Under the pieces are notes generated by a model that had not been told where the DNA came from, ran no database searches, and saw nothing but the letters and a program-made list of their open reading frames with translations. Positions 1-64,000 of a stretch of DNA of 64,000 nt are shown piece by piece. The DNA is taken from contig MHAY01000064.1 of the NCBI GenBank assembly GCA_001804705.1, positions 35,921-99,920 of the forward strand. The letters are read 5' to 3'. Positions within the stretch are counted from its first letter, which is position 1; the number at the start of each line of letters is the position of its first letter. The translations under genes were made by a program, and so were the position numbers. The stretch comes from Ignavibacteria bacterium RIFOXYC2_FULL_35_21 (lineage in GTDB: Bacteria > Bacteroidota > Ignavibacteria > Kapaibacteriales > UBA2268).

Positions 1-2
1 GC

Positions 3-404
3 ATGGGACATCTTGCAAATCCCAGCATCAATTTTTATGCAATTATTAATATAATACTTGCAGGAGTTCTTTTCTCAGGCATGTATATAAGAACAAAATC
101 ATTGTGGCTTCCGATTTCATTCCACTTTTTCTGGAATTGGTTTTCAGCCCTAATCGGTTCACCTGTCAGCGGAATTGATTTTCAAATCAGTCTGACAAAC
201 ATTGCCTGGCTTGAACTTCCGGCATGGCTTTTCGGCGGTAGTTTCGGCTTGGAAGGGGGCTTTTTTGCTACTATTCTTATTATAATATCAGGTTTCATTA
301 CATTAAAATATTCAAATTCATCGCCATTTTTAACGTCAATACTTTTTAAAAGAAGTTACTATGAATCACAATTACTTTTTAAATTGAAAATTGATAATGG
401 ATAA
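3..404 (+). CDS. CPBP-family intramembrane metalloprotease, C-terminal part (truncated by window edge)
   Basis: Motif GVLFSGMYIRTKSLWLPISFHFFWNW resembles the CPBP/CAAX protease signature; the ORF touches the window edge. Confidence 0.75.
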   Translation: MGHLANPSINFYAIINIILAGVLFSGMYIRTKSLWLPISFHFFWNWFSALIGSPVSGIDFQISLTNIAWLELPAWLFGGSFGLEGGFFATILIIISGFITLKYSNSSPFLTSILFKRSYYESQLLFKLKIDNG

Positions 405-470
405 TTAGAAAAAATGTAGAATGAAAAATGAAAAATTCTGAACGGGAGATATGAAGTAAAATAAAAATGA

Positions 471-542
471 TTTATCACGTAGTGATTATATATTAGTGGA
501 AGACATATAACCGCTGCCACCCTTATCCCGTAGGGATTATAT
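471..542 (-). repeat. ATCCCTACGGGATAAG repeat family, copy 1
   Basis: Reverse complement (ataatccctacgggataagggtggcagcgg...cactaatatataatcactacgtgataaa) matches the copies near 1877 and 29241. Confidence 0.75.
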
Positions 543-611
543 AAAAAATACGGAATTCTGAATTGAAAAATTGAAAATGATTATTTATAGAATTTATTCA
601 AAATAACTTAG

Positions 612-1787
612 TTGACAATGAAAATCTTAAATAAAATTAAACTATCGGCTTTAGTATTTACACTGCTTTTTTTAAGTCTCGAAGCAAAAGCCCAATGGTC
701 AATAATGAATGCAGATGCCGACAGCCTCGTTAGGTTAGGTACAAACTATATATACAATATTCAGTTTGATAAAGCATCAGAGGCATTTCAGGAAGTCATC
801 CGATTATATCCGGAAAATCCTGCCGGCTATTTTTTAGACGCTATGGTCGAATGGTGGCAAATAGTTCTATACAGAGAAACAGAATCAATTGACAGAACTT
901 TCCTCAGAAAGATTGATAAAGTAATTAAAGTATGCGATAAAAAACTTGAAGTAAATGAATTTGATATATCTGCACTATTCTTCAAAGGCGGTGCTGTCGG
1001 ATACAGGGGACGGTTTTATGCAATAAGGGAGAAATGGCTGAATGCAGTAAAAGACGGTAAAGATGGATTTGATATTCTTGTGAAATGCTGGCAGTTAGCT
1101 CCCGGAAATCATGACATCATGCTTGGTACCGGCATTTACAATTATTTTGCAGAAGTTCTTCCGGAAAAATACGCAGGTTTGAAAGCTATATCTGTATTCT
1201 TGCCCGATGGAGATAAGCAAATAGGAATTTTACAGTTGGAAGCCGCAGGTAAATATGCACGATATTCTAATATCGAGGCAAAAGTAATTTTATTACAGAT
1301 TTATTACCAATGGGAAGAAGACTATACAAAAGCACTTGCTCTTGCTCAGGATTTATTTACACAATATCCCAACAATCCCTACTTTCACAGGTATCTCGGC
1401 AGAAGCTATGTCGCTCTTGGAATGAGACAGCTTTGGGAAGACACATGGAGGGAAGTTGTAAACAGGTGTATAAAAAAACAACTCGGATATGACCGTGTTA
1501 CTGCAAGAGAAGCCCTGTATTATGTCGGTACAGGTTTGATGTACAAGGGTGATTTCGAAAATGCCCTTAAATATTTTTACAAATGTGATGAAGCCAGCCG
1601 TTATCTCGACAAGAAAGAGCCATCCGGTTTTATGGTTAGAACCAATCTATATATTGGCCAGATTTTTGACAAACAGGGTAAACGCGAATACGCAATTAAA
1701 CAATATGAAAAAATAATTGACTGGAAAGATTACAAAGGCTCTGTCGAGGAAGCGGAGAGATACATTAAAAGGCCTTATGGACAGTAA
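612..1787 (+). CDS. TPR-repeat secreted/periplasmic protein
   Basis: Signal peptide (LVFTLLFLSLEAKAQW) and TPR-like helices (ASEAFQEVIRLYPENPAGYF, ALKYFYKCDEAS). Confidence 0.7.
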   Translation: MTMKILNKIKLSALVFTLLFLSLEAKAQWSIMNADADSLVRLGTNYIYNIQFDKASEAFQEVIRLYPENPAGYFLDAMVEWWQIVLYRETESIDRTFLRKIDKVIKVCDKKLEVNEFDISALFFKGGAVGYRGRFYAIREKWLNAVKDGKDGFDILVKCWQLAPGNHDIMLGTGIYNYFAEVLPEKYAGLKAISVFLPDGDKQIGILQLEAAGKYARYSNIEAKVILLQIYYQWEEDYTKALALAQDLFTQYPNNPYFHRYLGRSYVALGMRQLWEDTWREVVNRCIKKQLGYDRVTAREALYYVGTGLMYKGDFENALKYFYKCDEASRYLDKKEPSGFMVRTNLYIGQIFDKQGKREYAIKQYEKIIDWKDYKGSVEEAERYIKRPYGQ

Positions 1788-1795
1788 TAAATTAA

Positions 1796-1850
1796 TAATG
1801 CAAAATGTAGAATGTAAAATGCAAAATGTAAAATGCAAAATGTAGAATAC
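1796..1850. repeat. Low-complexity AAAATGTAGAATG/AAAATGCAAAATG tract
   Basis: aatgcaaaatgtagaatgtaaaatgcaaaatgtaaaatgcaaaatgtagaat. Confidence 0.85.
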
Positions 1851-1876
1851 TGAATGGGAGAATTGTTGAAAATAAA

Positions 1877-1946
1877 TATCCCGTAGGGATTAAATATCAG
1901 TAACATAGGAATTGCCACTCCCACTCTTATCCCGTAGGGATTATAT
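1877..1946 (-). repeat. ATCCCTACGGGATAAG repeat family, copy 2
   Basis: tatcccgtagggattaaatatcagta...ccactcccactcttatcccgtagggattatat. Confidence 0.75.
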
Positions 1947-1986
1947 ATAAGTGATGAACTTAGAATGCTGAATTAAAAATTGATAA

Positions 1987-3267
1987 TTGATAATGAAAAA
2001 AATATTAATCCTGTTTCTACCTTTCGTATTTGTGATTTGGACAGAACAGTGTTCTGTCCCTACATATTCTCAATTAACAAATAATAATTATGTTAAAACA
2101 GGATTAGATGTTCTAATCGAGAAAAACTTTGAGCCTTTAAAAGGAAAAAAAATTGCATTTCTTACGAACTTTGCAGGTAGAACAAGAGATGGTAAATCAT
2201 CTGTCGAAGTTTTCCAAAACACAAATGTATGTCAACTTATAAAAATATTCACTCCCGAACACGGTTTCTATACGACCGTACCGGCTGGCGAACATGTCTC
2301 TGATGACAAAATTGGAAATACTTCTGTTGTCTCTCTTTATGGTTCAAAACGTAAACCTTCGGTAAGCGACTTGTCTGATTGCGATGCTGTTGTAATTGAT
2401 ATTCAGGATATAGGTATAAGGTCTTATACGTACATTAGCTCAGTTTATAAAATGCTCGAAGCCTGTGCAGAAAACAACAAGCAGGTATTCATTCTAGACC
2501 GTCCGAATCCACTCGGTGGATTGATTGTTGATGGAAATGTACTTGAAAAAGGTAAAGAATCATTTATTGGAATTATACCCGTTACATATATACATGGCTG
2601 TACAATCGGCGAACTGACCAATATGCTCAATGAAGAAGGCTGGCTCTCACAGGATTCAACCGTACAACCTAAAAAATGTAATCTGACAATAATAAAAACG
2701 GAAAACTGGAAAAGATGGATGCAATGGGAGGACACCGGACTTCGATGGTTTCCTACTTCTCCCCACATTCAATCACCCGATGCTGTTCGTGGTGCTGCCG
2801 TGCTTGGTATCTGGGGTGAACTCTCATTATTTAGTATCGGCATAGGAACTACTCTACCCTTCCAATATTGCGGAGCCCCGGATTTCAAATCATTGGAAAT
2901 TGCTAATGAAATTAACAGTCAAAATCTTTATGGAGTAAATCTTTATCCAACAAAATACCGCCCATTTTATGGAATGTATAATGGTAAAGATTGCGAAGGC
3001 CTTTTACTGAAATTTACACCAAATAATCTTTTCATGCCTTACAGATTCGGTATAAAATTAGCTTTAGCAATTCGCAAATATCATCCGAATATTTTTAAGA
3101 AGAGCTTTTCAAGTCAGGCACAGTCTATGTTCATTAAAGCAACAGGAACCGATGAATTATTAAGAGCATTTATGGAAAATAAAAGTGATGATGAAATAAT
3201 TTCTATTTCACAGAATGGATTGGATAATTTTATCTCTCTAAGGAAAAAATATTTGTTGTATGAATAG
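1987..3267 (+). CDS. DUF1343 / NamZ-like exo-beta-N-acetylmuramidase family protein
   Basis: FTPEHGFYTTVPAGEHV, SLYGSKRKPS, VVIDIQDIGIRSYTYIS and LDRPNPLGG are hallmark DUF1343 motifs; N-terminal signal peptide interrupted by a palindromic repeat. Confidence 0.9.
   Translation: MIMKKILILFLPFVFVIWTEQCSVPTYSQLTNNNYVKTGLDVLIEKNFEPLKGKKIAFLTNFAGRTRDGKSSVEVFQNTNVCQLIKIFTPEHGFYTTVPAGEHVSDDKIGNTSVVSLYGSKRKPSVSDLSDCDAVVIDIQDIGIRSYTYISSVYKMLEACAENNKQVFILDRPNPLGGLIVDGNVLEKGKESFIGIIPVTYIHGCTIGELTNMLNEEGWLSQDSTVQPKKCNLTIIKTENWKRWMQWEDTGLRWFPTSPHIQSPDAVRGAAVLGIWGELSLFSIGIGTTLPFQYCGAPDFKSLEIANEINSQNLYGVNLYPTKYRPFYGMYNGKDCEGLLLKFTPNNLFMPYRFGIKLALAIRKYHPNIFKKSFSSQAQSMFIKATGTDELLRAFMENKSDDEIISISQNGLDNFISLRKKYLLYE
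2039..2063. repeat. GTAGGGACA-type palindrome inside the signal-peptide region of the DUF1343 gene
   Basis: GGACAGAAC-agt-GTTCTGTCCCTAC. Confidence 0.85.
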
Positions 3268-4278
3268 CTTCCCTGCTTTTTCTATTATGATTTTTTTTGC
3301 ATCTGAAAAAGTTACATTCGATAGTCTTGCGCCTGCGGCGTGGAAATGCCCTCCGCCACCCAGCTCTACAGCAAGCTCACGAACATTGATATCCCCCTTG
3401 GACCTGAAAGAAATTCTTACTTCCGGGTCATTCGGACGTTCCGTGATTAGTACACCTGCCTGTACTCCTTTTATGGTAACAGTATGTTCGACAATACCTT
3501 CAATATCAGAATCCAAGCCTCCGGTTTTTTTAAAAATTTCTTTTGTGAGAGTCATAACAACAAGTTTCCCATCATAAAATAGTTCCGAGCTTGCAAATGC
3601 TTCTCCCTGCAAAAGTGCTGCCCGGTATGGAATTATATTATATACTTCCTCATAAATTTTAACAGGGTCTGCACCATATTTAATAAGTTCTGCAATAATC
3701 AGGTGTGTTTCTCTTGTTGTTTGAGGAAACCTGAAACTGCCTGTGTCAGTCATAATAGCGGTATATAGTGCAGAGGCTATTTCCTCAGTGATTTTCAATT
3801 GCTCATCGCATTTCAGGATTTTCCAAATTAACTCTCCTGTTGATGCAGAAGCAGAATCAATATGATAAAAATCCGCATCAAAACTTGGTTCTATGTGATG
3901 GTCAATTACAATTTTCAATGCATTAGATTGCAAAACAACATTCTCCATTGCCTTAATTCTTGGGCTGTTATTAAGGTCAAGAACAAAGACTGCATCTGAT
4001 TTCATTATATATTCATTGTCATTGTCAGTGTAAACATTGACATTCTCAATACCAGCCAAAAACATAAGATTATAAGGTGTTTCACTGCAGTTTATGATTC
4101 TCGTCTCGATGCCTTTTTGTTGACAATAAAAGAAGAAAGCGAGTTCTGAACCGATAGCATCCCCATCAGGGTTGACATGTGTTGTTATTGTTATTTTTTT
4201 TGTATTAATAAGAATTTTGTGTATTTCATCTACTGTCGAATTCTTTATTTTTTCATTTATCATATTATTCATTTTCAA
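3238..4278 (-). CDS. DHH/DHHA1 phosphoesterase (NrnA-like bifunctional oligoribonuclease/PAP phosphatase)
   Basis: THVNPDGDAIGSELA, VIDHHIEPSF, ALYTAIMTDTGSFRF and GGGGHFHAAGA motifs. Confidence 0.9.
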   Translation of the reverse strand: MKMNNMINEKIKNSTVDEIHKILINTKKITITTHVNPDGDAIGSELAFFFYCQQKGIETRIINCSETPYNLMFLAGIENVNVYTDNDNEYIMKSDAVFVLDLNNSPRIKAMENVVLQSNALKIVIDHHIEPSFDADFYHIDSASASTGELIWKILKCDEQLKITEEIASALYTAIMTDTGSFRFPQTTRETHLIIAELIKYGADPVKIYEEVYNIIPYRAALLQGEAFASSELFYDGKLVVMTLTKEIFKKTGGLDSDIEGIVEHTVTIKGVQAGVLITERPNDPEVRISFRSKGDINVRELAVELGGGGHFHAAGARLSNVTFSDAKKIIIEKAGKLFIQQIFFP

Positions 4279-4558
4279 TTAATACTTGATTTTACTCATA
4301 AATATTTATTTCTTAGAGGAACAATTTATAATGTTCAATTTTGCAATTTCCAAAAAGCCAAAAAGTAATTTAATTAATTGAATATTTGTTCATTAAAAAT
4401 TCAATGAAAATTGCAAATTGTAAATTGTAAATTCTTTTCCAATAAAAATACAACTTTGATATATAACTGAATTAATATCAATGCTCCAAAATTAACATTT
4501 TATTTGTAAATTACAGGTTGTATATATGATTAATGTTTAAGAAATCTCAATATTATTT

Positions 4559-5281
4559 TTGAAAAAGTATCTTCCATATATTTACATTTTCCTTGCATTT
4601 ACAGCAGGATTATTTATAATTTTCTGGCTTGTGGACTCCGTACTGATGCCGCTTCTCGTTCATAACACAGAAACTGTTCAGGTGCCAAACGTAATCGGGA
4701 AATCTTATGATGATGCCCAGACTTTATTATCGGGAAAAAATTTAAAATTCATTAAGTCAGGTGAACAATACAGCGACAATGTAATCCCCAATACAGTTAT
4801 TAATCAAATACCAAAGTCAGGCACTGAAGTCAAAGTCGGAAGAAGTATTTACCTCATTATCAGCAAAGGAAGAGAGACTATTGAAGTACCGTACCTTATC
4901 GGAAAATCTCTTCGCGAAGCAAGAGTAACACTTATTCAAAATGGCTTGGCACTTGGTAACGTTGTTTACGTTGCTTCGGATTCTATCGGATTCGATACTG
5001 TGATATCACAGAGCATAGGCAATGACAGGAAAATTCCTGCGGGTAGTCCTATTAATATTATAGTCAGTAAGGGTTCTGAAAATTTCGTAAAAGTTCCTAA
5101 CCTTGTAGGCTTGTCCGTAAGCGAAGCCCAATCATTGCTCACTGAATCAGGTTTGGCAATTGGTAATATTTTCCTTGGAAAAAGCGAGACATATATGGCA
5201 GGCACTGTGATTGACCATTCACCTGCCGCAGGAGAACTTGTTAAACAAAATTCCCCGATAAATTTGACAATCGCAAAATAA
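4559..5281 (+). CDS. Stand-alone PASTA-domain membrane protein
   Basis: N-terminal TM helix and three PASTA repeats (VPNVIGKSYDDAQTLL, VPYLIGKSLREARVTL, VPNLVGLSVSEAQSLL); TTG start. Confidence 0.88.
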   Translation: MKKYLPYIYIFLAFTAGLFIIFWLVDSVLMPLLVHNTETVQVPNVIGKSYDDAQTLLSGKNLKFIKSGEQYSDNVIPNTVINQIPKSGTEVKVGRSIYLIISKGRETIEVPYLIGKSLREARVTLIQNGLALGNVVYVASDSIGFDTVISQSIGNDRKIPAGSPINIIVSKGSENFVKVPNLVGLSVSEAQSLLTESGLAIGNIFLGKSETYMAGTVIDHSPAAGELVKQNSPINLTIAK

Positions 5282-5304
5282 TTCAGAATTTATAGAGGTT
5301 ATTT

Positions 5305-5847
5305 ATGAAATATTTAAAATCAATTATTATCGTTTTCATTTTTCTTTTTTCTGCAACAATTCTATGCTTTGCACAGGACAGTAAAATGATGGCCAGTGCC
5401 TATGTCAGCTATAATATGCCAATGGGCACTACTGCTGATAATTACAAAAGCAGTGTGGGATTCCAGGCACAATTTGAATATTTATTAACTGAAGACATTG
5501 GTTTAGATATAACTGCAGGATATATACCGTGGAATTTTGAAAATGAGGTTCCTGACCAAACTTTCACTATTATTCCAACTCTTATTGGTGGAAGATACTA
5601 TTTCATGGCAAGAGGGATGTCGTCCTATGTAGGTGTTGATTTGGGCTTGTATCATACTACTTTCAAAACAGTTTCTGAAAAAAGACCCGAATCCAAATTT
5701 GGTTATTCAATTCTCGGAGGAGTCTTGTTTCCAATGAGCGATAATTTGTATGTAAATAGTAATATAAGTTATACAAGTATCAGTACAGCAGGATTTACAT
5801 TCACATATATTGCTCTTCATGCTGGTCTATCGTTTACATTTTACTAA
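5305..5847 (+). CDS. Outer-membrane beta-barrel protein
   Basis: Signal peptide and alternating beta strands ending in an aromatic (HAGLSFTFY). Confidence 0.6.
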   Translation: MKYLKSIIIVFIFLFSATILCFAQDSKMMASAYVSYNMPMGTTADNYKSSVGFQAQFEYLLTEDIGLDITAGYIPWNFENEVPDQTFTIIPTLIGGRYYFMARGMSSYVGVDLGLYHTTFKTVSEKRPESKFGYSILGGVLFPMSDNLYVNSNISYTSISTAGFTFTYIALHAGLSFTFY

Positions 5848-5921
5848 TGATATGTGATTAAATAATAAAATTAAACCAAAATTGATATAATTATATCAAA
5901 TAGAAAAAATACGAGGTTAAT

Positions 5922-7835
5922 ATGTTCAGAATTTTTACTGTTGTGTTTTTAATTATTTGTTATTACTTTTCAATTGCAGAATACAGGGAAGTTCAAATTC
6001 CTACACGTGTCTCTGATACTGAAAAAAAATCCCTCGCTGCAGATATATATGTAATTGATTCAACAGTTCCAAAACCAACTATATTAATTCAAACTCCCTA
6101 TAATAAAAATGCATATAGGACACTGCAATCACTACCTCAGGAAGGAGGCACACAACTGCCATTCGATACAATTAACTATAATTATGTCGTTCTTGACTGG
6201 CGTGGATTCTGGGCTAACAATGACAAAGACATTACGGGTAAGGACAGAGGTGAAGACGGTTATGATGTAGTTGAATGGATTGCCCAACAACCCTGGTCAG
6301 ATGAAAAAATTGGCACATGGGGAGGCTCTGCACTTGGTTACATACAATTTCTTACAGCAAGGCTTCATCCGCCTCATCTTGTTTGTGCTGTTCCGCTGAT
6401 AAAAGATTTTCTAATGAAATATGAGGATTATTATTATGGAGGTGTATATAGAAAAGAGCACTGCGAACAATTGCAAAGGCTCGGTTTCCTGCCAACATCT
6501 CTAATACTATCACATTACAAAGAAGATTTTTATTGGAGCTATATAGAGCAGAGTTCCGATTGTTCATCTGAAATTGAAATTCCAATGCTTCTGATTAGCG
6601 GATGGTTCGACCACTACCCTGCTTTTTGCATTCGCGCATTTCATAATTTAAAGGATTCGAGTAATCCGAATGTAAAAGACAGGCATAAATTAATAATGGG
6701 CCCCTGGCTCCATTCAAGCATTGGACAACCAGAACAGGGAGATTTGATTTTTCTTGAGGCAAAGAACATACCTAACCAGGCATCTGTTAAATTTTTCGAT
6801 TATTATCTAAGAAATATAAATAACGGCTGGGAAAACGAACCTGTAATCAAATATTTCGAAATGGGTTCCAATCAATGGAAAACAGCAGATAATTGGTATA
6901 ATGTTGCCGATGCTTACGACACATTGTATTTCAACGATAATCATTTATTGTCCGAAATACCTTCAATGCTTGACATCGTTTCGGTTGATTCAGTAGAGTA
7001 CAATCCCAAAGACCCTTCACCAACCTACGGTGGTTCCAGATTCAATCCTTTTGACCCGAAAACTCCAATGGGTCCCCTTGACCAGAGAGATAAGGTTGAG
7101 AGTAAGCCAGATGCCCTGGTTTATACTACTGAACCATTGAATCAAAATGTAATTCTTAACGGAAGTGTTGTTGCTGAACTTCTCGTTTCAACAGACAAAG
7201 AAGATACTGACTTTGGAATTAGGTTATGTGATGTTTATCCTGATGGCAGGTCAATGATTTTAACGCAAGGTATCAGAAGAATGAGATTCAGAAATTCTTA
7301 TTCTAATGAAGAATTAATGACTCCTGGAGAAATATATCCCGTTAAAATTGAGTTACATGATTTATCAATTAATTTTCTTGCAGGCCATTCAATAAGAGTA
7401 ATCGTCACAAATTCGAATTACCCAATGTTTGATATTAATTTGAATAATGGTGATTCTCTATATGTACCCGGCGATACTCTGATTGCGAAAACCTATCTTC
7501 ATCATTGGGGAAATTATAAATCAAAAGTGATTTTACCCGTAACAAAAGCAACAGGCGTAGAGGATGATTTAAATGATGAAATTTCATTAAAGATTTTTCC
7601 TAATCCTACTTCTGGTAAAATTGAAATAAGTTATTCGATTGATAAGCCCGGAACAATTAGTATGGAATTATTTAATTTAATTGGAGAAAAAATTTCATCC
7701 AGCAACAAACAAGTATCAGAAGCCGGTAATTATTCTGAAAACTTATCTCTTGAAGGATTTCCTGCAGGTATCTATTTACTTAAAGTAGGTATAAAACAAT
7801 CATCAATATTAAAGAAAATAATATTAACCCATTAA
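5922..7835 (+). CDS. CocE/NonD family hydrolase (X-Pro dipeptidyl-peptidase-like) with C-terminal T9SS-type sorting domain
   Basis: VVLDWRGFWAN, GTWGGSALGYIQF, LLISGWFDHY and MGPWLHSS motifs; C-terminal LKIFPNPTSGKIEISYSI...GIYLLKVG. Confidence 0.88.
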   Translation: MFRIFTVVFLIICYYFSIAEYREVQIPTRVSDTEKKSLAADIYVIDSTVPKPTILIQTPYNKNAYRTLQSLPQEGGTQLPFDTINYNYVVLDWRGFWANNDKDITGKDRGEDGYDVVEWIAQQPWSDEKIGTWGGSALGYIQFLTARLHPPHLVCAVPLIKDFLMKYEDYYYGGVYRKEHCEQLQRLGFLPTSLILSHYKEDFYWSYIEQSSDCSSEIEIPMLLISGWFDHYPAFCIRAFHNLKDSSNPNVKDRHKLIMGPWLHSSIGQPEQGDLIFLEAKNIPNQASVKFFDYYLRNINNGWENEPVIKYFEMGSNQWKTADNWYNVADAYDTLYFNDNHLLSEIPSMLDIVSVDSVEYNPKDPSPTYGGSRFNPFDPKTPMGPLDQRDKVESKPDALVYTTEPLNQNVILNGSVVAELLVSTDKEDTDFGIRLCDVYPDGRSMILTQGIRRMRFRNSYSNEELMTPGEIYPVKIELHDLSINFLAGHSIRVIVTNSNYPMFDINLNNGDSLYVPGDTLIAKTYLHHWGNYKSKVILPVTKATGVEDDLNDEISLKIFPNPTSGKIEISYSIDKPGTISMELFNLIGEKISSSNKQVSEAGNYSENLSLEGFPAGIYLLKVGIKQSSILKKIILTH

Positions 7836-7888
7836 AAACAGATTTTACATTCCATATGGTATTGCTAAAATATATACATTTTCTAATC

Positions 7889-7949
7889 ACTCTTCGATAA
7901 ACCCAGAGTGACAACACTGATTGTCATACTGAGCCTGTCGAAGAATGAC
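7889..7949. repeat. GTCATACTGAGCCTGTCGAAGAATGAC-type repeat
   Basis: tcactcttcgataaacccagagtga...gtcatactgagcctgtcgaagaatgac; related cttcgactaagctcagggtgaca at 55549-55571. Confidence 0.7.
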
Positions 7950-8091
7950 TTTAATATGATTAAACTTCATTTTGATTGGTCTGTATACCAAATTAGCAAT
8001 ATCTTCCTTATAACATTATTTTCTCTCCCTCGTTTTTCTTAATTTTAAAATTCGTTTTTTGTCAAATGATGTAAATCTTGAGGAATATCTT

Positions 8092-10434
8092 ATGAAGAAA
8101 ATAATCATAATAATCTTTGCCGCATTTATTTTATCAATACAATTAAATGCACAAGATAATGTTGTCAATCCCCAAATGCAGGATTTGGAACCACCTATAG
8201 AATTTTATACACCTTATCTCAGGCAACTACCCGAGTCGTTGGTAAAATCACTGACTGATACAACTTCACAAGGAATAATGGATTTTTTAATGAGAAATCT
8301 GCCTGATGCCGATAAAAGAGAACTCAAATCAAAAATGAATGAATATAGAATGTCAAGAATACCTCCTGCTAAAAAACTTCCAATAACTCCTGAAATTCTC
8401 TTATCACTTGAAAGAATAAGCGACCCGCAAATTTCACCCGATGGTAAATGGGTATTATATAGTAAATCGGTTCCTAAATATAGAGAAAACAAATCATACA
8501 AAGACTTATTTGTTGTGTCAATGGATGGAAAATGGCATATACAAATAACTACAGACGCTGCCGCCGATTACAATGGCAGGTGGTCACCTAATGGGAAAAA
8601 AATATATTATATTTCAAGAAGTACGGGAAAACCTCAGATAAATATAATTGATGTTCCCGACACCAACAGGCTTCTCGGAACAAATACCAGAGGTTTATGG
8701 AAAATGCTTCCAAATGTAACCCCATCGTTTCCTTTCATAGTTGAAAATGGTGTTGATAATTTATCATGGTCGCCGGATGGAAAATATTTTGCTTTCACTT
8801 CTGATGTAAAACTTGATTCAACGGTGAAAGAAAAATATCCTGAACAGCCTGAAGCAAACGTTCGGGAATATAATAAACTGCCAATCAGGCATTGGGACGA
8901 ATGGGAAGATGAAAATTACAGCCATCTTTTTGTGAGAGAATTTCATCAGGATGGGATTACTGATTTTAAACAACCTGTGGATTTAATGCCTGGGGAAAAA
9001 TTCGAGACACCTATTAAACCCTTTGGCGGCATCGAGCAAATTGCATGGTCACCCGATGGTAAAGAATTAGCTTACACTTCTAAGAAAGTTAGTAATTATG
9101 TTCAAACAACTAATTCTGATATTTTCATTGTTCCCGTTAATGGGGGAGAAACAAAAAATATAACAAAGGATTTAAAAGGTTCAGATTCTGACCCGCTTTA
9201 TTCACCTGACGGAAAATGGATTGCCTTTCACAGCCAGGAACGGGAAGGGTTTGAGTCTGACAGAATCAGACTGTTGCTTTATGATAGAGAAAATGGCGAT
9301 ATAAAGGAATTATCCAAAAAACTTGACCAATGGATTGGAAATATGGTATGGGCTCCGGACAGCAAATCAATTTATTTCACAGCAGAAGACAAAGCTACTG
9401 TTCAAATTTATAAAATTCAGATTGAGGATGGCTCATGGAAAATAATAACATCTGGCAGATTTAATTTTGATGTTGGTTTGGATATTTCAAAAGACGGAAG
9501 AACACTTGTTTGCGGCAGAAGGGACATGACAAGAGCAACAGAATTATATTCAATTGAATTAATAGGCGAAACACCACTTTACTTCCAACTAACTGATATA
9601 AATAGCTTCTATTATTCAAACCTGGCAAAAATAAATATCGAAGAAAAGTTATTCCAAAGTTCAGATGGCAAAAAAATTCATTCATGGGTATTATATCCTC
9701 CTTATTTTGATTCTACAAAGAAATACCCTATGATTACTTATTGCCAGGGAGGCCCACAGTCAACAATAAGCCAGTATTTCAGCTACAGATGGAATTTATT
9801 TTTGATGGCTTCCCATGGATATATTGTCGTTGCTCCTAATCGCAGAGGTGTTCCTGGATTCGGACAGGAATGGAATGATGCCATCAGCAAGGACTGGAGC
9901 GGTAAACCAATAGATGATATTCTTGCCGCAACAGACGAAATGCTCAAAGAACCTTATGTTGACAAAAAAGGTGTTGCCGCTGTGGGTGCAAGTGCAGGTG
10001 GATATGCTGTGTTCTGGCTTGAAGGTAATCACAAGAAAAGATTCAGTGCATTTGTTTCAACAAGTGGTGTATTCAATTTAGAAAGCATGTATGGTTCTAC
10101 CGAAGAATTGTGGTTCCCTGATTGGGAGTACGGTGGTCCTTATTGGGATAAGAATAACAGGGAATTTTATGAAAAAAATTCACCGCATAAGTTTGCACAA
10201 AACTGGGATACGCCAATATTAATCACTGCCGGTGAAAAAGATTTCAGAGTGCCTTATACCCAGAGCCTCGAAGCATTCACTGTTGCACAAGTAAAAGGTA
10301 TTCCTTCAAAATTATTAATATTCCCAGATGAAAATCATTGGGTTGAATCATTGCAGGATGCAATTCTCTGGCAAAAGGTATTTTTCAGTTTCCTCGATAC
10401 ATATTGTAAACATAAAGATAATGAAAATAAATAG
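8092..10434 (+). CDS. S9 family prolyl oligopeptidase-type peptidase with WD40-like/TolB propeller
   Basis: Repeated SPDGKWI units and catalytic VAAVGASAGGYAVFWL; MKKIIIIIFAAF at 8092 is a better start (signal peptide) than the TTG at 8059. Confidence 0.9.
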   Translation: MKKIIIIIFAAFILSIQLNAQDNVVNPQMQDLEPPIEFYTPYLRQLPESLVKSLTDTTSQGIMDFLMRNLPDADKRELKSKMNEYRMSRIPPAKKLPITPEILLSLERISDPQISPDGKWVLYSKSVPKYRENKSYKDLFVVSMDGKWHIQITTDAAADYNGRWSPNGKKIYYISRSTGKPQINIIDVPDTNRLLGTNTRGLWKMLPNVTPSFPFIVENGVDNLSWSPDGKYFAFTSDVKLDSTVKEKYPEQPEANVREYNKLPIRHWDEWEDENYSHLFVREFHQDGITDFKQPVDLMPGEKFETPIKPFGGIEQIAWSPDGKELAYTSKKVSNYVQTTNSDIFIVPVNGGETKNITKDLKGSDSDPLYSPDGKWIAFHSQEREGFESDRIRLLLYDRENGDIKELSKKLDQWIGNMVWAPDSKSIYFTAEDKATVQIYKIQIEDGSWKIITSGRFNFDVGLDISKDGRTLVCGRRDMTRATELYSIELIGETPLYFQLTDINSFYYSNLAKINIEEKLFQSSDGKKIHSWVLYPPYFDSTKKYPMITYCQGGPQSTISQYFSYRWNLFLMASHGYIVVAPNRRGVPGFGQEWNDAISKDWSGKPIDDILAATDEMLKEPYVDKKGVAAVGASAGGYAVFWLEGNHKKRFSAFVSTSGVFNLESMYGSTEELWFPDWEYGGPYWDKNNREFYEKNSPHKFAQNWDTPILITAGEKDFRVPYTQSLEAFTVAQVKGIPSKLLIFPDENHWVESLQDAILWQKVFFSFLDTYCKHKDNENK

Positions 10435-10446
10435 TACAAGTAAAAG

Positions 10447-10475
10447 CCCCCTTTTTCAAAGGGGGATTCAGGGGG
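10447..10475 (-). repeat. CCCCCTTAATCCCCCTTTGAAAAAGGGGG-type repeat, intergenic; also terminator-like
   Basis: ccccctttttcaaagggggattcaggggg followed by a run of T, directly after the S9 peptidase. Confidence 0.85.
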
Positions 10476-10534
10476 TTTTTTTTTTGATACATCCTTCGAC
10501 ATGATGTTTATGACAAACTCATTTTATGTTAGAT

Positions 10535-10666
10535 GAATAGCCACTATTTTTAAATAGTGGGAATAAGTAAACAGCACTTTCGCCTGGATTTATCCCCTAA
10601 TAAAAATAATTGACTAAAGTCGTAATTATGTGATAAACCTCCACTATCTGAAGATAGTGGCTATTC
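10535..10666. mobile_element. MITE-like element, 132 bp, 13-bp perfect TIRs, hairpin at each end
   Basis: GAATAGCCACTAT (10535-10547) and ATAGTGGCTATTC (10654-10666) are exact reverse complements; end hairpins CCACTATTTttAAATAGTGG and CCACTATCTgaAGATAGTGG. Confidence 0.75.
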
Positions 10667-10696
10667 AAATAAAATTTAAAAAATATTAAAACAAAA

Positions 10697-10705
10697 GGAG
10701 GTGAT
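10697..10705 (+). promoter_or_regulatory. Canonical Shine-Dalgarno sequence for the MFS gene
   Basis: AGGAGGTGA a few nt before TTG 10708. Confidence 0.7.
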
Positions 10706-10707
10706 TT

Positions 10708-12057
10708 TTGAAAGAGAATGAAAATGTAATTCAAAAAAGTTCATGGCGATTTCCCCCAACATTCTGGACAGCAAACTATGTTGAATTGCTCGAAAGAGCC
10801 GCATTTTACTGCATGTTTATTGCAATCTCACTTTACCTGACTGACGTTGTCGGCTTCGATGACAAATGGGCTGGAATAATCGGAGCATTTTTTAGTGCAG
10901 GCGTATATTTCCTGCCACCATTTACAGGCGCTTTTTCCGATAAAATTGGTTTCAGAGCTGCATTACTTATTGCATTTACTCTTTTGACAATCGGTTATTT
11001 CACTATGAGTTTTTTACCTTACAAAGCAACTGTTGTTCCTGCATTTGTTCTGCTTATGTTTGGCGGCTCATTTATTAAATCTATAATAACAGGCACAGTT
11101 GCTAAAAATTCATCTGAAACGAACAGAGCGAGAGCATATTCAATCTTTTACTTTGTTGTCAATATCGGAGCATTTACAGGCAAAATGTTTGCAAAGCCAA
11201 TCAGAATTGATATTGGTTTGGAAGCCATAGGATATTTTTCTGCAATTATGACTTTTATCGCAATAATTGTTGTTTTCTTCTTCTTCAAAAACATTGATTC
11301 CACAGGACAAGGCAAATCTGCAAAAGAAATTTGGACTGGATTTGTCAAAGTTGTTACAAATGCAAGATTGATTACACTGATTTTAATTCTTGCCGGTTTC
11401 TGGATCATTCAGCACCAAATGTATGCTTCTATGCCTAAATACATTATCAGACTCGTCGGTAAAGATGCTTCACCAGAGTGGTATTCCAATGTTAATTCTG
11501 CCACTGTAATTATTTTTGTCATGCTTATTACTCATTGGATGAAAAAATTCAAGGCTATCACTTCAATGAATATAGGAATGATACTCATGCCGATGTCTGC
11601 CGTACTAATGGCAATGAGTCCTCTCCTGACACAATGGACCGGAACATCAATTTCCATGTTCGGATTATTCACACTCCATCCGATCGCACTTACAATGATA
11701 ATAGGTATTGGTATTCAGGGACTTGCCGAATGTTTCATCTCACCCCGCTTTCTTGAATATTTTTCGCTTCAGGCACCAAAGGGTGAGGAAGGAATGTATC
11801 TCGGATTTTCGCATCTACATTCATTCTTTGCGAATTTCATAGGATTTTTCATCTCCGGATTTTTACTCGATGCCTACTGCCCCGACCCGAATAAAGAAGG
11901 ATTGAGAGGATTGACTGCAAGCCAGCTTGCACCATATTACGAGCATGCTCATTATATTTGGTATTATTTTGCAGGAATCGGAATTTTAGCTGCTATAGCA
12001 TTGTATATATACTCAAAAGTGGTTAAAAGGTTAGATGGAAGAAAAATAAGTGTCTGA
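10708..12057 (+). CDS. MFS transporter (POT/oligopeptide-type-like)
   Basis: About 12 hydrophobic helices, NYVELLERAAFYCMFIAISLYLTD; TTG start preceded by AGGAGGTGA. Confidence 0.82.
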   Translation: MKENENVIQKSSWRFPPTFWTANYVELLERAAFYCMFIAISLYLTDVVGFDDKWAGIIGAFFSAGVYFLPPFTGAFSDKIGFRAALLIAFTLLTIGYFTMSFLPYKATVVPAFVLLMFGGSFIKSIITGTVAKNSSETNRARAYSIFYFVVNIGAFTGKMFAKPIRIDIGLEAIGYFSAIMTFIAIIVVFFFFKNIDSTGQGKSAKEIWTGFVKVVTNARLITLILILAGFWIIQHQMYASMPKYIIRLVGKDASPEWYSNVNSATVIIFVMLITHWMKKFKAITSMNIGMILMPMSAVLMAMSPLLTQWTGTSISMFGLFTLHPIALTMIIGIGIQGLAECFISPRFLEYFSLQAPKGEEGMYLGFSHLHSFFANFIGFFISGFLLDAYCPDPNKEGLRGLTASQLAPYYEHAHYIWYYFAGIGILAAIALYIYSKVVKRLDGRKISV

Positions 12058-12219
12058 AGTAGGATTTTTAGGATTTGAAGATTATAGGATTCTGTAATTG
12101 ATATTCTAATAGAAAAAATAATTATACATTGAATTAATAAAATTGCTATTTTTCTATTTACTCTGAAACACTTTTAGAGTAATAATTGACAATATGTATA
12201 ATGAGCTTTGAGGTTCAAA

Positions 12220-15200
12220 ATGAAAAAGGCAATTTATTTACTTGTTTCTATTATTATTTTATTTTCCTCTTTACACTCTGCACCTGTTATTTTCAAATAT
12301 GATAACGGAATACCCGCCGGAATGTACTCGAATGCTAATACGTTGGGCTGGGATGAAACTGTAATGCTGAAACCTCCGGGGCCATGTAAAATAAATAAAG
12401 TTCAATTATACCTTAGCGGTACTGTTGCGGCTCCCGACACAATCTGGGTTGTAGGCGACCCTGCCGAAGGAGCATATCCACCTTCATCTTATTGCTGGTA
12501 TATAAACAAACTTGCCGACGGTAAGATAATAAATTATACCGGAACACCCGGCTGGTATGAAATTGATATATCGGCAGACAATATCAGAGCAGATGGAATT
12601 TGCAGTGTCGTAATCCAGCACAGAAATAAACAAAACGGGCCTTATTTCACCTTTGATAATCAATCTCAGACACAGGAAATACATTCACTGCTGGTTGATC
12701 TACGGCCTAACCCGGATTTCTTAGGAATCAGAGGTACAATCTTTGCCCGGTCTCAGGGTAATTTCATGGTACGATTCGAAATCGAATACGATTTTCCTGA
12801 CGGAGAAACCACTGCACAAGCTCCCCCGCCAACATTAGTTGATGTAACAAAAGAAGCGGGATTAGTTGATGGAAATGGCAGTCCAATCAAGAGTGCAATG
12901 GTGAGCGTTGTAGGATTTAATAATAATGAATTTGAAGATTTAGCTGTCGGCTCATATTATTTTTCAAATAATGGTGATGCAACTTTTGAAAATAAATCAT
13001 CCCAGGCAAATCTTCAAGCTGGACAAACAAGCTGGGCTGATATTGATAATGATGGAAACATTGATTATTTCGCATTAAACGGTGGCTTGAACGATAAAAT
13101 TTTATTTGGAAATGGTAATTTATCTTTTGTAGATGAAACCGACTCAATTATAAAACTAAATCAGCCGACTGTTACGCCAATGTTCTTCGACTACAATCAT
13201 GATGGTTTACTTGACCTATACATTGCTTATGGAAGAGCAGGCGACCCTGAAGTATATTACCCCGACCAACTATTCAAAAACATTGGAAACAAGAAATTTG
13301 AAAACGTTACGAATACGGCAGGAATCTCTGCAGGCGAGCCGGCGCCATACTATGACTGCTGGGGAGCAAGCATCTGCGATTATAACAATGACAATTGGCC
13401 CGATGCTTTTGTAGCAACTTACCGCCTCGCTCCTGATATGTTATTCAGAAATGCAAAGAACGGAATGTTTGATGAAGTTGGGGGCGCAACAGGTGCAAGA
13501 GGAATACCCACATATTATACAAATGCATTTGGACATGGCATGGGCTCTGACTGGGGAGACTTTAACAACGACGGCTATGATGACTTATGTGTCGGCAATC
13601 TTGGTCATCCGGATGAAAGAGCATTAAACTCAAATCCTTCGCTATTATTTAAAAATGATGGCCCGCCTAACTGGACTTTCACGGATATGCACTCCGAAAT
13701 GGGCTTGAAATTCTTCGAAATGAATGCAGGAACTGTTTGGGCTGACCTTAATCTCGACGGCTATCTCGACCTTGTTCATGCTCAATACTCTTATGACGCT
13801 AAAGGAGCCAGAAACGATAGGTTCACAAGGTTTTATCTGAATCAGGGACCTTCAAAAAATTTCAAATTGAAAGATGTAACATGGGAAACCGGTGCATACA
13901 ATCATGGTGCATGGGCACCTGTCAGATTAGACTTTGATAATGATGGTGATATGGATATTATTGTTGCCAGTGGTCATGAAAACCTTAAATTATTCAGAAA
14001 TGATTTGCCTAACAAAGGTTACTGGATTGCATTCAGATTAAGTGGGAGTCCGGCAAACAATGTTCCTAATGAGGGATTCGGGAGTAATGTTACGGTTTAT
14101 TCAGGAGGACAAAAATTTTACCGAAGCCTCCCTGGTACGGTTATGAATGGAAGATGTTCTCAAAGTTCTAATGAATTGAATTTTGGAATAGGAAGTGTGA
14201 GTACGATTGACAGCGTTGTTATAAAATTTCCAAATGGACAAACAAATAAATTCACCGGACTTGCAATTAATACAAAATATAAAATTCCATATATGCAATC
14301 TCCGGTGAGAATGAAACTGACAGCACCAATGCTATTATCTCCTTTAAACTTTACAACTAAGATGGTGCCTGATGTAGCTTTTGATTGGTCTCAAGTCAGC
14401 GAAGGTACAAAATATGAGATACTCATTTCAAATAAAAAAGATTTTTCTGATACTGTATTGCATCAGAATGAATTAACCCAAACATCTTCAAATAGTAGCA
14501 CTTTCGAAATAAATAAAACTTACTTTTGGAAAACCAGAGCATTTTCAGATACGGATACCAGTAACTGGTCAAGTATATGGGAATTCACTGTCGGCACTCC
14601 AACACCATTAGCACCAAAATTGAAAAATCCACCTAACGATTCATTGAATATAAGTGCTAAACCGAAGTTTATTTGGAACACATCCGAATACTATGCTAAA
14701 TACCCAGGTATTACAATTTATGATTTGCAATATTCTACTGACCCAACCTGTTCAACTGATGTACAAAGTTTTTACGGACTGCTTGATACAACGTTTCTTG
14801 TTACCGAACATCTAATTCCCGATACAAAATACTATTGGCGAACACGTGGTATAAACGAAGGACAGCCAAGTCAATGGTCAGAAATTTGGAACTTCACGGT
14901 TATGGCTTTACCTTCCAAACCGTTTTTAACATCACCTGCAAACGGAGACACTGCTGTAAGTAAAAGACCATCTCTATCGTGGGAAGAAAGCACAAATGCA
15001 GACTACTATACACTCGAATTATCAAAATCGGAAGTCTTTAATCCCGATTCGATAAATTATCAAGCAACAGATATAACATCTACATCAAGAAAATTATTTA
15101 AATCCCTCGATGAAGGAACTATTTATTACTGGCACGTCAGAGCAGGAAATGACGGTGGCGAAAGCGAATGGTCTCAAACATATAATTTCAAAACAGAAGG

Positions 15201-15489
15201 CATACTTGGAATTGAGGAAGTGGATAATTCAGGTTTATTTGTAAAAACCTCTCCAAATCCATTTGACAAAGTAACAAATATAGAATTTTATTTGCCAGAA
15301 CCAGGATTCACAACTTTGAATATTTTCAATATTGAAGGAATAGAATTAGAAACAATATTATCCGAAAAATTAGATGCAGGAAATCATTTAGTAAAGTGGG
15401 ATGCAAAGCGACATCCAACCGGAATTTATTATTTTCAACTAATAATTGGAAATAAATCATACACCGGAAAATTGATTGTAATAAAATAA
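12220..15489 (+). CDS. Secreted FG-GAP/VCBS-repeat protein with ASPIC/UnbV domain, Fn3-like repeats and T9SS sorting domain
   Basis: DxDxDG calcium-binding repeats (DIDNDGNIDYF, DFNNDGYDDLCVGN, DFDNDGDMDIIVAS); ASPIC/UnbV-like segment; C-terminal TSPNPFDKVTNIEFYLPEPG...GIYYFQL. ORF opens at TTG 12208; ATG 12220 preferred. Confidence 0.88.
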   Translation: MKKAIYLLVSIIILFSSLHSAPVIFKYDNGIPAGMYSNANTLGWDETVMLKPPGPCKINKVQLYLSGTVAAPDTIWVVGDPAEGAYPPSSYCWYINKLADGKIINYTGTPGWYEIDISADNIRADGICSVVIQHRNKQNGPYFTFDNQSQTQEIHSLLVDLRPNPDFLGIRGTIFARSQGNFMVRFEIEYDFPDGETTAQAPPPTLVDVTKEAGLVDGNGSPIKSAMVSVVGFNNNEFEDLAVGSYYFSNNGDATFENKSSQANLQAGQTSWADIDNDGNIDYFALNGGLNDKILFGNGNLSFVDETDSIIKLNQPTVTPMFFDYNHDGLLDLYIAYGRAGDPEVYYPDQLFKNIGNKKFENVTNTAGISAGEPAPYYDCWGASICDYNNDNWPDAFVATYRLAPDMLFRNAKNGMFDEVGGATGARGIPTYYTNAFGHGMGSDWGDFNNDGYDDLCVGNLGHPDERALNSNPSLLFKNDGPPNWTFTDMHSEMGLKFFEMNAGTVWADLNLDGYLDLVHAQYSYDAKGARNDRFTRFYLNQGPSKNFKLKDVTWETGAYNHGAWAPVRLDFDNDGDMDIIVASGHENLKLFRNDLPNKGYWIAFRLSGSPANNVPNEGFGSNVTVYSGGQKFYRSLPGTVMNGRCSQSSNELNFGIGSVSTIDSVVIKFPNGQTNKFTGLAINTKYKIPYMQSPVRMKLTAPMLLSPLNFTTKMVPDVAFDWSQVSEGTKYEILISNKKDFSDTVLHQNELTQTSSNSSTFEINKTYFWKTRAFSDTDTSNWSSIWEFTVGTPTPLAPKLKNPPNDSLNISAKPKFIWNTSEYYAKYPGITIYDLQYSTDPTCSTDVQSFYGLLDTTFLVTEHLIPDTKYYWRTRGINEGQPSQWSEIWNFTVMALPSKPFLTSPANGDTAVSKRPSLSWEESTNADYYTLELSKSEVFNPDSINYQATDITSTSRKLFKSLDEGTIYYWHVRAGNDGGESEWSQTYNFKTEGILGIEEVDNSGLFVKTSPNPFDKVTNIEFYLPEPGFTTLNIFNIEGIELETILSEKLDAGNHLVKWDAKRHPTGIYYFQLIIGNKSYTGKLIVIK

Positions 15490-15494
15490 ATTAT

Positions 15495-15522
15495 GTAGGG
15501 ACAGAACATTGTTCTGTTCCTA
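15495..15522. repeat. GTAGGGACA-type palindrome, intergenic
   Basis: GTAGGGACAGAACATTGTTCTGTTCCTA. Confidence 0.85.
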
Positions 15523-15585
15523 TTATTGACAAATATTCGAAAAAAATAAAGCAAAAATTATTTTTCACACATAAAAGGTGAAAAA

Positions 15586-17628
15586 ATGAGAAAAGTAATT
15601 GTATTGATTGTAACTTTCATCTTGATAGCTTTTCAATCTCTCCAAGCTCAATGGGAGCAGGTCAATGGTCCTTATGGACAAGAAGTTACTTGTTTATTGA
15701 TAAGCGACAGCATTGTCTTTGCCGGTACTAATGGAGATGGTATTTATTTATCAACTGATTATGGCATAAGTTGGACACAAAAAGGTCTATTGAATACTAA
15801 TTTTTATTGTCTTACTGTCATTGAAACAAATTTATTTGCAGGGGCATGGGGAAAGGTTTTTATCTCATCGAATAAGGGACAGGAATGGGAACAACTTATA
15901 ATACAGAATTTGGATTCACCTGTCTTGTGTATAACTTTTCTGGATAACTATATCTTTGCCGGGACATCTGGAGAGGGAGTTTATTTATCAACTGATAATG
16001 GTATAAGCTGGACAAAGTCAAATTCAGGAATTACAAATGATTTCGTTCGTAATTTTGCCATTATTGGTGATACAATTTTTGCAGGGACTGATATCGGTTT
16101 ATTTAAATCCACTGACTATGGAGTGCAATGGACACAATATAATTCTGAACTAAATTATATTAACGTACCTTGTATGGCTGTTTGTGAAGGTAATATTTAT
16201 GCTGCAACTAATCAAAAAGGAGTTATTCTATCCACTGATAATGGCAATAACTGGAATCAAGTAAACATAGGTTTAAATAATTCTCATGTATATTGTCTGG
16301 CTGTAAGCAGTAACAATATTTATGCTGGGACTTCCGAAGGAGAAGTATATCAATTAACAAATAACAGCTCGAGCTGGACGCAAATCAATTCTGAAATTGT
16401 AAACACCAGTGTTCGCTGTCTGGCTGTTAATGAAAGTAATATCTTTGCAGGTACTTCTGGAGGCTTATTTCAAACAACCGATAACGGTTCCAAATGGTCA
16501 CCAACTTTATTAGAGAAAACTCATATCAATTGTGTAACATTTGATTCAAGCAATATCTTTGTTGGAAATAACTTAGGTGTTTTTCTTACAACAAATGATG
16601 GCAATGACTGGTCGCAATTAAATTCAGGATTAATTAATTCTCAGGTAGGTAATATAGCCCTGTGCGGTAATGATTTATTTGCCAGTATTTTTATTGGTGG
16701 AATGTATAAATCAATAAATTATGGTAAAAGTTGGGTACAAATCAATTCCGGATTAAATCAATACCCAACTATTAGATGTCTTGTTGTAATTGATAATAAT
16801 ATATATATTGGAACAAATGCAGATGGTGTTTATAGAACTACTGATAATGGAACAAGCTGGACACAACTGAATAACGGGCTTACAAACAAATGGGTAGTAA
16901 GTCTTTCTTTAAGTGGAAATAATTTATTTGCCGGTACATATGATGGGATTTACATTTCTTCAGATTATGGTAATAACTGGGTAAAAACATCCTTTACAAA
17001 TACCTGTGTATATAGTATGATTGTTCAGGACAGTAATATCTATGCAGGTACTTATGGCAGAGTTTACTTATCAACTAATAATGGGCAAAACTGGCAACAA
17101 TTGGATACTTTATCAACAAGAAAAAATATTAATTGTTTAAAAATAATCGGGAGTATTATCCTTGCAGGAACTTCAGGAGATGGAATTTTCCTATCAACAA
17201 ATTCAGGACAAAACTGGAAACAATTCAATTCAGGTCTTATAAATTTAGATATTCGTTGTCTTTCTGTCAAAGATGAAAATATTTATACCGGAACCAATGG
17301 TGGTGGATTGTTTAAAGCAAAAATAATTGACCTTATAACTTCCGTTGAAGAAAAAGGTAATAATATTAATGATGCCATTAGTATAAATCCAAATCCTGCA
17401 CATGATAACATTTCAATAAATATTAATTCAAAAGATTTTTCAAATAGTACGAAATTATATATTACAGATTTATCAGGACGAGAAGTATTAACTATTTTTG
17501 AAGGTATAATTGAATCAGGTAATAAAAAACTTAATGCAAACATTGAGAAATTAGTGGGTGGAATTTATTATCTTGTTATGCAATCCCCTACTGCAAGAAC
17601 AACAAAGATGTTTGTTGTGAATAGGTAA
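15586..17628 (+). CDS. Secreted BNR/sortilin-like beta-propeller protein with T9SS sorting domain
   Basis: Repeated units FAGT.GDGIYLSTDYGISWTQ; C-terminal ISINPNPAHDNISININS...GIYYLVM. Confidence 0.85.
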   Translation: MRKVIVLIVTFILIAFQSLQAQWEQVNGPYGQEVTCLLISDSIVFAGTNGDGIYLSTDYGISWTQKGLLNTNFYCLTVIETNLFAGAWGKVFISSNKGQEWEQLIIQNLDSPVLCITFLDNYIFAGTSGEGVYLSTDNGISWTKSNSGITNDFVRNFAIIGDTIFAGTDIGLFKSTDYGVQWTQYNSELNYINVPCMAVCEGNIYAATNQKGVILSTDNGNNWNQVNIGLNNSHVYCLAVSSNNIYAGTSEGEVYQLTNNSSSWTQINSEIVNTSVRCLAVNESNIFAGTSGGLFQTTDNGSKWSPTLLEKTHINCVTFDSSNIFVGNNLGVFLTTNDGNDWSQLNSGLINSQVGNIALCGNDLFASIFIGGMYKSINYGKSWVQINSGLNQYPTIRCLVVIDNNIYIGTNADGVYRTTDNGTSWTQLNNGLTNKWVVSLSLSGNNLFAGTYDGIYISSDYGNNWVKTSFTNTCVYSMIVQDSNIYAGTYGRVYLSTNNGQNWQQLDTLSTRKNINCLKIIGSIILAGTSGDGIFLSTNSGQNWKQFNSGLINLDIRCLSVKDENIYTGTNGGGLFKAKIIDLITSVEEKGNNINDAISINPNPAHDNISININSKDFSNSTKLYITDLSGREVLTIFEGIIESGNKKLNANIEKLVGGIYYLVMQSPTARTTKMFVVNR

Positions 17629-17831
17629 GGTCATATGGTTTCAATTCAGAATTCATAATTCTTTTTGAAAGTTTGAGACCTTTTTGCTTTTGATGTGTCT
17701 TTACATTATATTAATGACAAAAAAATATGAATAATCATAATAAAATAAAATGTTTTAGACAGAACACTGTTGGATATACAATTTTCAATTATAAATTTTC
17801 AATTTTCAATTTTCTGACCCTTCGTGATTTA

Positions 17832-19922
17832 TTGGGCAGAAAATTTTCTGCCCCTACAATTTTAATATTTCTTTTCTTAACTACTTTCATACTACATTCA
17901 CAAGAAAAACCTTATTGGAAAAAAACAGAAGGTATTTATGGTGGTATTATTACTTGCATGACGGGAAATGATAATCAAATATTCATAGGAACATTGGGTT
18001 CCGGTGTTTACACATCAACAAATCCTGGTGAAAAATGGGAAGCGATTAATAATGGAATATCCAACCTCGATATAAGAGCAATCATTCTTACAAAAAGCAA
18101 TACTTTACTTGCAGGAACTTATGGCGGAGGTATTTTCAGGTCAACAGATTATGGTATTACATGGAATAAAGCTAATGTTGATTTAAAAAGCATGGACTTC
18201 AGAACATTTGCTCTTGATTCGGATGGCACAATTTGGGCTGGGTCATGTACTGCCGGAATATTTCTTTCGACTAATGATGGCATTTTCTGGGAATATGGGG
18301 GTGTGAATGATTATGATGTTTGGGCAATTGCAGTAACTAAAACAGGTAATATCTTCGCAGGCTCCTCCAAAAATGGAATTTTTTATACAAATGATAAAGG
18401 ATATAACTGGAAAAATTCTTACGCAGGTTTAACGACCGATGATGTTAGAACTATGGCTATTGTATCGGACTCACTACTTTTTGCAGGGACTAATAAGGGT
18501 GTTTTTCTTTCCACTAATGAGGGCGGCTCATGGGAAGAATTTAATTATGGTTTAACAAATTTAGATGTTTGGTCTTTGTTACCGATGAATGACGGACAAC
18601 TAATTGCAGGTACAAAAGGTGACGGTACATTTTTTATAAAACCATTGCCAGAGAATACCTGGCAGCAAAAAATTGAAAATCTGGAAGAATTATGGATTCG
18701 ATGTTTGATGCTTTCGGAAGATAATATCCTGTTTACCGGGACAGATGGTGGAGCCGGATTATTTAAAACAAATACTTCTTCAATCTTATGGGAAAAAGCA
18801 AACACCGGAATAAATAATCTGGATGTTACTTCATTTGAAATTGATAAAAATGGGAAATTAATGTCCGGTACATATTCGGATGGCATTTATATTTTTGATG
18901 AAGATTCTAACACATGGACTCGTTCTGGGGAAGGTATAACAAATAAGTATATTTTATCACTTGCTATTGACTCTTCTAATAATTATTATGTCGGTACTTA
19001 TAGTAGTGGTGTATTTTACTCGACTGATAATGGTGCTACTTTTACTCAAATTAATGAAGGGTTAGTGGATAAGCAAATCTTCTCAATGACAATAAATGCA
19101 AAGAATAAAGTAATTGCAGGAACAGGTGGAAGTGGTATTTTCAGGTATGAACCTGACTCATCAAAATGGATAAAAATTAATAAGGGCTTGAAATCTTATG
19201 TTATTTATTCATTAGTTAAGGCTCCTAATGGATTTTTATTTGCAGGTACACCAGGTGCTGGAATATTCAAATCTGAGGATGACGGTGATAATTGGATTCA
19301 AGTTAATGAAGGATTGGATGCTCCATTTATAAATGTTTTATGTGTAACAAAAAACGGAGATATTATTACAGGAACCCAGGATAAAGGTGTTTTTTTATCA
19401 AAAGATAATGGTGCAAATTGGTCAAATATCGGATTAGAAGGTACTGTATTATTATCCATTATATATTCACAGGATGAATTTGTTTATGTTGCAACTTCAG
19501 ATAGTGGGATATATCGCACCAAATTAGAGACAATTAGATGGGAACTAGTAAATGATGGTTTAATTATTAATTCTGTCCAGGCAATAATAAGTGATAAAAT
19601 AGGTAGACTTTATGCAGCAGTTCACAAAAATGGCGTATATATGTACGACCCTGCAACAGGAGTTGAAGAGTATTCTAAAGTAATGGAAAATGAAATTAAT
19701 ATTTCACCTAACCCTGCAAATGATATTATAAAAATAAGAATAGATATTCCATCAGGAATTGGAGAATCGTTTTCAATTTATAACTCAATCGGACACCTTT
19801 TAAATAAAATTGATATTAATAACACATCAGAATATTATGAATTGCAAGTCAACGATTTAACATCCGGGATTTACTTCATAAAATATAATTGTAAAAATTA
19901 TCCTTTTATCATATTCAGATAA
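17832..19922 (+). CDS. Secreted beta-propeller protein with T9SS sorting domain, paralog of preceding gene
   Basis: Repeats such as FAGTNKGVFLSTNEGGSWEEF; C-terminal ISPNPANDIIKIRIDIP. ORF opens at 17727; the in-frame TTG at 17832 gives a compact signal peptide (M)GRKFSAPTILIFLFLTTFILHSQ. Confidence 0.83.
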   Translation: MGRKFSAPTILIFLFLTTFILHSQEKPYWKKTEGIYGGIITCMTGNDNQIFIGTLGSGVYTSTNPGEKWEAINNGISNLDIRAIILTKSNTLLAGTYGGGIFRSTDYGITWNKANVDLKSMDFRTFALDSDGTIWAGSCTAGIFLSTNDGIFWEYGGVNDYDVWAIAVTKTGNIFAGSSKNGIFYTNDKGYNWKNSYAGLTTDDVRTMAIVSDSLLFAGTNKGVFLSTNEGGSWEEFNYGLTNLDVWSLLPMNDGQLIAGTKGDGTFFIKPLPENTWQQKIENLEELWIRCLMLSEDNILFTGTDGGAGLFKTNTSSILWEKANTGINNLDVTSFEIDKNGKLMSGTYSDGIYIFDEDSNTWTRSGEGITNKYILSLAIDSSNNYYVGTYSSGVFYSTDNGATFTQINEGLVDKQIFSMTINAKNKVIAGTGGSGIFRYEPDSSKWIKINKGLKSYVIYSLVKAPNGFLFAGTPGAGIFKSEDDGDNWIQVNEGLDAPFINVLCVTKNGDIITGTQDKGVFLSKDNGANWSNIGLEGTVLLSIIYSQDEFVYVATSDSGIYRTKLETIRWELVNDGLIINSVQAIISDKIGRLYAAVHKNGVYMYDPATGVEEYSKVMENEINISPNPANDIIKIRIDIPSGIGESFSIYNSIGHLLNKIDINNTSEYYELQVNDLTSGIYFIKYNCKNYPFIIFR
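17834..17857. repeat. GTAGGGACA-type palindrome at the N-terminus of the second propeller gene
   Basis: GGGCAGAAAATTTTCTGCCC perfect 20-bp palindrome followed by CTAC. Confidence 0.8.
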
Positions 19923-19990
19923 ATTAATTATAAAATAAGATTGAACTTATCCGTTATTACGAAAATTATTTTGAAATTTTACAAATATTA

Positions 19991-22303
19991 TTGGTTAATA
20001 TGAGAAAATATATTTTAGTTTACCTTATTTTTATTTCAATATTAAATACTACATATTCACAGGAAAAAACATCAGATAAATTAACAGGCATTATCTCAGG
20101 AGAAGTGATTTCAGCTATAACAAAGAATCCAATAAGAAGTGTAACGGTAAAGATTGAAAACATAAAACTCGGAGCTATAACTAATGCAGAAGGAAAATAT
20201 ATTATAAGAAACATACCTGCGGGAGTTTATACTGTCAGATTTTCAATTCTGGGTTATGAAGTTTATAATCAATCAAATGTCATTGTATCAACTGCAATGC
20301 CGGTACAACTTGAAATTCAACTTGTTGAGAAAGTGATTGAGCTGGAAGGCACCGAAGTTCGTTCATCTTACTTTATTAAATTATCAGAAGCTGTTACAAG
20401 TACACAAACATTCAGCGGTGAAGAGATAAAAAGAACACCGGGAGTAAGTGAGGACGTTATCCGTGCAATATCACTTTTACCGGGTGTAGGAGTTACCCAG
20501 CCCGGTAGAAATGACCTTGTTGTTCGTGGTGGAGCACCTTTTGAAAATTTATTCATTGTTGATAATATTGAGATCCCAAATATCAATCATTTCGGAACTC
20601 AAGGCACAAGCGGTGGTCCCTTATCACTGATTAATATTGATTTTGTTAAAAATGTAACATTTTCAGCCGGTGGTTTTGGAGCAAAATATGGTGATAAAAC
20701 TTCATCTTTGACAAATATTATATTAAGAAACGGAAATGAAGAAAGTTTTGGTGCTAAGGCTGTGCTATCAGCTACAGGATTCGGGCTTAATTTCGAAGGT
20801 CCAATTTCTGATAAAGGTTCATTTATTTTTGGGGCAAGAAGAAGTTATCTTGATTTCATTTTTAAAGCCGCAGGTTTTGGATTTATACCTGAATATTGGG
20901 ATTTTATTGGAAAAGCAAAATATAAATTAGACAAATCCAATTCTATATCTTTTATTGCAATTGGAGCATTGGATGATGTAAGTCTTAATAATGACAGCCT
21001 TGATAATCGCTTCAAGAACAGTACTGTAGCTGTTCCAAATCAGAAGCAATACTTTTCAGGATTAACATGGCAGCATTTACTTGGCAATGGTTTTATCAAC
21101 GTTACACTTGGTGAGACATATACAAATTATACCACTTTCCAGAATGATTCTTTGTTAAACACAGTATTTAAAAATAATTCTAAAGAAAGTGAAACCTCAC
21201 TTAAAACTGAATTAGATTATATGATTTCACCGAAGATAGAATTTTTGATTGGGAATCAGGTGAAATGGGCTACTAATCTTGCTTATGAAATTCTTATTCC
21301 GGGATTTATGAGAACCGACTCAATAGGAATTCCAAGAGAATTATATATTGATACTAACTTTACAGATTATAAAAATGCAACCTATGCAAGCATGACTGCC
21401 GGATTTGGGAACTTCAAGCTAACTATTGGAGGACGACTTGAATATAATAACTTACTCGAAACTCAATGGTATTTGTCACCGAGAGGTTCTGTTTTGTATC
21501 AACTAAATGAGGTAACAGCTTTCACAATGAGCCTTGGCAGATATTATCAATCCCCATCTTATATTTGGTTTCTTGGTGGTTCACCCGAAAAACTAAATGC
21601 AATTCGTTCTGACCAGATTGTATTAGGATTTGACCATACTTTACTTGAAGATGTAAAAGTACAGGTTGAGTTATTCTATAAATATTACGACAACTACCCT
21701 GCCCGATTATACAGACCAACTGCAGTTCTTGCTCCTTCGGGATTTGATGATATAACATATGATATACCCTTCGGACTTGAGCCATTAGTAAGTAAGGGAG
21801 TGGGGTTAGCAAGAGGATTTGAAATTTTTATTCAGAAAAAGCTTAGTGAAATACCATTATCAGGATTGTTTAGTTTAACCATTGGAGAGTCAAAATTTAA
21901 ATCATTAGTTGGTGATTTTAGACCGGGTTCCTATGATGCACTTGCAATAATCAATTTGGCTGCAGCATGGAGGATTAACAATGAATGGGAAATTTCTGCA
22001 AAATTTCGTTATTCAACCGGTTTGCCGACAACACCTTTTTATAACCAAGGAACTAATATTGGAAAACTTGATTTCAGCAGATTTAATGAAGGTGAACGTT
22101 TACCTGCATCGCACAGCATGGATTTCAGGATTGATAAAATCTGGAACTTTTCAGGTTTTATGTTGATAACTTATATAGATATTCAAAATCTTTACGGGAA
22201 GAAAAATGTTTCTGCTGTTAGATGGGATTATAGAAATAAAGAACCAAAATACCAAACCTCTTTTGGTATTCTTCCGAGTATCGGAATAGTTGCTGAAATT
22301 TGA
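19991..22303 (+). CDS. TonB-dependent receptor with carboxypeptidase-regulatory-like N-terminal domain
   Basis: ISGEVISAITKNPIRSVTVKI...GKYIIRNIPAGVYTVRFSILGYE; plug RTPGVSEDVIRAISLLPGVGVTQPGRNDLVVRGGAPFENLFIVDNIEIP; C-terminal barrel. Confidence 0.92.
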   Translation: MVNMRKYILVYLIFISILNTTYSQEKTSDKLTGIISGEVISAITKNPIRSVTVKIENIKLGAITNAEGKYIIRNIPAGVYTVRFSILGYEVYNQSNVIVSTAMPVQLEIQLVEKVIELEGTEVRSSYFIKLSEAVTSTQTFSGEEIKRTPGVSEDVIRAISLLPGVGVTQPGRNDLVVRGGAPFENLFIVDNIEIPNINHFGTQGTSGGPLSLINIDFVKNVTFSAGGFGAKYGDKTSSLTNIILRNGNEESFGAKAVLSATGFGLNFEGPISDKGSFIFGARRSYLDFIFKAAGFGFIPEYWDFIGKAKYKLDKSNSISFIAIGALDDVSLNNDSLDNRFKNSTVAVPNQKQYFSGLTWQHLLGNGFINVTLGETYTNYTTFQNDSLLNTVFKNNSKESETSLKTELDYMISPKIEFLIGNQVKWATNLAYEILIPGFMRTDSIGIPRELYIDTNFTDYKNATYASMTAGFGNFKLTIGGRLEYNNLLETQWYLSPRGSVLYQLNEVTAFTMSLGRYYQSPSYIWFLGGSPEKLNAIRSDQIVLGFDHTLLEDVKVQVELFYKYYDNYPARLYRPTAVLAPSGFDDITYDIPFGLEPLVSKGVGLARGFEIFIQKKLSEIPLSGLFSLTIGESKFKSLVGDFRPGSYDALAIINLAAAWRINNEWEISAKFRYSTGLPTTPFYNQGTNIGKLDFSRFNEGERLPASHSMDFRIDKIWNFSGFMLITYIDIQNLYGKKNVSAVRWDYRNKEPKYQTSFGILPSIGIVAEI

Positions 22304-22406
22304 TATTTTAAAATTAATCATGAACTAATAACTATCAATAATAGAATAAAGAATTCGTCCAATTCATACGAATTTGTAAAATTCTAAACAATTTCAAGGA
22401 ATAATA

Positions 22407-24311
22407 ATGCTTGATAATGAAACATTAGACATTACATCCGATGAAGTAAAAGCAAAAAATGAATTCGAATACAAAGCAGAGATGAAGCAATTGCTTCATT
22501 TAATAGTTCATTCACTTTACACGCATCCTGAGGTTTTTCTTAGAGAACTTATATCAAATTCATCTGATGCACTGAACAAAATACGATTCAGGCGATTGAC
22601 AGATAGTAACATACTCGACCCTGATTCTGAACTTAAAATCAATATAGATATTGATGAAAAAGAAAATACTTTCTCTATTACCGATACCGGTATAGGTATG
22701 ACTAAGGAAGACCTTATCGGCAGAATCGGAACAATAGCAAGTTCGGGAACTCTCGAGTTTTTTAAGAAAATGGAGGAAGAAAATAAGAGTCTCGATGCAA
22801 ATCTTATAGGGCAATTCGGAGTCGGCTTCTACTCAGTTTTTATGGTTACCGATGAGATTAATATCGAAACTACTTATGCAGTTCCAAATTCCAAAACCTA
22901 TCTTTGGAAATCTTTTGGAGAAGATAAATTTACTGTAGAAGAAATTGAAAATAAACCGAGAGGAACAAAAATATCTTTTAAATTAAAAGATGAATATAAA
23001 GAATTTGCTCAACCCTGGAAAGTAAAAAGTATATTAAAGAAATATTCTAACTTCGTTGATTTCCCTGTTTATGTTAATGCTGAAAAAGTTAATATTGTTT
23101 CTGCACTTTGGCACAGGAAAAAAGAAGATATAAAAGATGAAGAACTAAATGATTTTTATACTTTTATATCGAATGATTCTACCCCGCCAATGGCTCATCT
23201 TCTGTTAAATATCGAAGGCATTCTAAATTTTAGGGCTTTGATTTTTATTCCAGAAACTGCCCCACCATCTCTTTTTCAGGATGCTCTTGAAAAGTCGCTT
23301 CAACTCTATTCAAACAGGATATTCATTCAGGATAATTGCAAAGAATTAATTCCCGATTACCTGAAATTCGTTAAAGGTGTCGTTGATACCGAAGAATTAC
23401 CCCTTAATGTTTCCAGGGAGGTTACACAGTCAAGCCCGGTTATCACAAAGATAAAAAATGTGTTGGTATCAAAAATACTTGCACAACTTGAAGACTGGGC
23501 TGAAAACGCTCAAGCAAAATATGAAAAATTCTATAACAATTTCGGTTCTCTTTTAAAAACAGGCATCAATGCTGATTTTACTCATAAAGTTCAATTAATC
23601 GAACTGCTAAGATATGAAACTTCATTGAGGCCAAAAGGTGAAAAGGTATCACTTAAAGAATATGTTCAAAGAATGGCTGAAGGACAGAAAGAAATATATT
23701 ACATAATGGGTGACCATAGAGATTTGATAGAGATGAATCCAAATCTTGAGTATTTCAGAAAAAATGAGCTGGAGGTCTTGTATCTTACAGACCCCGTTGA
23801 TGTTTTCACTATCCCTTATATATTTGAATATGACAAAAAGCAACTTAAATCCATTGAGAAAGCCGATATTGATATTAAAAAAGTAAATAAAGAAGAAAAA
23901 TCCAGTGATACAAGTAATAAAGGCTTGCTCGATTATTTTAAAGAAGTTCTCGGAGATAAAGTGGAGGATGTCATAGAATCAAACAGGCTGGTTGACTCTG
24001 CCGTTACCTTAGTTGTTGGTAAGCAGGGTTTTGACCCGCAGGTCGAAAAAATGATGCAATACATAGATAAAAACTTCACTCATTCTAAAAGAATCCTGGA
24101 GGTTAATACTTCACATAATATTATTAGAAATATCAATTCTTTATTTATTGCAAACTCAAATCCTGAACTTGTTAATAATGCTATATTGCAGCTTTACGAA
24201 GGTGCCTTGCTTTTAGAAGGGAAATTGCCTTCGCCAAACGAGTTTTTAAAGAGAATGAATGAATTTATCGAATTATCAACAAAATCAAAAAATGTAGGGG
24301 AAGTTTCATAA
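22407..24311 (+). CDS. htpG: Molecular chaperone HtpG (Hsp90)
   Basis: ELISNSSDALNKIR, TDTGIGMTKEDLIGRIGTIASSGT and GQFGVGFYSVFMV motifs. Confidence 0.97.
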   Translation: MLDNETLDITSDEVKAKNEFEYKAEMKQLLHLIVHSLYTHPEVFLRELISNSSDALNKIRFRRLTDSNILDPDSELKINIDIDEKENTFSITDTGIGMTKEDLIGRIGTIASSGTLEFFKKMEEENKSLDANLIGQFGVGFYSVFMVTDEINIETTYAVPNSKTYLWKSFGEDKFTVEEIENKPRGTKISFKLKDEYKEFAQPWKVKSILKKYSNFVDFPVYVNAEKVNIVSALWHRKKEDIKDEELNDFYTFISNDSTPPMAHLLLNIEGILNFRALIFIPETAPPSLFQDALEKSLQLYSNRIFIQDNCKELIPDYLKFVKGVVDTEELPLNVSREVTQSSPVITKIKNVLVSKILAQLEDWAENAQAKYEKFYNNFGSLLKTGINADFTHKVQLIELLRYETSLRPKGEKVSLKEYVQRMAEGQKEIYYIMGDHRDLIEMNPNLEYFRKNELEVLYLTDPVDVFTIPYIFEYDKKQLKSIEKADIDIKKVNKEEKSSDTSNKGLLDYFKEVLGDKVEDVIESNRLVDSAVTLVVGKQGFDPQVEKMMQYIDKNFTHSKRILEVNTSHNIIRNINSLFIANSNPELVNNAILQLYEGALLLEGKLPSPNEFLKRMNEFIELSTKSKNVGEVS

Positions 24312-24334
24312 CCTTCCTAATGCTTATGAAAACG

Positions 24335-24360
24335 TAGGTACAGAACATCATTCTGTCCTT
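24335..24360. repeat. GTAGGGACA-type palindrome, degenerate
   Basis: GTAGGTACAGAACATCATTCTGTCCT; a half copy (CATTGTTCTGTCCCTAA) lies at 24411-24427. Confidence 0.7.
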
Positions 24361-24551
24361 TATTGAATTTATATAACAAAATTTTGTCTCTAATTAGCAA
24401 TAAATTAGTCATTGTTCTGTCCCTAAGTCGAAATTAATAAAAAAAGTTCTTGATGTAAGCTATTGAATTGTTGTATTTTTGTATAGTGTATAATTAACAA
24501 TTTGAAAATAATAAGATTTATTTTTCTGAATTTCTTACAAACACCAAATTA

Positions 24552-24576
24552 AGGGCAGAAAATATTCTACCTGTAC
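24552..24576. repeat. GTAGGGACA-type palindrome, degenerate (GGGCAGAAAATATT subtype)
   Basis: agggcagaaaatattctacctgtac. Confidence 0.6.
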
Positions 24577-24629
24577 ATGAGCAATAATTGTAAACGCATC
24601 TTCATAAATTTTAGTAGGATAGATTAAAT

Positions 24630-25673
24630 ATGAAATTATCAGAATTCAAGTACAATTTTCCCAAGAACCTAATAGCAAAATTCCCTGCCGAGCCGAGAGA
24701 CTCAGCAAAATTGATGGTGCTCAACAGAAGTAACGGGAAAATTGAAGAAAGAGTATTCGAAGACATTATAGATTATCTTAATAAGGGCGACTGTCTTGTT
24801 GTGAATGATACAAAGGTCTTCCCTGCCCGTTTGTTTGGTAAAAAAGAAAAGACAAATGCGAAAATAGAAGTAATGTTATTGAGAGAACTGAAATCAGAGG
24901 AACGAATTTGGGACGTACTTGTCGAGCCTGCAAGAAAAGTCAGAATCGGTAATAAAATTTATTTCGACAATAATAAATTCAACTGCGAAGTCATAGATAA
25001 CACAACATCACGAGGCAGAACCGTCAGGTTCAGCTTTGATGGCAACCTGTTTAAAATAATTGAAAAAATAGGAGAAATGCCGCTTCCCGAATATATAAAG
25101 CGAGAGCCGACAGAACATGACAAAAAAACTTATCAGTGCGTTTTTGCTAATAAAAATCACCTTGCATCAATTCAACCACCAACAGCGGGATTGCATTTTA
25201 CCGAAGAACTCCTGAAAGAAATAGAAGCTAAAGGTATTAGAATAGCCAAAGTATTACTAAACATTGGACAAGGTTCATTCGAAAGGATTGAAGTCGAAGA
25301 CCTGACTAAACATAGAATGTATTCGGAATTCTTTACGATTTCGAGGGAATCGGCAGAAATTATCAATAAATCGTTGAAAGCGAAAAAGCAAGTAATGGCA
25401 GTTGGTTCGAGCGTTGTAAGGGCTCTTGAATCGTCAGTGCTGACATCAGGCCAGGTAAAGCCGAATAAAGGCTGGACGGATAAATTTATTTATCCGCCAT
25501 TCGATTTTAAAATCGTTGGTAAATTCCTTACCAATTTCCAGCCGCCTGCATCACCGTCTTTACTTATGACTGCGACTTTTGCAGGCAAAGAAGAAATGTA
25601 TAAAGCATATAAAAAGGCAATGAAAAGCAACTTCCGCTTTTTTGCTTATGGAGACGCATTTTTAATGATTTAA
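24630..25673 (+). CDS. queA: S-adenosylmethionine:tRNA ribosyltransferase-isomerase
   Basis: PRDSAKLMVLNR, NDTKVFPARLFGKK, PPTAGLHFTEELL and NFQPPASPSLLMTATFAG. Confidence 0.97.
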   Translation: MKLSEFKYNFPKNLIAKFPAEPRDSAKLMVLNRSNGKIEERVFEDIIDYLNKGDCLVVNDTKVFPARLFGKKEKTNAKIEVMLLRELKSEERIWDVLVEPARKVRIGNKIYFDNNKFNCEVIDNTTSRGRTVRFSFDGNLFKIIEKIGEMPLPEYIKREPTEHDKKTYQCVFANKNHLASIQPPTAGLHFTEELLKEIEAKGIRIAKVLLNIGQGSFERIEVEDLTKHRMYSEFFTISRESAEIINKSLKAKKQVMAVGSSVVRALESSVLTSGQVKPNKGWTDKFIYPPFDFKIVGKFLTNFQPPASPSLLMTATFAGKEEMYKAYKKAMKSNFRFFAYGDAFLMI

Positions 25674-25702
25674 AAATAGTGTGCAATTTATTAATTTTGT
25701 AA

Positions 25703-25730
25703 GTAGGGACACAAGATTTTGTGTCCCTAC
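25703..25730. repeat. GTAGGGACACAA palindrome upstream of mutA
   Basis: GTAGGGACACAA-gatt-TTGTGTCCCTAC, perfect 12-bp stem. Confidence 0.9.
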
Positions 25731-25760
25731 TTTTCATTTTTGCCTTTTTTGTTAATAATG

Positions 25761-25790
25761 TTGTCTGAACTGTGATTTGTATGATTTTGA
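25761..25790 (+). repeat. TTGTCTGAACTGTGATTTG repeat, copy upstream of mutA
   Basis: ttgtctgaactgtgatttgtatgattttga. Confidence 0.7.
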
Positions 25791-25823
25791 TAATTTAAAT
25801 TATTTGTTAAATGAATTAAAAAG

Positions 25824-27575
25824 ATGAAAGACAAATTAAAAAATGTAGGAATACAAAATGAAAGTATGGATACAAAATCTTGTGTCCCTACATTTCAGGT
25901 GCACCTACTTAAGGATTTTCAAAGAACCAATTATGGAGAGTGGGAGAAATTATCTAATTCGATATTAAATAATAAATTAGATGATTATGTTAATAAATTA
26001 TATAAAAATATTATAACTAAACCCATTTATTTTAAAGATGATATTAGTGATTTACATATTCAAATTAATTCTCTTCCAGGATTATATCATAATTTAAAAA
26101 GAAATAAATTAATTCATTCAAATCAATGGGAAATAGCTCAAGAAATTCCTTTACCATTACCTGAAGAATTTAATAAATCATTATCAGAAAATCTTATAAA
26201 TGGTCAAAATGCTATTAGTATAGCACTTGATGATGCTTCGGCTTTCGGATTTAATCCCGAAGATTCAATCAAAGTGAAGGTTGGTCGAAATGGTATTTCA
26301 ATATTTTTCTCGGATGATTTTGAAAAGACATTGAAAAATATTGACGCTGAACAGTATCCGATTTATATCAAGACATCAACAAACCTTACTTCCATAGCAT
26401 CTGTTTTCTTATCATATCTTTTAAATAATAAAATAAATATAAAAAAATTATCCGGTGGATTCCATTATGACCCATTGTCCGTACTAGCACAAAAACATGA
26501 ATTTCCATACGATTATGAATTGCTCTTTGATGAAATTGTTTCTTTGATTACTTGGCTTCATTCAAAAAAATGTCCATTTTCAGTAATAACAATTAATGGA
26601 AATTTATTCAACGAATCTGGTGGAAATGCAGTTCAGGAAATTGCCTTCTCAATGAGCGAAACTGTCTTATATTTAAAAGAGTTAATAAGTAGAGGGATTG
26701 AAATTAATGAAGCGGCAAAAAGAATTAGACTTTCTTATTCAATTGGACCTAACTTTTTCGTTGAAATATCAAAACTTAGGGCAGCGAGGTTGCTTTGGTC
26801 AAAAATAATTAAACATTTTGGGGGAAATGAAGATTCACAAAAAGTATTTATTCATGCTGAAACCTGCAAATGGAACAAAACAAAACATGACCCTTATGTT
26901 AATATCCTCAGAAATACAGGTGAAGCACTTTCTGCTATACTTGGTGGATGCGATAGCCTCAATCTACAATACTTTGATAATGCCTTTGGTATTCCTAATG
27001 AGTTTTCAAGAAGAATAACACGCAACACTCAGCTTGTATTGATGGAAGAATGTGATTTGACAGGAATTACAGACATTCCGGGCGGTTCCTGGTATATTGA
27101 GAATCTGACCAACGAACTTGCTAAAAAGGCTTGGGAATTGTTCCAGGAAGTTGAAAAAAAGGGTGGATTTTATAAAGCTCTCGATAATGGTTTCATAAAA
27201 GAAGAAATAGAAAAAGTCAAGTATGAAAGGTTATTTAATTTCAATAAGAAGAAAGATGTTTTAATCGGTACAAATATATATCCAAACCCAAATGAAAAGC
27301 CTATAGAAGCAACAGAAATAGACTACAACGCAATTTTTAAGCAAATACATTCAACACTTAGGGTGCATATTGAAAAACGAGACAACATGAAGGTGTCTAA
27401 ATTGTTGGATGTGCTAAATGATACCGTCAATGATAATCCAATCAATTCCTTCGAATCGGCATTAAATGCCGTAAAAGCAGGAGCCACACTCGGTGAAATC
27501 AGTAAACCGTTTAATATTAAATTTAATGCAACGATTAAAAATCCAATAGAGAAGATGAAATTGTCTGAACTTTGA
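25824..27575 (+). CDS. mutA: Methylmalonyl-CoA mutase small (beta) subunit-like protein
   Basis: SLPGLYHNLKRN, SYSIGPNFFVEISKLRAARLLWSKI, LRNTGEALSAILGGCDSLN and IPGGSWYIENLTNELAKKAWELFQEVEKKGGF; no clear B12-binding C-terminal domain; N-terminus contains repeat-derived codons. Confidence 0.85.
   Translation: MKDKLKNVGIQNESMDTKSCVPTFQVHLLKDFQRTNYGEWEKLSNSILNNKLDDYVNKLYKNIITKPIYFKDDISDLHIQINSLPGLYHNLKRNKLIHSNQWEIAQEIPLPLPEEFNKSLSENLINGQNAISIALDDASAFGFNPEDSIKVKVGRNGISIFFSDDFEKTLKNIDAEQYPIYIKTSTNLTSIASVFLSYLLNNKINIKKLSGGFHYDPLSVLAQKHEFPYDYELLFDEIVSLITWLHSKKCPFSVITINGNLFNESGGNAVQEIAFSMSETVLYLKELISRGIEINEAAKRIRLSYSIGPNFFVEISKLRAARLLWSKIIKHFGGNEDSQKVFIHAETCKWNKTKHDPYVNILRNTGEALSAILGGCDSLNLQYFDNAFGIPNEFSRRITRNTQLVLMEECDLTGITDIPGGSWYIENLTNELAKKAWELFQEVEKKGGFYKALDNGFIKEEIEKVKYERLFNFNKKKDVLIGTNIYPNPNEKPIEATEIDYNAIFKQIHSTLRVHIEKRDNMKVSKLLDVLNDTVNDNPINSFESALNAVKAGATLGEISKPFNIKFNATIKNPIEKMKLSEL
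25864..25891. repeat. GTAGGGACACAA palindrome, inverted copy inside mutA N-terminal codons
   Basis: GTATGGATACAA-aatc-TTGTGTCCCTAC; 26/28 match to the reverse complement of 25703-25730. Confidence 0.88.
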
Positions 27576-27590
27576 TTAAGCAGATTAAAC
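27561..27590 (+). repeat. TTGTCTGAACTGTGATTTG repeat, copy spanning mutA stop codon
   Basis: ttgtctgaactttgattaagcagattaaac; TGA stop of mutA is within the repeat. Confidence 0.65.
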
Positions 27591-27678
27591 AGATTTCACA
27601 GAGTCAAATTTTGGTTATTTTGAGCCAAAACGTGCATTTCGTGCATCCGGAGCAGGTATTTCACTATTTTGTTTTTTC

Positions 27679-27735
27679 AATTTACAATTTCTAATTTTCA
27701 ATTTTCAATAAATTTTCAATTCTAAATTTAAAATT
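27679..27735. repeat. Low-complexity AATTTTCAATTTTCAAT tract
   Basis: caatttacaatttctaattttcaattttcaataaattttcaattctaaatttaaaatt. Confidence 0.8.
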
Positions 27736-27945
27736 AAATCCACTATAAATTCATTGAATAGTGGTTATGGAAAGACAAAATCATACGTTTTTGTACAAAT
27801 CATACGTTTTTGACGGGGTTTTTAAGTGTCCGATTTGTCTCATTTTGTCCTATTGGGTGTGACAGAAAAGGACAAGATTAAGAATTAAGAATAACGATTA
27901 ACGAATTTCGATTTACGAATGATGGATATATTAAGATTGAATAAA

Positions 27946-27976
27946 ACCCCCTTAATCCCCCTTTGAAAAAAGGGGG
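27946..27976 (+). repeat. CCCCCTTAATCCCCCTTTGAAAAAGGGGG-type repeat, intergenic
   Basis: acccccttaatccccctttgaaaaaaggggg. Confidence 0.88.
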
Positions 27977-28116
27977 CAATCATAATTAATAAGTGGCAGA
28001 GCATCTTGGTAACGGCTGATACAGCCCGACATTGTTTAGCAAAGAACAAGCGGTGCAAAGATAAGGATGTGGGGATGATATGTCAAGAAAACGGTTTTAA
28101 AAGGATTTTAAAAATA

Positions 28117-28154
28117 TAGACTGTTAGACTGTAGGTGTTTAGACTGTAGGTTGA
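28117..28154 (+). repeat. TAGACTGT-type repeat, left flank of PIN cassette
   Basis: Contains gtaggtgtttagactgt (28131-28147), exact reverse complement of 29524-29540. Confidence 0.85.
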
Positions 28155-28179
28155 TGGGGGAAGAGGCAAATTTTAACAT

Positions 28180-28232
28180 AGAGGGCACGAAGAGAAGGCA
28201 CTAAGGACACGAAGGACGCGGAGGACGCAAAT
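28180..28232 (+). repeat. Imperfect GAGGGCACGAAG/GGACACGAAGGACGC tandem motif tract
   Basis: gagggcacgaagagaaggcactaaggacacgaaggacgcggaggacgc. Confidence 0.7.
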
Positions 28233-28260
28233 TGTCGGAACTGTGATTTGTGTGATTATG
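28232..28260 (+). repeat. TTGTCTGAACTGTGATTTG repeat, third copy
   Basis: ttgtcggaactgtgatttgtgtgattatg. Confidence 0.7.
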
Positions 28261-28312
28261 ATGATTTTCCCTCTCAGCCTGAGACCTTCGGTAAGCTCAT
28301 GACAGAGTAATA

Positions 28313-28843
28313 TTAATATACTTCATCAAAACTAAATTTGTATTCAAATAAATGAGTAAAGTTAATTACATCAATTTCACTTTTTAACAGGATTTGATAA
28401 AGAGGAATATCATCGGTTAAAACAAGATAAGATTTAGTTTTTGATAAATTTACTATTGCAGCATCAGTAAGTCCAAATTTTCTATACCTATCGTCAGCAA
28501 AGTTATCTTTAGCAGGTAAAAATAACTCATCAATAGTTTCAAGTTTTTGAAAAAACAAATTAAAATATTCTACTTTGTAAATACCTTCAAGTTTATTAGA
28601 AAGGTTGCTGATTTCAGTTAATATGTGCGGTGTTGTAATTATTTTATCAAAATGATCAATTAAGTTCCAAAGAATTTCAAAACCTGCTATTCCGAATTTT
28701 TTTGTTACTTTGAAACGATTGACCAAGTTATTATCATAGCTTCCAATAAAAAAATAAAGAACCAGATTACTGTCAATTATTACTCCCTTGCTTTTGTATT
28801 TTTTAAACAGATCTTCATAAATATGCCAGAGTGTTTCAGGCAT
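28313..28843 (-). CDS. PIN-domain-like putative ribonuclease
   Basis: GVIIDSNLVLYFFIGSYD at N-terminus, internal acidic TEI, C-terminal FGLTDAAIV and LVLTDDIPL fit PIN acidic residues. Confidence 0.6.
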   Translation of the reverse strand: MPETLWHIYEDLFKKYKSKGVIIDSNLVLYFFIGSYDNNLVNRFKVTKKFGIAGFEILWNLIDHFDKIITTPHILTEISNLSNKLEGIYKVEYFNLFFQKLETIDELFLPAKDNFADDRYRKFGLTDAAIVNLSKTKSYLVLTDDIPLYQILLKSEIDVINFTHLFEYKFSFDEVY

Positions 28844-29153
28844 ATTCCACTCCTCTAATCTTCATTGCAATGAAGTCACCGTCTGGAGAAAGAATAATTG
28901 TTTTAAACTTCCTATCCTTTAATTGCTGGTTATAGAGGCCTAATACATCAGATAAATAACTATCTTCTTCTTTAAGTTTTTTCTTTAAAATATTAAAACC
29001 AAGTGTAATTACCCAACAATCAGGTATGCCGCTAATTGTTTCCTGAGTTACTTCTTCAATTAAGACATTATAAACAGTAACTTCTTCATTTGAATCGTAA
29101 AGATTTGTAAAATACTCTTTTGCTTTTTTAAATGCTGTTTGAACATCAATCAT
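28836..29153 (-). CDS. Hypothetical 105-aa protein, translationally overlapping with the downstream PIN-like gene
   Basis: 8-nt overlap with the PIN ORF on the same strand; no family recognised. Confidence 0.6.
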   Translation of the reverse strand: MIDVQTAFKKAKEYFTNLYDSNEEVTVYNVLIEEVTQETISGIPDCWVITLGFNILKKKLKEEDSYLSDVLGLYNQQLKDRKFKTIILSPDGDFIAMKIRGVEYA

Positions 29154-29249
29154 TGTAAACTCCTATTATATTTTTTAAATTAGACGAAAACAGATATATT
29201 TTTATTTGCATCTCATTCAATCATAATTCACAACAGATATATAATCCCT

Positions 29250-29322
29250 ACGGGATAAGTGTGGTGGCGTGGATTTATTTTCTACTACTAATATTTAATC
29301 GCTATGCGATAACAATGGTTAT
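29250..29322 (+). repeat. ATCCCTACGGGATAAG repeat family, copy 3 (direct repeat A)
   Basis: 73-bp unit matching 29424-29496 at 70/73 positions by eye. Confidence 0.9.
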
Positions 29323-29390
29323 ATTGATTTTTACACCTACCCAAACCCTTCCTCAAGGAAGGGAAATTCATCTATTGTGGGTGAGGCTGT

Positions 29391-29418
29391 GGATTCCGTA
29401 TCAAGTACGGAATGACAG
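29391..29418. repeat. Half copy of the ATTCC...GGAAT hairpin repeat
   Basis: GGATTCCGTAtcaagTACGGAATGACAG. Confidence 0.7.
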
Positions 29419-29423
29419 GGGAA

Positions 29424-29496
29424 ACGGGATAAGGGTGGAGGCGGGGATTTATTTTCTACTACTAATATTTAATCGCTATGCGATAACAATGGTTAT
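29424..29496 (+). repeat. ATCCCTACGGGATAAG repeat family, copy 4 (direct repeat B)
   Basis: acgggataagggtggaggcggggatttattttctactactaatatttaatcgctatgcgataacaatggttat. Confidence 0.9.
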
Positions 29497-29509
29497 GTTT
29501 TATTAATTC

Positions 29510-29543
29510 AACCTAACAGTCTAACAGTCTAAACACCTACTGC
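29510..29543 (-). repeat. TAGACTGT-type repeat, right flank of PIN cassette
   Basis: Contains acagtctaaacacctac (29524-29540). Confidence 0.85.
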
Positions 29544-30533
29544 CTAATTTTTTATTCTCCCAATTAGAACTGGTTTTTCTTTTTCACATAAGGATAATAT
29601 TTGAGCAACATTTGATTTGTCAACAACGAGGAGCATTCCTATTCCGAGGTTGAATGTGAGTCGCATTTCTTCGTCAGATATGTTTCCTTCTTTTTGGATG
29701 AGTTTGAAAATCGGCAGTGTTTCCCATGAGTTCCAGTCTATATTGAGTGATGTTCCTTCGGGAAGTATGCGTTTTGTATTACCGATAATTCCGCCGCCTG
29801 TGATATGCGAAATTCCTTTTATGAAACCTGTTTCAAGCAACGGCGTTACGACATGCAGATAGGAATGGTGTACTTTGAGTAATGCTTCGCCAAGTGTACA
29901 GCCGAGTTCATCGAAGTATTGAGTAACAGGATATTTTTCGAGTAAGACAGCTCTTGCGAGTGAATAGCCGTTTGTGTGCAAACCTGTGGAAGGAAGTCCA
30001 ATTAACACATCTCCAGGTATAATATTTTTCCCGTTAACGATTTTACTTTTCTCGACAACTCCAATGATTGTTCCTGAAACATCATACTCCCCTTCCTGAT
30101 ACATCGAGGGCATCTCGGCAGTTTCGCCACCGATTAATGCACAGCCATTTTCGCGACAGGCTTTGACAAAACCTGAAATGACTTGTTCGGCAACTGTAGG
30201 TTCAAGCTTTCCTGTTGCAAAATAATCGAGGAAGAATAAAGGCTTTGCTCCACAACTGAGAATGTCATTGACACCATGGTTCACGAGGCACTGCCCCACT
30301 GTGTCGTGTACTCCGGTCATAAATGCAATTTTCAGCTTTGTGCCGACACCGTCAGTGCTGGCTACGAGAACAGGATGCTCGTATTCGGGAAAATTCGCCT
30401 CATAGAAGCCGCCGAATAAACCAATATCAGCAAGAACATTTTTATTGAAAGTGGATTTCACAAGAGGTTTAATTCTTCTTATTGTCTCATCCCCTGCTTC
30501 GATGTCAACACCGGAATCTTTGTATGTTTTCAT
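29544..30533 (-). CDS. purM: Phosphoribosylformylglycinamidine cyclo-ligase
   Basis: YKDSGVDIEAGDETIRRIKPLV, VASTDGVGTKLKIA, NDILSCGAKPLFFLDYFATGKL and GGETAEMPSMYQEGEYDVSG. Confidence 0.97.
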   Translation of the reverse strand: MKTYKDSGVDIEAGDETIRRIKPLVKSTFNKNVLADIGLFGGFYEANFPEYEHPVLVASTDGVGTKLKIAFMTGVHDTVGQCLVNHGVNDILSCGAKPLFFLDYFATGKLEPTVAEQVISGFVKACRENGCALIGGETAEMPSMYQEGEYDVSGTIIGVVEKSKIVNGKNIIPGDVLIGLPSTGLHTNGYSLARAVLLEKYPVTQYFDELGCTLGEALLKVHHSYLHVVTPLLETGFIKGISHITGGGIIGNTKRILPEGTSLNIDWNSWETLPIFKLIQKEGNISDEEMRLTFNLGIGMLLVVDKSNVAQILSLCEKEKPVLIGRIKN

Positions 30534-30575
30534 AAATTAAATTTATTATTTTTTTTAAACACCTCATCCCGAATA

Positions 30576-30646
30576 TGTCATTCCCTCGAAAGAGGGAATC
30601 CATAGAGTTTGAGGCTAAGTGGATTCCTGCTTTCGCAGGAATGACA
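30576..30646. repeat. 71-bp double-hairpin repeat TGTCATTCC...GGAATGACA, copy 1
   Basis: ATTCCCTCgaaaGAGGGAAT plus ATTCCTGCtttcGCAGGAAT, bounded by TGTCA/TGACA. Confidence 0.9.
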
Positions 30647-30706
30647 GTATTGAGAAATTATTTATCAAAAATTGAAATTCAAATTAATTCAATTTAAAAT
30701 TACAAA

Positions 30707-33700
30707 TTAATTACCATTTTTCATTTTTTTCATAAGCTGAGCCATACGTTCAGCCTGTAAAGTAAAGGTTTCAAGCCTTGCCTCAATGATTTGAGGATAG
30801 ACGTTCCCATCGGTTTCGATTGTTAGAAAGGGTATATTCATTTTACCGTTAAATATATTTTCGGGTAAATTGTAATCAGGGTCATTCAGTCTTTTTGCAT
30901 GGATTTTATTTTCGATTTTCATTTCGGGAATAGAGACCGATTCGGAAAATCTCGTAGGCATACAGCCGAATGGACCAAGATTAATCACTCCGCAATACTT
31001 CTCGATAGTTTCATGCAAGGCAATGCCGAGAGTCAGTCCAGGTTCACCTTTAAATTCAAGAGGTATGATATGTTTGCTGTGAGCAAGTAGAGGAGCTATC
31101 TTAGTCCGAGAGAATTTATAATAACCGCTCTTAGCTAAAATTTTCTTAATTCGCCACTCAGCATATCTCATATATGAAGTACGAATCAATCTCTCCTTTT
31201 TCTTTTTGAAGGATGCCTCCGGTTCAAGGAGTTGTCTGCTGATAAGGTAATCAACATAAAAAATCCATTCGCTGATATATGCATCTTTGACAATGAATCC
31301 CTGCCGGGCAAAGCGTTTGTTCAGCCATTTATGTGAGAAATGGTCACGCCTGACATAAATTTCACCGAGCAAAGCGATATACTTCGAATCCTCGATATGA
31401 GTTTTCCATGGAATTTTTTTTCTGATAGCTTTTGAAAATTCTTTCAGTGCTTTATAAATACCATCGGGAACTGATTCGATAATTTTTGCAACTTTGTCAA
31501 ATTCTTCATAAAAGATTTCAAGCCCTTGTTCAGGAATCACAGCATTAGCCATTATACCGGAACGGATGTCATCCATAACATCACTTGTTATGATTGTCTG
31601 AATACCTCTGAGAGAAAACTTAGGTCCCAAGCCGGCAAAACCGTCTTCATTCATCAAGGCAAGAGTTGTGACATCTTTTATTTTTTTTCTTTTAATAAGT
31701 TCTCTTAGAAAAACAGGATATTGTCCCAGACGGCAGTTACCTGCACCCTGAATGATGAAGAATGCAACATACTGTATGCCATCCCATTTATTTTCAAGAT
31801 AGTGCATTAATGAGCCTGCACAAAGAAGTAATGGCAGACATTCCTTCCCTGAAGACACAGCCCTGCCGTATTTCAGAATCTCAGAACTTCCTTCAGGCAT
31901 AGGAATAGCATTGAAACCCTGGCTTCTTAATCCTGCTGCAAATAGTGATGCAGCAAGGTCACCCATTGATGGAATTAGAATATCAACTCTTGGGTCAGAA
32001 AGCGGAACCTTATTTCCGTCTGAAGCAACAAAATAACCCTGTACAGAATCAAATTCAATAAAAGCCTGAGTATAATCGCTATAATCAGGGTCTGATACCG
32101 TAGAGGATATTTTTCGATAATTTTTTATAATGTCAAGTGCGGCATCAATGCGTGTGTTAATGCCGGCATCCGCCGTATGCCCGTCTAATTCAAGTGTGAG
32201 TGAGGGTTTAGTTCCCATGATTGAACGGAATGTCGTGAGTAGCATTGAATCGGGCCCGCAGGAATAATTTGAAATAAATGTTGCAAAAAGCTGGGGGTGA
32301 TTTTTGATTAGTTTTGCAACCTTCAACACCTTCTTTCCACCTTCCCAATACTGGTTATCATCAATTTGTTCAGGGCGGTAATCGAACATATCAAAAGGAA
32401 CAACATAAACTCCGCGTGATGCATACTTCTGAGGAATGCCCTTATTAGCAGTTTCTGTAAATGAATTATAAGGCCTGCCGACAAGAACCACAGCCATCTC
32501 ATCAGGATTAGCTTTTAAAAATTCAAGAAATTCCTCTCCCATTTTGAAAAGTTCATTAAAAAAATTATCCTGCATTTTTAGTGCATAAACGTAGGCTTCT
32601 TGAGCTTGTTTTTCATCTTCAATTCCAATTTGCTTTGCTGCTTTTACAAAAGATTCGATTTCTTGAGCAAAGCCATTAGCAAAGTTCAGGAAGGGCGTAA
32701 TTAATTTCTCTTCTATATGGCAGTCTTTGAATGCTTGTTTAATGTAAAATGGTTCGCCGCTTACAAAAACGCAAGTGCAGTTGAAATCGAGCCTGTGATA
32801 ATCTGCATCTTCCACATACATTTCAAATATTTCAGGAACAAAGAAATAGTCAGGTTTTTTATTAATTAAATCCTGAAACAGACCGAGTGATAACTGAGCA
32901 GGATAGCAGAAGGAACTCAGTTCCCGCTCTAATCCTTCGTCTTCAACTTTGTCGGGTAGAATAACTTTAAAGCCAAGCTTTGTGAAAAAATTATAAAACA
33001 GAGGGAAAATAGTGTGAGTATGAAATGATAAATTTATTCCGACTGTTTTTGCATTTTCTGATAATTCGGAAGGTGGAGCATATTTATTGAAAAGAAGCTC
33101 CTCACGTTTCTTAACAAAATCGAATTTATTAGCATCAACATTTTGTTTATGCAGTACATTGTAATATTTATTGCAGGCACCACCGAAGGGATAATTTCTA
33201 CTTTCAATTTCAATAATATTTACAGAGCATTTTAAATCGCATTTTTCTCTTCCGCCGGGACAAATGAAAGGCTTTTTATATTTGACTTCGCGTTCAGCAA
33301 GTTCCTTTAATGAAAATTCTTTTTCTTTAATAAATCCAAGTTTGATTTTTTCTTTGGCTTCAAGAGCAACACCGAATGCACCCATCAGACCCGGGTCGGG
33401 AGGTACAATTATTTCCTTATCCGAAAGTGCAGCCATCGCGATTGGAATAGCTTTGTTATAGCAGACACCACCCTGCATAAAAACTTTTTTTCCGACAGGA
33501 CGGTTACCTTTAACACGGTTGACATAGTTCAGGCATATAGAATAAACAAGTCCGGCGACAATATCCTCTTTACTTATATTTTCCTGTAATGCGGTTTTAA
33601 TATCAGAACTGATAAAAGCAGAACATTGGTCACTGAAATTCGGAGGCATTGTGGCTTTCATAGCTATTGGCTCTATATCTGTAACTTTAACAGCAAGCGA

Positions 33701-35023
33701 TTCCCATGCGGACTCTTCGAGAAAAGAACCTGTACCTGCCGAGCAGGCTTCATTCATTGCATAATCTGCTGGAACTTTGTTAACAATGAAAGTATATTTA
33801 GCATCCTGACCACCGATTTCGAATATGGTATCAACTTCGCTGTCATAATAAACTGCGGCGGCGGCATGAGCTACAATTTCATTGATTACACTTTCAGTCA
33901 ATGCATGTAAACCAGCAATGTGCCTGCCTGAGCCTGTTGTACCGAGACCTATTATTTTAATATTTACATTTATTTGTTTTAGAAGTTCCTCATAACATTT
34001 ACGAGAAGCACGAACCGGGTCGCCGTGTGTGTAAAGATAGATTGAAGCGAGAATTTTATCATCACTTTCTCTTATAAGTACAGCTTTTGTGGTTGTCGAA
34101 CCAACGTCAAGCCCAAGAATACAGATATCGCCTTCTTTCGCAGTATCTCTTTCAGAATCTTTAAATGTTACTTTGTCAATGAAATTTGAAAGAGGCATAT
34201 GGAAAACAAATGATGATTTATTTGTCGAAAAAATATTATCAAAAGATTCCAATGGCTTAGTACCATTTTTTAACCCATATATAGCAGCCCCCAGAGCCTC
34301 AAAGTAAGGAGCTTCCTTTGGTATATGAACATCACCGGCTTTGCCGTTAAGAAAATTCATTACAATTGAATTTTGGGTTACTCCTCCAACAGCAAGAACT
34401 TTTCCGCCACGAGTCTTTTTCAATAACTCTTCAACTTTTTCAGCCATCATCAAAGATAATCCGGCAGTTACTTCACCCTTTGGAGTACCCTTATTCAAAG
34501 CGTGTGTGCAATCTGATTTACAGAACACCGAACACCTGCCCGAGACCTTGTGCGGGTCCGAATCTTTTGCCAGTTCATAAACATCATTCAGAGCAAGGTT
34601 CATACGGCTTATTTGCTGAAGAAAAAATTCACCTGTCCCCGAAGCACATTGATTTTTTGTTACTAATGACGCAATCTTACCGGTTTCATCGAGATTATAA
34701 ACCATGAAGGTTTCACCGCCAAGGCTGGCAATTGCAGTGTATTCTTCTTTTGTCCTGTTTATATATTCAAGGGCATATTCTGTTGCTTCCGGTTCAGATA
34801 TCGAATCCAGGTTTAACATAAATCTTAATTTCCTGCCCGTAACAACAACAGGGAGTTTATTTTGATTGAAGGTGGTTAGATTATCAAGAAATATTTTTTT
34901 CGGATTGCCATTGTGTGCAATTGAAAGAACATCTTTTATATGTATAATATCTTCGGCGTTCTTCATTGCTTTCACAAATGAAACTGTAGAAGACCCGAGA
35001 CACACACCGATGACTTCTCTCAT
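30707..35023 (-). CDS. Acyl-CoA dehydratase activase / 2-hydroxyglutaryl-CoA dehydratase-related fusion (two BcrAD/BadFG ATPase domains + DUF2229 + HgdB-like region)
   Basis: LGLDVGSTTTKAVLI, EIGGQDAKY and NEACSAGTGSFLEESAW (BadFG ASKHA); CAGSGTG-like CASGTGEFFLQQ in the first half; C-terminal SSGKECLPLLLCAGSLMHYLE and CGPDSMLLTTFRSIMG. Confidence 0.92.
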   Translation of the reverse strand: MREVIGVCLGSSTVSFVKAMKNAEDIIHIKDVLSIAHNGNPKKIFLDNLTTFNQNKLPVVVTGRKLRFMLNLDSISEPEATEYALEYINRTKEEYTAIASLGGETFMVYNLDETGKIASLVTKNQCASGTGEFFLQQISRMNLALNDVYELAKDSDPHKVSGRCSVFCKSDCTHALNKGTPKGEVTAGLSLMMAEKVEELLKKTRGGKVLAVGGVTQNSIVMNFLNGKAGDVHIPKEAPYFEALGAAIYGLKNGTKPLESFDNIFSTNKSSFVFHMPLSNFIDKVTFKDSERDTAKEGDICILGLDVGSTTTKAVLIRESDDKILASIYLYTHGDPVRASRKCYEELLKQINVNIKIIGLGTTGSGRHIAGLHALTESVINEIVAHAAAAVYYDSEVDTIFEIGGQDAKYTFIVNKVPADYAMNEACSAGTGSFLEESAWESLAVKVTDIEPIAMKATMPPNFSDQCSAFISSDIKTALQENISKEDIVAGLVYSICLNYVNRVKGNRPVGKKVFMQGGVCYNKAIPIAMAALSDKEIIVPPDPGLMGAFGVALEAKEKIKLGFIKEKEFSLKELAEREVKYKKPFICPGGREKCDLKCSVNIIEIESRNYPFGGACNKYYNVLHKQNVDANKFDFVKKREELLFNKYAPPSELSENAKTVGINLSFHTHTIFPLFYNFFTKLGFKVILPDKVEDEGLERELSSFCYPAQLSLGLFQDLINKKPDYFFVPEIFEMYVEDADYHRLDFNCTCVFVSGEPFYIKQAFKDCHIEEKLITPFLNFANGFAQEIESFVKAAKQIGIEDEKQAQEAYVYALKMQDNFFNELFKMGEEFLEFLKANPDEMAVVLVGRPYNSFTETANKGIPQKYASRGVYVVPFDMFDYRPEQIDDNQYWEGGKKVLKVAKLIKNHPQLFATFISNYSCGPDSMLLTTFRSIMGTKPSLTLELDGHTADAGINTRIDAALDIIKNYRKISSTVSDPDYSDYTQAFIEFDSVQGYFVASDGNKVPLSDPRVDILIPSMGDLAASLFAAGLRSQGFNAIPMPEGSSEILKYGRAVSSGKECLPLLLCAGSLMHYLENKWDGIQYVAFFIIQGAGNCRLGQYPVFLRELIKRKKIKDVTTLALMNEDGFAGLGPKFSLRGIQTIITSDVMDDIRSGIMANAVIPEQGLEIFYEEFDKVAKIIESVPDGIYKALKEFSKAIRKKIPWKTHIEDSKYIALLGEIYVRRDHFSHKWLNKRFARQGFIVKDAYISEWIFYVDYLISRQLLEPEASFKKKKERLIRTSYMRYAEWRIKKILAKSGYYKFSRTKIAPLLAHSKHIIPLEFKGEPGLTLGIALHETIEKYCGVINLGPFGCMPTRFSESVSIPEMKIENKIHAKRLNDPDYNLPENIFNGKMNIPFLTIETDGNVYPQIIEARLETFTLQAERMAQLMKKMKNGN

Positions 35024-35112
35024 TTAGACAACCTGCATGTTAACAAAAAACTCAATAAATTTCTAGATTAATGCTCAACGGATTGTGTATATTATTCAGA
35101 AAAAATTCTAAA

Positions 35113-35970
35113 TTATCTCACAGCTTCCCATTCTTTGGAAACAGATTTTCCTCTAAAAATGACTGATAAAGAATTAACTGTCCATGACAATAAGATTCTC
35201 AAATATCCATACTTCCTAAATCTCCTCGGTGATTCGTAAACAAGAATTTCTTTGGCAAAGCCGAGTTTCCCGATTTTACTTATTCTTCTGAATAAATCGA
35301 AATCTTCACCGGCGGCAATGGTAGGATTATACCCACCAACACTGAAAAATTCTTCTCTTTTAATTATCTGACATTCTCCTCTTCCCATTCCCATTCCAAC
35401 TGAAATTAAAAGCCAGATATAGAAATTATGAAGCTTATAAAAGATTTTGTCTTTGAAAAGTATCTCGCCGGGAGCTACATATACAGGACATGCAAGAGCA
35501 GATGCTTTTCCATATAGTGTATTTTCATTACACCATTTATGGATAAATTGAAAGAAATGTTCAGGATTTTGTGGAAATGTATCACCATTAATAAAAACGA
35601 GAACATCACCTTTTGAGGCTTCGGCACCCTTGTTTCTGCCTTCGGCAATAGTCTGCCTATGATTTCCATTATGCTTAATAATTATATCAGCGTATTTTTC
35701 GGCAATGCCGAGTGTTCTATCACTACTGCCGCCATCACTAACAATAACTTCAATATTATATTTATTTCTTAATTCGACAGAATATAATTTTAAAGTAGAT
35801 TCTATTAGTTTTTCTTCCTGTAATACAGGAATAATTACACTGATAAGTGGAGTTTTTCTCTTGAAAGAAAATATTTTTTCTATAATGATTGAAGTTGAGG
35901 CTTTACCATTACTGCCATTTTTATTTTTTAATTGAGCAAGTGATTTATTTACTTGTTGAACATTAACCAA
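35113..35970 (-). CDS. Glycosyltransferase family 2
   Basis: PLISVIIPVLQEEKLIESTLKL, VIVSDGGSSDRTL, VLVFINGDTFP and AAGEDFDLFRRISKIG. Confidence 0.9.
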   Translation of the reverse strand: MVNVQQVNKSLAQLKNKNGSNGKASTSIIIEKIFSFKRKTPLISVIIPVLQEEKLIESTLKLYSVELRNKYNIEVIVSDGGSSDRTLGIAEKYADIIIKHNGNHRQTIAEGRNKGAEASKGDVLVFINGDTFPQNPEHFFQFIHKWCNENTLYGKASALACPVYVAPGEILFKDKIFYKLHNFYIWLLISVGMGMGRGECQIIKREEFFSVGGYNPTIAAGEDFDLFRRISKIGKLGFAKEILVYESPRRFRKYGYLRILLSWTVNSLSVIFRGKSVSKEWEAVR

Positions 35971-36138
35971 ACCAACACCAAATAATATATTTATAAAATG
36001 CTAAATTAAGAAAAATATTTGAAATTTATCCGTTACATCGCTGAACAACCATGAATTATTTGTAAAATTCATATTGGAATAATTGAATAAATTCCTAATT
36101 TATAAAAGTGTGATATTTGTATATAGAAAGATATTTAT

Positions 36139-37344
36139 TTGAAAAATATCTGGAATTTAAATAACATTATAGCATTATTATTGTTAATAAACGGTATGGT
36201 AAATACCACAAGTAAATATTTATCAAGAAATTTGCCAAAGCTGAAAGTAAATAAGTTAATTTCAATACTATGCTTAGTTTTCATTATTGCAGCCTGTTCA
36301 ACCGATGAATTCGACTTATATCCGAATAAGGCTAAAATAAAATTGAAAGGATTTTCCTATACTTCTTTTACTAATGATGGATATATTAAGGGTAATCAAA
36401 TCAATGCAATTGAAGATTTAATTAACCAGACAAATTCAGAATGGCTCTCATTATGCTTCTTTGAATACCAAAGCAATCCTAATAGTTCGGACATCGCACC
36501 AAATACAACAGGTATTAATCCAGTTACAGGTAAAATTTGGCCTCTCACTTCAACTTTGGAAGATATTAAATCTGCTATTTCGAGAGCCAAACAAAACAAT
36601 ATGAAAGTAATGTTAAAACCTCATATAGATTTATATTCGGGAGAATGGCGTGCAGCAATTAGTCCTGATGACGAAGGCAAATGGTTCAGTTCATACACTG
36701 AGATGATGACGAAATATGCAAAAATTGCCGAAGAAGAAAAAGTTGAAATGTTATGTATTGGCGTTGAGTATATTGTAGCTACACAAAAAAAATATACGGA
36801 TGAATGGAGAAAATTGATTGAGAAAATACGAAATGTTTACAGCGGAAATTTAGTATATGCATCATCTTTTGGCTCTGCGCCTATGTTTGGAATTATAAGC
36901 AATGAATTTGAACAAATTGATTTTTGGAGTGAATTAGATTATATCGGAATTGATTTTTACACATCAATAATCGATGATATTTACAATCCAATGGCGTATG
37001 GTAAGGCGATGCTTACGATGAAACAAATAATTAATCCTATTGAAAACATATCAAAAAGGTATTCAAAGAATGTAATACTAACTGAAATAGGAATTCAATC
37101 GGTAAGGGGAGCATTACAAAAGCCCTGGGACTATCAAATTGGCAGGCAGACTGATGCTATAATTGATAATGAAGGACAAAAGTTTTATTACAATATTATG
37201 CTAAATTCTTTTACTCCAAAGATATGGTTCGAAGGTTTTTTCTGGTGGGAATGGGAAAGTGTAATTTCAGATTATGAAAAAACTAATTTCACTCCAAGAA
37301 ATAAACCGGCGGCTGAATTACTGAAATGGTGGTACACCGATTAA
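36139..37344 (+). CDS. Putative lipoprotein glycoside hydrolase, TIM-barrel (GH113-like)
   Basis: Lipobox IIAAC after a hydrophobic stretch; KGFSYTSFTNDGY, MKVMLKPHIDLYSGEWRA, LCIGVEYI, YIGIDFYTS and ILTEIGIQSV. Start (TTG 36139 or ATG 36193) uncertain. Confidence 0.65.
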   Translation: MKNIWNLNNIIALLLLINGMVNTTSKYLSRNLPKLKVNKLISILCLVFIIAACSTDEFDLYPNKAKIKLKGFSYTSFTNDGYIKGNQINAIEDLINQTNSEWLSLCFFEYQSNPNSSDIAPNTTGINPVTGKIWPLTSTLEDIKSAISRAKQNNMKVMLKPHIDLYSGEWRAAISPDDEGKWFSSYTEMMTKYAKIAEEEKVEMLCIGVEYIVATQKKYTDEWRKLIEKIRNVYSGNLVYASSFGSAPMFGIISNEFEQIDFWSELDYIGIDFYTSIIDDIYNPMAYGKAMLTMKQIINPIENISKRYSKNVILTEIGIQSVRGALQKPWDYQIGRQTDAIIDNEGQKFYYNIMLNSFTPKIWFEGFFWWEWESVISDYEKTNFTPRNKPAAELLKWWYTD

Positions 37345-37503
37345 CTTTTAATTGATGATGTGTAAGCTTATACATTTTCTAAAAATTTTCAATTTCCAAT
37401 TTAAAATTTTCAATGAATTTTAAATATTTCAATTATTAAAACGATTAATATTATTTATTCATTTAATATTAAGAAATTACTGAACAAATTATTTTTTAAA
37501 GAA

Positions 37504-38628
37504 TCAAAATCTAACATTTCCTATTTTTATCGGAAAAGGATACATCAAATAAAATTTTGTAACCTCTCCAAATTCAATAGCAGGTGAAGGGAGCTTAAAA
37601 AAGTTCAATGTTTGCCTAAGCCAATTCCAGACAGGCCCGTCATCAGGTAATAATTTGACAAGGTTGTAATCGAGTGAAATAATAAATCGAGGACTGCCAT
37701 AAATATAACTCCCTCTGTAAGGGATTTTGGGTGAATGAATTGAATCCCCCAGATTACGTGCAGCATAACCGAGACTAAGTTCAATCCATGATGGCCAGTA
37801 ATCTTTTATTGATTGAGGCAGCAAATTATGAACATTTATTGAGAGCCACATAGTATGGGAACTGTAATCGTCAATAAACATTTTTGATTCTACCCTTTTA
37901 TGTTCACCATGCCAGTTTGCTGGGATATATATGAATTTTGGTGTGAAATTTTGTAAAAAAGGGACATAATGCTGTGCCAGAAAAAATCCTGCACCAAAAA
38001 AATTAAAAAGTTCATCAGTCGGACTAAATCCCCACTCTTTAGCAAAACCATCTAGGATTTCAACATAAGATGAATAAGCAAAACCCAAGGCACTACCGAT
38101 TATGGTGGCTGACTCCCAGCTAAAACCTGCGAGCATTAAAGTCTCACTCCAAAGGTAAGAAGTAAAATAACAGCCGAAAAAATGACCGGGTTTATCTGCA
38201 TAAAGTGCATATTCTCCGTCTTCGATGAATCTGAATGTTGTATCATTACCCCAGATTGTATTCATCTGTCCAACATGCTGTGCATATAAAACACCCAAAT
38301 ATACACCACCGATAATAAGAGAAGGTATCGGTTTAATATGCGTAGATTCATAAGGGAGAGAGCCGTCAATCAAATATCTTGGTTTATCGGAGTATTTAAA
38401 TTTTTCTTTACCGACGAATAAATTATTAACTGAAGATATTTCCGGAACTGTGTCTTTAATTTTATTGACATCATCTATTTTATTTTGAACTATGAAATCG
38501 GATGCATATTTATAAAAACTCTGTTCTTCTGATTCACAGCCATTAATTTGAGAAAACGCATTTCCTGAAAGAGCAAATAATAAAATAAAAATGTATATTT
38601 GAACTGTTTTTAATAATTTTAAAGTCAT
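37504..38628 (-). CDS. DUF2279 family protein
   Basis: ADKPGHFFGCYFTSYLWSETLMLAGFSW...EILDGFAKEWGFSPTDELFNFFGAGFFLAQ typical of DUF2279. Confidence 0.8.
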   Translation of the reverse strand: MTLKLLKTVQIYIFILLFALSGNAFSQINGCESEEQSFYKYASDFIVQNKIDDVNKIKDTVPEISSVNNLFVGKEKFKYSDKPRYLIDGSLPYESTHIKPIPSLIIGGVYLGVLYAQHVGQMNTIWGNDTTFRFIEDGEYALYADKPGHFFGCYFTSYLWSETLMLAGFSWESATIIGSALGFAYSSYVEILDGFAKEWGFSPTDELFNFFGAGFFLAQHYVPFLQNFTPKFIYIPANWHGEHKRVESKMFIDDYSSHTMWLSINVHNLLPQSIKDYWPSWIELSLGYAARNLGDSIHSPKIPYRGSYIYGSPRFIISLDYNLVKLLPDDGPVWNWLRQTLNFFKLPSPAIEFGEVTKFYLMYPFPIKIGNVRF

Positions 38629-38781
38629 TAAATTTATTTTTTAATAGAAAAAATTTCACAAAAATACATTAATTTGAGTAAACTTCTAATTAAATTGGTT
38701 GTTCACAAAGGTTACAAATTAATTTGATATAAGTATTTCTTTGATTAAATTTAAATAGTCTTAATTATTATATTGTAAAAA

Positions 38782-39717
38782 ATGGAGACCTTAGGTTCAC
38801 TGCTTAAAACAGCAAGGGAAAATCAAAATCTGAAACTTGAAGAAATAAGCCAGAAACTTAAAATCAGGCATCAGGTTTTAGAGGCATTCGAGGAAGATGA
38901 TTTTTCTATCCTCCCTTCGGTCTATGCAATGCCTTCAGTTAAGTCTTACGGAACATATCTTAAAATTCAACCTTCAATTTTAAATTCCAAGCTCGATGAA
39001 TTATTTGTAAAAGAAAAACCTGTTTATACATCACAGGGAGCTAATGAATTAGACTCAATCAAAATCGAGTTACAAGAGTCCTTTAAAAAATCAATTTATA
39101 AGTTAAATCTAAGTAATGACAATAAAGGAAAAATTGTAAATTACCTTATTTATGCAGGTATTGTACTGTCACTTGTAGTCCTCATATATTTTTCGATTTT
39201 CAGTGATTCAAACAAGACTGGTATTTCATACATAAGTGATAAAGAAACAACAAAAGAAGATACAAGTTCAAATGAAAATCAGGGTAAGGGTTTATTATCC
39301 TTCTTTGAGAAACCGGATAGTATTTATCTTGAAGCAAGAGCCATAGACACTTCCTGGCTGAGGATTGACATTGACGGCAAGAAACCTGAAATCATACATA
39401 TGGCACCAAACGTAACAAAGCGCTGGGCGGCTGAAAAATTCTTCCTGTTGACTGTCGGTAATGTCGGTTCGATTGAATTCAGGCGTGATGGTAATGTAAT
39501 GAAACCATTCGGGACAAAAGGGAGTGTAGTCAGAAATGTTAAAATAACTAAAACCGAAGTAATTAGTTCTTCTCTTCCATGGTCAGAAGCAGACACGTCG
39601 AGATTCAGAAAAAAACCTATGAAAAAAGAGCAACCCGAACCGCAGATTAAAATGTTAGAGCCATCCACCCTGGAACCCTACAAACCCTTTGAAAATAAAA
39701 AAAAGGAACCAAAATAA
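38782..39717 (+). CDS. RodZ-like helix-turn-helix membrane protein with DUF4115 domain
   Basis: LGSLLKTARENQNLKLEEISQKLKIRHQVLEAFEEDDF, TM segment, DTSWLRIDIDGKKPE. Confidence 0.85.
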   Translation: METLGSLLKTARENQNLKLEEISQKLKIRHQVLEAFEEDDFSILPSVYAMPSVKSYGTYLKIQPSILNSKLDELFVKEKPVYTSQGANELDSIKIELQESFKKSIYKLNLSNDNKGKIVNYLIYAGIVLSLVVLIYFSIFSDSNKTGISYISDKETTKEDTSSNENQGKGLLSFFEKPDSIYLEARAIDTSWLRIDIDGKKPEIIHMAPNVTKRWAAEKFFLLTVGNVGSIEFRRDGNVMKPFGTKGSVVRNVKITKTEVISSSLPWSEADTSRFRKKPMKKEQPEPQIKMLEPSTLEPYKPFENKKKEPK

Positions 39718-40695
39718 TCATATCCCACTTCTAATAATATCATGTACTCTAATCACACCTACACATTTCCTGTTTTCATCAACAACCGGTAAAACGTTAA
39801 TCTGGCTATCCCTCTGCTCCATTATTGATAAAGCTTCATTGAGAAAAACATCAGTACCTATCGTTATGGGTTCTTTTGTCATTATGTCTTCAACTTTCAG
39901 GTTTCGAATCTCATCATATTTCTGAAGCATTCTGCGTACGTCTCCATCTGTGATAATACCAATTAACTTGAGATTACTATCAATAACGCAAACACATCCT
40001 AACTTTTTATCGGATATCTCGATTATTGCATCTTTGAAAGAGGAATTTGATTTAATAATGGGAAGTGCTGAATCCTTATGCATTAAATCTTTTACTTTAA
40101 GTGTTAGGTTTTTTCCTATCTGTCCTAAGGGATGATTTTTAGCAAAATCGGTTATTGTAATATTATTATTAACCATCAAGCTAATAGCTAAGGCATCACC
40201 GATAGCAAGAGCTGTGAGTGTGCTTGTTGTTGGAGTTATATTGTATGGACAAGCCTCCTTCTCGACTGTTCCGTTGAGTATAACATCAGAATTATATGCT
40301 AAAAAGGAATTGTGATTCCCAACAATTGCTATAAGTTTCACATTACGGCTTTTTAAATAAGGTACTAACCTTACAATATCTTCCGAGGTTCCACTTTTTG
40401 ATAACAAAATACAGGAGTCTCCATTCTCAACCAAGCCAATGTCGCCATGCAATGCTTCGACGGGATGAAGAAAGAAGGATTTAAAACCTATGCTGGACAA
40501 AGTAGCGGCAATTTTTTTGGCAACTAATCCTGATTTACCGACACCCGTAACAATAATTTTTCTGGATACAGATAATATTTCAACAGCTTTTGCATACTCA
40601 GCCGTAATATTGGACTTAGCAAAATTTAATGCACTTATATTCAAATCGAATATTCGTGATACTTCAGATAATAATTCTTTTTCCGAAAGTGGCAT
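39718..40695 (-). CDS. kdsD: KpsF/GutQ family sugar-phosphate isomerase (D-arabinose-5-phosphate isomerase; SIS + two CBS domains)
   Basis: VTGVGKSGLVAKKIAATLSSIG, HPVEALHGDIG, LSKSGTSEDIV and CBS repeats; internal ATG (MPLSEKEL) preferred because the ORF-track start overlaps the HIT gene. Confidence 0.9.
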   Translation of the reverse strand: MPLSEKELLSEVSRIFDLNISALNFAKSNITAEYAKAVEILSVSRKIIVTGVGKSGLVAKKIAATLSSIGFKSFFLHPVEALHGDIGLVENGDSCILLSKSGTSEDIVRLVPYLKSRNVKLIAIVGNHNSFLAYNSDVILNGTVEKEACPYNITPTTSTLTALAIGDALAISLMVNNNITITDFAKNHPLGQIGKNLTLKVKDLMHKDSALPIIKSNSSFKDAIIEISDKKLGCVCVIDSNLKLIGIITDGDVRRMLQKYDEIRNLKVEDIMTKEPITIGTDVFLNEALSIMEQRDSQINVLPVVDENRKCVGVIRVHDIIRSGI

Positions 40696-40720
40696 TTTGG
40701 TACAAATATTAATAAAAAAA

Positions 40721-41083
40721 TCAGCCCGGAGGCCAGTTAAAAATTCTACCGCCAAGTAAATGGCAATGGATATGAAAGACGGTTTGGCCTGCACCTTTGT
40801 TGCAATTAATTACAAGCCTGTATCCATCCTCAGATACTCCTTTTTGCTTGGCTAATTTTCCTGCTGTCAGCAAAATTTTACCGAGAAGAATAGTATCTTC
40901 TTCATTTGCATCATTCATTGTGGGTATTTGTTTTTTAGGCACAACGAGGATATGTATCGGGGCAACAGGATTCACATCCTCAAAAGCAACAACATACTCA
41001 TCCTCATAGATAATATTTGCCGGTATTTCTCTTTTGATAATTTTAGTAAAAATTGAATCAGTCATAGCCTTATTTGTATTCAA
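40721..41083 (-). CDS. HIT-family nucleotide-binding hydrolase
   Basis: SIFTKIIKREIPANIIYEDEYVVAFEDVNPVAPIHILVVPK and GQTVFHIHCHLLGGR (histidine triad). Confidence 0.94.
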   Translation of the reverse strand: MNTNKAMTDSIFTKIIKREIPANIIYEDEYVVAFEDVNPVAPIHILVVPKKQIPTMNDANEEDTILLGKILLTAGKLAKQKGVSEDGYRLVINCNKGAGQTVFHIHCHLLGGRIFNWPPG

Positions 41084-41366
41084 TAATGTAATATTTACTC
41101 ATGTTACGCAACATGATATTATTTTCAAAGGAATAGAATTTGAAATTTTTAATTTTCATTTAATTTTTAATGTACAAATTTTAAAAATATTCGATTAATT
41201 AAATAATTTTATGACTTCAAAGTTATAAATAGACTAAACGTCGTAAAGCCTATTTCTTTTTTAACATTGAAAATCGCAACATTGCTTGAAAATAGTAAAA
41301 TTGAAAATAAAAAATTATTACTTATAGAAATAATAATATAGTCGTAACATCAATTATTTAATTAAA

Positions 41367-41397
41367 ATAGCCCTCTGCCGTTAAAGCAGAGGGCTAT
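41367..41397 (-). terminator. Strong hairpin downstream of the 1641-aa surface protein gene
   Basis: ATAGCCCTCTGC-cgttaaa-GCAGAGGGCTAT, perfect 12-bp stem, AT-rich flanks. Confidence 0.75.
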
Positions 41398-41422
41398 AAT
41401 TATTTACAGAAAGTTGATACGG

Positions 41423-44400
41423 TTAACGAACAACTGTCATCTTACCTGTTCTAATCTCATCACCGGCTGCTAATCTGTAGATGTAGGTACCGGATGATAC
41501 TTTATTACCATCGTTATCAAGGCCATTCCACTCGATTTCGTTTCTGCCTTCAAATTGCCTGTTAGCTAATGTCTTAACAACGTTGCCGTAAATGTCAAGA
41601 ACTTCCAAAGTAACATTTGTCTTGTTAGGCAGATAGAAAGCAATCTTTGTGGAATTGCTGAACGGGTTCGGAGCATTTGGTTCAAGTACAAGCTCACCAT
41701 CCCTATCAACCGTTAAAGTAACAATGTATGAATAGCTTTCGCAGGATTGAGTACCATCGAGGTCAACCTGACGCAGACGATAATGATAGGTCTTTCCATA
41801 TTCAACATTGTTATCGGTATAATCATAGTGAGAAACTGCATTTGTTGTACCTGCACCCTTTATAAATCCAATAGTGTTCCACTTATAATTGTCACTTTCT
41901 ATATCTACTGCTTTTTCGACATGGAAACCATAGTTGTTCAGTTCGGAAGCTGTTTCCCAGAATAAATCAACACTCGAACCGCGCACTTGTCCGTTGAATG
42001 ATGTCAATTCAACAGGAACAAAGTCGGGACATGGTTCATATTCAAGAACAGTACCATAAGTTCTCGTACCGAAGTAAGGAGCTATCATTGGAACCCATGT
42101 ACCACGTGTATATGTAGGTGTAGTAGTTGCATCGGGAACTCTACCTCTATACTCAAGGTGTCCGTATGCCGGGTTACCCGTTGTATTCATAAATGGTTGC
42201 CATGAATTGCTTCCTTTAGTGTTTTCATAAGCAAATACATTCAGGTTCAATAACTGGCCGGTTCTTGTAGCAGTTCTAAGATTCTTATCGAGTATGAGGA
42301 ATTTAGAGCCGCTTCCATTTTGGAATTGTCCCTCACCGGGAGGATTTGAAGTATAAGTGTCTGTTGTTCTCATACCAACCCTCGATTTAGAAGCACCCAG
42401 CTCAAGTCCTGTTTCACCTTGCTGTGAAATTGTCATCCAGTAACTGCCGGCTTCAAGATATTTGGGTTCTGGTAACAAATATGTTACATATTCATCCCAG
42501 AATGGTTTTTGCCTAATATCATCTAAGCCTCTGTTTTTGGCAACTTCAGTGCCTTCAACCATTGTCGAAGGTAGAGTTACACCATCAAAAAGAGAAAGCT
42601 GAACAATTTCACTCCACTGCTGATTCAATGGGCCAAAGAATGCTTTGTATCCTAAAATAGTATCGGCTTGGAATAATTCAAACTTCATAGCTATTTGGCC
42701 TGAACCGCTTCCGGTTTCCCTACCGGCTTCCCATTCTCTCTTATAGGCTGGATTGCCGTCAGGATAATTTGCAACACCACCACCCATCGAGAATCCGTAC
42801 ATATTTAATCCTCTTCCGTTGATTGCTCCAAAGTAAGGTTCGGGAACATCATTAACACGATTGTTAGCAGGGTCATACTGATAACAATCACCGTATTCAA
42901 CCCTGAAATCATAATATGTTGTATCGTTTAATGGCTCGAGGTCGCCGCCGTCGTAAGGAATAAACACATTGGCATATAACCTATAATCACCGGGAGGCGA
43001 TTTCCTTGCGTTCCAATCCGGGAATTTAATTTCGGTTTGTTCTCCGGCATGCAATTTTGACTGGCTTATCGAACGGCAGTAAACTGCGCTATCATCGAGC
43101 TGAGATTCGCTTATTTTTCTGATTATTCTTACTTTGACCCAGTATGAAGGTGCACTTGTACCTGTATTGTTACTGACTTTTACCCTGATAGGCAAAGCAA
43201 TAGCTTGAGAAGCAGGTGTTACAGAGTAAGGCCAAATAACCCTGACTGAATTACATTCAAGGTCAACTTCTTCTTCGCCTGCAACAAGAATTCTTATATT
43301 GTCCACATAGAAGGGATCCTTGTCGTCTTCAATACCGGGTATAATACCAGGTATCTGATTATCGTCTGCCCATTCTTTAACTCTGAATCTGAAATTATAA
43401 GCACCATCTTCGGGAGCATCAATAAATCTATCAGGAATAGTCATAATGAATTTCTGATATTCAAAGTCTATACCATCATCATAAACATTATCTCTTAAAC
43501 CAAACTTTTCTCTTGTAGTTGCATTGTATGCCATTGGATAAGCCTGGTTATAATAATTTATATTGTCATTGTAACCTATGACATAACCACCGCCACCATA
43601 AAGCCTAAGAGCGCCGGCATGAGCGTCAGGCCATGTAACAACACCTGAACCTTCCTGGGGAAGTTCATTCCAGGTTAAGTCACCGCCATGAAGCCAGCAA
43701 ATACCTTTAACTCTATCGGGGCTTGATTTTGCATATTGTACCAAAATTTCATCTGCGGTTGCAGAACCAATTCCGACAACTGCCGCCCAGTTACCGCCAA
43801 CAATAACTCTTTGCTCACATCCGACTAATGTTTGGTCACAGAAGCCTCTTTCCCAATCGTCACTTTTCAAGGACCTTTGAATTGATATCGATAATACTGC
43901 ACCATACTTGCCGGTCATATCTATCGGGTATGAACGAATTTGGTCACCATCATCTCTGACCTGTTGTGGAGCCGGATCTCTATTCATAAGAATAGTAGGT
44001 GATGAAATATAATAATTAGCAAAGAATGTAGAATCATCCGCCATTCTGCCATTATCCGCTTTGAATGAACCTCTTGGCGGAAGCGGGTGATGAGATACTT
44101 CATCTCCGGGAACTACATCAGCATTAAATGTTACCCATTTCAATACAGAAGGTATCGGGGCTGAAGCACCATTAATATCCTGTACCACATGGTATTCGGT
44201 AACGTCATCTTTGAAAGTTACATCATTGGGAATTCTTCTCATAACAAAGAAACGTGTACTTGTAGTATCATCGAATGGCCATTCATCTCCAAGAGGAATG
44301 AATCTGTGCAAAATCTCGTCATAGTATTGTGGCTCTGCTATGATTCTGGCATGCATACGGCCAATATGATTTTCAAATAACGGATTCGGTATAAACGGCG

Positions 44401-46348
44401 GGAAGAACACTGCCACGTATCCATAAGGCGGAATACCATTTAAACCGGATGGGCCAGGGTACGGGTTTAGTGTTGTTGCTAAAGTAGTGAAATTCGTTAC
44501 ATGAACATATCTAACTTTAACATTCGGAACACCCATACAAAGATTATCGGGATCGGGGTCAGGAAGTGACAAGCAATTATTATTAATCGGAACCGAACGG
44601 TTGTAAATTGTCCTTAATGTTGCCTGATTATTAATCATGAATCTTGCTCTGAATTGAACATCCTGTTCCTGGTAGTTTATACCATTAGGGCCCATAATAT
44701 CATTTGTTAAATTTTGGAGCAAAGCAACAGGCTGTAAAGCACCAAGTTGTCTGTGTCCGGCGAGTAATTCTTTATCAAGAATTTGATCAGCCGCTTTTTC
44801 GACCTGGAACAAATCTGTATATGAAGGATCTGTTTCAGGTAGTTCTTGCCTCAGCATATATTTTATCCCAATAACCCTCATTACGTTTTTCCATGACTTA
44901 AACTTCACAGCAACGGATGCTTCGGGATAACCTAATTGTTCATCATTAATTTGGTATCTATGGAAGTAGTAAGTTGTCTGCTCATATTCATTTGTCCAGG
45001 GGTAATATGGATTACCTGTGCATAGAGCAGGAACAGGTGCCGTTGGGTCCTTAGAATTGAAGTTCGAATGTCTTGCAAAACCACGAACACCGCAAGTGGT
45101 ATTCCACCTGAATAAGAAGTCGGGACGAAATGAGTAGTACCAGCCCGAGCTAAGCAATCCTTCGAATTTTTCATACGTAATAGTAATCGAACTATCTTTG
45201 CGGGACAAACAAATTTGTGCATTTGACCCAATATATTGGTCTGCTCCATCGAGAGGCCTGTGGTCCATTGCAACAATAAAATTACCTATGGGTGTAGCTA
45301 TAGTACCTTTGAGGACTATGTTTACAAAATAAACAATCAAGCTATCGCCTGATATGGTTTTTTTATAATAAACTTTTCCCCAATCCTCAGCCTTCATTGA
45401 GCCTGGATTATATTGTGATAAATGTAAATCACCAAAGAAAGGTGCGATAACCGGTAATTTAGTATTTAATTGATGCAAAGTGCCGCCTGCCTGTAGAATT
45501 GTACCGGCAGTGGAGCCTGTTTGCGAAGCGCCCCACTTGTAAACGGCAAGATTAAAGCCAAAGTCATCTTCATTGGGATCGGCTGTGCCGTCTTCACCAT
45601 CACAAATTGTAAGGCTTCTTGATGTTACTCTGTCAGGGTAACCTGGAGGAGTTGAACCACCAGGCCCAACAAACCAATCCATACTCTGATTGTCATAGCA
45701 ATGCTGAGCACCTTGCGGAGGTGTTCTGGCACCAAGTGTATTATAGTAATACCTTCTATTTGCAAGTGCTATAGCGCCATTAGACGAGACATAAAAGCTG
45801 TCATAACGTACACCGTTAAAATAGAAATCAAAACCGATAGGCATTGGCCCTGCATATGCATTATCAGTTGAATCGCACTCATTTGGAAGGCCGTCAATAT
45901 AATCGAACCAACTTCCTGTTATGGGAGCTCCACTATAGGTTTTCCAGCTTCTGAAAAAGGCATAACCGTTTTCATGGGGCCAGTAACCCGGAGGTTGCTG
46001 ATGCGGCCCGGATAGGACACGCCTCCATAAATTAGGTTCGAAATTAGTATCAATTATATTCGAAACAGGCCGCCATAAGCGGTAATCGTTAACAACTATG
46101 TCACGATTATCCACGAAATAATAGCCTGTCGACACGGCAGGATTGGTCTTAGGATACGGGTCGGTTGTCGGCCCAAAAGGGTAGGGATAACTCGTAGCCC
46201 ACGGCCCAAAGTTTGGTGGTTCAAACAACATACTCTTCTTAAGAATTTCATCCCCTCCTGCCTGCTTGTCATCGCCTGCAGCAGCAGTATGTGTTAGAAG
46301 TGCGCTGCCCACGAAAACAAAAATTAGCAGTATCAAGAATTTCTTCAT
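41423..46348 (-). CDS. Large (1641 aa) secreted surface protein with T9SS-type sorting domain
   Basis: Signal peptide (MKKFLILLIFVFVGSALLTHTAAA) and C-terminal LEPNAPNPFSNSTKIAFYLPNKTNVTLEVLDIYGNVVKTLANRQFEGRNEIEWNGLDNDGNKVSSGTYIYRLAAGDEIRTGKMTVVR. Confidence 0.88.
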   Translation of the reverse strand: MKKFLILLIFVFVGSALLTHTAAAGDDKQAGGDEILKKSMLFEPPNFGPWATSYPYPFGPTTDPYPKTNPAVSTGYYFVDNRDIVVNDYRLWRPVSNIIDTNFEPNLWRRVLSGPHQQPPGYWPHENGYAFFRSWKTYSGAPITGSWFDYIDGLPNECDSTDNAYAGPMPIGFDFYFNGVRYDSFYVSSNGAIALANRRYYYNTLGARTPPQGAQHCYDNQSMDWFVGPGGSTPPGYPDRVTSRSLTICDGEDGTADPNEDDFGFNLAVYKWGASQTGSTAGTILQAGGTLHQLNTKLPVIAPFFGDLHLSQYNPGSMKAEDWGKVYYKKTISGDSLIVYFVNIVLKGTIATPIGNFIVAMDHRPLDGADQYIGSNAQICLSRKDSSITITYEKFEGLLSSGWYYSFRPDFLFRWNTTCGVRGFARHSNFNSKDPTAPVPALCTGNPYYPWTNEYEQTTYYFHRYQINDEQLGYPEASVAVKFKSWKNVMRVIGIKYMLRQELPETDPSYTDLFQVEKAADQILDKELLAGHRQLGALQPVALLQNLTNDIMGPNGINYQEQDVQFRARFMINNQATLRTIYNRSVPINNNCLSLPDPDPDNLCMGVPNVKVRYVHVTNFTTLATTLNPYPGPSGLNGIPPYGYVAVFFPPFIPNPLFENHIGRMHARIIAEPQYYDEILHRFIPLGDEWPFDDTTSTRFFVMRRIPNDVTFKDDVTEYHVVQDINGASAPIPSVLKWVTFNADVVPGDEVSHHPLPPRGSFKADNGRMADDSTFFANYYISSPTILMNRDPAPQQVRDDGDQIRSYPIDMTGKYGAVLSISIQRSLKSDDWERGFCDQTLVGCEQRVIVGGNWAAVVGIGSATADEILVQYAKSSPDRVKGICWLHGGDLTWNELPQEGSGVVTWPDAHAGALRLYGGGGYVIGYNDNINYYNQAYPMAYNATTREKFGLRDNVYDDGIDFEYQKFIMTIPDRFIDAPEDGAYNFRFRVKEWADDNQIPGIIPGIEDDKDPFYVDNIRILVAGEEEVDLECNSVRVIWPYSVTPASQAIALPIRVKVSNNTGTSAPSYWVKVRIIRKISESQLDDSAVYCRSISQSKLHAGEQTEIKFPDWNARKSPPGDYRLYANVFIPYDGGDLEPLNDTTYYDFRVEYGDCYQYDPANNRVNDVPEPYFGAINGRGLNMYGFSMGGGVANYPDGNPAYKREWEAGRETGSGSGQIAMKFELFQADTILGYKAFFGPLNQQWSEIVQLSLFDGVTLPSTMVEGTEVAKNRGLDDIRQKPFWDEYVTYLLPEPKYLEAGSYWMTISQQGETGLELGASKSRVGMRTTDTYTSNPPGEGQFQNGSGSKFLILDKNLRTATRTGQLLNLNVFAYENTKGSNSWQPFMNTTGNPAYGHLEYRGRVPDATTTPTYTRGTWVPMIAPYFGTRTYGTVLEYEPCPDFVPVELTSFNGQVRGSSVDLFWETASELNNYGFHVEKAVDIESDNYKWNTIGFIKGAGTTNAVSHYDYTDNNVEYGKTYHYRLRQVDLDGTQSCESYSYIVTLTVDRDGELVLEPNAPNPFSNSTKIAFYLPNKTNVTLEVLDIYGNVVKTLANRQFEGRNEIEWNGLDNDGNKVSSGTYIYRLAAGDEIRTGKMTVVR

Positions 46349-46492
46349 AAGTTCACCTCACAGAATTAATAATACAAAAACAATTTATTAAGTTTTTTAT
46401 ACTTTTTTTAGTTTTCACTTTCATCATTTTATTAATATACGTGTTTTTTTTAAAGTTATAAAATAATTTTCTTCAAAATTTCATTTTCAAAT

Positions 46493-48181
46493 TTATCTCT
46501 TAAATCTCCATCCATGGTCTTCGTTTTCAAAAATCCATCCTACAAGCTTTCCTTCATCAATAATTTCGTAATTATTCCAGTAATCTTTTGTAAACGAAAA
46601 CCTTGAGCTTGTATCGTTAGCAGATATTTTATCTGCTTGAATAATAATGTTTTTAAAAATTTTTTGCCAATTTCTGAAATTATCATGCCTAAGGTCAATC
46701 CAAGCCTCATTACACCATTTATTAACAAGTTCGTTTGTCATTGGAATTTCCGTCTTATCAAATTTTGCTGGAATTTTAATATCCTTGCCTCTTAAATATT
46801 TTTTACCGTCGGGCATTAAAATAACCAATCCAATTGATAACATTTCAGAACGAAGCTTTTTATCATTTTGTAATAATTCAACAGCTTTTGTTGATAGATC
46901 TTCAGGCTTGTAATTCAGAATACCGGTCATGGTTATGGCAATTCTTTTCATTATATGGGCTTCATAAAGCAACTTGGAAAGTCTTGGGGGTCCTAACATT
47001 TCGAATGCGATACTGTCAACACCGTTTAGCTTCTCAAGTTCCCGAAGTTTATCAACTGCCCTGCTATATAACATACCACCTCTGTAGGTAGGACCCATTG
47101 TGAAACTATCCAAACCCTGAATAATTTCTTTTCCGGTATTACCGCCGATAGCTTCGTAAACTACATAATCGGCAATTTCTTCGGGTGTTATAATTTCCAT
47201 TTGTCCTAATGAACCGATTGCTTGAAATTCACATTTTGAAAATATACCGTTTTCACCTGTATCAATGTAAACGGATTCATAGTCTTTTCCTGTATTAACA
47301 ACGCCTTTCAAATATTCAAAGTTTAATGAAGAAGATATTTCATGGGCATTCTCAGGCATCATGTCGACAAGAGGTATAGTATTACCTTTTCTGATTACCT
47401 TGCCATAAGCTATCTTTTTCCATGCAATTGCCGCAGTAGGTTTGATTTCTTTAACTATAGGCCCATTCGGTGTGCGTGCTTGTAAAAATAGAAGTAAAGA
47501 TTGCGCCCCGGCAACAGCGGACTTGGCAAGGAGCACTCTCGAAGGCCTCTCTTCACTATGTGTGTATGGTATGTTCAATCCCATCCCGCCTGTACCGCTT
47601 GTTCCTACTTTGATGTAAAGTTTAGTTTTTGTGTCGAGCAAGGCTCTGTAAAGGATTTGTATATGCCTTATAAGCTGAGGTATATACATGCTCGCCATCA
47701 TACGTTCTACGGATTCAACATCAAGTTCGTCATTTTCAATTTTTTTCACAACAGCTTTAGTTGTGTTGTAAACATCCTGATAGGCAATGGCAGTCGCTGT
47801 GTTTATACAATCAATTACTATGTCGGGTTTAGTGTCTGCAATAAGTGTGTAAAGTTCGGATAAATTCAGTATATTAGCATTTAACTCGTCAAATACATCG
47901 CTTACTACCTTTTTCCTTTTTCCGGAATCAGAAAGAACCGTATTCCAATTAGTAGATTTAAATTCGGTTCTTGTAAACACATTACCCCATCTTGGTTCGA
48001 ACATGTCGGGATTTTGTTCTTTAAATTCTTCTCTTAAATTTTTAACTGCGTCTTCGGCTTCGTTGCGGTTAAGCGAGGAAACAAAAAGCTTTGAAGGTGA
48101 GTATTCCATCAATTTTCTGCATATTGCCGAACCGACTAAACCCCATCCGCCTAATACTAAAATTCTTGAATTTTTGACCAT
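46493..48181 (-). CDS. Large NAD(P)-binding Rossmann-fold protein (SDR/epimerase-like) of unclear function
   Basis: N-terminal VLGGWGLVGSAICRKLMEYS dinucleotide-binding motif; KVGTSGTGGMGLNIPYTHSEE; rest unassigned. Confidence 0.7.
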   Translation of the reverse strand: MVKNSRILVLGGWGLVGSAICRKLMEYSPSKLFVSSLNRNEAEDAVKNLREEFKEQNPDMFEPRWGNVFTRTEFKSTNWNTVLSDSGKRKKVVSDVFDELNANILNLSELYTLIADTKPDIVIDCINTATAIAYQDVYNTTKAVVKKIENDELDVESVERMMASMYIPQLIRHIQILYRALLDTKTKLYIKVGTSGTGGMGLNIPYTHSEERPSRVLLAKSAVAGAQSLLLFLQARTPNGPIVKEIKPTAAIAWKKIAYGKVIRKGNTIPLVDMMPENAHEISSSLNFEYLKGVVNTGKDYESVYIDTGENGIFSKCEFQAIGSLGQMEIITPEEIADYVVYEAIGGNTGKEIIQGLDSFTMGPTYRGGMLYSRAVDKLRELEKLNGVDSIAFEMLGPPRLSKLLYEAHIMKRIAITMTGILNYKPEDLSTKAVELLQNDKKLRSEMLSIGLVILMPDGKKYLRGKDIKIPAKFDKTEIPMTNELVNKWCNEAWIDLRHDNFRNWQKIFKNIIIQADKISANDTSSRFSFTKDYWNNYEIIDEGKLVGWIFENEDHGWRFKR

Positions 48182-48621
48182 TACAATCTCTGCTTTGAAT
48201 CTTCCTATAAATTCATTATTTCATCATCAATACAATCTTCTAAAATAAGAAATATCACATATTTTCCCAACAAGTTCTGATATTTTAGGCCAAAAGACCG
48301 GCATTAAATGGCTCAATTTCGTTTTTTTCAAAACCAACCTTTGTTGTCAAAGAACATTCATTTTTTTTAAATTTTAACCAAACTTTTTTGGTTTTTGTTT
48401 TTCTCTCATTAACAAAGACACTTATAAAGCAAAAAGGTCTCAAAAAAAATGCGAAAAGTTTTTATTATGTGAACCCCAAATCGGATGCAAAACAAGTGTA
48501 AGCCATAATATTTACATAAACTTATGTGCCATTTATAAAATTTTTAAAAATTATTATTATTTTTCAGAGCAGTTCTTTATTAGTAATTTTGGAGTGTAAT
48601 TTTTAAAAAAAAAATTTAAAA

Positions 48622-49749
48622 ATGTTTCCTGAATTTTTATACATACAAGCAATAATCATTTTTTCAATTCGCTCGATAATATTTTTTATTGGCTTGATAA
48701 TAGAACACAGAAAAAAAATCACTGATATTAGCAGTAATGAATTATTATCAGTTTCCATTGTAGTTCCGGCAAGGAACGAAGAAAGAAACATCCATGCTTG
48801 CATTGAATCAATAATGTCAAATAATTACCCAAAAGAGAAGTTTGAGGTTGTAGTTGTTAATGACAGGTCAACGGATAATACAGGAATAATTCTTGAATCT
48901 TTACAATCCCTTTATTCTAATTTATTAGTGCATACAATAACAGAAACAACAAAACATAGGAATTTAAAAGGGAAACCCGGTGCTTTGCAGACTGGTATAG
49001 AAGCGTCGAAAGGCGATATTGTCATGATGACCGATGCAGATTGTATTGTCAGTGAGAATTGGATAGAATCAATAACAAAATGTTTCTTTGATAAAAATGT
49101 GGGATTGACAGCCGCAGTTACAAACATTATTTCAAATAATATATTTGAGATAGCCCAGGAAGTCGAATGGGTTTATATGCACACTATGGCATGTGCAGGA
49201 ATAGGATTAAATCAGCCTCTTGGGTGTTTTGGCAACAATCTGTCTGTCCGTAGAAGTGATTTTATGAATATCGGCGGTTTTGAAAATATAAAATTCTCTG
49301 TAACAGAAGACCTGGCTTTGCAACAGGCGATATTTAAAAATAAGAGAAAAGTCCGTTATCTTATATCGAACGAATCGAGCGTTGAAACTTTGCCATGCAG
49401 AACTTTTAATGAATACCTGAAACAGCACCACAGATGGGCCCTCGGAGGACTGGATTTAGGCTGGAGGGCTGCTATTTTTGTAATTAGCTCGATGGCTTTA
49501 TGGATTGGTTTGATTACTTCAATAATTTTTTTGGATTATGATTGGTTTTTTGCTTTACTGTTCACAAGATTTATTCTTGATTTTATTATAATATTCTCAT
49601 CACTCATCAGGTTAAAAAAAATAAAACTCTGGAAGTGGATTATACCATCGGCACTGTTTTTTATACTTATGGAACTAATTGCCCCAATCCTTATTTTTAG
49701 CAGAGAAACCGTATGGAAAGGCCAGGTATTTAAAAAAGAAAAATCCTGA
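48622..49749 (+). CDS. Membrane glycosyltransferase family 2
   Basis: VSIVVPARNEERNIHACIESI, VVNDRSTDNT, VMMTDADCIV and a QHHRWALGG Q..RW motif; C-terminal TM helices. Confidence 0.9.
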   Translation: MFPEFLYIQAIIIFSIRSIIFFIGLIIEHRKKITDISSNELLSVSIVVPARNEERNIHACIESIMSNNYPKEKFEVVVVNDRSTDNTGIILESLQSLYSNLLVHTITETTKHRNLKGKPGALQTGIEASKGDIVMMTDADCIVSENWIESITKCFFDKNVGLTAAVTNIISNNIFEIAQEVEWVYMHTMACAGIGLNQPLGCFGNNLSVRRSDFMNIGGFENIKFSVTEDLALQQAIFKNKRKVRYLISNESSVETLPCRTFNEYLKQHHRWALGGLDLGWRAAIFVISSMALWIGLITSIIFLDYDWFFALLFTRFILDFIIIFSSLIRLKKIKLWKWIIPSALFFILMELIAPILIFSRETVWKGQVFKKEKS

Positions 49750-49778
49750 ACGGGATGTACTATAAGTATTTTTGAAAT

Positions 49779-64000: not shown

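Follow-up and report, generated by a model that had tools for sequence, protein, structure and literature searches.

Hairpin repeats within three protein-coding genes

The window, by which we mean the whole 64,000-nucleotide stretch analyzed, contains three genes with a short REP-type hairpin repeat in their N-terminal coding region. The first, at 1993..3267 on the + strand, encodes a NamZ (DUF1343) exo-beta-N-acetylmuramidase (PF07075, E 1.5e-68; PF20732, E 3.3e-31), and its ATG at 1993 coincides with the start position of the orthologue in the same-genus relative G001. The REP lies at 2035..2063 on the - strand, with its GTAG tag on that strand at 2060-2063 and a hairpin energy of -14.3 kcal/mol (z -3.5). 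The codons over the repeat, ATT TGG ACA GAA CAG TGT TCT GTC CCT ACA, read IWTEQCSVPT, a segment that follows the signal peptide's hydrophobic core, precedes the YSQ site and is missing from the same-genus orthologues G001-G003. Since the first in-frame start after the repeat, TTG at 2371, already lies within the conserved domain, translation of NamZ must, judging from the sequence, cross the repeat.

The second is a propeller gene (BNR/Sortilin-type with a T9SS C-terminal tail; PF15902, PF02012, PF18962) at 17727..19922 on the + strand. Its REP (17830..17857, - strand, z -3.4) is read by the codons TTA TTG GGC AGA AAA TTT TCT GCC CCT ACA as LLGRKFSAPT, directly before the signal peptide's hydrophobic stretch; an in-frame TTG falls inside it at 17832. 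The protein's N-terminus is comparable with those of the G001 and G002 orthologues, both of which are missing the insert. A degenerate extra arm with 3 mismatches lies beside the repeat at 17810..17823 on the - strand.

The third gene, at 25824..27575 on the + strand, encodes a mutA-like methylmalonyl-CoA mutase subunit (PF01642, E 6e-138, residues 61-562). Upstream of the conserved domain, a REP at 25864..25891 (- strand, z -4.3) is covered by the codons AGT ATG GAT ACA AAA TCT TGT GTC CCT ACA, which read SMDTKSCVPT. An earlier note on this DNA had begun the protein at ATG 25866, which lies within the repeat; an in-frame GTG follows the repeat at 25899. Because the G001 and G003 orthologues have similar residues upstream of ATG 25866, the start is most likely 25824. 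At 25845..25859 on the + strand we read from the sequence a left-arm remnant of an older REP, GTAGGAATACAAAAT; at the same site G001 has what appears to be a decayed full REP, GTTGGGACACAAAATTTTGAATCC, read VGTQNFES. The segment in mutA is thus represented by a decayed REP in a relative, and this genome has additional sequence there.

Translation very probably crosses the repeat in the propeller and mutA genes as well. Alternatively, the repeats at gene starts could be untranslated leader hairpins, with the true starts downstream and the in-frame reading an annotation artefact. Many N-terminal REPs in other species are possibly artefacts of start annotation (PMC3733652), and the candidate starts inside or after the repeat in mutA and the propeller gene are compatible with this idea. 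In NamZ, however, initiation within the domain would forfeit the signal peptide. Moreover, each of the three genes has sister-species counterparts with a comparable start and comparable residues upstream, and many further copies of the repeat sit deep within conserved proteins. We consider leader hairpins quite improbable on this evidence.

A high-copy repeat tagged with GTAG

When we searched the window for the arm GTAGGGACAGAACA with up to 3 mismatches, 17 matches were found against 2.9 expected, and none of 100 shuffles reached 17. The arms reported earlier in the three genes were at the places given, and the observation itself is confirmed. For the wider survey we took 17 contigs totalling 1.17 Mb, together with targeted stretches. 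An initial 8-nt-tag palindrome definition, with up to 24 matches in controls, let too much through; counting was instead based on a 10-nt tag plus stem. This rule describes a REP-like hairpin tagged with GTAG and finds 63 copies in the 1.17 Mb sampled, versus 1-3 for scrambled tags.

Units are 26-32 nt long, mostly ~28-29, and consist of a GTAG tag at one end followed by the stem GGRCAGAANA / TNTTCTGYCC, whose arms are separated by a loop of 0-1 nt. Several stem variants occur in this Kapabacteria-type genome and its relatives. Among copies with a perfect GTAG, the tag was one-ended in 28 of 37 and two-ended in 9, all 9 belonging to stem families other than CAGAAAA/CAGAACA. The CAGAA-stem family nearly always has a perfect GTAG at a single end and unrelated sequence at the opposite end; this unit is therefore asymmetric and not the palindrome it had been taken for. 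The GAGACAGGTCT family is tagged at both ends, so a one-end GTAG does not describe it.

Could the inverted repeats and their shared phase be accidents of an AT-rich genome? Only three window genes are concerned, and with all frames open three copies would agree in phase with a probability of 1/9. Against this stand the excess of arms over shuffles, the excess of tagged copies over scrambled tags and the empty sites in orthologues. Chance origin of the repeat itself is refuted, and chance as an account of the whole pattern is exceedingly improbable.

Further copies in the window lie between or at the edges of genes. One, with no strand assigned, occupies 25703..25730 between queA and mutA and has a hairpin energy of -22.2 kcal/mol (z -7.0); relatives in the genus instead carry a GGCATAC...GTATGCC hairpin with a T-run at this site. 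The arm search placed another at 15495..15523 (+ strand), immediately after the gene for an FG-GAP/ASPIC protein (12208-15489). A third, at 52996..53024 (- strand; arm search and genome survey), has a GTAG tag that gives the TAG stop of the ORF at 53021-54382(-). The tag end provides the gene's stop codon in 8 of 9 gene-edge copies.

Placement and reading phase across the genome

Coding DNA is avoided by the repeat: 16 of 84 copies are gene-internal, although 80% of the DNA is coding. Intergenic copies number 45 in same-direction, 14 in convergent and 6 in divergent spacers, compared with 133, 39 and 40 kb of each; the divergent number looks low. Those within genes fall in the first 40 codons in 6 of 18 cases versus 9.5% expected (P 0.005), which bears out the N-terminal placement proposed earlier.

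After collapsing paralogues, 24 of 31 internal copies are in the phase described before. This exceeds what open frames would give (19 of 26 informative copies versus 12.0 expected, P 0.005). Within the CAGAA-stem family alone just 7 of 12 copies have the favoured phase, the others reading, for instance, CRDRTMFCQI, INGQNKFCPY, TLGQNNVLSLP and IWAENILPLH. The notion that the phase is always the same consequently holds at the right end of the NamZ, propeller and mutA copies; genome-wide, the phase is preferred but not invariant. Anchored at the repeat end, the three frames are free of stop codons in 91.5%, 70% and 39% of copies, with the favoured frame ranking first. A limit on usable frames set by TAG applies to copies whose coding strand carries the tag. 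In NamZ, propeller and mutA the tag is on the non-coding strand (it reads CTAC) and all three frames are open, so the limit does not extend to them. The phase excess is not accounted for by stops alone, and we tentatively attribute it to tolerance of the encoded peptide.

That the repeat has repeatedly entered many unrelated conserved genes in frame, with empty sites in sister species, was borne out. Hosts include GH3, Tgt, penicillin amidase, MBL-fold hydrolase, LOG-type, DnaJ-domain, GGDEF and CHASE2 proteins, a Y1 transposase and T9SS sorting domains. In three genera, different repeats occupy hairpin turns of these T9SS domains. In G022 the T9SS copies are in mutually similar paralogous domains, and hence were partly inherited by duplication.

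Empty sites, retention and relaxed constraint

Tgt has a net gain of 9 aa relative to 16 other aligned orthologues. Loss of the zinc-binding cysteines at the Tgt REP site was considered as an effect of insertion and rejected, since the loss is lineage-wide. The MBL-fold insert adds 7 aa in all four genus members (4/4), and 16 outgroup orthologues are without it. In two independent species pairs, its codons have undergone 6 non-synonymous and 0 synonymous changes, compared with 88 and 126 outside the insert. Constraint on the inserted codons therefore appears relaxed.

These data bear on true exaptation, in which the REP peptide would be selected for better secretion, folding or regulation and the common phase would mark a favoured peptide. 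Four observations speak for it: the phase is skewed more than open frames predict, four species have kept the MBL insert, different repeats have hit T9SS sorting-domain turns in three genera, and two window inserts lie within signal-peptide regions. The mostly non-synonymous changes in the MBL insert, the depletion in coding DNA, the unrelated functions of the host proteins and the duplication of the G022 domains speak against it. We regard exaptation as unlikely; the earlier note's suggestion that the repeat was exapted into coding sequence is unproven, and tolerance suffices to explain the data without any benefit. A further reading, also doubtful, is that the REP is a portable coding module whose tag and stem are shaped for a near-always-open frame and a soluble, turn-forming peptide, V-E/G-T/A-G-x-x-P-V/A-S/P-T. 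If true, it would let the REP enter surface turns, signal peptides and T9SS sorting domains time after time, with harmless or useful results.

A model of tolerated insertion

We consider it very likely that the repeat is a mobile REP whose in-frame insertion is tolerated, filtered by stop codons and protein tolerance, with no host benefit needed. Transposition would put copies everywhere, probably through a Y1/HUH transposase working in trans, and selection would purge those that bring a stop (TAG in the tag), shift the frame or place a peptide in a protein core. Survivors would be in-frame copies, mostly in the frame reading V-(E/G)-(T/A)-x-x-x-P-(V/A)-(S/P)-T, located in signal peptides, N-terminal extensions, surface turns and T9SS sorting domains. 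The NamZ, propeller and mutA inserts would be such survivors, with ~10 amino acids added each time.

A RAYT as the resident mobiliser was examined and is unsupported. Across 25 Y1_Tnp loci scanned, repeats were found at one only, L036, and co-occurrence of Y1_Tnp and repeats across 40 genomes gave no support: two relatives have many repeats and no Y1_Tnp match, and one has 14 Y1_Tnp matches and no repeat.

Comparison with known systems

In common with the RAYT/REPtron system (Nunvar 2010, PMC2817692), the genome has Y1_Tnp genes, one of them, L036, with two GTAGGGGCAGGTT hairpins. Unlike in that system, the hairpins are inside the ORF and do not flank it. Rickettsia palindromic elements, as far as they are summarized in PMC2229807 (from Ogata 2000), are Rickettsia-specific, palindromic mobile repeats of 105-146 bp that likewise lie in frame in many unrelated conserved genes; the units described here are far shorter, at ~29 bp or ~10 codons.

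The closest resemblance is to GTAG-tagged REPs, for which intragenic copies have already been described (Di Nocera et al. 2013, PMC3733652). Those are 20-40 bp hairpins with one-end GTAG and stem sub-families with complementary changes, mostly intergenic, whose TAG serves as a stop codon and some of which are intragenic and in frame, part of them N-terminal. Our repeat is likewise a small, high-copy, mostly extragenic hairpin with, in the CAGAA family, GTAG at one end outside the paired stem. It differs in that almost no copy has a flanking transposase gene, that a second family, GTAGAGACAGGTCT, is tagged at both ends, and that the host is a Kapabacteria-type Bacteroidota in which phase preference is quantified. 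A literature search for the peptide VETGLRPVST found no paper. Annotators should take VETGLRPVST, CSVPT and similar short peptides as repeat-derived when they occur in unrelated proteins of this lineage.

Taken together, these observations clearly add a case to a phenomenon already known, the translation of REP-type repeats, and extend it to a Kapabacteria-type lineage with empty sites in sister species, a genus-wide retained insertion and a quantified phase preference. Whether such repeats are tolerated selfish DNA or a source of new protein sequence thereby becomes testable in one clade, and the answer leans toward tolerance.

Architecture and abundance of the repeat

The arms of the palindrome were found where the earlier note had placed them, in NamZ (1993-3267), the second propeller gene (17727-19922) and mutA (25824-27575). 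Upon searching the window with GTAGGGACAGAACA at up to three mismatches, we obtained 17 matches, while shuffles averaged 2.9 and none reached 17. Allowing up to two mismatches, the 105 contigs of the genome (4.15 Mb in total) contained 115 arms over both strands, versus 21 for the reversed pattern, and strict two-armed patterns gave 9 palindromes versus 0. Likewise, GTAGNGRCAG-type ends combined with stem pairing yielded 63 units in 17 contigs (1.17 Mb), compared with 1-3 when the tags were scrambled. When units were sought by the core alone (GRCAG...CTGYC), 37 of 44 carried a perfect GTAG at one or both ends, 28 of the 37 at just one. The stem family GAGACAGGTCT is tagged at both ends. In the CAGAACA/CAGAAAA family of the three genes, the end opposite the tag is arbitrary sequence; their element is therefore asymmetric, GTAG and then a hairpin, as in the published architecture of GTAG-tagged REPs (PMC3733652). 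The stem variants AACA, AAAA, AATA, GGTT, ATTC and GTCT carry matching changes in both arms, consistent with REP sub-families. When folded as RNA, the three coding copies gave z of -3.4 to -4.3.

Copies in NamZ, the propeller gene and mutA

In NamZ (DUF1343, PF07075/PF20732), the repeat lies within the signal-peptide region, ahead of a YSQ site. The N-terminus reads MKKILILFLPFVFVIWTEQCSVPTYSQLTNNNYVKTGLDVLIEK here and MKILNILILSFLIFVSAKSQATNFSQVKTGLDVLIEK in the same-genus relative G001, and the leader of a second, G003, ends ...VIPIYSQFTSYTSVKTGLDV. Since the first in-frame start downstream of the repeat is at 2371, translation must, judging from the frame, run through it. In the propeller, the repeat borders the hydrophobic stretch of the signal peptide (...KFSIFNFLTLRDLLGRKFSAPTILIFLFLTTFILHSQEKPYW; ...QFSINNFLFL-LLIFILFSTSVLLSQQKPYW in G001). 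If cleavage occurs before Q, as the ..SQ sites suggest, both repeat peptides would be absent from the mature protein. In several genomes the signal peptides of these leaders end in S directly before Q, a pattern similar to the Q-rule that signal peptidase I substrates follow in Bacteroidetes (PMC5837995).

The mutA N-terminus reads MKDKLKNVGIQNESMDTKSCVPTFQVHLLKDFQRTNY, with MKEKIKNVGTQNFESLLGDFQKTNY in G001 and MKKDIKKGESQNSVTLLNEFQETNY in G003; a comparable start upstream of the repeat in relatives argues for ATG 25824, also upstream of it, as the mutA start. Because the G001 DNA at this site, GTTGGGACACAAAATTTTGAATCC (read VGTQNFES), looks like a decayed REP, the segment was probably REP-derived already before the split from G001, with further sequence added in the present genome.

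Between genes, a REP whose 14-bp stem is perfect (25703-25730) occupies the site at which a different T-run hairpin follows queA in same-genus relatives, and may have taken the place of the terminator. After the HSP90 gene come two opposed single REP arms separated by 65 bp (24334-24426), which may represent a split or dimeric unit.

Reading phase and position in genes

The earlier note held that the repeat is always read in one phase, with the right arm giving ...(V/A)-P-T. We surveyed the present genome and targeted stretches of G001-G003 and six further relatives (G009, G010, G013, G014, G020 and G022), and found 205 distinct units, 41 of them fully internal. This phase was used by 32, the others by 5 and 4; with paralogues and orthologues collapsed, it was used by 24 of 31. 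It is thus a majority phase with exceptions: GAGACAGGTCT copies follow it in 12/13 cases and GGTT/ATT copies in 8/8 (mostly forced by stops), but copies of the CAGAA family, to which the three genes' repeats belong, in only 7/12. Gene calls were our own codon-score ORF calls and survey definitions were adjusted along the way, so P values are indicative: among copies that could be read in more than one open frame, 19/26 were in this phase versus 12.0 expected (P 0.0046), with P 0.015 without the window's contig and P 0.077 outside the present genome alone. Stop codons account for much of the pattern, since stop-free reading is commonest in the favoured frame (91.5% of copies, versus 70% and 39% in the other two). 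All three frames are open in the three window copies, whose tag lies on the non-coding strand, so the chance of their phase agreement alone is 1/9.

The N-terminal placement proposed in that note was supported in the present genome, where 6/18 internal copies fell in the first 40 codons and 9.5% would be expected there (P 0.005). Coding sequence makes up ~80% of the unbiased contigs, yet just 16 of their 84 units were internal. Eight copies at gene edges contribute the gene's stop codon through their tag end.

Other host genes

Internal copies also occur in a GH3 enzyme, Tgt, a LOG-type protein, a penicillin amidase, a CHASE2 protein, an MBL-fold hydrolase, a DnaJ-domain protein, a heparinase-type protein and a Y1 transposase; a GAF-GGDEF protein has two, as does a T9SS esterase, both in its sorting domain. 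In the present genome, Tgt gains a net nine residues (...HSNIVGEGLETSPTYSLGYL...) where 16 aligned orthologues show a short turn. Independently of this insert, Tgt (L163, contig C48, 5316-6467), a queuine/guanine tRNA transglycosylase, lacks, lineage-wide, the CxCxxC zinc ligands of solved homologues.

The MBL-fold insert is present in 4/4 genus members (VGVNSGTAPT, VGVNSESAPS, VGAGSESAPT, VGAGYEPVPT) and 16 outgroup orthologues have 7 residues fewer there, which places its arrival before the genus diversified. It is retained but without sequence constraint: comparing the two independent species pairs, we counted 6 non-synonymous and 0 synonymous-only differences in its codons, versus 88 and 126 across the remainder of the gene.

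The hairpin turn of T9SS C-terminal sorting domains carries different REP inserts in three genera (L143 on contig C32; L233-L241 in G022; L247-L248 in G013) and is a recurrent, tolerant site. Copies in G022 and G013 occupy the same turn as in the present genome, a shared position that stems partly from duplication of similar domains.

Other repeats were seen as well. Two copies of a different repeat, CCCCCTTAATCCCCCTTTnnnAAAGGGGG (57134-57183 and 59348-59397), share a phase within a 1268-aa ORF (55724-59530), presumably the helicase of the earlier note, and read IPLNPPLVKGE and IPLNPPLKKGE. The ORF peptides PFDYAQGD and CKPERSRR...FDSAQ (G000:C64:32578-34956 (-) and L041) suggest that a further palindromic family has copies in coding sequence. 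A long repeat with TATCCCGTAGGGATTATATA has two intergenic copies (473-546 and 1877-1950).

Proposed origin and comparison with known repeats

We propose that mobile hairpins are offered across the whole genome and that coding insertions would mostly be lost. Survival would require a copy to be in frame, to lack TAG and to lie at a tolerant site, namely a leader, an N-terminal extension, a surface turn or a T9SS sorting domain. Between its HUH motif and its C-terminal part, one Y1 transposase ORF (L036:1034-1624 (-)) carries two related GTAGGGGCAGGTT hairpins, translated as VGAGSQPAPD and NGAGCEPAPT. Such hairpins were absent from the other 24 of 25 Y1 loci scanned, and repeat presence did not follow Y1 gene presence across relatives.

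Intragenic GTAG REPs have been published, including N-terminal copies and TAG used as a stop (PMC3733652), and Rickettsia is the classical case of in-frame palindromes (PMC2229807). To these, the present analysis newly adds the Kapabacteria-type lineage, the empty sites, a genus-wide retained insertion and the phase statistics.
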